From: Saccharomonospora viridis DSM 43017 | Lineage (GTDB): Bacteria > Actinomycetota > Actinomycetes > Mycobacteriales > Pseudonocardiaceae | Direction of reading: 5' to 3' | Length of the DNA: 64,000 nucleotides | Assembly: GCF_000023865.1 (NCBI RefSeq) | Contig: NC_013159.1 | Coordinates: 372,001-436,000 of the forward strand | Shown here: in pieces, positions 1-64,000 of the stretch | Layout: the number at the start of each line of letters is the position of its first letter | How positions within the stretch are numbered: position 1 is the stretch's first letter | Position numbers and translations under genes: made by a program | Notes under the pieces: generated by a model | Told to the model about the DNA's origin: nothing | The model's input: only the letters and a program-made list of their open reading frames with translations | Databases searched by the model: none

Positions 1-693
1 ACGATCACCAAGGAACTCAACGCGGCCCTGGAAGGCAACGCGCCCGATGTGAAGGCGTTGCTGCGAAACGCCGAGGAACTGGTGGAGGCGCTCGACGAGC
101 AGTCCAGCGACATCACCACCGCGCTCGACCAACTCAACCGGCTGTCGTCCACTCTGAACGCCCAACGCGACAAGATCGCTGTGGCGGTCGAGGACCTCGG
201 TCCGGGGTTGGAGGTGCTCGAACGGCAACGTGACCAGCTCGTCGCCATGTTGGGCGCTCTCGAAGGACTGTCCGATGTGGCTGTCGAAACCGTCAACGCC
301 GGCCAGGAAGACCTGGTGGCCAACCTCGAAGCGCTCTTGCCGACCTTGCGCAAGCTCAGCGAGGCGGGTGCCGACCTGCCTAACGCGCTGGAGCTGCTGT
401 TGACGTATCCGTTCACGGACGCGGCCGCCGAGGGCGTCAAGGGCGACTACATGAACCTGTACATCGATCTCGATCTGGACCTGCAGGAGATCCTCGCCAA
501 CCTCGGCCGCAGCAGGCAGAACCCGCTGCAGAACCTGCCGATCGTCGGTGACCTCACCAATCCCCGCGAAACCGATCCGGACGACACGTCGTCGGTGCTG
601 CCGTTGCCGGGGGACACGGGCGGCGGGGCGGCCCCCGGCGGACAGGGCGGCCTCGACGGAATTCTGGACTCCATGGTCGGGGGTGGTCGCTGA
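1..693 (+). CDS. mceE: Mce family protein MceE, C-terminal part (cut by window start)
   Basis: The reading frame is open from base 1, so the N-terminus, with the MCE domain and any lipobox, lies outside the window. The visible 230 residues are the long heptad-rich alpha-helical region typical of Mce proteins (repeated Leu/Ala/Glu runs from residue 1 to about 120), then a short domain and a Gly/Pro-rich tail. Mce proteins form a periplasm-spanning hexamer feeding lipids to a YrbE/Mkl ABC importer. The stop overlaps the ATG of the next gene by one base (TGATG), so the two are co-translated. Identity as MceE rather than another Mce paralogue rests on it directly preceding MceF, the last mce gene of such operons. 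Confidence 0.8.
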   Translation, partial: TITKELNAALEGNAPDVKALLRNAEELVEALDEQSSDITTALDQLNRLSSTLNAQRDKIAVAVEDLGPGLEVLERQRDQLVAMLGALEGLSDVAVETVNAGQEDLVANLEALLPTLRKLSEAGADLPNALELLLTYPFTDAAAEGVKGDYMNLYIDLDLDLQEILANLGRSRQNPLQNLPIVGDLTNPRETDPDDTSSVLPLPGDTGGGAAPGGQGGLDGILDSMVGGGR

Positions 694-1955
694 TGCTCGT
701 CCGCAAGACCAAGATCCAACTCGTCGCGTTCCTCGTCGTCTCGGTTCTGGCGGTCGCGTACGCGCTCGTCCGGTTCACCGATGTCGAGAAGACGTTCGGT
801 GCCGGCGGTTACACGGTCCACCTCCACCTGACTTCCTCCGGGGGGATCTTCACGGGTGCCGAGGTCACCTATCGCGGTTACAACATCGGCGAGGTGGGAC
901 GGCTCAGCCTGACCGAGGACGGGTTGGCGGCCGAGTTGCTCATCGAACCCGACACCCCTCGGGTGCCGCGTGAACTGGACGTGACCATCGCCAACCGCTC
1001 GGCGGTGGGGGAGCAGTACGTCGATCTGCGCCCGGTCACCGACGAAGGCCCGTACCTCGCCGACGGCGACGTCATCGGCCCGGAGAGGGTCAGCACCCCG
1101 GTACCCGCCGAGGACCTCATCACCGACCTGGACAGCCTCGCCTCCTCGGTGCCGACGGAGTCGTTGCGCACGATCGTCGACGAGTCCTATGAGGCGTTCC
1201 ACGGCACCGGGGAGCACTTGCAGAGGCTCATGGACACCACGAGCGAGTTCACCCGGGTCGCCAAGGAGTACCTGCCGCAGACGGTGGAGTTGCTCGACAA
1301 GGGCAGCACGGTCCTGCGCACCCAGAACGACCTCTCCACGTACATGCGATCGTTCAGCGAGGACCTGGCGGCCTTGTCGCAGACGCTGAAGGACTCCGAC
1401 GGCGACATCCGGAACTTGATCGACGTCGCGCCGGACGCGGCGACGACGGTCAGCGGGGTGCTCGCCGAGTCCGGTCCCGGACTCAGCAACGTGGTCGCCA
1501 ACCTGTTGACGACCTCCAACGTGCTCATCACCCGACTCGACGGGGTGGAGCAGGCGTTGGTGAGTTATCCGTTGGTCGCGGCGGGCGCTTACAGCGTTAC
1601 CCCCGGCGACGGGACCGCGCATCTGGGGCTCGTGCTGAACCTGTTCGACCCACCCGCGTGCACCAAGGGCTACCGGCCTCCGGAGACTTATCGTCCCGGC
1701 AACGACACGACGCCTCGCGAGCCGTACAAGGACGCGTACTGCGCCGAGCCGCCGGGCAGCCCCATCGCCGTGCGGGGTTCGCAGAACGCGCCGTACAACG
1801 GCGTGCCGTCGCTGCCGACGCCCGCCCAGGTGGAGGCCAACCGCAACCGCGATTCCGAACAACTGGAGTACCTGCGGCGCATCGCGTCCGACTTGGCGAA
1901 GGAGGACGGACGTTCCATCTCGAGCCTGCGCGAGCTCGTCGGATTGCCGGACTGA
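693..1955 (+). CDS. mceF: Mce family protein MceF
   Basis: A protein of 420 aa with an N-terminal membrane anchor (residues about 8-27), an MCE/MlaD domain (about 35-115, containing GAEVTYRGYNIGEV and VGEQYVDL), a long helical stretch to about 290, and a Cys-containing C-terminal domain with PPGSP and RGSQNAP, typical of MceF. No lipobox is seen. It is the last mce gene; two Mce-associated genes follow after a 63-base gap. Its role is as a subunit of the Mce lipid-import tube. It starts at the ATG overlapping the stop of mceE. The MCE signature makes the family assignment firm; the F letter comes from position in the operon and from the C-terminal domain. Confidence 0.9.
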   Translation: MLVRKTKIQLVAFLVVSVLAVAYALVRFTDVEKTFGAGGYTVHLHLTSSGGIFTGAEVTYRGYNIGEVGRLSLTEDGLAAELLIEPDTPRVPRELDVTIANRSAVGEQYVDLRPVTDEGPYLADGDVIGPERVSTPVPAEDLITDLDSLASSVPTESLRTIVDESYEAFHGTGEHLQRLMDTTSEFTRVAKEYLPQTVELLDKGSTVLRTQNDLSTYMRSFSEDLAALSQTLKDSDGDIRNLIDVAPDAATTVSGVLAESGPGLSNVVANLLTTSNVLITRLDGVEQALVSYPLVAAGAYSVTPGDGTAHLGLVLNLFDPPACTKGYRPPETYRPGNDTTPREPYKDAYCAEPPGSPIAVRGSQNAPYNGVPSLPTPAQVEANRNRDSEQLEYLRRIASDLAKEDGRSISSLRELVGLPD

Positions 1956-2018
1956 GAGGAACGACGCGCAGACCGACCTGCCCACGCCGACCACACCCAC
2001 GATCTGATCAGGAGCCCT

Positions 2019-2825
2019 ATGAGTTCGGAGGACCAGCGGCCGGAGCCGGACGACGCCGAGGACCGTCCGGCCACCGAGCCCGACATCGACACCGCCGACG
2101 AGTCTTCGGCGGAGGGACGGTGGGCGGACGGCTCCGGCGCGGACGGACCGGATGCCCCGGATGACTCGGACGCCTCGGAGAACGGGGAGAACGAGGGGAG
2201 CGAAGAGGACGCGGAGACTGCGAAGAACCCGAAGGGCGACAAGACGGGCAGCTCGAAGGACACGGAAGGCGAACGGCGTCCGACCCGTTCGGGGCCACCG
2301 CGCCCGCTGTTGTTCACCGTGGCCGCACTCGCGTCGGCCGCACTCGTCGTCGCTATCGTGTTCGGTGTCATGTGGCGGAACGCGGCGGGCAGCGATGAGC
2401 TGAAGATCGCCGAGGCCCGCGATGAGGTCACGGCCACGGCGAACCGTGCCGCCGCGGTCTTCCTTGAGTTCGATCACACCAGGAGTGACGAGCTTCTCGC
2501 CGAGCGGAAGAAACTCTCGACCGACGAGATGAGCGAGGAGATCGACGAAACCGAGCAGGAGTGGCGCGACTCGATCGAGGAGGCCCAACTCAAGACCGTC
2601 GCCACGGTGCAGGACGTCGCGGTGGAGGAGCTCAACGTCCACGAGGGCAAGGCGCGGGCGTTGGCCGTGGTCCAGATCGAGGTCACCAACAAACAGGGCA
2701 GCTTCACCAACGTCGAGCGGCTGCAGTTGGAGTTGGAACGCGAGCAGCAGGGTGACGAATCGGACGGGGACCGGCAGTGGAAGGTGTCGGCCCTGGCGAA
2801 CGTGCAGTACGGGGCGAGTGGCTAG
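2019..2825 (+). CDS. Mce-associated membrane protein (Mam/Mas type)
   Basis: A protein of 268 aa. The first 90 residues are a very acidic, low-complexity cytoplasmic tail rich in Asp, Glu, Ser and Pro. One transmembrane helix follows (about 97-120), then an exported domain of about 140 residues with the NTF2-like look of Mce-associated proteins. The start ATG has GGAG six bases upstream. It sits 63 bp after mceF and 53 bp before a second protein of the same design, as in mycobacterial mce loci where such pairs (Rv0175-Rv0178) close the operon. They are thought to stabilise or assist the Mce complex. The precise role here is inferred only from position and architecture. Confidence 0.82.
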   Translation: MSSEDQRPEPDDAEDRPATEPDIDTADESSAEGRWADGSGADGPDAPDDSDASENGENEGSEEDAETAKNPKGDKTGSSKDTEGERRPTRSGPPRPLLFTVAALASAALVVAIVFGVMWRNAAGSDELKIAEARDEVTATANRAAAVFLEFDHTRSDELLAERKKLSTDEMSEEIDETEQEWRDSIEEAQLKTVATVQDVAVEELNVHEGKARALAVVQIEVTNKQGSFTNVERLQLELEREQQGDESDGDRQWKVSALANVQYGASG

Positions 2826-2878
2826 TCACCACGTCCGCCCAGCCCCCACCGACCCGCAGAACGTAGTAGGAGATCCCG

Positions 2879-4072
2879 ATGCCACCTTCTCGCCGCCGGC
2901 TTCCTGCGGTACAGCGTCCGTCGCCGACCCGTCGACCGAGGGTCGCGGGGCTGCGCAAGCCGTCACCTGTGCCTCGTTCCACCGTCTCGGACGAGGCCGG
3001 AAGGGGTGTCGGCGGTACGGAGCCCGCACCAAAGGAGTCCCGGTCGGCGCGTCCGGAGGCTGGACCCGGGTCACCGTCCGAGTCGCCGAAGCCGTCCGAT
3101 CCGACCGAGGAGCGGTCTGCCGAGGAGGGGGGCGTCACCGACTCCGCTGAGCCACCGGAGTCGCCGGACCCGGCCGAATCGCCGAAGCGGTCGGGCGAGG
3201 ATACTGAGACCGCCGAGGACGGGAAGGCCGCCGAGAGCGCGGAGGACAGCCCGGCAGACGGTGCGGAAGACGTTGTGGCCCCTGAGACGGCCGCCAAGGC
3301 GCGGTCGGCACCGGCGAAGGTGGGGCGCCCGAGTCCCCGGCCCAAGAGGCGGGACAGGGGCGTCAGCAGGCCCATGAAGCCGGAACAGGTCGAACTCGCC
3401 GATGCCGACGAGGAACGTTCGGACGCCGCCGAAGCGGGAGTGGCCGGCGGGGCGGCGGAGGGGGGTCGCGAACGCCGTGCGGGCTATCCGGTGCTTGCGG
3501 CCTTGGTGGCCGCCACGCTCGTTCTGTCGGGTCTTGCGGTGTTCTTCAAGCTGAGGCACAGCGAGGCCACGGAGCTGACCTCCAACGCGGCGCTGGTGGA
3601 CGTCGCGACGACGGCTGAGGTCAAACAGGCCATGAGCGATGCGGCCGAGCGCCTGTTCTCGATCGACTACAACGACATGGCCAAGACGGAACGGGCCGCC
3701 GAACAGTTGCTCGGCAGTGAGGAGGTCAAAAGCACTTATGACACCCTGATGGGGGAGTATCGGGGGCAGGCGGGCGAGCAGAAGATCGTCGTGACCACCA
3801 CGGCCGTCCGCAGCGCGGTGGTACTCCTCGATGGTGACCGTGCCAGGGTCATGGTTTACGTTGATCAGACAGCGACGCGGGCAGGCGACGAGCAGACCGT
3901 CGGCGGTCCGGCGGCCATGTGGTTCGAGACCGAACGGAAAGACGGCGAGTGGAAGGTCATGAACATGGACGTCTACGGTGCCGGTCAGTCGTCCGGTGCA
4001 CGATCTGAGTTGTCGCCGAATGGTCCGAAGCCGTCGTCGTCGCAGGCAGAGGAGTCGACGGAGGGTAACTGA
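2879..4072 (+). CDS. Mce-associated membrane protein, long acidic/Ser-rich N-terminus
   Basis: A protein of 397 aa. It opens with a basic Arg/Pro-rich motif (MPPSRRRLPAVQRP) usual in Mce-associated proteins, then about 170 residues of Pro/Glu/Ser-rich disordered sequence, a transmembrane helix at about 200-222, and a C-terminal exported domain of about 150 residues similar in layout to the preceding gene. The ATG is preceded by AGGAG. It is the last gene of the mce operon; no strong terminator is visible downstream before the rpoB promoters. Function as an accessory of the Mce lipid transporter is inferred from family and position. Confidence 0.8.
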   Translation: MPPSRRRLPAVQRPSPTRRPRVAGLRKPSPVPRSTVSDEAGRGVGGTEPAPKESRSARPEAGPGSPSESPKPSDPTEERSAEEGGVTDSAEPPESPDPAESPKRSGEDTETAEDGKAAESAEDSPADGAEDVVAPETAAKARSAPAKVGRPSPRPKRRDRGVSRPMKPEQVELADADEERSDAAEAGVAGGAAEGGRERRAGYPVLAALVAATLVLSGLAVFFKLRHSEATELTSNAALVDVATTAEVKQAMSDAAERLFSIDYNDMAKTERAAEQLLGSEEVKSTYDTLMGEYRGQAGEQKIVVTTTAVRSAVVLLDGDRARVMVYVDQTATRAGDEQTVGGPAAMWFETERKDGEWKVMNMDVYGAGQSSGARSELSPNGPKPSSSQAEESTEGN

Positions 4073-4239
4073 CACTGCGCCAACTGGTGGTTAACCGGCA
4101 AAGGATGCTTGACTCAGAGTCCTTAGGGGTTCACGCTTACAGGCAACACGGCAACGTCTTGCGGGAGACGGCCGAGTACGAGAAGGAGAGGCGAGCAGCG
4201 AGGTCGGACCTCGGCCGTCAAACGGTCGAGTGAGTCCCC

Positions 4240-4268
4240 TCGACAACTCTCCTATGTCGGGCTAGACT
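4240..4268 (+). promoter_or_regulatory. Predicted promoter P1 upstream of rpoB
   Basis: TCGACA and TAGACT are separated by 17 bases, a good sigma-70/HrdB-like match, about 135 bases before the rpoB start. It lies in the 331-base gap between the mce operon and rpoB (4073-4403), which otherwise holds a small GAGGTC/GGACCTC inverted repeat near 4200 and the second promoter candidate listed separately. Pattern match only. Confidence 0.5.
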
Positions 4269-4336
4269 GCTTTTTTGCGCTGCCCACTTTCAGGCTGCCC
4301 ACGTGTGGCAGCTAGGATGGTCGGCAAACCGCACCC

Positions 4337-4366
4337 TTGACAGTCCGCGTTACGAGTTGCTAGCGC
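4337..4366 (+). promoter_or_regulatory. Predicted promoter P2 upstream of rpoB
   Basis: A perfect -35 hexamer TTGACA is followed after 18 bases by TAGCGC, a weak -10. It would start transcription about 30 bases before the rpoB TTG start. Less certain than the upstream promoter because of the poor -10. Confidence 0.35.
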
Positions 4367-4403
4367 GGCTGATCAACCAGCTATGTCCCCGGAAGGACGC
4401 ATC

Positions 4404-7400
4404 TTGGCAGTCTCTCCCGCGAACCAGGCCAGTGCTGCGACCAACTCGAATCGACCGTCAACGGGTATTCCAGGAGCACCGAAGCGAGTCTCTTTCGGGG
4501 AGATTCGCGAGCCACTCGGTATTCCGAACCTGCTTGACGTGCAGATTCAGTCCTTCGAGTGGTTCACCGGCTCCGAGGCATGGTACGAGCGCGCCGTCAA
4601 TGAGGGTGAGGAGAACCCGGTCGGCGGTCTCGAGGAGGTCCTGAACGAGATCTCCCCGATCGAGGACTTCTCCGGATCGATGTCCCTGTCCTTCTCCGAC
4701 CCACGCTTCGACGAGGTCAAGGCCTCCGTCGAGGAGTGCAAGGACAAGGACATGACCTATGCGGCGCCCTTGTTCGTCACCGCTGAGTTCGTCAACCACA
4801 ACACCGGTGAGATCAAGAGCCAGACGGTCTTCATGGGCGACTTCCCCGTGATGACCGACAAGGGCACCTTCATCATCAACGGCACCGAACGGGTGGTGGT
4901 GTCCCAGCTCGTCCGCTCGCCGGGCGTGTACTTCGACCAGTCGATCGACAAGTCCACGGACAAGGACGTCTTCAGCGTCAAGATCATCCCGAGCCGTGGT
5001 GCCTGGCTGGAGTTCGACGTCGACAAGCGCGACACCGTCGGTGTGCGTATCGACCGCAAGCGTCGTCAGCCGGTCACAGTCCTGCTGAAGGCGCTCGGCT
5101 GGACCAACGAGCAGATCCGGGAGCGGTTCTCCTTCTCCGAGACGCTGCTCGCGACCCTGGAGAAGGACCCCACCACGACCCAGGACGAGGCGCTGCTCGA
5201 CATCCACCGCAAGCTGCGGCCGGGTGAGCCTCCGACGAAGGAGAGCGCCCAGGCGCTGGTGGAGAACCTGTTCTTCAAGGAGAAGCGGTACGACCTCGCC
5301 AAGGTCGGTCGGTACAAGGTCAACAAGAAGCTCGGCCTGAACATCCCGTACGACGTCGGCACGCTGACCGAAGAGGACATCGTCGCCACCATCGAGTACC
5401 TGGTCCGCCTCCACGCGGGCGAGGAGACGATGAAGGTCGGCGATGTCGAGGTGCCGGTCGAGGTCGACGACATCGACCACTTCGGTAACCGCCGCGTCCG
5501 TACCGTCGGCGAGCTGATCCAGAACCAGATCCGGGTCGGTCTCTCCCGCATGGAGCGGGTGGTCCGCGAGCGGATGACCACGCAGGACGTCGAGGCCATC
5601 ACGCCGCAGACCCTGATCAACATCCGCCCGGTCGTCGCTGCGATCAGGGAGTTCTTCGGAACCTCCCAGTTGTCGCAGTTCATGGACCAGAACAACCCGC
5701 TGTCGGGTCTGACGCACAAACGGCGCCTCAACGCGCTCGGCCCCGGTGGTCTGTCGCGTGAACGCGCCGGCATGGACGTCCGTGACGTGCACCCCAGCCA
5801 CTACGGCCGGATGTGCCCGATCGAGACGCCGGAAGGCCCGAACATCGGTCTGATCGGTTCGCTGGCCTCGCACGCGAGGGTCAACCCGTTCGGGTTCATC
5901 GAGACCCCGTACCGGAAGGTCGTCAACGGTCGGGTCACCGACGAGGTGCACTACCTGACCGCCGACGAGGAGGACCGCTTCGTCAAGGCGCAGGCCAACG
6001 CGCCGCTGACCGAGGACGGCTACTTCGCCGAGGAGAAGGTCCTCGGACGTCGGAAGGGCGGCGAGGTCGAGCTGCTCGACCCGATGGAGATCGACTACAT
6101 GGACGTCTCGCCGCGGCAGATGGTGTCCGTGGCGACCGCCATGATCCCCTTCCTCGAGCACGACGACGCCAACCGTGCCCTGATGGGTGCGAACATGCAG
6201 CGGCAGGCCGTTCCGCTGCTGCGTAGCGAGGCCCCGCTGGTGGGTACGGGCGTCGAGCTCCCGGCCGCTGTCGACGCCGGTGACGTCGTCGTCGCCGAGG
6301 AGTCGGGCGTGGTCGAGGAGCTGTCCGCCGACATGATCACGATCATGCAGGACGACGGCACCCGCCGTAGCTACGGCCTGTACAAGTTCCGCCGTACCAA
6401 CGCGGGTACCTGCTTCAACCACCGCCCGATCGTCAACGAGGGCGACCGCGTGGAGCGGGGACAGGTCATCGCCGACGGGCCGTCGACCGACAAGGGCGAG
6501 ATGGCGCTCGGCAAGAACCTCCTCGTGGCGATCATGCCGTGGGAGGGCCACAACTACGAGGACGCCATCGTCATCTCGCAGCGTCTCGTGCAGGACGACG
6601 TGCTCACGTCGATCCACATCGAGGAGTACGAGATCGACGCCCGGGACACCAAGCTCGGCGCCGAGGAGATCACTCGGGACATCCCGAACGTCTCCGAGGA
6701 CGTGCTCGCCGACCTCGACGAGCGCGGCATCGTCCGGATCGGTGCCGAGGTCCGTGACGGCGACATCCTGGTCGGGAAGGTCACGCCCAAGGGTGAGACC
6801 GAACTGACCCCCGAGGAACGCCTGCTCCGTGCCATCTTCGGCGAGAAGGCCCGCGAGGTGCGGGACACGTCGCTGAAGGTGCCGCACGGTGAGACGGGCA
6901 AGGTCATCGGCGTCCGCGTGTTCTCCCGCGAGGAGGACGACGAGCTGCCTCCGGGCGTCAACGAGCTCGTCCGCGTCTACGTCGCGAAGAAGAGCAAGAT
7001 CCAGGACGGCGATAAGCTGGCCGGTCGGCACGGTAACAAGGGTGTGATCGGCAAGATCCTGCCCGTGGAGGACATGCCGTTCCTCCCCGACGGCACGCCC
7101 GTCGACGTCGTGCTGAACACCCATGGTGTGCCCCGACGGATGAACATCGGGCAGATCATGGAGCTGCACCTCGGTTGGCTGGCCTCCCAGGGCTGGAAGG
7201 TCGAAGGCAACCCCGAGTGGGCGAAGAACCTGACCGAGGAGCTGCGGGACGTCGAGCCGGGCACGAACACCGCGACACCGGTGTTCGACGGTGCCCGGGA
7301 GGAGGAGATCACGGGGCTGCTCGGCTGCACCAAGCCGAACCGCGACGGCCAGCGCCTGGTCGGTCCGGACGGCAAGGCCACGCTGTTCGACGGCCGCACC

Positions 7401-7895
7401 GGCGAGCCGTTCCCGTACCCCGTGGCCGTCGGCTACATGTACATCCTGAAGCTGCACCACATGGTGGACGAGAAGATCCACGCTCGCTCCACCGGTCCGT
7501 ACTCGATGATCACGCAGCAGCCTCTGGGTGGTAAGGCGCAGTTCGGTGGCCAGCGCTTCGGTGAGATGGAGTGCTGGGCCATGCAGGCGTACGGCGCCGC
7601 CTACACCCTCCAGGAGCTGCTCACGATCAAGTCCGACGACGTGGTTGGCCGTGTCAAGGTCTACGAGGCCATCGTCAAGGGCGAGAACATGCCGTCGCCG
7701 GGCATTCCCGAGTCGTTCAAGGTGCTGCTGAAGGAACTTCAGTCGCTGTGCCTGAACGTCGAGGTCCTCTCCAGCGACGGCGCCTCCATCGAGATGCGCG
7801 ACTCCGACGACGAGGATCTCGAACGCGCCGCTGCCAACCTCGGCATCAACCTGTCCCGCAACGAGTCGCCCTCCGTGGACGACGTCGTGCAATGA
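4404..7895 (+). CDS. rpoB: DNA-directed RNA polymerase beta subunit
   Basis: Beta subunit of the core RNA polymerase, 1163 aa, matching actinobacterial RpoB along its full length. I chose the TTG at 4404 over the in-frame ATG at 4383 because GGAAGGA lies six bases before it and the resulting N-terminus is the usual one. The rifampicin-resistance region is near residues 419-450 ([15 protein letters not shown] then [14 protein letters not shown]). The Asp-516 and His-526 equivalents are wild type, but the position equivalent to Ser-531 is Asn (codon AAC at 5730-5732, local residue 443). It is followed by a 118-base gap with a strong hairpin and then rpoC, its operon partner. Two promoter candidates precede it. 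Confidence 0.98.
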
Positions 7896-7903
7896 CCCAG
7901 CCG

Positions 7904-7934
7904 CCCGGGCGGGGTGTCCCGCATCCCGCCCGGG
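7904..7934 (+). promoter_or_regulatory. Intercistronic hairpin between rpoB and rpoC
   Basis: Perfect 10-bp inverted repeat CCCGGGCGGG / CCCGCCCGGG with an 11-base loop, 8 bases after the rpoB stop. No T-run follows, so it is more likely an RNA-stability or partial attenuation element than a full terminator; rpoC must be read through. Confidence 0.6.
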
Positions 7935-8013
7935 TAGCCGAACCCCCCTCTAACCGATGGGGTCAGGAAAGCACTCCGGACCCCCGAGAAGAACCCCAAG
8001 GGGATGCAACAAC

Positions 8014-11925
<3,912 letters not shown>

Positions 11926-11936
11926 GCGAACACAGG

Positions 11937-11976
11937 AAAGCCCCCGGTCCACGATGGTGGGTCGGGGGCTTTTCTT
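11937..11976 (+). terminator. Rho-independent terminator after rpoC
   Basis: AAAGCCCCCG pairs with CGGGGGCTTTT around a 16-base loop, followed by more T residues (TTTTCTTCTT). It ends the rpoBC operon and separates it from the convergent T7SS-related operon. Confidence 0.9.
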
Positions 11977-12011
11977 CTTGGTGTCTTCGGTGGGGTCGTT
12001 GGGCTGCCGGG

Positions 12012-12812
12012 TCAGCGCTGTGCGTGGGTGGGCGCTGCACCCGGGACACGTTCGAGCAGACCGAGGACGGCTTCGAGGGTTTTCGGCAAGGTGTTCGGAC
12101 CGATTCGGTAGGGCATGGTGGCGTAGAAAAACCCGTCCTCGAAGGTCAGCACGAACGGCAGGACGCTCGCGTTCTCGACCAGGTATTCGAGGACATCCCG
12201 GTTCAACATGCGATTTGCGGCGCCCAGATCGTTCGCGAACACGGCGTACTGGCTGTCGTAGTGCCCCGGTAGCCGGAGCCGCTGCCATTCACCCTGCTGC
12301 CTGGCCACGGTCACGGGCGGCTCGGATATCACCGCTGTGCCTTCGCTGAGCACATGGCCGGGTTTGAGTGGGCGTCCGAGGAAATCGGTGTACAGCCGAC
12401 GAGCAAGTTTGACCGGAGGAAGGGGAGCGGTGATCACCTCGATGCGGTGTTCGTGGTGCGTCACGCCTCCGGTGGAGCCGCGCCTCTCCATCGACACTTC
12501 GGTCACTCGTAGCCGCCACGGTCCACGAACGAAATCGAGTGCGATCTCGAACCGCGGCCGTCGTACCGTGGCAAGCCAGTTGATGAAGCCGCCGGTGTAG
12601 TTCTTGAACGGCCGGAGCAGCTCGGCCGACCACGCCGTCGCCTTCTCCGGATCGGACACCATCGTGCCACCGAGACGTGCGGCGAGCGCGGTGAGCGCTT
12701 CGACATGTTCGCGCTGCTCCTTACGCGCGCTACGCCACTGCGACCAGAACAGCAGGCCGAGCCCCGCTGCCATGCACCCCAACAGCGGCGAGAGCCTGAG
12801 CCAGAGCTCCAT
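12012..12812 (-). CDS. Membrane-anchored protein of unknown family, array copy 1
   Basis: A protein of 266 aa with an N-terminal transmembrane helix (about 5-24) and no other recognised domain. Its last 100 residues share a pattern with the genes at 16171 and 17062: a hydrophobic L-x-L-P-hydrophobic region, a short beta-like stretch, and a final helix ending L-x-x-LL-[DE]-R-[LV]-P. The three are therefore treated as paralogues. The start ATG lies 3 bases after the stop of the EspA-like gene at 12816, so it is translated with the T7SS substrate pair upstream. By analogy with espACD, where the third gene stabilises the secreted pair, a helper role is conceivable, but no sequence similarity to EspD was established. 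Confidence 0.75.
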   Translation of the reverse strand: MELWLRLSPLLGCMAAGLGLLFWSQWRSARKEQREHVEALTALAARLGGTMVSDPEKATAWSAELLRPFKNYTGGFINWLATVRRPRFEIALDFVRGPWRLRVTEVSMERRGSTGGVTHHEHRIEVITAPLPPVKLARRLYTDFLGRPLKPGHVLSEGTAVISEPPVTVARQQGEWQRLRLPGHYDSQYAVFANDLGAANRMLNRDVLEYLVENASVLPFVLTFEDGFFYATMPYRIGPNTLPKTLEAVLGLLERVPGAAPTHAQR

Positions 12813-12815
12813 TAC

Positions 12816-13940
12816 TCAGATATCCAGATAGTCCTTGGTTTCCTGCAGTGGCTGGTCGGCGCCGGTGTCGTCGTACTCCCCGGCCTTCTGATAGTTGCTG
12901 ATGTTGCGCAACGGCTTGTCGACACCCGCGTTCGTGTTCTTGCCGAGGCCCAGCTGGGACACCGCAGTGTCAGACATTGCGGTGCCCATCGAGCTGACGA
13001 ACCCCTTCTGTAAACGCTCGCCGAGCATGCCGTCCTTGCTCCACAGTTTGGTCAGCGGCGACTTGTCGTCCAGGTTTTTGCTCATGTCCGCGAACAGACT
13101 GCCGACTTCCTTCTGGACCATCGACCGCTGGAAAGCAGTGCGAACGTTACCCAGACGGCCGGCCAGGTTGCGCAGGAACGCCAGGAACTTGTCCAGGAGC
13201 GTGCGCAGCTTGGCGACTATCTGCGACACTCGGCTACCGGTCGAAGCGACCCGCGCGGTCGTGGCCGCACCGGCAGCGGCCGTCGAAGCGCCGAAGCTGG
13301 GGGCCGCTGCCGCCAGCGCCGGAATCCAGATCATGATCAACCAGGTGATGAGCTCGGTGAGGATCGCTTTGACGAAATCCTCGACGATCGTCATGATCAT
13401 GCTGGAGATCTGCAACAGACGTGCGATCTCACCGGCCTGACCGGCCACGCCGTCGATGCCGTTCGCGAATTCGCCGAGTTTGGTGCCCGCCACTTCGGAG
13501 GCCGGGCCGCCCCAAGTCTGGATCGTGGTCTTCAGCTCTTCCTCGAACTGTTGGCTGAGCTTGGCCACACCCTCGCCGATGGCGTTGAAGTTCTCCGCCG
13601 CCTGAGACAACGCCGGCCCGTCGCCGCTGACGATGTGGATCGCGTCCTCGATCGGCTGCACCACACTGATCAGAAAGTTCAGTCCCTGTCCGATAAGCCA
13701 GCCGATGGGATCGGTCGCGATGCCGAGCGCGCTGGTGCCGAGCGATCCGATGAATGCGGTGCCCTCGGATGCCAGGCCGGACACTTCGGAGCCGTCGGCG
13801 CCGTCACTGAGCTTGTCCGCCGCTTCCTTGGTCTTGAGGTAGTTGCCGTAGAACGGGATGGCTTCCTGTGCCTTCTGGCCAACGGTCTTCTCGCCGGTGG
13901 TGATCGTGACGCCGCCGGCGGTGATCTTCTCCTCCGCCAC
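12816..13940 (-). CDS. EspA-like WxG-containing type VII secretion substrate, array copy 1
   Basis: A protein of 374 aa starting at GTG 13940 with AGGGG upstream, 12 bases after the preceding small gene. The N-terminal half shares with the other two large copies the block DPIG-WL, LNFLIS, QP-x-x-D, VSGDGPAL and a helix-W-x-G-helix turn (WGG at about 143), as in WXG100/EspA-like proteins. A strongly hydrophobic segment (about 186-215) follows, then an Ala/Thr-rich stretch, a basic helical region and an acidic tail ending ETKDYLDI. Predicted to be exported by T7SS as a pair with the small EspC-like protein encoded just upstream. Family placement rests on architecture, not a database search. Confidence 0.75.
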   Translation of the reverse strand: MAEEKITAGGVTITTGEKTVGQKAQEAIPFYGNYLKTKEAADKLSDGADGSEVSGLASEGTAFIGSLGTSALGIATDPIGWLIGQGLNFLISVVQPIEDAIHIVSGDGPALSQAAENFNAIGEGVAKLSQQFEEELKTTIQTWGGPASEVAGTKLGEFANGIDGVAGQAGEIARLLQISSMIMTIVEDFVKAILTELITWLIMIWIPALAAAAPSFGASTAAAGAATTARVASTGSRVSQIVAKLRTLLDKFLAFLRNLAGRLGNVRTAFQRSMVQKEVGSLFADMSKNLDDKSPLTKLWSKDGMLGERLQKGFVSSMGTAMSDTAVSQLGLGKNTNAGVDKPLRNISNYQKAGEYDDTGADQPLQETKDYLDI

Positions 13941-13952
13941 GAGACCCCTCGC

Positions 13953-14273
13953 CTAGCCCCTGTCGATTTCGATCTTGAGGCCGTCCAGCAGTTGCTTCAT
14001 GGCCTCTTCGTTCTGCTGGTAGCCGTCAGCGGCTGCCTTGAACTTGTCCGAACCCGACTGCAGACCTTCCTGGAGCATTGTGAACGTCTCTCGGAGGTCG
14101 CTGAGCAACTCGGTGTACTGCTCTTTGACGATCAAGCCGACGACGCCCCAGGATTTGTCACCGACATCGGCCTGGTCGAGAAGGCTGGCGATCTGGCCGG
14201 CGGTGTCCTTGTGCCCCGCCAGTTTGTCCCCGTAGCGGCGGAGTTCATCGCTGTCGACAGTGAATCCGCTCAT
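13953..14273 (-). CDS. EspC-like small type VII secretion target, array copy 1
   Basis: A protein of 106 aa. The start at 14273 was chosen over upstream in-frame codons because AGGAGAGG lies just before it and the product then begins MSGFTVDSDELRRYGDKLAG, the usual start of the EspC/DUF2580 family. Predicted helical hairpin with the turn motif GDKSWGVVG at about 40-48 and a C-terminal YQQNE, which fits the general T7SS export signal YxxxD/E. It lies 12 bases before the EspA-like gene, so the two are likely co-translated and co-exported. A 312-base gap rich in palindromes separates it from the upstream pair. Confidence 0.82.
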   Translation of the reverse strand: MSGFTVDSDELRRYGDKLAGHKDTAGQIASLLDQADVGDKSWGVVGLIVKEQYTELLSDLRETFTMLQEGLQSGSDKFKAAADGYQQNEEAMKQLLDGLKIEIDRG

Positions 14274-14480
14274 GTTCCTCTCCTCGTTACCGCGAACGCG
14301 CCTCCATGGCTTTACTTTCCCACTGGCCGTCTGGACTGACGCGGGGACGGCGGCGGATCGTCCCGCTACGACTCTGGCACGGACGCGGCTGCCGCCGGTC
14401 GAACTGAAACGAAAGGCTAGCCCCGACCGCATTAGCCGGAGGCCGACCCCTCTGATACGTCGCCGTCGACAACCCCACAC

Positions 14481-14502
14481 CGCATTTAGCCCGCGAAACG
14501 CG
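14481..14502. repeat. CGTTTAGC palindrome, degenerate copy
   Basis: CGCATTTAGC-CC-GCGAAACGCG: same layout as the consensus, with two mismatched pairs in the arms. Confidence 0.7.
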
Positions 14503-14520
14503 CCCGGCGCGGATGCGGAT

Positions 14521-14546
14521 ACCGCGTTTAGCGGGCTAAACGCGGT
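14521..14546. repeat. CGTTTAGC palindrome, perfect 12-bp arms
   Basis: ACCGCGTTTAGC, GG, GCTAAACGCGGT. Arms pair perfectly over 12 bp around a 2-base centre. The outer ACCG/CGGT extension recurs at 16966, 17008 and 59450. Confidence 0.9.
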
Positions 14547-14585
14547 CCGTCCGCGTCTCGCGGCGAGCGCTGTGCGCCAGCCGGT

Positions 14586-15734
14586 TCACATGTCGAGCAG
14601 GTCGCGGGTTTCTTCCACGTCGGTGCCCGAGCCGATGTCGCCCTTGTCGCCGATGTCCTTCAGGTCCGTGGTCTGGTCCACGAGCTTGCCGTAATGGTCG
14701 AGGACGGTTTTGCCTGCCTCGCCCGCGGTGTCGACCGTGCTCGTCGGATCGATACCGATGGTGGAGTTGAAGACCGCTCCGCCGCCCTTCTTCAGCGACT
14801 CGGTCACCGCGGTCTTCATCGCGCCGCTTCGGCCGACCTGCTCCACGACCTCCTTCACGTTGTCTCCGTAGTTCTTCGGTTCGACTCCGAGCTTCTCGCC
14901 GAGCTTGACCATCTTCGAGCCGAACTTCTTGAAGAACTCCAGGATCTTTTCCAGCAGCTTGCCCAGCTTTCCCATCTTGCTGGTGACACGTGAGAACGTG
15001 CTTGCCGCCTTCGCGACCGAAGCCGACATCGCCGCGGCGACTGAGGAACCGAAACTCACCACCGAGCTTGCCAGCGCGGGCACCCAGATCCAGATCAGCC
15101 ACGTGACGAACTCGGTGATGATCGCCTTGATGACCTCCTCGACGACCGTCATGATCATCGACGACATCTTCAGGATCTGGGCGACGCCACCCGCACTCGT
15201 GGCCACCCCCTCGATGCCTTTGGCGAAGTCCGCGAGAGCGTTGCGGGCGGCGTCACTGGCCGCGCCTTCCCAATCGGCGAGCGTCTCGTCGGCCACACGC
15301 ACGAACTCACCCGCGTACTCGACGAGCCCGTTGCCGATCGCCGCGAAGTCGTCGGAAGCGTCACTCAAAGCCGGACCGTCTCCGGACACCATGTGCAAAA
15401 GGTCCTGCAGTGGCGTGACGAGATGGAGCACGATGCTGATGCCGTTGTCCACCAGCCAACCCACAGGGTCGAGCACCGCCATGCCTGCTTCCATGGCACA
15501 CTCGGCGGTGAAACTGGCGGCGTCGGTGATCACACCACCGGCGTGCAACATGATGTCGGCGGCGTCGGGGTCCTCCGGCATTCCTTGCCAGATGTTGGTG
15601 ACGGTGTCGTAACCCTTGATCGCCTGCTTGGCACCGGGGACCTGTTCAGCAAGGCTCTTCGCCTTGTCCAGGAAGGAATCCTCGTTGTCGGCGTTCAGCT
15701 CGATGGAACCTGCGATGTCACTGACCTCGGTCAT
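14586..15734 (-). CDS. EspA-like WxG-containing type VII secretion substrate, array copy 2
   Basis: A protein of 382 aa. The ATG at 15734 has GGAAGGAG eight bases upstream and is preferred over an in-frame TTG at 15755. It shares the copy 1 and copy 3 block (DPVGWL, VTPLQD, MVSGDGPAL, a FAAIG-x-G helix), a WEG turn at about 155, a hydrophobic segment near 200-230 (FVTWLIWIWVPALASS), an Ala/Ser-rich stretch, and an acidic tail ending ETRDLLDM. The tail resembles that of copy 1. It lies 17 bases after its EspC-like partner. Predicted T7SS substrate or extracellular pore/scaffold component; function not demonstrated. Confidence 0.75.
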   Translation of the reverse strand: MTEVSDIAGSIELNADNEDSFLDKAKSLAEQVPGAKQAIKGYDTVTNIWQGMPEDPDAADIMLHAGGVITDAASFTAECAMEAGMAVLDPVGWLVDNGISIVLHLVTPLQDLLHMVSGDGPALSDASDDFAAIGNGLVEYAGEFVRVADETLADWEGAASDAARNALADFAKGIEGVATSAGGVAQILKMSSMIMTVVEEVIKAIITEFVTWLIWIWVPALASSVVSFGSSVAAAMSASVAKAASTFSRVTSKMGKLGKLLEKILEFFKKFGSKMVKLGEKLGVEPKNYGDNVKEVVEQVGRSGAMKTAVTESLKKGGGAVFNSTIGIDPTSTVDTAGEAGKTVLDHYGKLVDQTTDLKDIGDKGDIGSGTDVEETRDLLDM

Positions 15735-15751
15735 GAGTCTGCTCCTTCCGT

Positions 15752-16102
15752 TCAAGCCCCGGCCGGGCGGACCTCGTCGACCTTGTCGACTTCGATCTCG
15801 TAGTTACCGAGCTGAATGGCGCCCTGGTCATCGTTGCTCGCGTACAGCTCCGCGGCTTTGGTGAACTTCTCGCCGGTGTTGGTGAGCCCTTGCTTCATGC
15901 GGTCGAGAAGGTCGCGAAGTTGCCCGAGTGCTTCGGTGTAGGAGCTCTTGGTGGCCAGTCCGACGAGGCCCCACGATTCGTCACCGACGTCAGCGCGGTC
16001 CACCAGATCACTGAACGTGTCGGCTTGCGACTTGAAATCCTCCAGCGTGTCGCGGTATCGCCGCAGCGCCTCGACCTCGACTTTGAATCCGCCGTCCGGC
16101 AT
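15752..16102 (-). CDS. EspC-like small type VII secretion target, array copy 2
   Basis: A protein of 116 aa with AGGAGG before the ATG. Helical hairpin with the turn GDESWGLVG at about 46-54 and YASND near residue 90, matching YxxxD/E. It has an extra tail of about 20 residues (NYEIEVDKVDEVRPAGA) compared with copy 1. It precedes the EspA-like copy 2 and follows membrane protein copy 2, all leftward. Confidence 0.82.
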   Translation of the reverse strand: MPDGGFKVEVEALRRYRDTLEDFKSQADTFSDLVDRADVGDESWGLVGLATKSSYTEALGQLRDLLDRMKQGLTNTGEKFTKAAELYASNDDQGAIQLGNYEIEVDKVDEVRPAGA

Positions 16103-16170
16103 GGTTTGTCCTCCTCGGCAGTTTCCCCAGCGTCAGCCTTTGGACCTTCGCCGATCCTGTTCGGTTCCCT

Positions 16171-16926
16171 TCAGCGGGAGTGCGTCGCACGTATCTCCGG
16201 TGGGAGTCTGTCGAGCAGCTCGAGGATCGCGTCGACGGTTGGAATGATCTTGTCTGGATCCAGTCGAGAGCTCTTCATCACTTCAGTACGTATGACGCCC
16301 TTCTCGAGAATGATCGGGCGCAGGAAGTAGTCGCCGATCCGCTCGGCGATCCATGTGAGCAGTTCCAGGTCGACGACGGAGCGCGCGAATTCCTCGTCGT
16401 GCGCGACCACGACGATGCGGCGGTGGTGCCTGCCTACGGTGAGTTCGGGAATGATGTATTTGCGCAGGTTGAGGTCGTAGTTCGCGTTCGTTTCATTGCC
16501 GATCCAGAGGAACGGGCAAGGGGCGATGGGGATCTCGATGATGGCGTCGTAGTTGATTGCGTGTGAGTTCACCCCCACGGTGTGTCCGTGTCTTTCGAGC
16601 TCGAACGCGAGCACGTCATGCCCTCGGTGTTTGAACTCGACCGCGTAATCGAACGGCGCGTTGGGATAGATCTCCGGGTTGTGTGGGAAGTACCCGAACG
16701 ACGGCCGTGCCGGCTGGTGCTTGGCGTACTCGATGCCACCGACTTGGCGAGCGAACTCGTGGAGCCTGGACCGAAGTTCGTTCGTCTTCTTGTTCCGGGA
16801 TCCCACTATGAGGGGGATCAGGAGAACGGGGAGTATGAAGAGGAGCGCGAACAGGAGAAGCCCGGGATTGTCCATCAGTGCGGCTTTCGGTGTTTTCAGG
16901 TGATGCTGGCGTTGCCAGTAGACCAT
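16171..16926 (-). CDS. Membrane-anchored protein of unknown family, array copy 2
   Basis: A protein of 251 aa. A hydrophobic helix lies at about 21-43 (LLLFALLFILPVLLIPLIV), followed by a basic stretch and a soluble domain. The C-terminal pattern (ELLTWIAER, then VDAILELLDRLPPE) aligns with copies 1 and 3. The ATG at 16926 has a weak GAGGCGG; an internal ATG at 16875 has no better site. Here the gene comes before its small/large pair in transcription order, unlike copies 1 and 3, where it follows. Function unknown. Confidence 0.7.
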   Translation of the reverse strand: MVYWQRQHHLKTPKAALMDNPGLLLFALLFILPVLLIPLIVGSRNKKTNELRSRLHEFARQVGGIEYAKHQPARPSFGYFPHNPEIYPNAPFDYAVEFKHRGHDVLAFELERHGHTVGVNSHAINYDAIIEIPIAPCPFLWIGNETNANYDLNLRKYIIPELTVGRHHRRIVVVAHDEEFARSVVDLELLTWIAERIGDYFLRPIILEKGVIRTEVMKSSRLDPDKIIPTVDAILELLDRLPPEIRATHSR

Positions 16927-16965
16927 GCCGCCGCCTCGTGAAGGGCGGAAGTCCCGGAGCCCCTG

Positions 16966-16991
16966 ACCGCGTTTAGCGGGCTGAACGCGGT
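16966..16991. repeat. CGTTTAGC palindrome, 12-bp arms with one G-T wobble
   Basis: ACCGCGTTTAGC, GG, GCTGAACGCGGT. A single A-to-G change gives a wobble pair in the RNA hairpin. First of two copies in tandem between membrane protein copies 2 and 3. Confidence 0.85.
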
Positions 16992-17007
16992 TCGACCCGA
17001 CCTCCTG

Positions 17008-17033
17008 ACCGCGTTTAGCGGGCTGAATGCGGT
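17008..17033. repeat. CGTTTAGC palindrome, second tandem copy
   Basis: ACCGCGTTTAGC, GG, GCTGAATGCGGT. It carries the same A-to-G change as the copy 16 bases to its left and one more, suggesting local duplication. Both changes remain pairable as G-U in RNA. Confidence 0.82.
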
Positions 17034-17061
17034 TGGTCGGTCATCGCTGACGTTCGGTTGG

Positions 17062-17901
17062 TCATCCAGTGATGGTGCTCACCACACTGAAGACCAGGCT
17101 GACTAGCCAGAGGACGTAGGAACTGAACTCCATGCCGCGCGCGAAACGTGAGGGGTCGGGGTATTCCCGTTGAGGCAGCGTGGCGAGTGCGGCGGCGAAC
17201 TGGTGTTGTCCGGCGGCTGGTCCGCAGAGCCGGTCGAGGAACGCGACGAGTGCGTCGACGGTCAGGGTGACCGTTTCCTCTGTCGCGGGTCCGGAGGTGC
17301 TGTAGTGCAGGATGCCTCTTTCGACGTCGAACGAATACGGCAGGTGTTTCGTTCGACGGGCGAGCACTTCGATAGCCGGTAACGCGTTCGCCACGTATCC
17401 CGGCGCGTCGCTGCGGATACTCATCTGGCTCGCGTACGGCTCGGGCAGTGGAACCGGATGAAGACTCTCGTCCCAATCCGTGTTCGTCCGAAGTAACACC
17501 CGCATGGTGGGTGCTTTCAAGGCTTGGACTTCGACCCGATGTTCGATCCATTCCTGGAATAAAGTGTTCCCCGGGCGTCGTATGAAAATACTCGCTTCGG
17601 AGATGCGTACGCGCCGGCCGTATCTGAAGAACTCGGCGGCGTGCTCATATCGAACGTTCGAGAAAACTCTGAGACGCTGGAAGAAGTTCCCTCGAAGGAA
17701 ACTCACCAGCGGTGGATGAAGGCCGTTCGTCCAGGATCGGGCCTGGTTTTGCCCTTGGAAGACGTGTCCGCGGGTCATCATGGCGTAACGTCGAAAATCT
17801 TCGGCCCGTTTGGACACACGTCGCTGCGACGACCACCTCGGCCACAGCATGCAGAGGATGTGCAGGGTGAACAGAATGACGGCGAACCAGGACAGAGGCA
17901 T
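17062..17901 (-). CDS. Membrane-anchored protein of unknown family, array copy 3
   Basis: A protein of 279 aa with hydrophobic helices at both ends (about 4-22 and 255-275), so both termini are probably membrane-embedded, unlike copies 1 and 2. The central domain and the C-terminal pattern (ALPAIEVLARR, then VDALVAFLDRL) match the other copies. It follows the EspA-like copy 3 after a 114-base gap with a long hairpin. No known domain was recognised; association with T7SS substrates is inferred from threefold co-occurrence. Confidence 0.7.
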   Translation of the reverse strand: MPLSWFAVILFTLHILCMLWPRWSSQRRVSKRAEDFRRYAMMTRGHVFQGQNQARSWTNGLHPPLVSFLRGNFFQRLRVFSNVRYEHAAEFFRYGRRVRISEASIFIRRPGNTLFQEWIEHRVEVQALKAPTMRVLLRTNTDWDESLHPVPLPEPYASQMSIRSDAPGYVANALPAIEVLARRTKHLPYSFDVERGILHYSTSGPATEETVTLTVDALVAFLDRLCGPAAGQHQFAAALATLPQREYPDPSRFARGMEFSSYVLWLVSLVFSVVSTITG

Positions 17902-17964
17902 GACGGATTCCGTGGTCGAGGCCGGCAGGGGAGTGTCTATGAATGGCGTGCTGGGCGGCAGAAG

Positions 17965-18006
17965 TCACGGTGGCTCCTTAACATTTGGGAGAAGGAGCCA
18001 CCGTGA
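17965..18006 (-). promoter_or_regulatory. Long perfect hairpin between EspA-like copy 3 and membrane protein copy 3
   Basis: A 15-bp perfect inverted repeat (TCACGGTGGCTCCTT and its complement) with a 12-base loop lies 10 bases after the stop of the gene at 18016. There is no U-tract in either direction. It may lower expression of the downstream membrane protein or protect the upstream mRNA. Confidence 0.7.
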
Positions 18007-18015
18007 CGCGGCGGA

Positions 18016-19128
18016 TCAGAAGTTCAACTGATCAGATGTCTTGTATTTGGGCTGTTCCTCGCCGATCGAATCGTACTCCTGGGCGGTGTTGTAGCTTTCC
18101 AAATGGTCTTCCCAGTTGCCCATTTGTTCCGCGATGTTCTGCCCTGCGGTGTCGCGCATGCTCTTCCCGAAGCCCGTCGAGACGCGACTGCCGATCGCTC
18201 CCTGGTCGGAGTTGAGCCTGTCGGACCAACTGGTTTTTGCGCCGGTGTCTTCTGCGTTTTTGACTCGCTTCGTGGCGTTATCGACCCGAGTGCGTGTGCT
18301 GTCCATGGCCTCGCGGAAAGTTTTGCCTTGTTTGGCCAGCCACTCCTTGACCCGCACGAGTATGTTCTTGATTTTGTCGAGCAGTTTGCTGAGCCGACTC
18401 ACCTGTTGGCTCGCCCGCGTGGTGGTCTGTGCCACGCGTACACCGGTCGCGCTCGCCGCCGCGGCGGTCGACCCACCGAACGTGACGACTGAGGACGCGA
18501 GGGCCGGTACCCAGATCATGACCAACCACATGATCAGTTCGGTGAGCAGCGCCATGATGAAGTCCTCGATCACCTTCATGACGATGCTGGAGATCTGGAG
18601 CAGCTCGGCGATGTTCCCCGCCTCACCGGCGACCGCCTTGATGCCTTTGGCGAATTCGGCGAGCCTCTGTGCCGCCGCCTGTGCGGATTCCCCTTCCCAT
18701 TCGACCAGTGCCTCTACCGCTTCCTGGGCGAAATAGGAGCTGAACTCCTCGATGCCCTCCCCAATTGCGGCGAAGTTCGTCGCGGCGTTCTCCAGAGCGG
18801 GACCGTCGCCGCTCACCATGTGAACGAGATCCTGCAACGGTTGACAAATGGAGATCAGGAATTCGAGACCTCCGGTGAGCATGCTGCCGATCGGGTCCTG
18901 CATGATCCCGGAGGCGACACCCGAGCAGGAGGAGATGAAATCCTGTCCCGAGACGGCCAGATTGAAGATTTCATCGTGGCTCAAATCGCCGTCGGAGGCG
19001 GCGTTGAACGTTTGCTCGAAAAGTCCCTTGGCTTCACTGAACAGGCCTTGGTGAGGGATGGCCTGCATGACTTTCTCGCCGTACGACTGTTCGCTGCTGA
19101 GTTCGATACTCTCCAGTGGGTTGGACAT
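18016..19128 (-). CDS. EspA-like WxG-containing type VII secretion substrate, array copy 3
   Basis: A protein of 370 aa with GGGGAAAG before the ATG. It shares DPIG, LEFLIS, QPLQD, MVSGDGPAL and a FAAIGEG helix with the other copies, a WEG turn at about 144, and a hydrophobic segment (LIMWLVMIWVPALASS) at about 192-212. Then come an Ala/Thr stretch, a Lys/Arg-rich coiled region and a polar tail. It pairs with the small gene 31 bases upstream. The conserved first 215 residues against divergent tails suggest a common export module with variable C-termini. Confidence 0.75.
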   Translation of the reverse strand: MSNPLESIELSSEQSYGEKVMQAIPHQGLFSEAKGLFEQTFNAASDGDLSHDEIFNLAVSGQDFISSCSGVASGIMQDPIGSMLTGGLEFLISICQPLQDLVHMVSGDGPALENAATNFAAIGEGIEEFSSYFAQEAVEALVEWEGESAQAAAQRLAEFAKGIKAVAGEAGNIAELLQISSIVMKVIEDFIMALLTELIMWLVMIWVPALASSVVTFGGSTAAAASATGVRVAQTTTRASQQVSRLSKLLDKIKNILVRVKEWLAKQGKTFREAMDSTRTRVDNATKRVKNAEDTGAKTSWSDRLNSDQGAIGSRVSTGFGKSMRDTAGQNIAEQMGNWEDHLESYNTAQEYDSIGEEQPKYKTSDQLNF

Positions 19129-19159
19129 GAAAGCTTTCCCCTCCCCGTGCTCTTCGATT

Positions 19160-19501
19160 TCATGAAGTTATGTTCTTGATCTTCGCAGCGTTTATTCGCC
19201 TGGTGATTTCGACCAGTATGCGACGATTTTCCTCTTCTATTTCCCGGTATGCCCTGGTGGCGCTCATCATCTTGTCCGAAGCGGAATCCAGTCCGTCCGA
19301 CATGTCCTTCAGCAGATCCTTGAAGTCCCCGAGCATCTCGGTGTAGGACTGTTTCACGAAGAGCCCGACGATCCCCCATGACTCATCACTGACGTCCGCT
19401 TGGGCGACGAGATCGCGGACATGGTTGACCGACGACTTGTGCTCGGCCAACTTCTGTGAATACTTCTCCAGGACCTCGGGATTGATGAAGAATTTGCTCA
19501 C
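19160..19501 (-). CDS. EspC-like small type VII secretion target, array copy 3
   Basis: A protein of 113 aa starting at GTG 19501, which overlaps the stop of the upstream membrane-protein gene (GTGA) and has GGGGAAC upstream. Turn motif SDESWGIVG at about 40-48; YREIE near residue 85 fits YxxxD/E. It ends with a more basic helix than copies 1 and 2. Predicted exported partner of EspA-like copy 3. Confidence 0.8.
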   Translation of the reverse strand: MSKFFINPEVLEKYSQKLAEHKSSVNHVRDLVAQADVSDESWGIVGLFVKQSYTEMLGDFKDLLKDMSDGLDSASDKMMSATRAYREIEEENRRILVEITRRINAAKIKNITS

Positions 19502-20427
19502 GAATATGTTCCCCAGTTCTGTTTCGTCGGATAATTCCGGTTCATCGGATAATTGGGTGCGTGCACAGGTGCTCTGCCACTTCCGTTTCCACCATTGCGT
19601 TCACGTGCGGCCATCCACATGAGCACACCGCCGAGGACCCCTGTGACCGCGCCCGGGATCAGCAGCATCATCGCGTCGGTGTTGCCTGCGATCACCGGAT
19701 TGGGCCATAGCGGCGCGATGGAGATCCGCACGGTTTCACCTTCGGCCGGTAGCGGACTCTCGAACCAGCGTGCGTTTTCGATGTAATGGGTTTCGCCGTC
19801 TTCCGTGTAAGTCCCGCTGACGACATCTTGTTTCTGATGTCTGCTGCGGGGATGCACTCCACCGGTCCGTGGATTCGTTCTGTAGATCCTCTCCCCGCTT
19901 TCGGTGACGTAGAGGTCGACCTCCTTGGCGTAACCGAGGTAGTGGGAAGCGCCGTTGAACACAAGGTGGGCACTTCCAACGAGGGCGCACACGCCGAAAG
20001 CGCCGAGCAACATCCATGGCCAAACGGCTTTCACCCTGCCGCCGGCCCGTTGCCTGCGCAAACGGCCGAGGAGGGTGAAAAGGAAGATCAGCACGGCCGG
20101 CCCGATGACGAGCATCAGCAGGATCGTCAGCAGTCCACCCCAACCGACGGCGGCGACTCCCCAGGTCAAGGTGGTTGCGATGCCGAGTACCCAGGCGAGC
20201 GCCACGCATGTCGTGCCGATGCGGTGCTGGGTTTCCGGTGTCGGTCCGGAACGTGCCTGGGCCGCTGCGATGGCCGCAAGGGACAACGGCTGAGTGGGTA
20301 CGGTGTCGGGATCGTTCGGATCGGGTACCCCGGCGTTCCTGCGGAGTTTCGATCCGAGGGTGCCTAGACCCACTACTGCCAGGTAGCCGACGACGATGAA
20401 CGCCGGCAGTATGTCGCCGAACGTCAT
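19498..20427 (-). CDS. Multispanning membrane protein, DUF3592-like
   Basis: A protein of 309 aa with hydrophobic helices at about 8-25, 75-95, 98-120, 140-160 and 250-272. Between the last two lies an extracytoplasmic domain of about 90 residues with a VVSGTYTEDGETHY stretch and a GETVRISIAP motif, the DUF3592-like beta-rich layout. Translation is coupled to the small substrate downstream by a 4-base overlap. Position between the YbaB-like gene and the substrate pair suggests a role in the same export process, but this is inference. Confidence 0.7.
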   Translation of the reverse strand: MTFGDILPAFIVVGYLAVVGLGTLGSKLRRNAGVPDPNDPDTVPTQPLSLAAIAAAQARSGPTPETQHRIGTTCVALAWVLGIATTLTWGVAAVGWGGLLTILLMLVIGPAVLIFLFTLLGRLRRQRAGGRVKAVWPWMLLGAFGVCALVGSAHLVFNGASHYLGYAKEVDLYVTESGERIYRTNPRTGGVHPRSRHQKQDVVSGTYTEDGETHYIENARWFESPLPAEGETVRISIAPLWPNPVIAGNTDAMMLLIPGAVTGVLGGVLMWMAARERNGGNGSGRAPVHAPNYPMNRNYPTKQNWGTYS

Positions 20428-20514
20428 GTTCCCCCCGTTTCGTACCGCCGATGACGGTGTTCCGTCAGCTCTCGCCCGCTGTTGTCAGCTGTCGGCGGTG
20501 GTCGACGGCCGAAG

Positions 20515-21102
20515 TCATCGATGGTCGTCGTTGTTGAAGAGGTTCTGCAGGAACTCGTCGCCGGCCGAGCCGCCCGACGGTGCCGGAGGTGGTGGGGGGC
20601 TCTGCTGCTCCTGATCGCTCCCCAGGAAGTCCTGGTGGGAGTAGTCCTCGTGATATTCCTCTTCCGGGCGGAGGGGCGTCTGTCGGATGGGCCGCTCCTG
20701 CTCCATCCGCTCCCGAAGCTCTTGGGGAGAGGTGCCGAACAGCTGGGCTTGGGTCTCCAGCACCTGATCGGTGACGTTCAGTTGGCCCCCCATGTGGTCG
20801 TCGACGATCGCGGCCTGCTTGCGCGCCGCTTCGGCCACCGCTTCCTGGATGGTCGACATGAGTGCGGCGGACAGTGCCTGCGGCTGCTGGGAGAGGGCCT
20901 TGTCCGTCAGCTGGATGTCCTTGATGGCGCCACCCGGTCCGGCCACGATGGTGATGCTGCGATCGGCGTTCGATGCGGTGGCCTCGAGCTCCGCTATCTC
21001 GCTTTGCATCCGCTCGACGTTCGCGAGCTGGTCATCGACTTTCTTGATCTTCGACTGGAACCGCTCGAACTGCGCGAGGAGCCGCTCGAACTCCGCTGAC
21101 AC
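20515..21102 (-). CDS. YbaB/EbfC-family DNA-binding-like protein with Pro/acidic tail
   Basis: A protein of 195 aa. The GTG at 21102 is chosen because GGAGG lies 7 bases before it. The first 105 residues form the YbaB/EbfC fold: a long N-terminal helix, a central beta sheet (SITIVAGPGGAIKDIQLTDKAL) and a C-terminal helix. A tail of about 80 residues, acidic and proline-rich (QQSPPPPPAPSGG), ends NNDDHR. YbaB-like genes commonly accompany EspC/EspA-type genes in actinobacteria. It is the first gene of the leftward array, so it may be a nucleoid-type regulator or a chaperone for the substrates. Confidence 0.75.
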   Translation of the reverse strand: MSAEFERLLAQFERFQSKIKKVDDQLANVERMQSEIAELEATASNADRSITIVAGPGGAIKDIQLTDKALSQQPQALSAALMSTIQEAVAEAARKQAAIVDDHMGGQLNVTDQVLETQAQLFGTSPQELRERMEQERPIRQTPLRPEEEYHEDYSHQDFLGSDQEQQSPPPPPAPSGGSAGDEFLQNLFNNDDHR

Positions 21103-21508
21103 AAGGACCTCCGTAACTACAACTACTCTGCTCAACCGCGTGGGCACGGTCAGTGCCCAATCATGAACCACAAGAATTCGCGTATGTGACCGGTTCGGGT
21201 AGAATGGCTAAAACAAAGTCACCTGCCCACGCACCCGTGCAGGTCGTAGTAGACCCCCGATGTGGTAGCGGTGAGCGTGGGCGGGTATCTTTGACGACCG
21301 TGCCCGGCACGGCTGTCGGGCCCTCCGTGTGCCTTTAGGTCACGGCTGGGCGCTTTCGGCGCCTGTCCGCGGTCGGGTCAGGCGGAGTTCCACGGCAATC
21401 CCGATGGGAAGTTGACGGATCGAACGATCCGGACACGGGCCGACACGCCCGACCGCGGGGACCGGGGAGACAACGTAGAGCTAGTAGACGCAACAGAAGG
21501 CTGGTCCA
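21103..21508. other. 406-base divergent region between the T7SS substrate array and rpsL
   Basis: Must hold the rightward promoter of the str operon and the leftward promoter of the array. A -10-like TAGAAT lies at 21200-21205 with only a poor -35 (TTCGCG, 17 bases away). A small CCGTGC-CCG-GCACGG hairpin is at 21298-21312. No small gene or RNA was recognised. Confidence 0.4.
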
Positions 21509-21883
21509 TTGCCCACGATCCAGCAGCTGGTCCGTAAGGGCCGCCAGGATAAGGCTGCAAAGCAGAAGACGGCGGCGCTCAAGGGGAGCCCGCAGCGTCG
21601 TGGTGTGTGCACCCGCGTGTACACGACCACGCCCAAGAAGCCGAACTCGGCCCTGCGCAAGGTCGCCCGTGTGAAGCTGAGCAACGGCATCGAGGTCACG
21701 GCCTACATTCCCGGTGAGGGTCACAACCTGCAGGAACACTCGATGGTGCTCGTCCGTGGCGGCCGTGTGAAGGACTTGCCGGGTGTTCGCTACAAGATCG
21801 TTCGCGGGTCCCTTGACACGCAGGGAGTGAAGAACCGCAAGCAGGCGCGCAGTCGGTACGGCGCGAAGAAGGAGAAGAGCTAA
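21509..21883 (+). CDS. rpsL: 30S ribosomal protein S12
   Basis: A protein of 124 aa, full length, starting at TTG with AGAAGG upstream. The two lysines known for streptomycin resistance mutations are wild type ([13 protein letters not shown] and [10 protein letters not shown]). Located at the decoding centre of the 30S subunit. The stop overlaps the ATG of rpsG by one base. First gene of the str operon, as usual. Confidence 0.97.
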
Positions 21884-22353
21884 TGCCCCGCAAGGGTCCG
21901 GCCCCGAAGCGGCCATTGACCGCTGATCCGGTTTACCAATCTCCGCTTGTCACCCAGTTGGTGAACAAGGTGCTGAAGGACGGTAAGCGTTCGCTGGCCG
22001 AGCGCATCGTCTACGGCGCTCTGGAGGGTGCGCGTGAGAAGACCGGTACCGACCCGGTCGTCACTCTGAAGCGCGCGCTCGACAACGTACGGCCTACTCT
22101 CGAGGTGAAGAGCCGGCGTGTCGGTGGTGCAACCTATCAGGTGCCGATCGAGGTCAAGCCCGGTCGCTCGACCACCCTTGCGCTGCGTTGGATCGTCACT
22201 TACGCGCGGCAGCGGCGCGAGAAGACGATGATCGAGCGTCTGCAGAACGAGCTGCTCGATGCGAGCAACGGCCTCGGGGCCAGCGTGAAGCGCCGCGAGG
22301 ACGTTCACAAGATGGCCGAATCCAACAAGGCTTTCGCTCACTACCGTTGGTGA
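21883..22353 (+). CDS. rpsG: 30S ribosomal protein S7
   Basis: A protein of 156 aa beginning [12 protein letters not shown], full length. It nucleates assembly of the 30S head and in many bacteria represses the str operon. Overlaps rpsL by one base and is followed after 94 bases by fusA. Confidence 0.97.
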
Positions 22354-22447
22354 GCGTCTGACAGCAGTGAACCAGCAGTGAACGCTGCCGCCCGGCAGCC
22401 GATCGCAGCCAATGCCGGGTTCCACGTTTGAGACAGGGGAACATCAA

Positions 22448-24544
22448 GTGGCACGTGACGTGCTGACAGACCTCAACAAGGTCCGAAACATCGGCATCAT
22501 GGCCCACATCGACGCCGGTAAGACCACCACCACTGAGCGGATCCTGTTCTACACCGGGATCAACTACAAGCTCGGTGAGACCCATGAGGGTTCGGCGACG
22601 ATGGACTGGATGGAGGAGGAGCAGAAGCGGGGTATCACTATTACCTCGGCTGCTACCACCACCTTCTGGAACGACTACCAGATCAACATCATCGACACAC
22701 CCGGCCACGTCGACTTCACTGTTGAGGTGGAGCGTTCGCTGCGTGTGCTCGACGGTGCCGTCGCCGTCTTCGACGGCAAGGAAGGTGTCGAGCCTCAGTC
22801 CGAGCAGGTTTGGCGGCAGGCGGACAAGTACGAGGTTCCTCGTATCTGCTTCGTCAACAAGATGGACAAGCTCGGCGCCGACTTCTACTACACGGTCGGC
22901 ACCATCGAGGAGCGTCTCGGCGCGCGGCCGCTCGTCGTCCAGCTGCCGATCGGCGCTGAGAGCGACTTCCAGGGTGTTGTCGATCTGGTCCGCATGAAGG
23001 CCCTCACCTGGCGTGGTGAGACGAAGAAGGGCGAGGACTACGAGGTCGAGGAGATCCCGGCCGATCTCGCCGACAAGGCCGCTGAATACCGTGAGAAGCT
23101 CGTGGAGGCCGCTGCCGAGGCCGACGACGAGCTCATGGAGAAGTACCTCGGCGGTGAGGAGCTGACGGAGGACGAGATCAAGTCCGCGATCCGTAAGCTC
23201 ACCATCGCTCGCGAGGCGTTCCCGGTGCTGGCGGGCTCGGCGTTCAAGAACAAGGGCGTGCAGCCCATGCTCGACGCGGTGCTCGACTACCTGCCCTCGC
23301 CGCTCGACGTCCCGCCGGTTGAGGGGACGCTGCCCGACGGTACGCCCGCCTCGCGGCCGTCGTCGGTCGATGAGCCGTTCTCCGCGCTGGTCTCGAAGGT
23401 CGCGGTGCACCCGTTCTTCGGCAAGCTGACCTACATCCGGGTCTACTCGGGCAAGGTCGCTTCCGGCACGCAGGTCATCAACGCGACCAAGGAGCGCAAG
23501 GAGCGCATCGGGAAGATCTTCCAGATGCACTCCAACAAGGAGAACCCGGTCGACGAGGCGCAGGCCGGTCACATCTACGCCGTGCAGGGTCTGAAGGACA
23601 CCACCACGGGCGACACGTTGGCCGACCTGCAGAACCCGATCATCCTGGAGTCGATGACCTTCCCTGAGCCGGTCATCAAGGTGGCCATCGAGCCGAAGAC
23701 GAAGGCCGACCAGGAGAAGCTCTCGGCGGCGATCCAGAAGCTCGCCGAGGAGGACCCGACGTTCCGGGTCAGCCAGGATGAGGAGACCGGCCAGACCATC
23801 ATCGAGGGCATGGGCGAGCTCCACCTCGATGTGCTCGTCAACCGGATGAAGACCGATTTCAAGGTCGAGGCCAACATCGGTAAGCCCCAGGTGTCTTACC
23901 GCGAGACCATCCGGAAGACGGTCGACAAGCTGGAGTACACCCACAAGAAGCAGACCGGTGGCTCGGGTCAGTTCGCCCGTGTGGTCATCAGGCTGGAACC
24001 CCTGGAGACCGCGGACGGCGCGCTCTACGAATTCGACAACCAGATCACCGGTGGGCGTATCCCGAAGGAATACATCCCGTCGGTGGACGAGGGTGCGCAG
24101 GACGCCATGCAGTACGGCGTGCTGGCCGGCTACCCGCTTGTCGGCCTCAAGGTCACCCTGCTGGACGGTGCGTACCACGAGGTCGACTCCTCGGAAATGG
24201 CCTTCAAGATCGCCGGTTCCATGGCGCTCAAGGAGGCCGCGAGGAAGGCGAATCCGACACTGCTTGAGCCGATGATGGCGGTCGAGGTCACCACGCCCGA
24301 GGAGTACATGGGCGACGTCATCGGCGACCTGAACTCCCGCCGTGGTCAGATTCAGGCCATGGAGGAGAGGTCCGGTACGCGTGTCGTCAAGGCGCTCGTG
24401 CCTCTGTCGGAGATGTTCGGGTACGTGGGCGACCTGCGGTCGAAGACCCAGGGTCGCGCCAACTACACGATGGTCTTCGACTCCTACGCGGAAGTTCCGT
24501 CGAACGTCGCGAAGGAGATCATCGCGAAGGCGACGGGGGAGTGA
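22448..24544 (+). CDS. fusA: Elongation factor G
   Basis: Translocation GTPase, 698 aa. The GTG at 22448 with AGGGGA upstream gives the expected N-terminus ([15 protein letters not shown]); the in-frame ATG at 22412 would add 12 unconserved residues. G1 is [10 protein letters not shown]3 [10 protein letters not shown]4 NKMD. All five EF-G domains are covered. It lies in the usual rpsL-rpsG-fusA-tuf order. Confidence 0.97.
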
Positions 24545-24821
24545 GCATCGCGTGAGCGGTAGCGAGCGCGGAGCGATAGCGAACCCGGAGTCGAGCAGTG
24601 GATATCGCGAGGGTGACGGGCGAGTGAGTATCGCGGTGAACGCGAACGCACAAGCCCGGATCCTTCGATCCGGCACCGTGGCGACGGGGAAGTAAGAACC
24701 CGGAGCACCCAACCGCGGGCGCGAAAGGGGCCTTCCCCTAAGGTCCGCACAACCGAGCAGAACGAGTCGCCGCCCGGCAGTCACACCGGTCGGCAGCAAG
24801 AAAGTCCAGGAGGACATTCCA
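24545..24821. other. 277-base fusA-tuf intergenic region with direct repeats and hairpins
   Basis: Contains an imperfect direct repeat of about 20 bases (GAGTGAGCATCGCG at 24540, GAGTGAGTATCGCG at 24622), short AGCGAGCG/AGCGATAGCG iterations near 24560-24585, a perfect hairpin CCGGATC-CTTC-GATCCGG at 24656-24673 and a small AGGGG-CCTT-CCCCT hairpin at 24726-24739. No gene was recognised. It may carry a separate tuf promoter. Confidence 0.55.
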
Positions 24822-26015
<1,194 letters not shown>

Positions 26016-26441
26016 GACACCCACCCCGGGTGCGGATGCCATACGGCGATGTGGCATCCTATCAAGGTTGCTCGACGCGGGGCGGCCGATTTCGCAAGGA
26101 CATAAGGCTCCCGAGAAATCGGCCGCCCTGCTGTGAGCGTCCCGGGCTCGCGATTGTGGCGAGTCAGGAGTGGTCGGCCATGTGGCCGGTGCTCCGTTTG
26201 ACCAGGAAGACCTAGTGGCACGACAACGATCCTGCGGGATCAGTCTGCGCAGTGGGCGCGACACGCCCGACCGCGTGGACCGGGAGCAGGGCGCTGACGT
26301 GCGGTAACAGCGGTACGAGACGATTCCTCGACCGCCTGACGTCGACCAGCAGGAAGGCGTCCCGGCGATCGAGGGCAGGCCGAAGAGGCCGGCCCCGAGG
26401 AGTCGATATCGGGCCGGCCGAGGACGAGACGGTAAGGAACC
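26016..26441 (+). promoter_or_regulatory. 426-base leader region between tuf and rpsJ
   Basis: Holds two strong inverted repeats soon after the tuf stop (26034-26059 and 26080-26128, the second listed separately) and then about 310 bases without a gene before the rpsJ start. In other bacteria the S10 operon leader binds L4 to control the operon; whether this stretch does so is unknown. No promoter with both hexamers was found; TTGACC near 26198 lacks a good -10. Confidence 0.5.
26080..26128 (+). terminator. 14-bp hairpin after tuf, without U-tract
   Basis: GGGCGGCCGATTTC pairs perfectly with GAAATCGGCCGCCC around a 21-base loop. An 8-bp hairpin (GGATGCCA/TGGCATCC, 26034-26059) lies just before it. 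There is no T-run, so it is either an actinobacterial U-less terminator for tuf or a structured leader of the S10 operon. Confidence 0.55.
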
Positions 26442-26747
26442 ATGGCGGGACAGAAGATCCGCATCAGGCTCAAGGCCTACGACCATGAGGCGATCGACGC
26501 CAGCGCGCGCAAGATCGTCGAGACGGTGACGCGCACCGGTGCCTCGGTCGTCGGACCTGTGCCGCTGCCCACCGAGAAGAACGTTTACTGCGTAATCCGT
26601 TCGCCGCACAAGTACAAGGACTCGCGCGAGCACTTCGAGATGCGCACGCACAAGCGTCTGATCGACATCCTCGACCCGACGCCGAAGACGGTGGACGCGC
26701 TCATGCGCATCGACCTTCCGGCGAGCGTCGACGTCAACATCCAGTAA
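26442..26747 (+). CDS. rpsJ: 30S ribosomal protein S10
   Basis: A protein of 101 aa, full length, beginning [16 protein letters not shown]. It is a 30S head protein and, as NusE, part of antitermination complexes. First gene of the S10 operon, preceded by a 426-base structured leader; TAAGGAAC lies before the ATG. Confidence 0.97.
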
Positions 26748-26777
26748 GCGTTGGTCGAGCGGCGGAGATAGAGACTC

Positions 26778-27434
26778 ATGTCTGAAAGGCAAGTGAAGGG
26801 CATTCTGGGCACCAAGCTCGGCATGACCCAGGTCTTCGACGAGAACAACCGGGTCGTACCGGTGACCGTCGTCAAGGCCGGGCCGAACGTGGTGACCCAG
26901 GTGCGCAGCAAGGAGAAGGACGGCTACTCGGCTGTGCAGCTGGCCTTCGGCAACATCGACCCTCGCCGGGTCAACAAGCCGCAGGCCGGGCATTTCGAGA
27001 AGGCCGGTGTGACCCCCCGGCGCTACCTCGCTGAGCTCCGCACGTCCGACGCGGACAGCTACGAGGTCGGCCAGGAAATCACCGCCGATGTGTTTTCCGA
27101 CGGCGCTGTCGTTGACGTCACCGGCACCAGCAAGGGCAAGGGCTTCGCGGGTGTCATGAAGCGGCACGGCTTCGCCGGCCAGGGCGCCAGCCACGGTAAC
27201 CAGGCCACGCACCGGGCTCCCGGCTCCATCGGGGGCGCGGCCACGCCGGGTCGCGTGTTCAAGGGCAAGCGTATGGCCGGTCGCGCTGGCAACAAGCGTG
27301 TGACGACCCAGGGTTTGACCATCCACTCGGTGCGTGCCGAGGAGGGTCTGCTCCTGATCAAAGGCGCGGTCCCCGGCCCCAAAGGCGGCCTGGTGTTCGT
27401 GCGTAGCGCCGCGAAGGGTGGTGTGACCAAGTGA
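26778..27434 (+). CDS. rplC: 50S ribosomal protein L3
   Basis: A protein of 218 aa, full length, with the [13 protein letters not shown] start. It binds near the peptidyl-transferase centre. Its stop overlaps the GTG of rplD by 4 bases (GTGA), indicating coupling. Confidence 0.97.
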
Positions 27435-28117
27435 CCGCGACAGTCGAGCTGAAGACCCCCACGGGCGAGGCTCAGGGCACCGTCGAACTGCCGAGCGAGA
27501 TCTTCGACGTGCAGGCGAACATCCCGCTGATGCACCAGGTCGTGGTGGCCCAGATGGCGGCAGCGCGTCAGGGCACACATGACACGAAGACCCGCGGTGA
27601 GGTTCGTGGTGGTGGCCGCAAGCCGTACCGCCAGAAGGGCACCGGTCGTGCTCGCCAGGGCTCGATTCGTGCGCCGCAGTTCGTGGGTGGTGGCACGGTC
27701 CACGGCCCCACACCGAGGGACTACACCCAGCGCACTCCGAAGAAGATGAAGGCCGCTGCTTTGCGCGGCGCCCTCTCCGACCGTGCGCGTGCTGGGCAGG
27801 TCCACATCATCACCGAGCTGGTGACCGGTGAGAAGCCTTCCACGAAGGCGGCCAAGGCGGCTCTCGCGGCGGTGACGCAGGCGAAGCGGATCCTGGTTGT
27901 GCTGCACCGCGACGACGAGCTGGGCAGGCTTTCGGCACGGAACCTGCCGTACGTGCATCTGCTCACGCCCGACCAGCTCAACACCTATGACGTGCTGGTC
28001 AACGACGACGTGGTGTTCACCAAGGCCGCGTTCGACGCGTTCCTCGCCGGTCCGGTGAAGGGCAAGCGCGCCGCAGCCGTGTCGTCGAGTGAGGCTGAAG
28101 GGAGTGAAGAGCAGTGA
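27431..28117 (+). CDS. rplD: 50S ribosomal protein L4
   Basis: A protein of 228 aa starting at GTG overlapping rplC. The exit-tunnel loop is present ([19 protein letters not shown]). In other bacteria L4 also represses the S10 operon through its leader. A short Ala/Ser/Glu tail extends beyond the core. It overlaps rplW by 4 bases. Confidence 0.97.
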
Positions 28118-28425
28118 GCTCCGTGGCGATCCCTGACCCGCGCGACGTCCTGATCGCGCCGGTGATCTCCGAGAAGTCCTACGGGCTGCTCGACGACCAC
28201 AAGTACACGTTCCTGGTTCGCCCTGACGCCAACAAGACCGAGATCAAGATCGCGGTCGAGAAGATCTTCGGCGTGAAGGTGATCAGTGTCAACACGCTGA
28301 ACCGTCCGGGTAAGCGGAAGCGCACCCGGCATGGTTTCGGCAAGCGCAAGGACACCAAGCGCGCCATCGTGACGCTCTCGGCCGAGAGCAAGCCGATCGA
28401 GATCTTCGGCGGACCAGCCGCGTAA
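28114..28425 (+). CDS. rplW: 50S ribosomal protein L23
   Basis: A protein of 103 aa starting at GTG (overlap GTGA with rplD). Located at the tunnel exit, a docking site for trigger factor and SRP. Contains [16 protein letters not shown] and the usual C-terminal strand. Confidence 0.97.
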
Positions 28426-28439
28426 GGGACTGAGAAGAC

Positions 28440-29273
28440 ATGGGCATCCGCAAGTACAAGCCAACAACCCCGGGCCGCCGGGGCTCCTCGGTCGCTGACT
28501 TCGCCGAGCTCACCCGGTCGGAGCCGGAGAAGTCGCTGGTGCGGCCGCTCCACGGCCGTGGTGGTCGTAACTCCGGCGGTCGGATCACCACTCGGCACAA
28601 GGGTGGCGGCCACAAGCGCGCTTACCGGATCATCGACTTCCGGCGTAACGACAAGGACGGTGTTCCGGCCAAGGTCGCGCACATCGAGTACGACCCCAAC
28701 CGCAGCGCCCGTATCGCGCTGCTGCACTACGCCGACGGGGAGAAGCGCTACATCATCGCCCCTGACAAGTTGAAGCAGGGCGACAAGGTGGAGAGCGGCC
28801 CGAGGGCTGACATCAAGCCGGGTAACAACCTGCCGCTGCGCAACATCCCGGTCGGCACGATGATCCACGCGATTGAGCTCCGTCCCGGTGGCGGTGCCAA
28901 GATCGCCCGCTCCGCGGGTGTGAGCGTGCAACTCGTCGCGAAGGAAGGACCGTACGCCCAGCTGCGGATGCCTTCGGGTGAGATCCGCAACGTGGACGTG
29001 CGTAACCGCGCCACGGTTGGTGAGGTCGGTAACTCCGAGCACGCCAACATCAACTGGGGTAAGGCCGGCCGGAGCCGTTGGCGTGGTAAGCGCCCGGCCG
29101 TCCGCGGTGTGGTCATGAACCCGGTGGACCACCCGCACGGTGGTGGTGAAGGTCGCACTTCGGGTGGGCGTCACCCGGTGAACCCGAACGGTAAGCCGGA
29201 GGGCCGGACCCGTCGACGCAAGCCCAGCGACAAGTTGATCGTCCGCCGCAGGCGCACCGGCAAGAAGCGCTGA
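28440..29273 (+). CDS. rplB: 50S ribosomal protein L2
   Basis: A protein of 277 aa, full length, with the [12 protein letters not shown] core and the conserved [14 protein letters not shown] loop near the peptidyl-transferase centre. Separated by 14 bases from rplW and 18 from rpsS. Confidence 0.97.
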
Positions 29274-29291
29274 GTAGGGAGGTAGCCACAG

Positions 29292-29573
29292 ATGCCACGT
29301 AGCCTGAAGAAAGGCCCGTTCGTGGACGACCACCTGCTCAAGAAGGTGGACGCGCTCAACGAGTCGGGCAAGAAGACAGTCATCAAGACTTGGTCCCGCC
29401 GGTCCACGATCATCCCGGACATGCTCGGCCACACCATCGCGGTGCACGACGGTCGCAAGCATGTGCCGGTGTTCATCACCGAGGCGATGGTCGGACACAA
29501 GTTGGGTGAGTTCGCTCCGACGCGGACCTTCAAGGGCCACGTCAAGGAAGACCGTAAGTCGCGCCGCCGCTGA
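29292..29573 (+). CDS. rpsS: 30S ribosomal protein S19
   Basis: A protein of 93 aa with [15 protein letters not shown] and [11 protein letters not shown]. It forms a 30S head complex with S13. Preceded by GGGAGG. Confidence 0.97.
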
Positions 29574-29599
29574 GCGCGCACCGAGAAGGGGAAGCAGCG

Positions 29600-30027
29600 A
29601 TGAACGCGCGTAATGACGCGGTTGCCGAGGCAGAGGAACTGCCCACGGCTGTCGCGCGGGCTCGCTTCGTCCGGGACTCGCCGACCAAGGTGCGCCGGGT
29701 GATCGAGCTGATCAAGGGCCGTAACGCGAACGAGGCGCTCACCGTGCTTCGGTTTGCGCCGCAGGCGGCCAGCGACCAGGTAGCCAAGGTGCTGGCCAGC
29801 GCTATGGCCAACGCGGAGAACAACCTCGATCTCGACCCGGACACGCTCTGGGTCAAGAACGCCTACGCCGACGAGGGCCCGACGCTGAAGCGCATCCGCC
29901 CGCGTGCCCAGGGCCGTGCGTACCGGATTCGCAAGCGGACCAGCCACATCACCGTGGTGGTCGAGTCGCGTCCGGCGGGCAGGGGCAACGCGAAGTCGAA
30001 GAGCAAGAAGAAGGCAGGTGGCCGGTA

Positions 30028-30028
<1 letters not shown>
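29600..30028 (+). CDS. rplV: 50S ribosomal protein L22
   Basis: A protein of 142 aa with the [16 protein letters not shown] core and the tunnel-reaching loop ([18 protein letters not shown]). A basic Lys-rich tail ends the protein. Its stop (TAG) overlaps the GTG of rpsC by one base. Confidence 0.97.
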
Positions 30029-30888
<860 letters not shown>

Positions 30889-30891
30889 GGC

Positions 30892-31311
30892 GTGCTCATC
30901 CCACGCAAGGTCAAGTACCGCAAGCAGCATGCGCCGCGGCGTTCCGGCGCCGCCAAGGGTGGCACGAAGGTCCACTTCGGTGACTTCGGAATCCAGGCGC
31001 TCGAGCACGGTTACGTGACCAACCGGCAGATCGAGTCCGCCCGTATCGCCATGACCCGGCACATCAAGCGTGGCGGGAAGATTTGGATCAACGTCTTCCC
31101 CGACCGTCCGCTGACCAAGAAGCCGGCCGAAACCCGCATGGGTTCCGGTAAGGGCTCGCCTGAGTGGTGGGTGGCCAACGTGAAGCCGGGGCGGGTCGTG
31201 TTCGAGATGAGCTTCCCGAACGAGGCCGTAGCCCGCGAGGCGATGCGACGCGCGATCCACAAGCTGCCGATGAAGTGCAGGATCGTGACTCGTGAGGGTG
31301 GTGAGTTCTGA
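30892..31311 (+). CDS. rplP: 50S ribosomal protein L16
   Basis: A protein of 139 aa starting at GTG with ACGGAGG upstream. Core [17 protein letters not shown] and [13 protein letters not shown]. Near the A site of the 50S subunit. Its stop overlaps the ATG of rpmC by one base. Confidence 0.97.
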
Positions 31312-31562
31312 TGGCGAAGGCCGGAGGAGTTGCGGCGTCAGAACTTCGTGAGCTCACTGCTGAGGAGCTCGTGCTGCGCCTGAAGGAGTCGAAGGAGGAG
31401 CTGTTCAACCTCCGGTTCCAGATGGCCACCGGGCAGCTCGACAACAACCGCAGGCTGCGCACGGTGCGCGCGGATATCGCCCGCATCTACACCGTGATGC
31501 GGGAGCGGGAGCTCGGTCTGTCCGTCTCCCCCGAGGAGAACGAGAGTGAGGGTGCCGCATGA
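31311..31562 (+). CDS. rpmC: 50S ribosomal protein L29
   Basis: A protein of 83 aa, a two-helix protein with ELREL and [18 protein letters not shown] short acidic tail ends the protein. Overlaps rplP by 1 base and rpsQ by 4. Confidence 0.96.
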
Positions 31563-31840
31563 CGGAGGCGGTGCAGAAGAAGGAATCCGGACGTAACTAC
31601 CGGAAGGTCCGCGAAGGTCTCGTCGTGTCCGACAAGATGGACAAGACGATCGTCGTGGAGCTCGAGGACCGGAAGAAGCATCCGCTATACGGCAAGGTCA
31701 TGCGCACCACCAAGAAGGTGAAGGCGCACGACGAGCAGAACACCGCCGGTGTGGGTGACCGGGTCCTGCTCATGGAGACCCGACCGCTGTCGGCCACCAA
31801 GCGGTGGCGACTTGTCGAGATCCGTGAGAAGGCCAAGTAA
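31559..31840 (+). CDS. rpsQ: 30S ribosomal protein S17
   Basis: A protein of 93 aa with an OB fold ([17 protein letters not shown]) and the [16 protein letters not shown] end. Last gene of the S10 cluster; ATG overlaps rpmC by 4 bases. A small hairpin GGGGCT-ACTGAC-AGCCCC follows at 31844-31861. Confidence 0.97.
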
Positions 31841-31917
31841 TCAGGGGCTACTGACAGCCCCGTTCGTTCCGCCAGGCTCGGTGACACCGAGAACCGGCGC
31901 GACATACAGGAGTTGAC

Positions 31918-32286
31918 GTGATCCAGCAGGAGTCGCGACTGCGAGTCGCCGACAACACGGGTGCCAAGGAGATCCTGACCATCCGGGTGCTCGGTGGCTC
32001 GGGGCGGCGCTACGCGGGTATCGGTGACATCATCGTCGCCACCGTCAAGGACGCCATCCCGGGCGCCAACGTGAAGCGTGGTGACATCGTCAGGGCCGTG
32101 ATTGTCAGGACCGCGAAGGAGAAGCGTCGCCCCGACGGCTCCTACATTCGGTTCGACGAGAACGCCGCGGTGCTCATCAAGAACGACAACGAACCGCGAG
32201 GCACACGCATCTTCGGGCCGGTTGGCCGCGAGCTGCGCGATCGGAAGTTCATGAAGATCATCTCGCTCGCGCCGGAGGTGCTCTGA
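31918..32286 (+). CDS. rplN: 50S ribosomal protein L14
   Basis: A protein of 122 aa starting at GTG with CAGGAG upstream. Begins [20 protein letters not shown]. First gene of the spc cluster, after a 77-base gap that contains a small hairpin. Six bases separate it from rplX. Confidence 0.97.
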
Positions 32287-32601
32287 ATGAAGGTGAAGAA
32301 GGGCGACACGGTCCTCGTCATCGCAGGCAAGGACAAGGGCGCCAAGGGCAAGGTGATCAAGGCCTATCCGGCACGCCAGCGTGTGCTGGTTGAGGGTGTC
32401 AACCGGATCAAGAAGCACACCCGAATCACCCAGACCCAGCGTGGTGCCCAGTCCGGCGGGATCGTCACCCAGGAGGCCCCCATCCACGTCTCGAACGTGA
32501 TGGTCGTCGATTCCGACGGCAAGCCGACCCGGGTGGGCTACCGCATCGGCGAGGACGGCAAGAAGGTTCGTATCTCGCGTAGGACGGGCAAGGACATCTG
32601 A
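32287..32601 (+). CDS. rplX: 50S ribosomal protein L24
   Basis: A protein of 104 aa with a KOW motif ([18 protein letters not shown]). Assembly initiator of the 50S subunit. Stop overlaps the ATG of rplE by one base. Confidence 0.97.
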
Positions 32602-33170
32602 TGACGACCGCAGAGAAGACGTACCCGACACCGCGGTTGAAGACCCGGTACCGCGAGGAGATCGTCGGTCAGCTGCGCGAGGAGTTCGGCTACACCAACC
32701 CGCACCAGGTTCCCGGTGTGGTGAAGGTCGTGGTGAACATGGGCGTCGGCGACGCCGCTCGGGACAGCAAGCTGATCGAGGGAGCGATCCGCGACCTCGC
32801 CACCATCACCGGGCAGAAGCCCGAAGTGCGTCGGGCCCGCAAGTCGATCGCACAGTTCAAGCTGCGTCAGGGCCAGCCGATCGGTGCTCGCGTGACCCTG
32901 CGTGGCGACCGGATGTGGGAGTTCCTGGACCGGCTGCTCACCATCGCGTTGCCGCGTATCCGTGACTTCCGTGGACTGTCTGACCGGCAGTTCGACGGCA
33001 ACGGCAACTACACGTTCGGGCTGAACGAGCAGTCGATGTTCCACGAGATCAGCCCTGACTCCATCGACCGTCCCCGCGGCATGGACGTCACGGTTGTCAC
33101 CAGTGCCAACAGCGACGAAGAGGGGCGCGCGTTGTTGCGCAAGCTCGGTTTCCCCTTCAAGGAGGCGTGA
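32601..33170 (+). CDS. rplE: 50S ribosomal protein L5
   Basis: A protein of 189 aa, full length. It binds 5S rRNA and contacts the P-site tRNA. Contains [15 protein letters not shown] and the Asp/Phe-Arg-Gly loop (RIRDFRGLS). Four bases before rpsZ. Confidence 0.97.
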
Positions 33171-33174
33171 TCAG

Positions 33175-33360
33175 ATGGCCAGGAAAGCTCTGATCGCCAA
33201 AGCTGCCCGCAAGCCCAAGTACAAGGTGCGCGCCTACACCCGCTGTCAGCGTTGCGGTCGCCCGCGTTCGGTGTTCCGCAAGTTCGGGCTGTGCCGAATC
33301 TGCGTCCGGGAGATGGCGCACGCGGGACAGCTCCCTGGCGTGAGCAAAGCGAGCTGGTGA
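33175..33360 (+). CDS. rpsZ: 30S ribosomal protein S14 type Z (zinc-binding)
   Basis: A protein of 61 aa beginning [17 protein letters not shown], with AAGGAGG upstream of the ATG. Two CxxC pairs (CQRC and CRIC) form the zinc ribbon, so this is the zinc-containing form. A zinc-free paralogue under Zur control may exist elsewhere in the genome. Fits exactly between rplE and rpsH. Confidence 0.96.
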
Positions 33361-33373
33361 AGGTCTTTGACGT

Positions 33374-33392
33374 CCCCTGCTTCGTGCAGGGG
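33374..33392 (+). promoter_or_regulatory. Small hairpin between rpsZ and rpsH
   Basis: CCCCTGC-TTCGT-GCAGGGG, a perfect 7-bp stem in the 97-base gap. No U-tract. Likely an mRNA processing or stability element. Confidence 0.5.
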
Positions 33393-33457
33393 CCCATCCC
33401 ACTTCGCCACAGGCCCCGCGTGAGGGGAACCAGGGCGAGAAAGGTTGACAGGTCACC

Positions 33458-33856
33458 ATGACGATGACCGACCCGATCGCAGACTTCCTGACACGTCTGC
33501 GTAATGCGAACTCGGCGTACCACGACACCGTTGTACTGCCGCACTCGAAGATCAAGGCGAACATCGCCGAGATCCTCAAGCGCGAGGGCTACATCGCCGA
33601 CTACCGCGTCGAACCGGGCGAGAAGCACAAGAACCTGGTTGTGGAGCTGAAGTACGGCCCCAACCGGGAGCGCAGCATCGCCGGCCTCCGGCGGGTGTCG
33701 AAGCCCGGTCTGCGTGTGTACGCGAAATCGACCAACCTGCCCAGTGTTCTGGGTGGCCTCGGCGTGGCGATCATCTCCACGTCGTCCGGTCTGCAGACCG
33801 ACAGGCAGTGCAAGCGCAATGGCGTGGGCGGCGAAGTGCTCGCCTACGTGTGGTGA
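33458..33856 (+). CDS. rpsH: 30S ribosomal protein S8
   Basis: A protein of 132 aa beginning [17 protein letters not shown]; an ATG two codons later is an equally possible start. Ends [12 protein letters not shown]. In E. coli S8 represses the spc operon by binding within rplE mRNA; not tested here. Confidence 0.97.
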
Positions 33857-33871
33857 GAAAGGGGGACTGGC

Positions 33872-34411
33872 ATGTCACGCATCGGTAAGCTGCCGATCAA
33901 CGTCCCCTCCGGGGTCGATGTGACCATCGACGGGCAACGTGTCACGGTCAAGGGGCCGAAAGGCACCCTTGAGCACACTGTTCCTGAGCCGATCACCGTC
34001 GAGCGCGACGACAACGGTGCGCTGCTGGTGAAGCGCCCGGACGACGAACGGGAGACCCGCGCGCTGCACGGCCTCACCCGGACACTGGTGAACAACCTCG
34101 TCGTCGGCGTCACCCAGGGCTACGAGAAGCGCATGGAGATCCACGGCGTCGGTTACCGGGTGCAGGCCAAGGGGTCGGACCTCGAGTTCGCCCTCGGCTA
34201 CAGCCACCCGGTGTTGGTCAAGGCGCCGGAGGGCATCACGTTCAAGGTGGAGAGCCCGACGAAGTTCTCGGTGTCCGGCATCGACAAGCAGCAGGTCGGC
34301 CAGACCGCGGCTGTCATCCGTCGGCTGCGTCGTCCGGACCCCTACAAGGGCAAGGGTGTGCTCTACGAGGGCGAGCGTATCCGCCGCAAGGTCGGAAAGA
34401 CGGGTAAGTGA
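33872..34411 (+). CDS. rplF: 50S ribosomal protein L6
   Basis: A protein of 179 aa, full length, with two repeated domains. Contains [17 protein letters not shown] and the C-terminal [14 protein letters not shown] signature. Near the factor-binding site of the 50S subunit. Confidence 0.97.
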
Positions 34412-34413
34412 TC

Positions 34414-34812
34414 ATGAGCGAAACGGTTACCAAGCGCAAGCTGGTCGGCAAGGACGTCTCCACCCGTCGTCGCGCTGGCAGGGTCCGTCGACACAACCGG
34501 CTGCGCAAGAAGATCAGTGGTACGCCGCAGCGTCCGCGGATGTCTGTGAAGCGTTCCTCGCGCCACATCTTCGTCCAGCTGATCGACGATGTGGCGGGAC
34601 ACACCCTGGCATCGGCCTCCAGCCTCGAGGCGGACGTTCAGGCCGTCGAGGGCGACAAGAAGGCCAAGGCCGCCAAGGTCGGCGAGTTGGTCGCGGCCCG
34701 TGCCAAGGAGGCGGGCATCGCCAAGGTGGTGTTCGACCGCGGCGGAAACGCCTACCACGGGCGGATTGCCGCCCTGGCCGACGCTGCCCGTGAGGGCGGG
34801 TTGGAGTTCTGA
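34414..34812 (+). CDS. rplR: 50S ribosomal protein L18
   Basis: A protein of 132 aa from ATG 34414; an in-frame GTG at 34408 that overlaps the rplF stop (GTGA) would add two residues and is a fair alternative. 5S rRNA-binding protein with [17 protein letters not shown] and the [20 protein letters not shown] end. Confidence 0.95.
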
Positions 34813-34848
34813 CATGAGCAAGAATCTCGAGAACGGAAGGAACGCCTG

Positions 34849-35478
34849 ATGCCGGGACGTACGCGGCAATCCGGCGGCCAGGGCGGACCGGGCGACCGCG
34901 AGCGCGGTGGCCGGGACCGCAGGGACCGTCGTGACGGTGGCCGTGGCGGGGCGGCCCAGGACAAGACCCCGCACCTCGAGCGCGTCGTAGCGATCAACCG
35001 CGTCGCCAAGGTCGTCAAGGGTGGTCGTCGCTTCAGCTTCACCGCTCTCGTCGTCGTCGGTGACGGGGACGGCCAGGTCGGCGTCGGCTACGGCAAGGCC
35101 AAGGAAGTGCCCGCGGCGATCGCCAAGGGTGTCGAGGAAGCGAAGAAGAACTTCTTCCGCGTGCCTCGCATCGGCGGGACCATTCCGCACCCGGTGCAGG
35201 GTGAGGAGGCTGCCGGTGTGGTTCTGCTCCGGCCGGCCAGCCCTGGTACCGGTGTGATCGCCGGTGGTGCCGTGCGTGCCGTGTTGGAGTGCGCCGGCAT
35301 TCAGGACGTGCTGTCGAAGTCGCTCGGTAGCGACAACGCGATCAACATCGTGCACGCGACCGTGAAGGCTCTGAAGGACCTGCAGCGTCCCGAGGCGGTT
35401 GCCGCCCGTCGCGGCCTGCCGCTCGAGGACGTGGCTCCGGCTCGGATGCTGCGTCAGCGTGCGGGACAGGGGGTCTGA
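34849..35478 (+). CDS. rpsE: 30S ribosomal protein S5
   Basis: A protein of 209 aa. The first 40 residues are a Gly/Arg/Asp-rich extension ([20 protein letters not shown]), followed by the dsRNA-binding-like domain and the S5 C-domain. GGAAGG precedes the ATG. Acts in decoding fidelity. Confidence 0.97.
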
Positions 35479-35480
35479 TC

Positions 35481-35663
35481 ATGGCGCAGCTGAAGATCAC
35501 CCAGACCAGGAGCACGATCGGGACCAAGCAGGCCCACCGGGCGTCGCTGCGTACGCTGGGGCTGCGCAAGATCAGGCAGTCCGTGGTCCGTGAGGACACG
35601 CCGCAAGTGCGTGGCCTGCTTCACGCGGTCCGGCACCTGGTGACCGTGGAGGAGGTCAAGTAA
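35481..35663 (+). CDS. rpmD: 50S ribosomal protein L30
   Basis: A protein of 60 aa with [20 protein letters not shown] and the GLRKIRQSV core. Two bases after rpsE and overlapping rplO by one base. Confidence 0.96.
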
Positions 35664-36109
35664 TGGCCATCAAGATCCACCACCTGAAGCCTGCGCCTGG
35701 TGCCAAACGGGAGAAGATCCGCGTTGGTCGCGGTGAGGCTTCCAAGGGCGGTAAGACGGCGGGCCGCGGTACGAAGGGCACTAAGGCTCGGAAGAACGTA
35801 CCTGTCGGCTTTGAGGGTGGGCAGATGCCCATCCACATGCGGCTTCCGAAGCTGCGTGGTTTCAACAACCGCTTCCGTACCGAGTACCAGGCGGTGAACG
35901 TGGGCGATCTGGCCCGCGTGTTCCCTGAGGGTGGCAAGATCGGCAAGGACGAGCTCGTCGCCCGTGGCATCGTCCACAAGGGTGAACTTGTGAAGGTGCT
36001 TGGCGACGGAGACGTCAGCGGGGTGAAGTTCGAACTCACCGTTGACGCGTTCTCCAAGTCCGCGAAGGAGAAGATCGAGGCCGCTGGTGGCTCGATCACC
36101 ACGCCCTGA
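35663..36109 (+). CDS. rplO: 50S ribosomal protein L15
   Basis: A protein of 148 aa with the Gly-rich N-terminal region ([20 protein letters not shown]) and a C-terminal L15e-like domain. End of this ribosomal run; a strong hairpin follows before secY. Confidence 0.97.
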
Positions 36110-36137
36110 GGTCTTCCAAGCAGCCGTGAGGCAACGA

Positions 36138-36187
36138 CACGACAAGGTCCGTCGGATCAGTAAGAAGATTCGGCGGACCTTGTCGTG
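36138..36187 (+). terminator. 14-bp hairpin after rplO
   Basis: CACGACAAGGTCCG pairs perfectly with CGGACCTTGTCGTG around a 22-base loop. No U-tract; probable actinobacterial terminator at the end of the spc ribosomal genes. Confidence 0.6.
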
Positions 36188-36201
36188 TGATCAGGCTGAC
36201 C

Positions 36202-36223
36202 TGCGTTTAGCAGGCTGATCGTG
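36202..36223. repeat. CGTTTAGC palindrome, degenerate copy
   Basis: TGCGTTTAGC-AG-GCTGATCGTG: the left arm is intact, the right arm has two changes. Immediately followed by a good copy. Confidence 0.65.
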
Positions 36224-36226
36224 GTG

Positions 36227-36260
36227 CCGTTACACGTTTAGCCCGCTGAACGTGTAACGG
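36227..36260. repeat. CGTTTAGC palindrome with 16-base arms
   Basis: CCGTTACACGTTTAGC, centre CC, GCTGAACGTGTAACGG. The longest arms in the window; a single A-to-G change leaves a G-U pair. The outer CCGTTACA is unique to this copy yet fully self-complementary. Confidence 0.88.
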
Positions 36261-36481
36261 CGCTGGCGGCCCAGCTGTCCTACTTTCGTCGCTCTTGACT
36301 CGCGGAAACCCGCACTAGATGCGGCATCTCTTGCCAGGGCTGTTAGAGTCAAACCCGCGCTTGGACACACCTGTGTCTCAAGCGCGTCTGGTTTGCAGCC
36401 AGTGAGACAGAGTGTCCAGCCGGTTTCGCGCCGGCCAAAGCCGATCGTCGGTTCGCCGACGACGCCGAGGAGGTCCCCCGC

Positions 36482-37789
36482 GTGCTCAGCGCCTTCCGCT
36501 CGGCTCTCGCGACGCCGGACCTGCGCAAGAAGATCCTGTTCACGCTGATGATCGTGGCCATCTACCGGATCGGTGCGGTCACTCCAGCGCCCGGGGTTTC
36601 GTACCCGAACGTTCAGGCATGCCAGGCGCAGGTCGAGGATCAGAACATCTTCTCGCTGCTGAACCTATTCAGCGGTGGGGCGCTTTTGCAGCTGTCGGTC
36701 TTCGCCACCGGCATCATGCCTTACATCACGGCGAGCATCATCGTTCAGCTGCTCACGGTGGTGATCCCCCGTTTCGAGGAGCTCAAGCGGGAAGGCCAGG
36801 CAGGCCAGGGCAAGCTCACGCAGTACACGCGGTACCTCACGATTGCTCTGGCGGTCCTCCAGGCGACCGGTGTTGTGGCGCTTGCTGACCGCGGTCAGCT
36901 GTTCGCCAATTGTGACCAGCCCGTGTTGCCTGACAACAGCGTGTACTCGCTGACGCTGACGGTGCTGACGATGACCGCGGGCACGGCCGTGATGATGTGG
37001 CTGGGCGAGCTCATCACCGAGCGCGGCGTCGGCAACGGTATGTCGCTGCTGATCTTCCTGAACATCGCCGCGCAGATCCCCACCGAGGGCGCCAACATCC
37101 TGAGCAGCCAGGGTGGTCTGACGTTCTTCTTCATCTGCCTGCTGGCGTTGGCGATCATCGCGAGCGTCATCTTCGTGGAGCAGGGGCAGCGGCGGATCCC
37201 CGTCCAGTACGCGAAGCGGATGATCGGCCGTCGTATGTACGGCGGCACGTCCACTTATCTGCCGATCAAGGTGAACCAGGCCGGTGTCATCCCGGTCATC
37301 TTCGCGTCGTCGTTGTTGTACCTGCCTGACCTCATCGGGCAGCTCGTCGGCGACCCGAACCAGGCGTCGGGTTGGCAACGGTTCCTGCAGAACTACGTGT
37401 CTGATCAATCGCACTGGGTGCACATCACCCTGTACTTCGCGATGATCATGTTCTTCACGTACTTCTACATCACCATCACGTTCAACGTGGACGACCGCGC
37501 GGAGGAGATGAAGAAGTTCGGCGGCTTCATCCCCGGCATCCGTCCTGGTCGTCCCACTGCCGAATACCTTGGTTTCGTGCTCAACAGGATCACCCTGCCG
37601 GGCTCGATCTACCTCGGTATCGTCGCGATCCTGCCTAACTTCTTCCTGTCGGTGACCGGCGAGGGGAACAACCAGAACTTCCCGTTCGGCGGAACAGCTG
37701 TGTTGATCATGGTCGGTGTCGGGCTTGACACCGTGAAACAGATCGAGAGCCAGCTCATGCAGCGTAACTACGAAGGGTTCCTCCGATGA
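36482..37789 (+). CDS. secY: Preprotein translocase subunit SecY
   Basis: A protein of 435 aa with ten transmembrane helices, starting at GTG with AGGAGG eight bases upstream. Central channel of the Sec translocon. Begins [20 protein letters not shown]; contains the cytosolic GERGVGNG-type loop and the conserved basic loop [14 protein letters not shown]. Stop overlaps the ATG of adk by 4 bases (ATGA). Confidence 0.97.
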
Positions 37790-38340
37790 CGCGTGTAGTT
37801 CTCGTCGGCCCGCCAGGGGCAGGTAAAGGTACGCAGGCGGCTACGCTCTCCCAGCGGCTCGGGGTTCCTCACATCTCGACGGGTGACCTCTTCCGCAAGC
37901 ATGTTGGGGAGGGGACGCCGCTGGGTCGAGAAGCGAAGCGTTACCTCGATTCGGGGGAGCTCGTCCCGGACACGGTGACCAACGAGATGGTGCGGGAGCG
38001 GTTGGCGGAGCCGGATGCCCAATCGGGTTTCCTCCTCGATGGGTTTCCCCGCAACACCAAGCAGGCCGACGTTCTCGGTGAGATCTTGGAGGAGAACGGT
38101 CACTCGCTCGATGCAGTGATCGAACTGAAGGTCCCCGAGGACGAGCTTGTGAAGCGGCTTTTGGGTCGCGGCAGGGCCGATGACACGGAAGAGGTCATCC
38201 GCCGTCGGCAGCAGGTGTACCGGTCGGAGACCGCGCCGCTGCTGGAGTACTACTCCGACATCCTCGTCACAGTGGATGGCATCGGTGATGTCGACGAGGT
38301 GTCGGCCCGGGTGCTTGATGCGCTCGGTAAACGTTCGTGA
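37786..38340 (+). CDS. adk: Adenylate kinase (short form)
   Basis: A protein of 184 aa that interconverts ATP+AMP and 2 ADP. P-loop [10 protein letters not shown] at 8-17, AMP-binding GDLFR and GFPRN, LID arginines in GRGRADD. The zinc-type LID insertion is absent, as in mycobacterial Adk of 181 aa. Coupled to secY and, through GTGA, to map. Confidence 0.96.
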
Positions 38341-39161
38341 ATTCTACGGCTTCAGTGTTCAATATGTTTCGACGGCGACGCATGATCGAGATCAAGACGC
38401 CCGGTGAGTTGGATGCGATGCGGGCGGCGGGTCTCGTAGTCGCGCGTACGTTGAGGCGTGTGGCTGAGGCGGCACGTCCAGGTGTCAGTACCGCGGAGCT
38501 CGACCAGCTGGCCGAGGAGACGATTCGGGAAGCCGGCGCGGTGCCCTCGTTCAAGGGATATCACGGCTTTCCCGCATCGATCTGCGCGTCGGTGAACGAG
38601 CAGATCGTGCACGGCATCCCGGCCAAGAAGACGGTGCTCGCAGAAGGTGACCTGCTGTCGGTCGACTGCGGTGCGATCCTCGACGGCTGGCACGGCGACT
38701 CGGCGATGACCATCGAGATCGGCGAGGTATCCGAACGTGACCGGGCGTTGTCCGCCGCGACGAGGGCCGCGATGGTCGCGGGTATTGAAGCGGCCGTGCC
38801 CAATGCCCGGTTGACCGACATCTCGCATGCGATCGAGTCCGCGGCGCGTCGGGCGAGTAGCGAGGACGGCATCGAATACGGGATGGTGGCCGAGTACGGC
38901 GGTCATGGCATCGGACGCGAGATGCACATGGAGCCGTTCCTGCCGAACGTCGGTAAACCGGGTAAGGGACCGAAGCTGGCTGTCGGGATGACGTTGGCTA
39001 TCGAACCCATGCTGACGGCGGGATCCGGGGAGACTGTGGAGCTCGACGACGGTTGGACGGTGATCACCGCCGACGGTTCCCGAGCTGCACATTGGGAACA
39101 CACGGTCGCTATCACGGAGGATGGTCCGTGGGTGCTGACGGCCCCCGAAGACGACGTTTAG
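38337..39161 (+). CDS. map: Methionine aminopeptidase, type I
   Basis: A protein of 274 aa from the GTG at 38337 that overlaps the adk stop; ATGs at 38364 and 38382 are alternatives without a clear ribosome site. Metal ligands are visible: two Asp ([16 protein letters not shown]), His ([13 protein letters not shown]), Glu (AIEPM) and Glu ([10 protein letters not shown]). It removes N-terminal Met from new proteins. The stop codon TAG is the TAG of a CGTTTAGC palindrome that begins in the last codons. Confidence 0.93.
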
Positions 39162-39173
39162 CCGGCTAAACGT
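39154..39173. repeat. CGTTTAGC palindrome overlapping the map stop codon
   Basis: ACGTTTAGC-CG-GCTAAACGT, a perfect palindrome even at its centre. The TAG at 39159-39161 terminates map. Confidence 0.9.
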
Positions 39174-39194
39174 GGTGTGCTGGGTCGTCGGGAG

Positions 39195-39216
39195 CACGTT
39201 TAGCGGGCTAAACGTG
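39195..39216. repeat. CGTTTAGC palindrome between map and infA
   Basis: CACGTTTAGC-GG-GCTAAACGTG with perfect 10-bp arms, 21 bases after the preceding copy. Confidence 0.9.
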
Positions 39217-39275
39217 TCGGGATTCCCTCCACCACGAGCGGTCACCTACTCGTGTGACAGACCCCGTGGTCGTGC

Positions 39276-39305
39276 TTGACATTCGTTGCGTACACTGTCT
39301 AGTTG
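39276..39305 (+). promoter_or_regulatory. Predicted promoter for infA-rpmJ-rpsM operon
   Basis: Perfect TTGACA with TAGTTG 18 bases downstream, about 110 bases before the infA ATG. It lies in the 255-base map-infA gap, otherwise occupied by two palindromes. Pattern match only. Confidence 0.5.
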
Positions 39306-39416
39306 GCGTGCCCATCACGCGACCCATACGCTTGTTCAATGGCGGCCGGGTCGTGTGACGTGTGTGCCACGCAGGCAAGCACTCGAACGCTCAACTGATC
39401 ACGAAACGCGGAGTAC

Positions 39417-39638
39417 ATGGCGAAGAAGGACGGGGCCATCGAGGTCGAGGGCCGCGTAATCGAGCCGCTTCCCAACGCGATGTTTCGCGTCGAGTTGGAG
39501 AACGGTCACAAGGTCCTTGCACATATCAGTGGGAAGATGCGGCAACACTATATCCGCATCCTGCCAGAGGACAGGGTTGTCGTGGAGCTCTCGCCCTACG
39601 ACTTGTCCCGTGGTCGCATCGTCTATCGCTACAAGTGA
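39417..39638 (+). CDS. infA: Translation initiation factor IF-1
   Basis: A protein of 73 aa, an OB-fold protein identical in layout to other actinobacterial IF-1 ([20 protein letters not shown], end [13 protein letters not shown]). Binds the 30S A site at initiation. First gene of the alpha cluster. Confidence 0.97.
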
Positions 39639-39714
39639 TCACGGTGAGCGTGGTGGGAGGTAACTCCCGCCAGGGGGCGCGCAGCAACTCAGCACGAGCA
39701 GGAGAGCAGGAGAC

Positions 39715-39828
39715 GTGAAGGTCAAGCCGAGCGTCAAGAGGATCTGCGACAAGTGCCAGGTGGTCCGTCGCCACGGACGCATCATGGTCATCTGCGAGAA
39801 CCTGCGCCACAAGCAGCGCCAGGGTTGA
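39715..39828 (+). CDS. rpmJ: 50S ribosomal protein L36 (zinc-binding)
   Basis: A protein of 37 aa read from GTG 39715 with AGGAGA upstream: [17 protein letters not shown] and so on, ending KQRQG. The C-x2-C, Cys and His ligands are present, so this is the zinc form. It lies between infA and rpsM as usual. A further 203 bases precede rpsM; they contain GC-rich inverted repeats near 39898-39938 but no recognised gene. Confidence 0.95.
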
Positions 39829-40031
39829 TCGTAGCTGTCGTCAGTGATCTGACAGCCAGAACAGGATCCTCCCCGCGCCTGCCGGGTCGTTGGCGACGGC
39901 CCGGTCTACCCCCGGAGCTTCGGGCCGGGGCCGGGATACCGTTCGCGAGAGCGGGCGGGTGACGGCGAGTCGTCCCGGAAACGGGCAGGGAGCAGACCCG
40001 AAGAGAACGACAAGAAGGAGCAAAAGCGCCA

Positions 40032-40412
40032 ATGGCACGACTCGCTGGCGTTGACCTCCCCCGCGAGAAGCGGTTGGAGATCGCGCTGACCTACATCTAC
40101 GGCATCGGCCGTACCCGCTCCAAGGACATCATCGCCGCGACTCAGCTCAACCCGGACGTCCGCGTCAAGGACCTCGGCGACGACGACCTTGCGAAGCTGC
40201 GGGAGTTCATCGAAGAGAACTACAAGGTCGAAGGTGATCTTCGGCGCGAGGTAAACGCCGACATCCGTCGGAAGATCGAGATCGGGTGCTACGAGGGCCT
40301 TCGTTGGAGGCGTGGTCTGCCTGTGCGTGGTCAGCGCACCAAGACCAACGCCCGTACCCGTAAGGGCCCGAAGAAGACGGTCGCCGGCAAGAAGAAGGCG
40401 GGCAAGAAGTGA
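40032..40412 (+). CDS. rpsM: 30S ribosomal protein S13
   Basis: A protein of 126 aa with [26 protein letters not shown] and the [20 protein letters not shown] tail. 30S head protein. Its stop TGA is overlapped by the GTG of the next small ORF. Confidence 0.97.
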
Positions 40413-40594
40413 GCGTTCGCGGCAAACGAGTCGTTTCCGCAGGCGCGGTTCAGCGTCGCGGCTCGAACCGGATGTCGCCCAAGGCTCTTTACGCCCGTCC
40501 GATGGCGCTGCGCCAGCTGTACACCGACGCCGGCACGTTGATGCGGCGCGGTCAGCGCGAAGCCGCGGCAGCTTACCAACAGAACTCGCGCTAA
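40409..40594 (+). CDS. Small basic ORF between rpsM and rpsK, unrecognised
   Basis: A protein of 61 aa, Arg-rich and basic, beginning [18 protein letters not shown]. Its GTG overlaps the rpsM stop by 4 bases (GTGA), the same coupling used by rplD, rplW and map here, and it fills nearly the entire 201-base gap before rpsK, which most bacteria leave nearly empty. Codon third positions are about 75 percent G or C, compatible with coding but lower than expected for this genome. No family was recognised and no strong ribosome site is visible. It may be a real small protein translated by re-initiation or a spurious open frame. Confidence 0.5.
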
Positions 40595-40613
40595 CGAGGA
40601 GTAACACTCGACC

Positions 40614-41021
40614 ATGCCACCGAAGTCTCGTACGACGACCGGGACCAAGAAGGTCCGGCGCAAGGAAAAGAAGAACGTTGTTCACGGGCACGCCCACATC
40701 AAGAGCACGTTCAACAACACCATCGTGTCCATCACCGACCCCAACGGTGCGGTGATTTCGTGGGCGTCCTCCGGCCACGTCGGTTTCAAGGGCTCTCGTA
40801 AGTCCACGCCGTTCGCTGCTCAGATGGCCGCTGAGAACGCTGCCCGCAAGGCCGCCGAGCACGGCATGAAGAAGGTTGACGTGTTCGTCAAGGGTCCGGG
40901 TTCCGGCCGTGAAACCGCGATCCGTTCACTGCAGGCCGCAGGACTCGAGGTCGGCACCATCCAGGACGTGACCCCGCAGCCGCACAACGGCTGCCGTCCG
41001 CCGAAGCGGCGCCGGGTCTGA
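40614..41021 (+). CDS. rpsK: 30S ribosomal protein S11
   Basis: A protein of 135 aa, full length, with [20 protein letters not shown] and the [13 protein letters not shown] end. Platform protein of the 30S subunit. GAGGAG precedes the ATG. Confidence 0.97.
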
Positions 41022-41045
41022 GAGAACGGGGAGGAGTAGGAACAC

Positions 41046-41654
41046 ATGGCTCGATACACCGGCCCCGCGACTCGTATCTCGCGCCGGCTCAAAGTTGACC
41101 TCGTCGGCAACGACAAGGCGTTCGAACGTCGCCCCTACCCGCCCGGCCAGCACGGCCGTGGGCGTGTGAAGGAAAGCGAATACCTGCTGCAGCTGCAGGA
41201 GAAGCAGAAGGCCCGCCACACCTACGGCATCCTCGAGCGCCAGTTCCGGCGCTACTACGAGGAAGCTGCGCGGCGCCCCGGAAAGACCGGTGACAACCTG
41301 CTTCAGCTCCTGGAATCGCGGCTGGACAACGTCGTGTACCGCGCTGGTCTTGCGCGGACCCGTCGTCAGGCCCGTCAGCTGGTCAGCCACGGCCACTTCC
41401 TCGTCAACGGCGAGAAGGTCAACATCCCCAGCTACCGGGTGTCGAAGTTCGACATCATCGACGTTCGTCCGAAGTCTTTGAAGACACTGCCTTTCGTCGC
41501 TGCGAAGGAATCGTTGGGTGAACGCCCGATTCCGGCGTGGCTGCAGGTCGTGCCTTCGAATCTCCGGATTCTCGTGCACCAGCTTCCCGAGCGCGCGCAG
41601 ATCGAGGTGCCGGTGCAGGAACAGCTGATCGTCGAGTTCTACTCGAAGAAGTGA
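41046..41654 (+). CDS. rpsD: 30S ribosomal protein S4
   Basis: A protein of 202 aa with the S4 RNA-binding domain (ESRLDNVVYRAGLARTRRQA). The N-terminal zinc cysteines are absent (zinc-free form). Primary 16S rRNA binder. Its stop codon is the first part of a strong UUCG hairpin. Confidence 0.97.
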   Translation: MARYTGPATRISRRLKVDLVGNDKAFERRPYPPGQHGRGRVKESEYLLQLQEKQKARHTYGILERQFRRYYEEAARRPGKTGDNLLQLLESRLDNVVYRAGLARTRRQARQLVSHGHFLVNGEKVNIPSYRVSKFDIIDVRPKSLKTLPFVAAKESLGERPIPAWLQVVPSNLRILVHQLPERAQIEVPVQEQLIVEFYSKK

Positions 41655-41712
41655 TCTGTTCCCGACTTCGGTCGGGAACAGATCGGCGGCGGCGCCCCAA
41701 GTGCGCCGCCGC
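41653..41712 (+). promoter_or_regulatory. Tandem hairpins between rpsD and rpoA
   Basis: First: GATCTGTTCCCGAC, loop TTCG, perfect complement (41653-41684), 14 bp with a stable UUCG tetraloop beginning inside the rpsD stop. Second: GCGGCGGCGC and GCGCCGCCGC around 7 bases (41686-41712). No U-tract. Possibly an attenuator or processing site that sets rpoA levels. Confidence 0.7.
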
Positions 41713-41768
41713 TACGCCACACCTATCGGCGTCATATGGCGGGCGCCGGCAGGAAAGGAAGAAAGACA

Positions 41769-42845
41769 GTGCTGATTTCCCAGCGGCCGACCCTCAGCGA
41801 GGAGACGGTCAACGAGACGCGCTCACGGTTCACCATCGAGCCGCTCGAGCCTGGCTTCGGTTACACCTTGGGCAACTCGCTGCGGCGGACCCTGTTGTCG
41901 TCCATTCCGGGTGCCGCGGTCACGAGCATCCGTATCGACGGCGTGCTGCACGAGTTCTCCACCGTTCCCGGGGTGAAGGAAGACGTCACCGAGATCATCC
42001 TGAACCTCAAGGAACTCGTCGTCTCCTCTGAAGAGGATGAGCCCGTCACGATGTACCTGCGCAAGCAGGGTCCCGGCGAGGTCACCGCTGCCGACATCGT
42101 GCCGCCGTCCGGCGTCACCGTGCACAACCCGGATCTGCACATCGCGTCGTTGAACGGCAAGGGCAAGCTCGAGATCGAGCTGGTCGTCGAACGCGGCCGC
42201 GGTTATGTGCCCGCGCTTCAGAACAAGCAGGCTGGCGCGGAGATCGGGCGGATTCCGATCGACTCGATCTACTCGCCGGTGCTCAAGGTGACCTACAAGG
42301 TCGAGGCGACCCGTGTCGAGCAGCGCACCGACTTCGACAAGTTGGTGCTCGACGTGGAGACCAAGCCGTCGATCACCCCGAGGGACGCTGTCGCCTCGGC
42401 GGGTAAGACGTTGGTCGAGCTGTTCGGTCTCGCGCGCGAGCTGAACGTTGATGCCGAAGGCATTGAGATCGGTCCGTCGCCGCAAGAGGCTGACACCATC
42501 GCCGCCTACGCGATGCCGATCGAGGACCTCGACCTGACGGTGCGGTCGTACAACTGCCTGAAGCGTGAGGGAATCCACACGGTTGGCGAGCTGGTGTCCC
42601 GGAGTGAGGCCGACCTGCTCGACATCCGTAACTTCGGCGCTAAGTCGATAGACGAGGTGAAGATGAAGCTCGCCGGTCTCGGCTTGACGCTGAAGGACAG
42701 CCCGCCTGGATTCGACCCCACGGCTGCTGCCTCCACCTACGGTGGTGCTGGTACAAGCCAGACCTGGGGTGCGCAGCCCTCGACGGGCCTTCCGGACACT
42801 GGCCACGACGACGGCCAGGACTACGCAGAGACGGAGCAGCTGTAA
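41769..42845 (+). CDS. rpoA: DNA-directed RNA polymerase alpha subunit
   Basis: A protein of 358 aa. The GTG at 41769 is preceded by AGGAAGGA and gives the conserved start [12 protein letters not shown]; the in-frame ATG at 41736 would add 11 unconserved residues. N-terminal dimerisation domain ([20 protein letters not shown]), C-terminal DNA-binding domain from about 245 ([19 protein letters not shown]) and the actinobacterial tail ending DYAETEQL. Confidence 0.97.
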
Positions 42846-42882
42846 GTGATCTTGCGGCTGCGAAGCTGAACGAGGAGAACCG

Positions 42883-43452
42883 ATGCCCACCCCGACCAAG
42901 GGAACCCGTCTCGGCGGATCGCCTGCGCACGAGCGGTTGATGTTGGCAAACCTGGCGACGTCGTTGTTCGAGCACGGCAAGATCACGACGACCGAGGCCA
43001 AGGCCAAGCGCGTGCGTCCACTCGCCGAGAGGCTGATCACCAAGGCTAAGAAAGGTGATCTGCACAACCGGCGTCAGATCATGCGGGTGATCCGCAACAA
43101 GGACGTCGTGCACAAGCTGATCGCGGAGATCGGGCCTTTCTTCAGCGACCGCAACGGCGGTTATGTCCGCATCACCAAGACACTGCCGCGTAAGGGCGAC
43201 AACGCTGCGATGGCGGTGCTTGAGCTGGTGTCGGAGAAGACGGTCACCGCTGAGGCCGAGGCGGCGCGGAAGACGAAGTTCGCCAAGGATGCGACCGCCG
43301 AGGCTAAGGCTGAGGAGAGCAAGGCGGACGAGGCCAAGGCCGAGGCCGAGGCTGCCGCTGTCGCTGACCAGGATGCGGAAGCGCCTGAGTCGGCGACCAA
43401 GGACGCCGCGGACGAGCCCGCCGAAGGTTCGGACAAGAAGGACGAATCCTGA
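42883..43452 (+). CDS. rplQ: 50S ribosomal protein L17 with long acidic tail
   Basis: A protein of 189 aa. The L17 core ([21 protein letters not shown]) ends near residue 118. The remaining 70 residues are Ala/Glu/Lys-rich low complexity, an extension common in actinobacteria and variable in length. GAGGAG precedes the ATG. Followed directly by truA. Confidence 0.96.
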
Positions 43453-43463
43453 CAGCAACACGT

Positions 43464-44366
43464 TTGCAGGACGGGCCCGCTACTTCCAACGGGGAGGGCG
43501 GGCCCGTTCGTCTCCGCATCGACCTGAGTTACGACGGCACGGACTTCTCAGGATGGGCGCGCCAGCCGGGACGTCGCACGGTTCAAGGCGTGCTTGAGGA
43601 TGCCCTGGCCAAGCAGCCCCCAGGAGCCTCGATAGCCGGCCCAGTAGTGGTAGCAGGCCGTACCGACGCAGGTGTCCACGCGATCGGCCAAGTCGTTCAC
43701 GTGGACGTGACGCGTTTAGCGGGCGAAACGCGTTCCCGGATGCCGATTTCATCGGATGGGCTCCCGGACCTTGATTGGGCACGTTACCGCTTGAACCGCG
43801 TTTTGCCGGCAGATGTGCGTGTCCTCAGCATTCGCCGGGCCCCTGCGGGATTCGATGCGCGCTTTTCGGCTGTCAAACGTCATTACCGGTATCAGGTGTC
43901 GGATGCCCCTTGGGGAGTCAGCCCGCTGCGGAGGCGGGACACATTGGCTTGGCCGCGGCCTTTGTCTGTTGACGCGATGAACGAGGCAGCATCCTCGCTA
44001 TTGGGGCTGCACGATTTCGCTGCGTTCTGCAAGCGACGAGAGGGAGCCACCACCATTCGTGAGCTCATGGAGCTCCGATGGTGCCGCGTAGACGAATATG
44101 AACTGCACCTTTCTGTGTCCGCAGATGCGTTCTGCCATTCGATGGTGCGTAGCCTGGTCGGTGCTCTCCTTTGGGTCGGCGATGGTCGGCGTGATGTCGG
44201 TTGGCCGTTGGAAGTCCTGCGAAGCCGACAACGAAGCAGTGTTGTCGCGCCCGCGCACGGATTGACTTTGGTCAAAGTCGACTACCCGCCGGACGACGAG
44301 CTCGCGTCACGTGCGGAGAAGACGCGCAACATCCGTGACGAGTCCGAATCCTTCCAAAGTGACTGA
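43464..44366 (+). CDS. truA: tRNA pseudouridine synthase A
   Basis: A protein of 300 aa that modifies positions 38-40 of tRNA anticodon arms. Catalytic Asp in [28 protein letters not shown] at the N-terminus. TTG 43464 is the only start found upstream of the conserved region and is placed 11 bases after rplQ. Its first codons contain a 10-bp hairpin (ACGGGCCCGC at 43471, GCGGGCCCGT at 43498) that could also be the rplQ terminator. A CGTTTAGC palindrome lies in frame at 43710-43733, encoding TRLAGETR, where other TruA proteins are shorter. The 3' end overlaps the convergent gene at 44282 by 85 bases. Confidence 0.94.
43710..43733. repeat. CGTTTAGC palindrome inside truA
   Basis: ACGCGTTTAGC-GG-GCGAAACGCGT with one mismatch. 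It is read in frame as T-R-L-A-G-E-T-R within TruA. Confidence 0.85.
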
Positions 44367-45241
44367 GCTTCGCGTACCTCCCGCAGGATTTTAGTGTAAT
44401 CGCCTGCCAATTTTTCGGCAGTGACGATGACAAAGTACCAACCTTCGCCCATCAGCTTCTTTCTTCTTGCTTTATCTAGGCGCGCCTGCTTGCGCTTTCG
44501 GTGCCATTTTCCATCGTATTCAATCGCTGTCTTCGTTTCTGGAAGAACAAGATCCAGTCTGGCTACTTCTCGACCATTTTTCATGATGGGGTATTGGGGT
44601 ATCGGTTCGAATCCCCCACTTTTGAGGACTACGCGGAGTTCTGATTCGGGAAGTGATTCTGCGCGAGGATCGATCATCGACAGCGCGGCACGTGCCAGTC
44701 TTATTCCGCGATTTCGGCGTCCTCTCAGGGCGCATCGCAGACGTTGTGGCGTGACCAGTCCAGCGCGTATGAAGGCATCAACATCGGGTACTGCGATGCG
44801 CAGCCTTCGCACCCAGCTGTAAGTTCGCGGTGAGAGGCGCAGTATCAGGTCCAGAGCCGCTCGCCAGGGTCGTGCAATGCGGATACCGTTCCAAGGGCGT
44901 GATTCCGTTGTCCTGATGGCTGTGCGGCGAACATGGATTCCTTGGATAGGGCCGAAACGGTACTGCTCGGGAACAACGAATTCCACTGGATCATATGGTT
45001 TGGCGAGTTCGACGCCGAGTACTGTGGCAGCTGAACGCCCTGTCAGTACCGCTTGCTTGGGTACGATCAATGCGGCGCCGCGGCACCGGAGTTCATGGGT
45101 GACGGGAAGGTGCGCGGGTGCGTAGACGTCTTGGAAAAGTCTGCGGAACCTCGGTCCACGCAATTCTGCTTCGGTCACATAGCCGGCTGCTCGTGCGGCA
45201 GAGCCACGAAATACATCATTGAGGTTCACTGTGGTGTTCAT
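44282..45241 (-). CDS. DUF559/AbiEi-like protein: winged-helix N-terminus plus PD-(D/E)XK-like C-terminus
   Basis: A protein of 319 aa from ATG 45241 (GGAAAG nine bases upstream; a GTG two codons earlier is possible). The N-terminal 150 residues look like the AbiEi/DUF559-associated helical region ([22 protein letters not shown]). Near the C-terminus [30 protein letters not shown] and a conserved basic helix match the Vsr-like nuclease core of DUF559, with the Asp/Glu/Lys set present. Such genes are frequent, mobile and mostly uncharacterised in actinobacteria. The region contains AT-richer stretches than its neighbours, hinting at transfer. It overlaps the end of truA by 85 bases, convergent. 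Confidence 0.7.
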
Positions 45242-45386
45242 AGCCACAGCTTTCCTTGATCAGCGGGATTATGTGTTCCTTACTGGTCAGTTGTGGATAG
45301 TTGGCGGTGGCGTTTCCAGTCGTCCACAGAGTCTGTAACCCCGTTGACAGTACCGGTTCGAGCCTTGAAATCGTCCCCATATGAAA

Positions 45387-45416
45387 AGGGCGCGTTTAGC
45401 AGGCTAAACGCGCCCT
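45387..45416. repeat. CGTTTAGC palindrome with perfect 14-bp arms
   Basis: AGGGCGCGTTTAGC, AG, GCTAAACGCGCCCT. Located 15 bases after the stop of the leftward gene at 45432 and preceded by AAAA on the plus strand, so on the minus strand the stem is followed by TTTT and could terminate that transcript. Confidence 0.92.
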
Positions 45417-45431
45417 CGGGAAGGTGGGAGG

Positions 45432-46154
45432 TTAGTCGCCTCGACGAATCGGGCCGAGGATCTGCTTTTCCTTGGGGGTGGTGACGAGCCGGAGTGGACG
45501 CCACAAGTTGCGTCCCAGCGCCACGATCTGGTCGTCCTTCAAGGTCGTCAACTGCCGCATCATTTGCGGTGGAAGGCGCCAGATACGGGCTGCCAACTCC
45601 GCTTGCCCTTGCGGCAGTCGCTGCATCAGGACAAGATCAGCCGCGTTGGCCAACGCGGCCGCTTGCGGATGCAGATACGGCAGCACGTACACCGTCGTTT
45701 GCCACGGCGACCTCGGTGGGAACAAATCCTGCGGTGTGGGTCCCCCGTCGAGGACGACAAGCAGCGGCGCATCCTCGGACGGACGCGGCAACTCAACCGG
45801 CGACAGCCGACGGATCTGCACCAAAGGCGACGGCTGTCCATTCGGCTGCTGCCCCGCCGCATTCGACAGCACATGCCAAGCCGTTGGTCTTCCTGTCGAG
45901 ATGACGACCCAAGCGCCAACGGCCATCGCGCGCATGGCCACCTGGCGCGACAGATACAGACCGCCGACGAGGACGATCCTCGTCGGAGTCGCCCGCAGGG
46001 CAGACACCGTCAGCGGCTCACCCTGCAGACCCGAACCGAGAACGATCCCGCCTCGATCGCCGGACGGACTGATCGCATCGAGTAAGGCCGGGTCGACCAC
46101 AAACTCCGGGGCCACTCCCAGTGCCTTGTTGACGTCGTGCACTCGTGCGCTCAT
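45432..46154 (-). CDS. Uncharacterised protein translationally coupled to eccE
   Basis: A protein of 240 aa. Its ATG overlaps the eccE stop by 4 bases (ATGA), a strong sign of joint function with the ESX machinery. No signal peptide or membrane helix is seen. The order of hydrophobic strands (RIVLVGGLYL, VGAWVVISTG, APLLVVLDGG) and a C-terminal ADLVLMQRL/Arg-rich segment recall the core of a RecA/FtsK-like ATPase, but no Walker A motif is visible, so this is only a fold guess. It has no counterpart that I know of in the mycobacterial ESX-4 locus. Confidence 0.7.
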   Translation of the reverse strand: MSARVHDVNKALGVAPEFVVDPALLDAISPSGDRGGIVLGSGLQGEPLTVSALRATPTRIVLVGGLYLSRQVAMRAMAVGAWVVISTGRPTAWHVLSNAAGQQPNGQPSPLVQIRRLSPVELPRPSEDAPLLVVLDGGPTPQDLFPPRSPWQTTVYVLPYLHPQAAALANAADLVLMQRLPQGQAELAARIWRLPPQMMRQLTTLKDDQIVALGRNLWRPLRLVTTPKEKQILGPIRRGD

Positions 46155-47899
46155 ACGGTGCCTCCTATCGGCAGCGTCGCGGCGTAACCGGCGGCCTGAC
46201 GGCCACGCAGCGGCGTCAACGTCACACCGATACGTTCCGAGATGCTCGCCAACCGTTGATCACTGGCATCGAGTTCCCGGGGGTTGCGTGCACTGATTCG
46301 GACGACCCCTCGCAGTCCGATGCGGTTCTCCTCTTCGGACGGTGAAATGGACATGGTCACCGTGGCCGACAACGCACGAACACTGGTCAGCGCATTGAGA
46401 CCCGTGGTGATCTTCCCCTTGGGCCAGCCCGTGATGGCGTAGCTGGCATGGCCAATGCCCGCTGCGGTCACACCCGACCAGCGTTCTTGCATTCGTACGC
46501 GGGTATTGGAACCCGCCACACCGGTGAGCTCCGCTGCGGAGATACCGGCTCGCAGCAACTCGTCGGGGCTCAACGGGCGTGTCGGTACACCGTGAGACTC
46601 CAAGGCATTGCGGACGCGCGACAACGCACCGATCAACGCCCTGTGCGCACCCGTGACACCGCCACCGCGTTCCCTCACCGCCGTCGGACACCGTTTGGGG
46701 TCTAGCCGGACGGACACCCACGTGGTGCGTCGAGCCGCGGCGGGAAGTGGGCCGAGGACCTCCATGTACGACGCCAGCGCAGGCGAGTCAGCGGGGAGGG
46801 CAGCGCTGCCGGGGTAGGAGTGCCAGGTTATCTGGATGGAGTCCAGCACCACGCCACGGTCTTCGAGACACGGGGCGAGAGCGGACAACGGCAGGTTCGG
46901 CGCGCCTCCCGCCTGCGTGATCAACGCAGGTGTGGGTTCCACGAGGAGGACCGCTGTCCACGTCCCGTCATGGTGGGCGAAGCCCACCTCCTGGTGCTCA
47001 TGGTCCTTGCCCTGCGCGACCACCAGATCAGGTACGGCGAGCCGGAGAAGACTGACTCGAGCGTCGTCCGGCCCGATGACCTTGTCGTCGTCCTGCGCCG
47101 CAAGCGCTTCCACACTCGTGGGAGCGGGTGGAACGACCACGCGGTCGTGCGACCGGAGGGTGTAGCGAGCCGTCAGTCCGGCCCACTGGGTGAACCATTG
47201 CCCGCCCCAGCGCAGAAACGCCAGGACAAGAGCTATCGCGGTGACACCGATCGCGACATAGACGAGCGAGTCGTTGATCGCGATCAGGACCAGGCCTATG
47301 GCAAGACCCACTTCCAATAGCACGAGGTTCGAGACCGGCCATGGTCCGAAGCTGGCGCCAAACGTACGGCGTCGAGCCGGAGGTGCGATCCGTGGTGCCG
47401 ACGCTTGAGGTGTCGGCGGTTTCGGGGCGCCTCCGGAACCCTCGGGGCCGGGGCCGCCAGGCCCCCCTGGGCCACCGGGGCCACCCGGACCACCCGGACC
47501 ACCCGGACCACCCGGACCACCCGGACCACCGGGGCCACCCGGACCACCCGGACCACCCGGACCACCGGGGCCACCCGGACCACCGGGGCCACCCGGACCA
47601 CCCGGACCACCCGGACCACCGGGGCCGCCAGGTCTAGGGGGTGCGCTCGGACCACCGGGCCTACCAGGTGCATGTGGGCCGCCAGCGGGCCCTTGCGGAC
47701 CACGAGGATGGCCAGGGCCGCCAGGTCCACCACCGGGCCCGGGAGGCATGCCCTGCGGCCCGCGTGGGCCTGGACCTCCACCGGGGCCCCCAGGAACTCC
47801 CGGTCGTCCCGGCCTTTGCGGTGGGCCCGGTGGACGCCCCGAAGGAGGCTGGGACCCCTGCGGTGGGCCCGGCGGACGTGGAGGAGTGGTGACGGACAT
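46151..47899 (-). CDS. eccE: Type VII secretion protein EccE with collagen-like N-terminus
   Basis: A protein of 582 aa. The ATG at 47899 ([13 protein letters not shown]) is preferred to the upstream extension, which lacks coding character. Residues 1 to about 170 are almost only Gly, Pro, Gln and Arg, including about 17 GGP triplets encoded by a 9-base tandem repeat. Two membrane helices follow at about 198-240, then the soluble EccE domain. EccE sits at the periphery of the ESX inner-membrane complex. It is divergent from eccB and coupled to the gene at 45432. Confidence 0.88.
47473..47625. repeat. 9-base tandem repeat (17 units) inside eccE
   Basis: Units CCACCCGGA and CCACCGGGG alternate irregularly for 153 bases, encoding GGP triplets on the minus strand. 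Near-identical units suggest slippage and length variation between strains. Confidence 0.95.
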
Positions 47900-48054
47900 C
47901 CGCTCGTTCTCTTCCCCTTGTGCCTGCAACTGAGCTGACAGCCGGATCCCGGCGACTCGCACACTAACCGGAGTTGGTAGAAACCAACACCGAACGGTCC
48001 CCGTACGGCTATCCTGCGGAACCGTACCGCGAGTGGGAGAGCTGTAGGTCAAGA

Positions 48055-49674
48055 ATGCCGTCAACACCGACAACAAAGTCGCAAGTCCAGGCCTACCAAT
48101 TCGTGCTGCGCCGCATGCAGTCCGCCTTGGTGCGCAAGGACGCCGTGATGCTCCACGACCCGATGCGCACACACTCGCGTGCGACCATCGTCGGCGTCGT
48201 GCTCAGCTGTCTGGGAATGCTTGCCTTCATCATCGTGGGCTTTTTCAAACCAGACCCGAAGCCCCCGGCGTCCGGCATCGTCATCGGCGAGCAGTCCGGG
48301 AGCGTCTATGTCGTCGCCGACGACCAACGGAAGCTGATCCCCACCTTCAACCTCGCCTCGGCCCGACTCATCCTGATGGCTCAGAACCAAGGCGAGGGCG
48401 AAGGCGGTGGACAGGGAGGCGCCCCGGCTGTAGTGGAGCCTGAAGTCGTTTCCGACGAACAACTGAAAGACATTCCCAAGGGTCGCCTCCAGGGCATCCC
48501 CGGTGGGCCTGATTTGCTGCCTTCAGAGGACCAGCTCATCTCCCCCTACTGGGCCGTGTGCGATCAGATCATCGTGGACCGATCGCTCAACGATCAGGTC
48601 GCGCGGGACAAGGCGGTGACGGAAAGCACGGTCGTGGCCGGGGTCAAGGACCTCAGAAATGAGCTCGCGCAGGACCAAGCACTGCTCGTGTCCGCCGAGG
48701 ATGGCAAGTACTACCTGGTATACCGGCAGAAAACCGACGCCAACATCCAGAACGCCAACACCGTGCGTGCCGAGGTCAATCTGGAGAACGCGGCTGTTGC
48801 CTCTGCGCTGAATCTCGAAAAACGGATGGCGCGGCGCATCTCGATGGGTCTGCTCAATGCGATCCCGTCCGTCGGCTCGCTCGAAGTACCCGACATTCCG
48901 GGATGGGGCCAGCAACCCGATGGCTTCGCTGTCGAAGATCTGCCGATCGGGTCGGTGGCCAAGACTCAGCTCGCCGACCGCACCGAGTTCCACGTGATCA
49001 CCCAAGGGGGCGTGCAGCGCATCTCGCAGGCCGTGGCAGACATACTGATCTACGAACACACCACGGCCGGTGACAGCGGCGTTGCGGTTGTCACCCCGGA
49101 CGTACTGAGGACTTTGCCGACCGTGGGACCAGGGGACGAGGGATACCTGGACGTCAGCCACTACCCGGATATCGTGCCGACAGTGCTCGACCCCTTGAAC
49201 CACCCGGTGGCGTGCCTCGGTTGGAGCCTCAAGGGCGAGGGCGAACAACGCGACGCGTTCACGTCGGTCTACGTCTCCAGCGAACTTCCCGTGCCGAAGG
49301 ACGAGAACGGTGAACCGCAGGTCGTCAAGATCGGCACGCCTTCGCCGGACAACATGAAGATCGACAACTTCTACATGCGGCCCGGTTTCGCGGCGGCTGT
49401 GCAGTCGGCCACGACGAAGGAGACGTTCGGGCGCGGCAACATCCAGCTCATCTCCGACCGCGGTGTGCGTTACAGCATTCCCAGCAAGGAAATCGCGCAA
49501 GGGCTCGGGCTGACCAAGCTTGACCCCGCACCCGAATCGATCATCAAGCTCCTCCCTGCTGGAGCATCACTGAACCCGCAGGACGCGCAACGCACGTATG
49601 ACGCGGTGCATGTGAACGAGCAGGAAGGCGTGGTGATTCAACCGGAAGACCAGGCGGTGTCGGCCGGGAACTGA
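48055..49674 (+). CDS. eccB: Type VII secretion protein EccB
   Basis: A protein of 539 aa. The ATG at 48055 starts MPSTPTTKSQVQAYQFVLRRM, the conserved EccB N-terminus; an earlier in-frame start would add 27 unconserved residues. One membrane helix at about 45-67, then a large periplasmic domain with repeated R1-R4-type motifs and two cysteines (CDQIIV, CLGWSL). It links the inner-membrane ESX complex to the cell envelope. Divergent from eccE; followed by a strong terminator. Confidence 0.93.
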   Translation: MPSTPTTKSQVQAYQFVLRRMQSALVRKDAVMLHDPMRTHSRATIVGVVLSCLGMLAFIIVGFFKPDPKPPASGIVIGEQSGSVYVVADDQRKLIPTFNLASARLILMAQNQGEGEGGGQGGAPAVVEPEVVSDEQLKDIPKGRLQGIPGGPDLLPSEDQLISPYWAVCDQIIVDRSLNDQVARDKAVTESTVVAGVKDLRNELAQDQALLVSAEDGKYYLVYRQKTDANIQNANTVRAEVNLENAAVASALNLEKRMARRISMGLLNAIPSVGSLEVPDIPGWGQQPDGFAVEDLPIGSVAKTQLADRTEFHVITQGGVQRISQAVADILIYEHTTAGDSGVAVVTPDVLRTLPTVGPGDEGYLDVSHYPDIVPTVLDPLNHPVACLGWSLKGEGEQRDAFTSVYVSSELPVPKDENGEPQVVKIGTPSPDNMKIDNFYMRPGFAAAVQSATTKETFGRGNIQLISDRGVRYSIPSKEIAQGLGLTKLDPAPESIIKLLPAGASLNPQDAQRTYDAVHVNEQEGVVIQPEDQAVSAGN

Positions 49675-49708
49675 TGAGCCGAGAACGACATAGGGCTAAC
49701 AGAAGCCG

Positions 49709-49769
49709 GGTAAAGGCCGGACAGGGAGAGGCTTCCGAAGCGAAGTAGTCTCCTGTCCGGCCTTTTACC
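49709..49769 (+). terminator. Terminator after eccB
   Basis: GGTAAAGGCCGGACAGG pairs with CCTGTCCGGCCTTTTACC with one bulged base, 17-bp stem with a long loop and an internal TTTT. Works in principle in both directions. Confidence 0.8.
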
Positions 49770-49885
49770 GTGCGTGCGGTTGGATGTCTATGCGCTTTTT
49801 CGAGCCGTGTTCGACGTGATCAGGGGCGCCCAGGGCTGTTGTGGGGGGGCTAGCAGCTTCCACGTGGTGGGGCTCTGCGCTTCCC

Positions 49886-49903
49886 CGTTTAGCGGGCTAA
49901 ACG
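49886..49903. repeat. CGTTTAGC palindrome, eccB-mycP gap copy 1
   Basis: CGTTTAGC-GG-GCTAAACG, perfect 8-bp core; outer bases do not pair. Confidence 0.88.
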
Positions 49904-49993
49904 TGTTTTCGTGATCTTCCGGCTCAGTTTCGTAGAGCGCATTGAGCGAGAAAGAGCCGCATGAAGTCGGCTGAAGCTTGTCGGGCACCTAGA

Positions 49994-50015
49994 AGCGTTT
50001 AGCCCGCTAAACGCT
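49994..50015. repeat. CGTTTAGC palindrome, eccB-mycP gap copy 2
   Basis: AGCGTTTAGC-CC-GCTAAACGCT with perfect 10-bp arms and a CC centre, opposite in orientation to its two neighbours. Confidence 0.9.
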
Positions 50016-50037
50016 GTCCTCGGAGAGTGTGGAGACG

Positions 50038-50055
50038 CGTTTAGCGGGCTAAACG
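50038..50055. repeat. CGTTTAGC palindrome, eccB-mycP gap copy 3
   Basis: CGTTTAGC-GG-GCTAAACG, 8 bases before the mycP stop codon. Confidence 0.88.
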
Positions 50056-50062
50056 TGGTTTC

Positions 50063-51658
50063 TCAGGCGCGAGCGGGTTCGGTGTCGTCCTTGCGGTTGC
50101 GGCGGATGGTGTGGACGACGAAGAGAGTGATTCCCAGCGCTGCGAGTGCTCCGCCGGACCCGATCAAGGCCACGGTGACCGGTGTCCAATCCCGGTTGTT
50201 CGGTGGTGGCATGTCCGACGGGAGGTTCTCCGCCAGGGCTGGTGGGATGTTCTCCTCCGACGGCACGGTCGCCGTCAACGCCGCCATAGGATCGATGACC
50301 CCGTATCCCACGAAGTTGTCTCGACCACCCGGGGCCGGGGGATGCTGCGCTGTGAACTTGATCCGGTGCATCACCTCGTAGGCGTTCAGATCCGGATACT
50401 TCGCTCGTACCAGCGCTGCCAGACCAGCCACGTACGGCGCGGCGAAACTGGTGCCCTTGATCTCACGCGCCTCGCCGTTGTCGATCATCATGTTGGCCAG
50501 ACCGTCGGAGCCCTCCGCCGGGTCGAGGGAGATGATGCCCGTTCCCGGTGCGGCCACACTGACCCACGGACCGTGCATGCTGAAGTCCGCCAAACCGCCG
50601 GTCTCGTCGATGGCAGCCACGGACAGGACGTCTTCTGAGAACCACGGCGGCGTGACGATCGTCGTGGGTTTCTCGGCCAATGCCTGGTCGTTCTGTTTGC
50701 AGTTGTTGGCCTCGGCGACGTTGCCCGCCGCCGACACGATCACGACGTCTTTTTGCCGCACCGCATACCGGATCGCCGCCCACATGTTTTGTTCATCCTG
50801 GGTGATGCCACCGTTGGCGGGTCGGCAGTGGTTGATGGAGATGTTCATGACGTCCACGCCCGCGTTCGCGGCGTTCACGATCGCTTGCGCGAGGGTCTTC
50901 AGAGTGCCGGCGCCTTCGCTGCCCTGTGTGCGGCTGTCCTGGGCGGGGTTGGTGCCACGCAGGGACTCACCACCGTTGGCTCCATCGTTACCGTCACCGG
51001 CTCCACCCGCCTCGTCGGAATCACCGCCGCTGCCTCCTGCGGGGCTGGAGCCCTCTTCGTCAGGAGAGTAGTTCTGGCTGGATTGTCTGATTGACACGAT
51101 TTCGGCGTCGGGTGCGACCCCGGTGAAACCGATGTGGTCCGGCGTGTCGGCCGCGATGATGCCTGCGACCTGAGTCCCGTGCCCATCGCAGTCGTGCAGT
51201 CCGTCGCCGTTCGGTCTGACGTAGTCCCCGCCGGATTTGAGACGGTTTCCGAAATAAGGATGCGGCGTGACACCCGTGTCGATCACGGCCACTCGCACCG
51301 GCTTTTTGTCTTTGACGCTGATACCGACATGGCCGGTTTCCGCGCGCATCAGGTTGTGAACTTCGTCGATGCGCAGGTACTGCTGGCCCCAGGGGGCGTT
51401 CTGGATGTCTTCGTTGTACTCGAGGTTGCGTTGTACGCAGGTGACCCTGGGTTGGTAATTCTTGTCGGGCTTGCGGGTGTCGTTCGGCGGCGGGCCCGGA
51501 TCTATCGGTGGCGGCGTGGCGTAGTAGCCGCCGGAATCCTCGGCCGCCGTATCGCCCTGCGCCAGGGCAGGTAACGGCAGGAGTATCGGTCCTGCAACGC
51601 CGATTGCCGCAACCAGCGCCAGTGCCGAGTGTCGTTTCATCGTCCGAGCCGAACGCAC
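50063..51658 (-). CDS. mycP: Mycosin, membrane-anchored subtilisin-like protease of the ESX system
   Basis: A protein of 531 aa with a signal peptide (about 8-34), catalytic Asp127 (VAVIDTGV), His160 (CDGHGTQVAG) and Ser near 404 (GTSFAAPYVAG), the S8 triad. A C-terminal membrane helix (about 497-518) ends in a basic tail. A loop at about 195-250 is very rich in Gly, Ser and Asp. GTG 51658 with AGGGGG is taken as start; ATG 51640 is an alternative. Mycosins stabilise the ESX complex and process substrates. It follows eccD by 40 bases on the same strand. Confidence 0.93.
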   Translation of the reverse strand: MRSARTMKRHSALALVAAIGVAGPILLPLPALAQGDTAAEDSGGYYATPPPIDPGPPPNDTRKPDKNYQPRVTCVQRNLEYNEDIQNAPWGQQYLRIDEVHNLMRAETGHVGISVKDKKPVRVAVIDTGVTPHPYFGNRLKSGGDYVRPNGDGLHDCDGHGTQVAGIIAADTPDHIGFTGVAPDAEIVSIRQSSQNYSPDEEGSSPAGGSGGDSDEAGGAGDGNDGANGGESLRGTNPAQDSRTQGSEGAGTLKTLAQAIVNAANAGVDVMNISINHCRPANGGITQDEQNMWAAIRYAVRQKDVVIVSAAGNVAEANNCKQNDQALAEKPTTIVTPPWFSEDVLSVAAIDETGGLADFSMHGPWVSVAAPGTGIISLDPAEGSDGLANMMIDNGEAREIKGTSFAAPYVAGLAALVRAKYPDLNAYEVMHRIKFTAQHPPAPGGRDNFVGYGVIDPMAALTATVPSEENIPPALAENLPSDMPPPNNRDWTPVTVALIGSGGALAALGITLFVVHTIRRNRKDDTEPARA

Positions 51659-51698
51659 GCGAACCCCCTGGAAGTCGTGGCGCTGTTGGTTTGTTCCA

Positions 51699-53093
51699 TC
51701 ACCCGATGTCGAGATGACGCAGCGTGGAGTACAAGCCCATCACCGCGAGCGCCAACGGCAGGACCGCTGCGATACAAGCGGCTTCGAAAATCTCGACGGC
51801 GCGCCGCATGGGGGGTGTGAAACGCTGGTTCGGGAATACGACACCCAGCACCAGGGCGGCCGCTCCCAACAGCAGGATCGTGCCGAAGACCCACAGGACG
51901 CGGTCGTTGGCTTCCTCGGTCCACATCCAGCCGAGCAGGATCCCGGCCGCTGAGGCCATACCGGTGGTGAGCAGCGCGACGGCCTGGCTGCCGTTGGCGT
52001 AGGTGCGTGCCCGCAACAACAGGACGAGCGTGGCGACGACGGCGGTGAGGATGCCCCAGATGTCCCCGGAGGTCGCAGTGATCATCGCGGCGACCGCGGT
52101 GACCGAACCGCTGCCGATCAGCAGACCCGTCATGTAGTTGTGCGCGGCCTTGGTCTTGCGTTCGATGGAGGAGTAGTCCGGGTAACCGGTGTCTTCCTTC
52201 AGCTCCTCCGCGGTGCTCGGCACGTGGGGGAGAGGCAGTTTCGCCAGCCAGATCGTGGCCCTCGGCAGCATGGAGATCCCTGCGAGAGCGGCGGCGGCGA
52301 CTCCGGCGGCGATGCCCGGCGCAGGGTGGGCGATGAGGGTCGCGATGAGGAACGCGATGACACCGAACACTCCCGCAGTGGCGGCCGCGATGAATGTGGT
52401 GATGCCCGCGCCCATCAGCAGGATGCACGCTGCCGCGACGACGACCACGAGCGCGCTGGCAAGCAAGAGATTGGCACGTATGGTGCCGTCCGGGACGATG
52501 TAGAACCCGCTCACGAAGGCCAGCGGTAACCCTCCCGCGGCTGCGATCACCACTCCGGTCGCGGGTGCGTTGTAGGCCTTGGCGAGAGTGGCGCCGACCG
52601 CGACGCAGGCGAGGGCGGCGACCCCTGCGGTGATGGCCACGGCGAGTCCGTTACCGCCGTAGAGGGGACCGCCGAAGAACAATGCGAGCGCGGCGCAGAA
52701 AAGCGCCAGGCCCCCCGCCACATGGCCAATACGTTGCGCTGTTTCCTTCGTCCATGGCCGGAAACTGTCGGGTTCGGCTTCGGCGATGGCGTCGACGACG
52801 TCGTCGTACAACGGCGGTGGTGGATTCTCGTTGCGCTTACGCAGTTGGAGTAGTTCGCCGTCGACGATGCCGAGAGAAGCGAGTGTCCGGCTCGGATCAA
52901 GAGGAGCGTCGCCGAGCTTCGCCAGTGCCCAGCCGCCGTGTCTGGCGCCCCCGTCGGGAGACACTTCCTTCGCCATCTCCAGCAACATGGGCATGAGGTC
53001 GGCCACCGCCACGTCGGCGGGCAGCGCGACATCGATGCGGGTTCGAGGCGCGACCACCGTCACCCTGCTGAATACCGTCGTGCCCGTTGCCAC
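51699..53093 (-). CDS. eccD: Type VII secretion integral membrane protein EccD
   Basis: A protein of 464 aa. GTG 53093 with AGGGGG upstream is preferred to an upstream extension. The N-terminal ubiquitin-like domain (about 5-90, FSRVTVVAPRTRIDVALPAD) is followed by 11 predicted membrane helices from about 125 to 460. EccD dimers form the membrane vestibule of the ESX complex. Transcribed with mycP and divergently from eccC; the 223-base divergent gap shows no clear promoter. Confidence 0.93.
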   Translation of the reverse strand: MATGTTVFSRVTVVAPRTRIDVALPADVAVADLMPMLLEMAKEVSPDGGARHGGWALAKLGDAPLDPSRTLASLGIVDGELLQLRKRNENPPPPLYDDVVDAIAEAEPDSFRPWTKETAQRIGHVAGGLALFCAALALFFGGPLYGGNGLAVAITAGVAALACVAVGATLAKAYNAPATGVVIAAAGGLPLAFVSGFYIVPDGTIRANLLLASALVVVVAAACILLMGAGITTFIAAATAGVFGVIAFLIATLIAHPAPGIAAGVAAAALAGISMLPRATIWLAKLPLPHVPSTAEELKEDTGYPDYSSIERKTKAAHNYMTGLLIGSGSVTAVAAMITATSGDIWGILTAVVATLVLLLRARTYANGSQAVALLTTGMASAAGILLGWMWTEEANDRVLWVFGTILLLGAAALVLGVVFPNQRFTPPMRRAVEIFEAACIAAVLPLALAVMGLYSTLRHLDIG

Positions 53094-53316
53094 CTTTTCG
53101 CCCCCTACCTGGAGATTCTGCCGCAGGGTGTTTATACCGCGTTGCGGAAAACATCCCGTCGTCGGCCGGTAACCTTGCCGAACCGGCCCCATGGTGTCCT
53201 AATGCCGCCCTAGTATTAACGCACCTGAGCCATACGTGGGGGCAGTTCCGGCGAAGTGTTCCGGCGCGCGCACCCGCATTGGCCGTCAGTCGCCGAGTCG
53301 AAGAGGGGTCTTTTCG

Positions 53317-56300
53317 GTGAGCACGCTGCAGTTCAAGCGGTCGCCACGGCTTGCTGCTCCCCGCCCGCCGGGCGGTGAGGTGCATTTGGAGCCGCCGCCC
53401 GAGATCCCGCGGACGATTCCCGGCAACATCGTCATGAAGCTGATGCCGGTCGTCATGGTCGTGGCGATGCTGGGCATGGTCGTCTTCATGTTCACGGCGG
53501 GCGCGATGCGCAGCCCGTTCATGCTGATGATGCCGCTGATGATGATGATGTCGATGGTCGGCATGTTCGCCGGCGGCGGCCGAGGCGGTCAGCAGAAGAA
53601 GGCTGAGATGAACGAGGACCGCAAGGACTACCTGCGGTACCTCGGGCAGATGCGCGATCGGGCCCGCGAGGCGATGATCGAGCAGCGCGCGTCGTTGGAG
53701 TGGGTGCACCCCGACCCCGAGGCACTGTGGTCGATGGTGTCCACACGGCGCATGTGGGAGCGGCGGCAGAGCGATCAGGACTTCCTGCATCTGCGTGTGG
53801 GCCGTAGCTCGCATCGGCTGGCGACGCGTCTTGTTCCGCCGCAGACCGGTCCGGTCGACGAGCTGGAACCGATCGCCACACTCGCGTTGAGGCGGTTCGT
53901 GCGCGCCCATTCCATCGTGCCCGATTTGCCCACCCAGATCACTTTGCGTGGTTTCGCGGCCGTCGGCCTGCAGGGCGACAAGAAACTCACGCGCGGCTTG
54001 GCGAGGGCGATGCTGGCGCAGCTGGCGACCTTCCACAGCCCGGACGACGTGCTCATCGCCGTCGCGACCACCGGCCGGGCCAAGGAGGAGTGGGAATGGG
54101 CCAAGTGGCTGCCCCACGTCCAGCATCCGACGATGTCCGACGGCATCGGCCAGATGCGTATGATGACCGGCTCGTTGGCCCAGATCGAGCACTGGCTCGA
54201 GGAGGAGCTGCGTGACCGTCAGCGGTTCTCGCGGAACGCCACCCCTCCGCCCGACCAGCCACACGTCGTGATCGTGCTCGACGAGGCCGAGGTCACCGGT
54301 GACGAGCAGATCCTGCTGGAAGAAGGACTCGTCGGAGTCACCCTCATCGACCTGTCCGATTCGATCGGCAACCTCGCGGCCCGCCGTGGTCTGCGCCTGG
54401 TGGTGGAGGAAGAACGCCTCGGCGCTCGCAGCGCGGGTGGGGTCGAGTGGTTCGGTCGTCCGGACAAGCTCAGCACGGTGGAGGTCGAGGCGCTCGCCCG
54501 CAAGCTTTCGCCGTATCGCATGAGCACCGGCGCGACCGAGGACAGCGAGGAACAGCCGTTGCTGTCGAACCCGTCGTTGTTGGAGCTGCTGGGTATCCCC
54601 GGCGACCCGATGACGTTCGATGTGCAGCAGGCGTGGCGGCCACGTCCGATCCGTGACCGGTACCGCGTGCCGTTCGGCGTAGGCGAATACGGCCAGCCCG
54701 TCGAACTGGACATCAAGGAAGCGGCCATGGAGGGCATGGGGCCCCACGGCCTGTGCATCGGTGCGACCGGTTCCGGTAAGTCGGAGTTCCTCCGCACGCT
54801 GGTGCTCGGTCTGCTCGCCACGCACTCGTCGACGACGCTCAACTTCGTGCTCGTCGACTTCAAGGGTGGTGCCACGTTCCTCGGTCTGGAGAAGGCGCCG
54901 CACGTCTCCGCGGTCATCACCAACCTCGCCGACGAGGTCACGCTGGTCGACCGTATGAAGGACGCGCTCGCCGGTGAGATGAACCGGCGGCAAGAGGCGC
55001 TCAAGAACGGCGGCAACTTCAAGAACGTCTGGGAATACGAGAAGGCGCGGGAGAACGGCGCCGACCTCGATCCGTTGCCCGCGTTGTTCATCGTGGTCGA
55101 CGAGTTCTCGGAGTTGTTGGCGGCCAAGCCCGACTTCATCGATCTGTTCGTCGCCATCGGGCGACTGGGCCGGTCGCTGCAGATGCACATGTTGCTCGCC
55201 TCCCAGCGTCTCGAGGAAGGCAAGCTGCGTGGGCTCGACTCCCACTTGTCGTACCGGATCGGCCTGAAGACGTTCTCGGCCGCGGAGTCACGGGCTGCGA
55301 TCGGTGTGCCCGACGCGTTCGAACTGCCGTCCGTCCCCGGTGGTGGTTACCTGAAGTACGACACGTCCACGCTGGTGCGGTTCAAGGCGGCGTACGTGTC
55401 GGGTCCGTACCGGCCGGCGGGCATCAAGACCGCTGCTCCCGGTGCGAAGGTGGTGCGTGCCGACAAGCGACCACAGCTGTTCGTGCCGGACTTCGTGGAG
55501 TTGCCGAAGGAGCCGGAGCCGGAGCCCGAGCCCGTCGAACAGCAGCAGCCGGAATCCGAGGAAGCCGTCGAGCCGAGCGAGTTGGACGTCATCGTCAGCC
55601 GGCTGGTCGGCCAGGGGCCACCCGCCCATGAGGTCTGGCTGCCGCCGTTGAAGGAACCCAACTCGCTCGACACCTTGCTGCCGAACCTCAACCCCACCGA
55701 GGATCGGGGCCTGTCGCCGGTCGGGTTCTTCGGCAACGGCAGGTTGCAGGTGCCGCTCGGCATCGTGGACCGCCCGTACGAGCAGCGACGGGATCCGCTG
55801 TGGGCGGACTTCTCCGGCGGCGCGGGGCACGGTGCCGTGGTGGGTGGCCCGCAGTCGGGCAAGTCCACGATGCTGCGTACGTTGATCATGTCGATGGCGT
55901 TGACGCACACCCCCGAGGAAGCGCAGTTCTACTGCATCGACCTCGGTGGTGGAACCCTCGCCGCGCTGGAAGGGTTGCCGCATGTCGGCGGTGTCGCGGT
56001 TGCACGTCGCGAGCCCGACAAGGCGCGCCGTATCGTCGCCGAACTCACCACCCTGATCAACGAACGGGAGGAGCGGTTCGGTGCACTCGGTGTCGACTCG
56101 ATGAACGATTTCCGCAACCGGAAGCGTCGTGGGGAGATCACGGCTGAACAGGATCCGTTCGGCGATGCGTTCCTCATCGTTGACGGATGGCGTGCGTTGC
56201 GGGACGACTTCGACGAGTTGGAACCGCAGATCACCAAGCTGGCCGTACAAGGTCTGACCTACGGCGTGCACGTGATCATCTCGTCGAACCGGTGGGCGGA

Positions 56301-57321
56301 TATCCGGCCGGCGATCAAGGACCTGCTCGGTACGCGCTTCGAGCTGCGACTCGGTGACCCGAGTGAGTCCGACATCGACCGCAGGGTCGCCGTCAACGTG
56401 CCGCCCGGGCGTCCCGGCCGTGGTTTGACCCGCGACAAACTGCACTTCCTGAGTGGTTTGCCGCGTATCGACGGCTCCAGCGACGACGCCGACCTCGGTG
56501 ACGGGGTCGCCGACGCCGTCAAGAAGATCTCCGCGGCGTGGAAGGGCAGGCATGCGCCGCAGGTGCGGCTGCTGCCTGACCTCATGCCTTACGAGGAGTT
56601 GCTGCTGCAGGACAAGTACCGGGACACCAAGCTCATCCCCATCGGTGTCGACGAGGACGAGCTTGCTCCGGTGTACCTGGACTTCGATTCCGATCCGCAC
56701 TTCCTCGCCTACGCGGACGGCGAGTCCGGGAAGACCAACCTGTTGCGGCAGATCGTGCGGGGTATCACCGAGCGGTACACGAAGAAGGAAGCGGTCATCA
56801 TCCTCGTGGACTACCGGCGCACCATGCTGGGGTTCGTGGAGGGCGACCAACTCCTCGGCTATGCCGTATCGGCGAACCAGCTCGAAGGCATGATGAAGGA
56901 AGTCGCGCAGTCGATGGCCAAGCGTCTGCCCGGCCCCGACGTGACGCCACAGCAATTGAAGGACCGTTCGTGGTGGAACGGACCAGAGCTGTTCGTGGTG
57001 GTCGACGACTACGACCTCGTGGCCACGTCGACCAACAACCCACTGCGTCCACTCGCCGAGTACCTGGCGCAGGCCAAGGACGTTGGTCTGCACGTCGTCG
57101 TCGCTCGGCGTACTGGTGGTGCGGCCCGCACCGGTATGGACCCGATCATCGGCAAGTTGAAGGAACTGGCCATGCCGGGTCTGGTCATGAACGGGTCGAA
57201 GGACGAAGGCCAACTGCTCGGCAATGTGAAGGCCGGTCCGATGCCTCCGGGACGTGGTTACTTCGTCAGCCGCAAGGTGGGTAAGAAGCTCATGCAGGTG
57301 TCGTGGATCGCGCCAGAATGA
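53317..57321 (+). CDS. eccC: Type VII secretion FtsK/SpoIIIE ATPase EccC (EccCa-EccCb fused)
   Basis: A protein of 1334 aa. GTG 53317 with AGAGGGG is taken as start (STLQFKRSPRLAAP). Two membrane helices at about 40-85 are notably Met-rich. Three ATPase domains follow: Walker A GATGSGKS near 482, GGPQSGKS near 843 and ADGESGKT near 1133; Walker B LFIVVDEF, FLIVDGW and LFVVVDDY. The first has the full catalytic Glu; the other two lack it at that place, as usual. It recognises substrates and drives their export. The single-chain form contrasts with split EccCa/EccCb systems. Followed by a perfect hairpin. Confidence 0.96.
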   Translation: MSTLQFKRSPRLAAPRPPGGEVHLEPPPEIPRTIPGNIVMKLMPVVMVVAMLGMVVFMFTAGAMRSPFMLMMPLMMMMSMVGMFAGGGRGGQQKKAEMNEDRKDYLRYLGQMRDRAREAMIEQRASLEWVHPDPEALWSMVSTRRMWERRQSDQDFLHLRVGRSSHRLATRLVPPQTGPVDELEPIATLALRRFVRAHSIVPDLPTQITLRGFAAVGLQGDKKLTRGLARAMLAQLATFHSPDDVLIAVATTGRAKEEWEWAKWLPHVQHPTMSDGIGQMRMMTGSLAQIEHWLEEELRDRQRFSRNATPPPDQPHVVIVLDEAEVTGDEQILLEEGLVGVTLIDLSDSIGNLAARRGLRLVVEEERLGARSAGGVEWFGRPDKLSTVEVEALARKLSPYRMSTGATEDSEEQPLLSNPSLLELLGIPGDPMTFDVQQAWRPRPIRDRYRVPFGVGEYGQPVELDIKEAAMEGMGPHGLCIGATGSGKSEFLRTLVLGLLATHSSTTLNFVLVDFKGGATFLGLEKAPHVSAVITNLADEVTLVDRMKDALAGEMNRRQEALKNGGNFKNVWEYEKARENGADLDPLPALFIVVDEFSELLAAKPDFIDLFVAIGRLGRSLQMHMLLASQRLEEGKLRGLDSHLSYRIGLKTFSAAESRAAIGVPDAFELPSVPGGGYLKYDTSTLVRFKAAYVSGPYRPAGIKTAAPGAKVVRADKRPQLFVPDFVELPKEPEPEPEPVEQQQPESEEAVEPSELDVIVSRLVGQGPPAHEVWLPPLKEPNSLDTLLPNLNPTEDRGLSPVGFFGNGRLQVPLGIVDRPYEQRRDPLWADFSGGAGHGAVVGGPQSGKSTMLRTLIMSMALTHTPEEAQFYCIDLGGGTLAALEGLPHVGGVAVARREPDKARRIVAELTTLINEREERFGALGVDSMNDFRNRKRRGEITAEQDPFGDAFLIVDGWRALRDDFDELEPQITKLAVQGLTYGVHVIISSNRWADIRPAIKDLLGTRFELRLGDPSESDIDRRVAVNVPPGRPGRGLTRDKLHFLSGLPRIDGSSDDADLGDGVADAVKKISAAWKGRHAPQVRLLPDLMPYEELLLQDKYRDTKLIPIGVDEDELAPVYLDFDSDPHFLAYADGESGKTNLLRQIVRGITERYTKKEAVIILVDYRRTMLGFVEGDQLLGYAVSANQLEGMMKEVAQSMAKRLPGPDVTPQQLKDRSWWNGPELFVVVDDYDLVATSTNNPLRPLAEYLAQAKDVGLHVVVARRTGGAARTGMDPIIGKLKELAMPGLVMNGSKDEGQLLGNVKAGPMPPGRGYFVSRKVGKKLMQVSWIAPE

Positions 57322-57330
57322 TCGCGATAG

Positions 57331-57361
57331 GCGTACGGCCGCCAATTCGGCGGCCGTACGC
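57331..57361. terminator. Perfect hairpin after eccC
   Basis: GCGTACGGCCGCC, loop AATTC, GGCGGCCGTACGC: 13-bp stem with 5-base loop, 9 bases after the stop. No U-tract; U-less terminator or partial attenuator before the Hsp70-like gene. Confidence 0.65.
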
Positions 57362-57442
57362 CTGCCACGACTTCACGGTGACCCGGCGGACAATGTCTGA
57401 CAGAGTGCTGGGGTAAGGAACCGACGACGGCGGGAGCGGCTG

Positions 57443-59440
57443 GTGACACTGCGGGTGGCGGTGGACTTCGGGACATCGAGCACCTGTGTCGTCGCTTCGG
57501 TGAACGGTCGTGAACCACAGGTCGTGGTTGTGGATGGGCAGCCGATCATGCCGTCCGCCGTTTACGCGGCGCGGGACGGCACGCTGTTCGTGGGCCAGGA
57601 GGCCGAACGGCAAGCCGCTGTCGATCCCTCGCGATTCGAACCGCATCCGAAACGTCGGATAGACGAGGGTGAACTCCTCCTCGGAGACACGGTGCTCACC
57701 GTCGTGGACGCCATGCGCGCTGTGTTGCAGCGTGCGGTGTCCGAGGCGCGCAGACTCGCGGGTAACGCCGAGGTTTCGCTGCTGGTACTGACGCATCCCG
57801 CCGACTGGGGTGCGGTTCGCACGCGGTTGCTGCGGCAGGCGGCCGGGCAGCTGGCGTACGAGGTGGCGTTGGTGCCCGAGCCGGTGGCGGCGGCGGTGTT
57901 CCACGCCGCGACGTTCACCCCCAACGATCTGAACCAGGAACGCACGGTCGAGTTCAGCGGTAATCCGGGCGACACGGTGGCTGTTTTGGACCTCGGTGGT
58001 GGCACCATCGACGTCAGCGTCGTCCGGCGATCGCAGGCCGGTGAGCGCGCCGAGTACGAGGTACTCGCCACGCGAGGTGACCCGGGATTCGGGGGCGCGG
58101 ACATAGACCAGGCCCTTTTGGAACACGTCGGTTCCTTGGTGTCGAAGGCGGACCCCGAGGCGTGGGAACAACTCGTCCAGGGACGTGAGTTGGCGGATCG
58201 CCGGCGCAGAAGGGTGCTGTGGCAGGACGTGCGTGGCGCCAAGGAAACTCTGTCGCGGCACGCGTACACCGACGTGCCCATGCCACCGCCTTTCGCGGAC
58301 GCCCACGTCACGCGCGAGGATTTGGAACAGCTCATCAGGACTCCGCTGGGGCGGGCTGCCGAGTTGACCAAAGTCACCGTCGAGGCGGCCGGGCTCCGTC
58401 CCCGGCAACTCACGGCGATCTTCCTGGTCGGTGGGTCGAGTCGGATCCCGCTGGTGTCGCGGCTCGTGCATGAGCGCACCGGCGTCGTTCCGACCACGTT
58501 GGACCAGCCGGAGACCGTGGTGGCACGTGGTGCTCTTCGTGCGGTGGAGCTGCTCCCGGACCGTACCGGGGTGCTACCGGGCACCATGGGGGCACGTTTA
58601 GCGGGCAAATCGATGTCACTACCGGCGGATCACAGGACTGAGGTGGTGACGCGTCCGAAGCCGTCGACACCGCGTGGGACCGGACCGTGGGGTGCGGGTC
58701 AGATGTCGATGCCCGCACCGGGGGCGCAGCGGGCGCTCGGTGGGAACCGTCCGCCGGTCTACCCCGTGTCTCACGGTATGCCGTCGCCACAACGTGGTTT
58801 TCCGGTATCGCCGTCGCCGTCGGGACAGCCGTACACGCCTTCGCCTATGGCGGCGTCTCAACACCCGGACCACTCCGGTCGGCCGCAACGATCGGGAGCC
58901 CGCATACGCATGGTCCTGATCGCCGTAGCCGTCGTGGTGTTGGTGGCGGCGGTGGCGGCAGTGACGTTGTTCATTTCCTCCGATGGGGACAAGGTCGAAA
59001 CCCAAGGGCACTTGTACGCGCAGTACTCGTACAAGTTCGTCGCACCCAAGGATTGGGTCCAGACCGGTGACAACGTCGAAGCGCGGCAGGTCGTCGTCAA
59101 GCCTCGAGAGGCTCAGGCCAGCACCGACGACGACCTGGTGGTGGTGCAGGAGTTCGTCTTGTCGTACGACGGTGGTGTCCATCGCGAACGTTTAGCGGAC
59201 GAACTGCGCGAGCAGACGAGCGCGAACCCCGATGTCTACACGGACTTCTCGGAGCATTACGAGTACGCGGGTCACGACGTGGTCCATTACCGGGAGAACA
59301 AGCCCGCGGCCACTGTGCACTGGTACGTGTTGGCGCACGGCACGGCACAGGTGAGTGTCGGTTGCCAGGAAGCGAAGCTGCGGGAGCGTGTGCGCGCGGC
59401 GTGCGAACAGATCGTCCGCACGCTCGAGTTCACCAACTGA
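57443..59440 (+). CDS. Hsp70-like ATPase with membrane helix and exported domain (Rv3446c-type T7SS-associated protein)
   Basis: A protein of 665 aa. Residues 1-375 form an actin/Hsp70-type nucleotide-binding domain: phosphate 1 VDFGTSST, phosphate 2 LDLGGGTID, adenosine motif VGGSSRIP. A Pro/Gly/Ser-rich linker (about 385-485) leads to one membrane helix (about 490-512) and an exported domain of about 150 residues ending RTLEFTN. No Hsp70 substrate domain is present. This is the layout of the type VII secretion-associated family typified by Rv3446c, and its position between eccC and the WXG100 pair is the same as in Mycobacterium. A CGTTTAGC copy lies in frame at 58595 and a possible one at 59189. 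Confidence 0.88.
   Translation: MTLRVAVDFGTSSTCVVASVNGREPQVVVVDGQPIMPSAVYAARDGTLFVGQEAERQAAVDPSRFEPHPKRRIDEGELLLGDTVLTVVDAMRAVLQRAVSEARRLAGNAEVSLLVLTHPADWGAVRTRLLRQAAGQLAYEVALVPEPVAAAVFHAATFTPNDLNQERTVEFSGNPGDTVAVLDLGGGTIDVSVVRRSQAGERAEYEVLATRGDPGFGGADIDQALLEHVGSLVSKADPEAWEQLVQGRELADRRRRRVLWQDVRGAKETLSRHAYTDVPMPPPFADAHVTREDLEQLIRTPLGRAAELTKVTVEAAGLRPRQLTAIFLVGGSSRIPLVSRLVHERTGVVPTTLDQPETVVARGALRAVELLPDRTGVLPGTMGARLAGKSMSLPADHRTEVVTRPKPSTPRGTGPWGAGQMSMPAPGAQRALGGNRPPVYPVSHGMPSPQRGFPVSPSPSGQPYTPSPMAASQHPDHSGRPQRSGARIRMVLIAVAVVVLVAAVAAVTLFISSDGDKVETQGHLYAQYSYKFVAPKDWVQTGDNVEARQVVVKPREAQASTDDDLVVVQEFVLSYDGGVHRERLADELREQTSANPDVYTDFSEHYEYAGHDVVHYRENKPAATVHWYVLAHGTAQVSVGCQEAKLRERVRAACEQIVRTLEFTN
58595..58612. 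repeat. CGTTTAGC palindrome relic inside the Hsp70-like gene
   Basis: CGTTTAGC-GG-GCAAATCG: left arm intact, right arm altered. Encodes RLAGKS at the start of the disordered linker. Confidence 0.6.
59189..59206. repeat. Possible half copy of the CGTTTAGC palindrome in the Hsp70-like gene
   Basis: CGTTTAGC-GG-ACGAACTG encodes RLADEL. Only the left arm matches; could be chance. Confidence 0.3.
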
Positions 59441-59449
59441 TGCGTCAAG

Positions 59450-59475
59450 ACCGCGTTTAGCAGGCCAAACGCGGT
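59450..59475. repeat. CGTTTAGC palindrome after the Hsp70-like gene
   Basis: ACCGCGTTTAGC-AG-GCCAAACGCGGT, 12-bp arms with one mismatch, 10 bases after the stop codon and before the WXG100 pair. Confidence 0.88.
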
Positions 59476-59636
59476 TTCCTGGCCCCCTGGTTCCAGTGGG
59501 TTCCGAGATTTCACGTTCACGCTCGCAACTACTTGAGCGCTTTCCGCGACAACACGGAACCGGACATGGCACTGTCTCCGTCGTAGAGCCAGTACAAACG
59601 AAGTACGGCAATCACGAGCGAAGGGGGTAACACCCG

Positions 59637-59954
59637 ATGGCAGGCGGTTTTACCGGAACACCGGAGCAGTTCCAGCAGGCGTACCAGGACGTCGACGCGA
59701 TCAAGGCGTCCATGGACCAGAACCTGAACCAGCTGCGTAGCAACATCGAGGCGACGCAGGCTGGCTGGCAGGGTGAGGCGGCGAAGGCCTTCCAGAACGT
59801 GATGGCCGCCTTCGACGAGAAGACCCGCAAGCTGAACGAGGCGCTCGGCAACATCGGTGAGCTGTTGCAGCAGTCCGGTGTCAAGTACCAGCAGGCGGAA
59901 GAGGAGCAGAACGCCGCGATCAGCAGCATCGGTAACGCCCTCAACGGCCTCTGA
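59637..59954 (+). CDS. esxU: WXG100 family type VII secretion substrate (EsxB/EsxU-like)
   Basis: A protein of 105 aa, helical hairpin with WQG at about 44-46. Its C-terminal part carries YQQAE, fitting YxxxD/E, the export signal usual on the EsxB partner. The symbol follows position: it corresponds to Rv3445c, also 105 aa, next to the Rv3446c-type gene. GGGGG lies before the ATG. Expected to form a heterodimer with the next product and be exported by the adjacent ESX machine. Confidence 0.85.
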   Translation: MAGGFTGTPEQFQQAYQDVDAIKASMDQNLNQLRSNIEATQAGWQGEAAKAFQNVMAAFDEKTRKLNEALGNIGELLQQSGVKYQQAEEEQNAAISSIGNALNGL

Positions 59955-60005
59955 TCCAAACACCACATTCGCTCATCGACAGGCTTTTACTGAACGGGAG
60001 GAACC

Positions 60006-60293
60006 ATGCCGAACGGTATCGTTGTTGATTACGCCACAATCCACACGGCTGCTGAGGACTGCCAGCGGACCGGCGGGGAGCTGGAGGCTCTGTTCGAGGA
60101 CCTCAAGGCGCGTCTGGCTCCGCTGGTCGACTCCTGGTCCGGTGAGGCCATGGAGGCCTGGATGCAGTGCCAGAACGAGTGGAACCAGTCGCTCGACGAG
60201 ATGAAGCAGGTCCTGGCGCAGATCGCGACTGCTCTGCCGCAGATCGCCGACGGCTACCAGGCCACCGACAAGAGCATCCAGGGGATGTTCTGA
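60006..60293 (+). CDS. esxT: WXG100 family type VII secretion substrate (EsxA/EsxT-like)
   Basis: A protein of 95 aa with a WSG turn at about 44-46 and a second helix ending IADGYQATDKSIQGMF; YQATD also fits YxxxD/E, so both partners carry the signal. GGGAGG precedes the ATG, 51 bases after the partner gene. Symbol by synteny with Rv3444c. Followed by an intrinsic terminator. Confidence 0.85.
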   Translation: MPNGIVVDYATIHTAAEDCQRTGGELEALFEDLKARLAPLVDSWSGEAMEAWMQCQNEWNQSLDEMKQVLAQIATALPQIADGYQATDKSIQGMF

Positions 60294-60311
60294 GTTCTCA
60301 CGCCTAGAAGG

Positions 60312-60350
60312 AACCGGGCTCGCGTACGCGGCGGGCCCGGTTTTCATTTT
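60312..60350 (+). terminator. Rho-independent terminator after the WXG100 pair
   Basis: AACCGGGC and GCCCGGTT around 15 bases, followed by TTCATTTT. Ends the eccC-esx transcription unit ahead of convergent genes. Confidence 0.85.
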
Positions 60351-60362
60351 GGGATTCTCGGT

Positions 60363-60869
60363 TCAGTGCGGTGCGCCGACTTCGTATTCGGGTTCGTTGT
60401 TGAGAATGCGGATCTTCACGGTCTTCGATTCGCCGGCGATGTCGACGGTGCAGTTGAACGTGTGCCCGGCGGCGATCTTCTGGTCAGCGGGGCAGCTGAC
60501 GTTGCTGACGTCGTGCTCGCCGTAACTGTCCTGGAGCACCGTGGCGACGCCTTCGTGCAGCGACTCCTGGTCGAGCACTTCGTCTGTGAACATCCCGCTG
60601 AACCACGCCGCGGCGCCGCCTGCGGCCGCCAACACCACGACCACGACAGCGCTGATGATCCACGGTTTACGTGACTTGCCACGTTTAGCGGGCGAATCGT
60701 CGTCGAACGCGCCGAACCCGCCGTACTCCGACGAGAACGAGCCGCCGAAACCCGTACCCGTCGGTTGAGGTGGTGTCATGGGCTGGGGGTATTGCTGCTG
60801 AGGGAGTGGCCCACTGTTCTGTTCGTGCGGTTGCCACCACTGGTGCGGTTGGCTAGGCGGCTGTGTCAT
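60363..60869 (-). CDS. DUF4333 domain membrane protein
   Basis: A protein of 168 aa: Pro/Gln-rich cytoplasmic N-terminus (1-60), one membrane helix (about 71-92), and an exported domain of about 75 residues with a Cys pair (VSCPADQKIAAGHTFNC) of the DUF4333 type. Such proteins are common in actinobacteria and of unknown function. A CGTTTAGC copy is read antisense, in frame, as SPAKRG just before the membrane helix. Convergent with the esx operon. Confidence 0.85.
   Translation of the reverse strand: MTQPPSQPHQWWQPHEQNSGPLPQQQYPQPMTPPQPTGTGFGGSFSSEYGGFGAFDDDSPAKRGKSRKPWIISAVVVVVLAAAGGAAAWFSGMFTDEVLDQESLHEGVATVLQDSYGEHDVSNVSCPADQKIAAGHTFNCTVDIAGESKTVKIRILNNEPEYEVGAPH
60681..60700. repeat. CGTTTAGC palindrome inside the DUF4333 gene
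   Basis: ACGTTTAGC-GG-GCGAATCGT with two changes in the right arm. In the gene's strand it encodes D-S-P-A-K-R-G in the disordered N-terminal region. Confidence 0.7.
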
Positions 60870-60908
60870 CGGTTTCCCCTGCGTGTTCGTCCGACCGGTG
60901 CGGGCTGT

Positions 60909-61796
60909 TCACTTGCGTTCGCTCGTGATCTCGGCCATTCCTTCATAGAAGGCGTCTACCTCCTCCTCGGTGGTGAGTTCGGTCACCTCGTCGGAAGAGG
61001 GCACGGCGGGGATCTCGTGCTCGGTCGGCGGTTCGTGCACCTGGTAGTGCTGTTTGATCTCGACTTCGTTGCCGTCCGCGGCCAGAAGGCCGTTCATCTC
61101 GATCTCTTTCAGATCACCTTCGGGGTCGAGCACGATTCGCGTGTCGATCACCTGGTCGAGCAGTGATTCGCTGATCTCTTCCAGCAGCCAGTCCGGCAGG
61201 ACGATGATGCGTTCCTCCAGGAACGTGCGCAGCGAGACGTCGATGGTGAGTTCCGTGCTGCCGTCGGCAAGGCTTTTCGCCGTCTTGTCCATCTCGTCGT
61301 TCTTCATGGAACTGTTGACGGCGTTGAGGATCTTGCAGACGGTGGCGTAGCCGCCCCAGAAGCAGATGTCGAGTCCTTCTCCGGTGTACGGCAGTGACAC
61401 CCACGGTGTGGGAGCCAGTTCGGCGTATTCAGGGCCGAGCAGGACGTATTCGACATCACTGCCCGCGGGGAGGAGGTAGTCCCGGTAGTCGGAGGAGTAG
61501 CGGTTCGAGTGGTTCTTGAAGAACCGAGTGGGGGGATTGCCGACCTGGATGGCCGTCACCGTGGTGTCGGACTTCAGCTCGCCCACGCGCATGAATGACC
61601 GGAGCGTGCTTTTGTGTGGTTCGTCGTTATCGAGGTCATCGGCGACTCGTTCGAGCGTGGAGGAGAACTTAGCGCCGACATACTTGGCGACGTCGTCACC
61701 GTTCGGAATCGGTTTACCCACCCGTCCGGTCGTGCATCCAGCAGCTAATACTACGCTGGCGACCAGAACGGCGACTCTCGGTAGCCACTTTCTCAT
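60909..61796 (-). CDS. Secreted lipoprotein of unknown function
   Basis: A protein of 295 aa from ATG 61796 (AAGGGG upstream). Lipoprotein signal peptide MRKWLPRVAVLVASVVLAAGC with lipobox LAAGC at 17-21. The mature part has two cysteines in a CFWGGYATVC stretch, a LPDWLLEE region and an acidic C-terminus. No family recognised. It follows the ESX locus and points towards the DUF4333 gene, 40 bases away on the same strand, so the two may share a transcript. Confidence 0.78.
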   Translation of the reverse strand: MRKWLPRVAVLVASVVLAAGCTTGRVGKPIPNGDDVAKYVGAKFSSTLERVADDLDNDEPHKSTLRSFMRVGELKSDTTVTAIQVGNPPTRFFKNHSNRYSSDYRDYLLPAGSDVEYVLLGPEYAELAPTPWVSLPYTGEGLDICFWGGYATVCKILNAVNSSMKNDEMDKTAKSLADGSTELTIDVSLRTFLEERIIVLPDWLLEEISESLLDQVIDTRIVLDPEGDLKEIEMNGLLAADGNEVEIKQHYQVHEPPTEHEIPAVPSSDEVTELTTEEEVDAFYEGMAEITSERK

Positions 61797-61983
61797 TGTG
61801 TCCAGCCCCTTGGGTGTCATGTCGGCGTGGGCTGTGGGAGAGACTAGTATGTCGCGCAGTGTGGACCCCCCGGGTTCACCCTCTTCCCGGCGACCAGGTA
61901 TCTTCACTTGTTGTTGTGCGCGCACGAGCGGCACGCGCCAAGCCCGCATGGACCCATAAGCAAGTTGACGATGAGGTAGACCC

Positions 61984-62436
61984 TTGCCCACGTACAGCCC
62001 TAAGCCCGGCGATGTCACTCGTGCCTGGCACGTGATTGACGCCGAGAATGTCGTGCTCGGCCGGCTCGCGACCGAGGTCGCCACGCTGCTGCGCGGCAAG
62101 CACAAGCCCATCTATGCCCCGCACGTGGACACCGGTGACTTCGTCATCATCGTCAATGCAGACAAGGTGGCGCTCACCGGCAACAAGCGTGAGCAGAAGC
62201 TCGCGTACCGTCACAGCGGCTATCCCGGTGGTCTGCGTAAGCGTTCTTACGGCGAGCTGCTTGAGACCCGCCCGGAGCGACTGGTCGAGAAGGTCGTGAA
62301 GGGCATGCTGCCGAAGAACAAGCTGGGCCGCGCGCAGGCGAAGAAGCTCAAGGTCTACGCCGGCCCGGATCACCCGCATGCCGCGCAGAAGCCCCAGCCA
62401 CACGAGATCACCAAGATCGCTCAGGTGTCCCAGTGA
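61984..62436 (+). CDS. rplM: 50S ribosomal protein L13
   Basis: A protein of 150 aa starting at TTG with GATGAGG upstream ([15 protein letters not shown]). Contains [13 protein letters not shown] and [11 protein letters not shown]. Overlaps rpsI by 4 bases, the standard rplM-rpsI pair. Confidence 0.96.
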
Positions 62437-62921
62437 GTGAGGAACAGTCTGTGACCAGCACCGAGACCGAGGCCGCTTACGACGCGGTCGTGACCAGCGA
62501 GACGCCCGCCGCCCCGGCGCCGTCTCGGGCTGCCGGGGGTACCGCGCAGACGGTGGGCCGTCGTAAGGAGGCGGTCGTCCGGGTGCGCATGGTTCCCGGC
62601 ACCGGCGAGTTCAGGTTGAACGGCAAGAGCCTCGAGCAGTACTTCCCGAACAAGGTTCACCAGCAGCTGATCCGTGAGCCGCTGGTCACCGTCGAGAAGG
62701 CCGAGTCGTTCGACGTCCACGCCCGCCTGCACGGCGGTGGTATCTCGGGTCAAGCAGGTGCGCTGCGGCTTGCGATCGCACGTGCATTGGCCGAGATCGA
62801 CAGCGATGACCGTCCTGCGCTGAAGAAGGCAGGCTTCCTCACGCGTGACGCTCGCGCGACCGAGCGTAAGAAGTACGGTCTGAAGAAGGCCCGTAAGGCC
62901 CCGCAGTACAGCAAGCGCTGA
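62433..62921 (+). CDS. rpsI: 30S ribosomal protein S9
   Basis: A protein of 162 aa starting at GTG. The first 38 residues are an Ala/Thr/Glu-rich extension; the core starts at [11 protein letters not shown] and ends [12 protein letters not shown], the tail that touches P-site tRNA. Followed by a strong terminator. Confidence 0.97.
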
Positions 62922-62932
62922 CCTGGCTCATT

Positions 62933-62971
62933 CCAAGCGCCCGCCCGTTTTCGGGGTGGGCGCTTGGTTTG
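62933..62971 (+). terminator. Terminator after rpsI
   Basis: CCAAGCGCCCGCC pairs with GGTGGGCGCTTGG (one G-U) around a short loop, followed by TTTGTCTGT. Confidence 0.82.
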
Positions 62972-62995
62972 TCTGTGGCTCGTGTGTCGATGCGC

Positions 62996-63015
62996 ACGTT
63001 TAGCGGGCTAAACGT
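62996..63015. repeat. CGTTTAGC palindrome between rpsI and glmM, copy 1
   Basis: ACGTTTAGC-GG-GCTAAACGT, perfect 9-bp arms. A decayed right half (GCCTGCTCAACGTGGT) follows near 63043. Confidence 0.9.
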
Positions 63016-63076
63016 TGTCCGATGCATCTGGGATCGCATCCGGCCTGCTCAACGTGGTGTGAGCACTTCAGTGGCC

Positions 63077-63096
63077 ACGTTCAGCCCGCTAAACGT
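63077..63096. repeat. CGTTTAGC palindrome between rpsI and glmM, copy 2
   Basis: ACGTTCAGC-CC-GCTAAACGT; a single change on the left arm, CC centre. Confidence 0.86.
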
Positions 63097-63190
63097 TGTC
63101 GAGTGGCCGGTGGGGGCCAGGGCGTGCATCGTGGAATCGCTAGGTTATTTGTCGTCGGTTGTGTGCTCGCGATGACGGAGGTCGACGAAC

Positions 63191-64000
63191 ATGGCTCGCC
63201 TTTTCGGCACGGACGGGGTTCGCGGCCTCGCCAATGACGAGCTGACCCCGGAGCTGGCGCTCGCGCTCGCCGCCAGCGCGGCCCGTGTCCTCGCCGCTCA
63301 CGACCGTTCGCAGCGGCCGGTGGCCGTTGTGGGCAGGGATTCGAGGGCGAGTGGCGAGATGTTGGAGGCCGCCGTCGTCGCCGGACTGACGTCCGCGGGA
63401 GCGGATGTGCTGCGTGTCGGTGTTCTCCCCACCCCGGGGGTCGCCCACCTGGTCACCGAGCTGGGGGCCAATCTCGGCGTGATGATCTCCGCGTCGCACA
63501 ACCCGATGCCCGACAACGGCATCAAGTTGTTCGGTGAGGGAGGCCATAAACTCCCGGACGGCATCGAGGACGAGATCGAACGTGGTCTGAACGCCCAAGG
63601 GGCCCGTCCGACCGGTCCGCAGATCGGCCGCGTGTCGGATGTCGACGACGCTGTCGATCGGTATGTCGCACACCTCCTCGAGGCGGTGCCGGTGTCGCTG
63701 GGCGGGCTGCGGATCGTGGTGGACTGCGCCAACGGCGCGTCCTCGTTGGCGGCGCCGGACGCGTATCGCAAGGCGGGCGCCGAGGTGATCGCGCTGCACG
63801 CCGAACCCGATGGTGTGAACATCAACGACGGTTGCGGTTCCACGTGCCCGGAGGACCTGCAGGCCGCGGTGGTGGAGCACGGCGCCGACCTCGGTATCGC
63901 CCATGACGGGGACGCCGACCGCTGTCTTGCGGTGGACGCGGACGGGAACCTCGTCGACGGTGACCAGATCATGGCCATCCTCGCCGTCGCCATGGCTGAG
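63191..64000 (+). CDS. glmM: Phosphoglucosamine mutase, N-terminal part (cut by window end)
   Basis: Open from ATG 63191 (GGAGG ten bases upstream) to the window end, 270 residues visible of a protein usually about 445 aa. It converts glucosamine-6-phosphate to glucosamine-1-phosphate for peptidoglycan. Begins [15 protein letters not shown]; catalytic Ser loop [14 protein letters not shown] near 100; metal loop DGDADR near 240. rplM-rpsI-glmM is the order found in actinobacteria. Confidence 0.96.

Follow-up and report, generated by a model that had tools for sequence, protein, structure and literature searches.

Sequence arrays that are confined to one region of a chromosome are rare, and those that have been described, such as parS and matS, have revealed systems for the segregation or folding of chromosomes. 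The parS sites (consensus TGTTTCACGTGAAACA, half-site TGTTTCAC) lie near oriC. Short sites repeated in other settings include the “REP/REPIN” elements, which occur with RAYT and are intergenic imperfect palindromes, often in inverted pairs, and the stoperators of mycobacteriophage L5, many dispersed repressor sites spread over tens of kilobases and mostly between genes. For matS, PMC3330122 describes a 13-bp site that occurs 23 times in 800 kb of the E. coli Ter macrodomain.

The sequence family considered here, carried in one bacterial family, consists of near-palindromes of ~30 bases. In the window (the whole 64,000-nucleotide stretch of Saccharomonospora viridis DNA that was analyzed), the core, CGTTTAGCNNGCTAAACG, is matched with at most three mismatches at exactly 18 places, whereas 100 shuffles averaged 0.12 and none reached 18. 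All of the 18 copies listed in a sequence-only reading of the same DNA are present; the starts in that list are those of extended palindromes, 0–8 bp to the left of the core. The cores are as follows.

14483..14500, minus strand: site 1, center CC, 42 bp before site 2
14525..14542, plus strand: site 2, center GG
16970..16987, plus strand: site 3, center GG, 42 bp before site 4
17012..17029, plus strand: site 4, center GG
36204..36221, plus strand: site 5, center AG, rplO-secY gap, 31 bp before site 6
36235..36252, minus strand: site 6, center CC, rplO-secY gap
39155..39172, no strand assigned: site 7, center CG, map-infA gap, overlapping the end of map, 42 bp before site 8
39197..39214, plus strand: site 8, center GG, map-infA gap
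43713..43730, plus strand: site 9, center GG, within truA, with a counterpart in relatives
45393..45410, plus strand: site 10, center AG, gap after truA, the most long-hairpin-like site in relatives
49886..49903, plus strand: site 11, center GG, convergent eccB-mycP gap
49996..50013, minus strand: site 12, center CC, eccB-mycP gap, 42 bp before site 13
50038..50055, plus strand: site 13, center GG, eccB-mycP gap
58595..58612, plus strand: site 14, center GG, within an Hsp70-like gene
59454..59471, plus strand: site 15, center AG, gap between the Hsp70-like gene and a WXG100 gene
60682..60699, plus strand: site 16, center GG, within a DUF4333 gene
62997..63014, plus strand: site 17, center GG, gap after rpsI
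63078..63095, minus strand: site 18, center CC, gap after rpsI

The copies are mostly intergenic, as had been stated from the letters, with three exceptions within genes: 43713 in truA, 58595 in the Hsp70-like gene, and 60682 in the DUF4333 gene. The further description of the family as dispersed is misleading at the scale of the chromosome. The 4.31-Mb genome of S. viridis holds 30 sites at no more than two mismatches, 28 of which fall within 386,483–461,197 (75 kb), a block that includes rpoBC, ribosomal operons, ESX-4, glmM, and groESL; the other two form a pair at 3,850,640 and 3,850,681, 4 Mb along the record. In other genomes, the block holds 20 of 20 relaxed-core matches inside 83 kb (G003), 11 of 11 matches inside 171 kb (G041), and 10 of 12 inside ~150 kb (G070 and G102 each). 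A 28-bp matrix trained on seven genomes scored nothing at 9 bits or above across 400 kb of control DNA from S. viridis; in the block of 13 genomes, six of which had no part in its training, it gave 23–45 matches per 100 kb at 12 bits or above. In most site-bearing regions, clustering of palindromes without a preset motif placed this family first by group size, with 19 members in the S. viridis block as against at most 7 in the control groups (400 kb), which are of the GTCGAC/CGTCGTC type; only 5 members were grouped in G010, and the family was not returned in G001.

Among carriers, the block spans 75–280 kb (~280 kb in Amycolatopsis) and lies ~0.4–0.9 Mb from parB. The site is confined to one chromosomal domain, the exceptions being the S. 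viridis pair and a few single sites in Amycolatopsis G110, 0.1 and 1.3–1.5 Mb from the block; the genes beside outlying sites include no shared neighbor by Pfam. Centering of the block on ESX-4 was considered and rejected: relative to the midpoint of eccC, the median site position is +4 to +7 kb in G000, G008, G041, and G070, where coverage is wide, and −5 kb in G047, and the proposal fails for G110, where the block is lopsided about eccC.

As with matS in the source cited above, a short site recurs some two dozen times and keeps to a single chromosomal domain. Unlike those of the E. coli matS/MatP system, however, the sites are found in another phylum, near ribosomal genes and at the given distance from parB, and they are denser, longer, polar-centered, and arranged in helically phased pairs. 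With parS/ParB they share the clustering of palindromic sites in one region and a half-site that loosely resembles the parS half, although their center is 2 bp longer and they are located away from the parS-like sites of S. viridis (at most two mismatches), which lie near the chromosome end. Assignment to parS/ParB was rejected on this separation and because no ParB paralog tracks the sites: in ParB_N searches, each of the 15 genomes (10 site-bearing, 5 siteless) had a single canonical parB, and there was one further match, in G008 only. The L5 stoperators are similar in their number over tens of kilobases and mostly intergenic placement; the present sites differ in being chromosomal, near-palindromic, and paired in phase, and the exact core occurs in only 2 stretches of a viral collection.

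The syntenic block carries sites in other Saccharomonospora and in all six further genera where it was obtained, and comparison of orthologous gaps shows that the same gaps are often occupied in relatives, a statement that rests on individually checked gaps (automatic pair mapping contains false pairings). The rplO-secY gap of sites 5 and 6, for example, is occupied too in G008, G010, G003, and G004. In seven comparisons, identity was 0.79–0.90 for sites versus 0.68–0.80 for flanks. For G000 and G002, 5 of the 15 sites lie on G002 contigs that are nearly identical to S. viridis, a possible mixture in that MAG; the comparison on diverged contigs alone gives 10 of 10 sites. Presence is patchy by clade, with some close relatives siteless. 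Of 80 genomes in genus g32 (Amycolatopsis), 28 have at least five matches, and a supported clade joins the siteless G109 and G079 with the site-bearing G041 and G067. No decayed remnants were found in siteless G109 (80 kb), G079 (60 kb), or G020 (40 kb).

A palindrome of REP/REPIN or MITE type that spreads locally, copied mainly nearby, perhaps by template switching, and then kept by descent and homogenized in each genome, would fit the single copy type found within each species, the changing number of sites per array between genomes, and the presence of sites in S. viridis gap 71-72, between genes without homologs in 15 region sets. Many pairs at 42–43 bp are inverted, as in REPINs (CC then GG in 21 of 37 at 42 bp and in 5 of 22 at 43 bp), and flips of center orientation between orthologous sites of close relatives suggest hairpin-mediated events. 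This explanation is nevertheless unlikely: sites are kept better than their flanks, siteless relatives have no remnants, and spacings are quantized by helical turns across unlike spacers. Moreover, a Y1/RAYT transposase is absent from S. viridis and from 11 of the 13 site-bearing genomes searched, G003 and G008 being those with one, which disfavors the RAYT-driven mobile palindrome suggested earlier. Membership in REP/REPIN was rejected on the same absence and on confinement to one block in place of genome-wide spread, even though intergenic imperfect palindromes in frequent inverted pairs are common to both.

The spacing of the sites follows the DNA helix. Neighbors are usually 32, 42–43, or 52–53 bp apart, in steps of ~10.5 bp, with spacers unlike in sequence. 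When each spacing is compared with the nearest multiple of 10.5, the difference is no more than 1.5 bp for 51 of 69 Saccharomonospora spacings and for 60 of 64 from four other genera, counts that include non-independent spacings of related genomes. The map-infA pair is spaced at 42 (G000), 53 (G002), 63 (G008), 52 (G003), 42 (G041), 43 (G047), and 32 bp (G070), and at 48 bp in G010, and the 42 bp of the eccB-mycP pair (sites 12 and 13) is kept in G002 via compensating 3-bp indels. In Amycolatopsis the spacing keeps its periodicity but in a shifted register (37, 46, 56, and 67 bp; 2 of 39 on the 10.5 grid), and G045 has a 45-bp class, with 25 of 36 spacings on the grid.

The sequence-only reading, which saw covarying outer arms, favored a hairpin in RNA or single-stranded DNA; RNA hairpins might act as transcription terminators, attenuators, or processing signals. 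The sites are strongly self-complementary and densest in convergent gaps, and at the site after truA the arms are long and perfect, with differing sequences, in G003, G004, G008, and G010, the one place where site arms do look compensated; a terminator role at that site alone may coexist with the other readings. Across 492 sites in 21 region sets, however, half-arm pairing is not clearly better than in within-genome swaps of right halves (largest z of 2.6 among 27 positions, comprising variable core positions and outer arms). Selection for an RNA or single-stranded DNA hairpin fails as an inference because the arms do not covary while the spacings track the DNA helix. Restriction to one block, the use of divergent gaps and coding positions, and a scan of the window that returned nothing from Rfam at gathering score also tell against hairpins, leaving this explanation improbable.

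The site center is polar, not free: its two bases are GG or CC in 484 of 517 sites and GC or CG in 8. A geometry of ~11 + 6 + 11 bp with a polar 6-bp center, together with inversions of that center between close relatives, is what attachment sites of a tyrosine or serine recombinase might exhibit, but such a role is very hard to credit when the sites number in the dozens, point both ways, and lie among essential genes whose order is conserved.

Site density between genes is 16–26 times that within genes, and per kb it is 2.11 in convergent, 1.40 in divergent, and 1.34 in codirectional gaps (genes from a rough GC3 script, those without support in three genomes dropped; 114 sites in gaps longer than 1.5 kb set aside). 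Codirectional sites are nearer the stop in 58 of 101 cases. Polarity shows no relation to replication direction (147 sites with, 154 against) or to gene strand (39 opposite, 29 same). The use of all three gap types speaks against a signal for processing or termination, even though convergent gaps are the densest. A transcription regulator of growth genes (those for the ribosome, RNA polymerase, secretion, and chaperonin) whose operators were these sites would be in keeping with the intergenic preference and with a block rich in such genes. This reading is quite unlikely, as convergent gaps are at least as site-dense as divergent ones, some sites lie within genes, and the S. viridis fusA-tuf and tuf-rpsJ gaps, where promoters are expected, hold no sites. 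Furthermore, only one pair lies outside the S. viridis block, so that growth genes elsewhere would lack sites.

A chromosome-organizing site is the best remaining of the three functions suggested earlier, a function drawn from position. The sites are probably bound by protein on duplex DNA; phasing, retention, intergenic density, and the remnant-free state of siteless relatives fit a putative cooperative protein acting there. That they serve a chromosome-domain function, as their position suggests, is possible but somewhat short of an even prospect. The reading as a whole, regional chromosome-organizing sites bound by a putative dimeric protein, is put forward tentatively, at slightly less than even confidence. 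Each copy would present two inward-facing half-sites (approximately ACCGCGTTTAGC in S. viridis) around a polar GCGGGC center to a dimer that binds double-stranded DNA, and neighboring dimers, usually 3, 4, or 5 turns apart, would share helical register and touch each other. Placement would be set by chromosomal position rather than gene function, in one 75–280-kb block around ribosomal, RNA-polymerase, ESX-4, and chaperonin genes, and the bound protein could mark or compact that block through bridges or loops that join sites, in the manner of MatP acting at matS in the E. coli terminus. Telling against this reading are the shifted register and ~280-kb block of Amycolatopsis, the spacings of G045 and of the G010 map-infA pair, the flips of center orientation at orthologous sites, the S. 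viridis pair outside the block, and the searches among block genes and ParB_N matches, which yielded no convincing binding protein.

It is conceivable, if doubtful, that these features represent a new actinobacterial chromosome-domain system that pairs a putative dimeric protein with dozens of phased polar sites defining a ribosomal/ESX-4 domain on one replichore. In the same proposal, held with no greater confidence, the sites would form a matS-like array located at neither the terminus nor the origin, long established in the bacterial family and then lost whole from several clades. The earlier statement that no named element has this core holds in the searches made, and text searches of the open-access literature (subscription papers and preprints being outside their scope) found no description of the site family. 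Several actinobacterial genera have the array over a conserved block with ribosomal, RNA-polymerase, and chaperonin genes; its absence from close relatives provides a natural plus/minus comparison for finding the putative protein and for testing regional marking of DNA. When block stretches were compared by family matches, no block gene convincingly separated site-bearing from siteless genomes; a GDSL lipase considered as a site-tracking gene was rejected, having no homolog in the S. viridis block.

In an exact-core scan of a contig collection, nearly all of the matches listed come from Amycolatopsis, Saccharomonospora, and Prauserella; also among the matches listed are a single exact core in a Thermoguttaceae MAG and another in an uncultured Kangiella.

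The sequence-only reading had described about 18 dispersed palindromes in the window, and 18 places there do match the core at up to three mismatches, against 0.12 expected, but they form one block rather than a scatter. The window covers positions 372,001-436,000 of the S. viridis genome (4,308,349 bp, a single contig). Across that genome, 28 of the 30 sites found at up to two mismatches lie inside 386,483-461,197, with one pair outside at 3,850,640/3,850,681; the reversed pattern matched once. The sites of other Saccharomonospora also occupy a single block, syntenic with that of S. viridis over the extent fetched, that holds rpoBC, rpsL to the alpha operon, truA, ESX-4 (eccB, mycP, eccD, eccC), rplM-rpsI, glmM and groESL and continues further on; gene names beyond the Pfam matches are those expected from conserved gene order. 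For other genera a looser core was used, placing 11/11 matches at 586-758 kb in genome G041, 10/12 at 665-812 kb in G070 and 10/12 at 4,576-4,725 kb in G102. The main block of Amycolatopsis G110 spans at least 8,368-8,647 kb, and the matches listed also include isolated sites or site pairs away from it, at 6.89, 7.02 and 8.26 Mb. Checks of block location covered Saccharomonospora and genera g31, g32 (Amycolatopsis), g35, g37, g57 and g60, leaving out g34 and g55.

Distance from block to parB, worked out by hand with chromosomes assumed circular
S. viridis: about 0.39-0.47 Mb
G003: 0.43-0.49 Mb
G041: 0.59-0.76 Mb
G070: 0.67-0.82 Mb
G110: 0.67-0.95 Mb

In G045 the dnaA-dnaN gap, probably the origin, carries one isolated site of the family (C1:1435486; locus L283, local position 9487). 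Matrix scans of the first 20 kb found nothing reaching 9 bits in S. viridis and nothing at 11 bits in G110.

The 28-bp matrix, trained on 154 sites from seven genomes, gave no match scoring 9 bits or higher across 400 kb of control DNA from S. viridis (one at 8 bits) and 23-45 matches of at least 12 bits per 100 kb in the block of 13 genomes, six of them outside the training set; at that threshold G109, G023 and G048 had none in the block region. The family also occurs in G084 and G042, and was not found in G079 or in the 40 kb covered of G020. Clustering of all near-palindromes, with no motif set in advance, returned it as the largest cluster in S. viridis (19 members), G008, G004, G041, G110, G047, G045 and G067, and in G010 with only 5 members; in G009 its 4 members tied with other groups, G001 did not yield it, and in G003 and G070 N runs obscured the result. 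Clusters in control DNA had at most 7 members, of a codon-like type.

When 390 family genomes were searched for the S. viridis consensus (up to two mismatches, strands summed, near-perfect sites counted twice), 70 had at least one match and, by hand count, 48 had at least five, across 9 of 46 genera. At least five were present in 28 of 80 Amycolatopsis genomes, the remainder having 0-2, and in 1 of 4 genomes of g31. Zero matches need not mean absence, because G006 and G011 carry diverged copies. Siteless G109 and G079 share a clade with site-bearing G041 and G067 (support 0.99, tree of 11 block proteins); G109 has the same genes, and no weak remnants were detected in siteless relatives. Such a pattern might be what remains once a dedicated binding protein is lost, but other histories may also explain it. 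Two stretches of the metagenome-assembled genome G002 (L127 on C32, L130 on C92) are near-identical to S. viridis, whereas its aligned DNA averages 89%, reflecting either mixture or recent transfer.

Between close genome pairs, sites are retained in 15/15, 22/25, 21/23, 12/14, 14/14, 8/10 and 8/9 cases, and their identity (0.79-0.90) exceeds that of flanks (0.68-0.80) in 7/7 comparisons. Site density per kb in 11 genomes is 2.11 in convergent, 1.40 in divergent and 1.34 in codirectional gaps and 0.08 in genes; sites are thus placed by intergenic position inside the block, not by transcription unit.

The covarying arms that had suggested RNA or single-stranded DNA hairpins did not withstand a swap of right halves within 21 region sets (492 sites, 300 repetitions). 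Watson-Crick pairing at variable core positions and outer arms stayed near the swapped value (z -4.4 to 2.6, centre excepted), with no clear excess, so the covarying hairpin is rejected and self-complementarity is explained by a single half-site consensus being present twice. The centre deviates in the opposite sense, being GG or CC in 484 of 517 sites and GC or CG in 8, and the site is therefore directional. Its direction shows no trend with replication (147 with, 154 against), no correspondence with gene strand, and reversal at some orthologous sites. Centres flip (GG/CC, AG/CT) between close relatives with flanks still aligned, as at G110 8433578 versus G042 887682 and at S. viridis 411197 and 417393 versus G002, which suggests hairpin-mediated inversion or conversion.

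Adjacent sites 24-80 bp apart show spacing peaks at 32, 42-43 and 52-53 bp. Multiples of 10.5 bp (within 1.5 bp) accommodate 51/69 spacings in Saccharomonospora and 60/64 in G041, G070, G047, G084 and G067 together, a periodicity matched by 0/1000 random sets in either group. In G045, 23/36 spacings are 32 bp, beside a 45-bp class; Amycolatopsis keeps a 10.4-bp period shifted by about 4 bp (37, 46, 56, 67), with 2/39 on the grid. Spacers, judged by eye, differ in sequence from pair to pair. In the eccB-mycP gap of G002, two compensating 3-bp indels preserve a 42-bp spacing.

Site spacing in the map-infA gap (assigned by rpoA distance or gene order in G009, G047, G067, G084, G070 and Amycolatopsis)
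S. viridis: 42 bp
G002: 53 bp, via an 11-bp indel
G008: 63 bp
G003 and G004: 52 bp
G009: 53 bp
G041: 42 bp
G047 and G067: 43 bp
G084: 42 bp
G070: 32 bp
G010: 48 bp, off series
Amycolatopsis: 36-37 bp, off series

Such helical phasing points to proteins that would be in mutual contact on duplex DNA. Among known systems, parS/ParB is rejected: a ParB_N search of 15 genomes found one canonical parB in each, with or without sites (one extra match in G008), and the parS-like sites of S. viridis lie near the chromosome end. As to the proposed REP-like mobile palindrome, neither S. viridis nor 11 of the 13 site carriers searched have a Y1/RAYT transposase, which disfavours a RAYT-driven element for most carriers. 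An Rfam scan of the window gave no match at gathering score.

The sites are probably protein-bound duplex DNA. Taking matS/MatP as the model, they may, more tentatively, organize the chromosome regionally, a reading suggested by their confinement to one block, their phasing and their placement regardless of gene direction; its main rival is a repeat spreading locally. The putative binding protein is the decisive piece for interpreting the sites.

Draft genome G074, of another genus, carries a different dispersed palindrome, CCGCGTTCTGGATGCAGAACGCGG, at 8 places, two copies lying 42 bp apart in inverted order (C308:5293 and 5335). Two further features lie in the window.
45432-46154 (-): 240-codon open frame, 85-94% identical in most relatives having it, with no match in Pfam or NCBIfam; it could be a shadow frame
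12816-21171: WXG100/PPE-like and EspC-like gene cluster between rpoC and rpsL, varying among relatives
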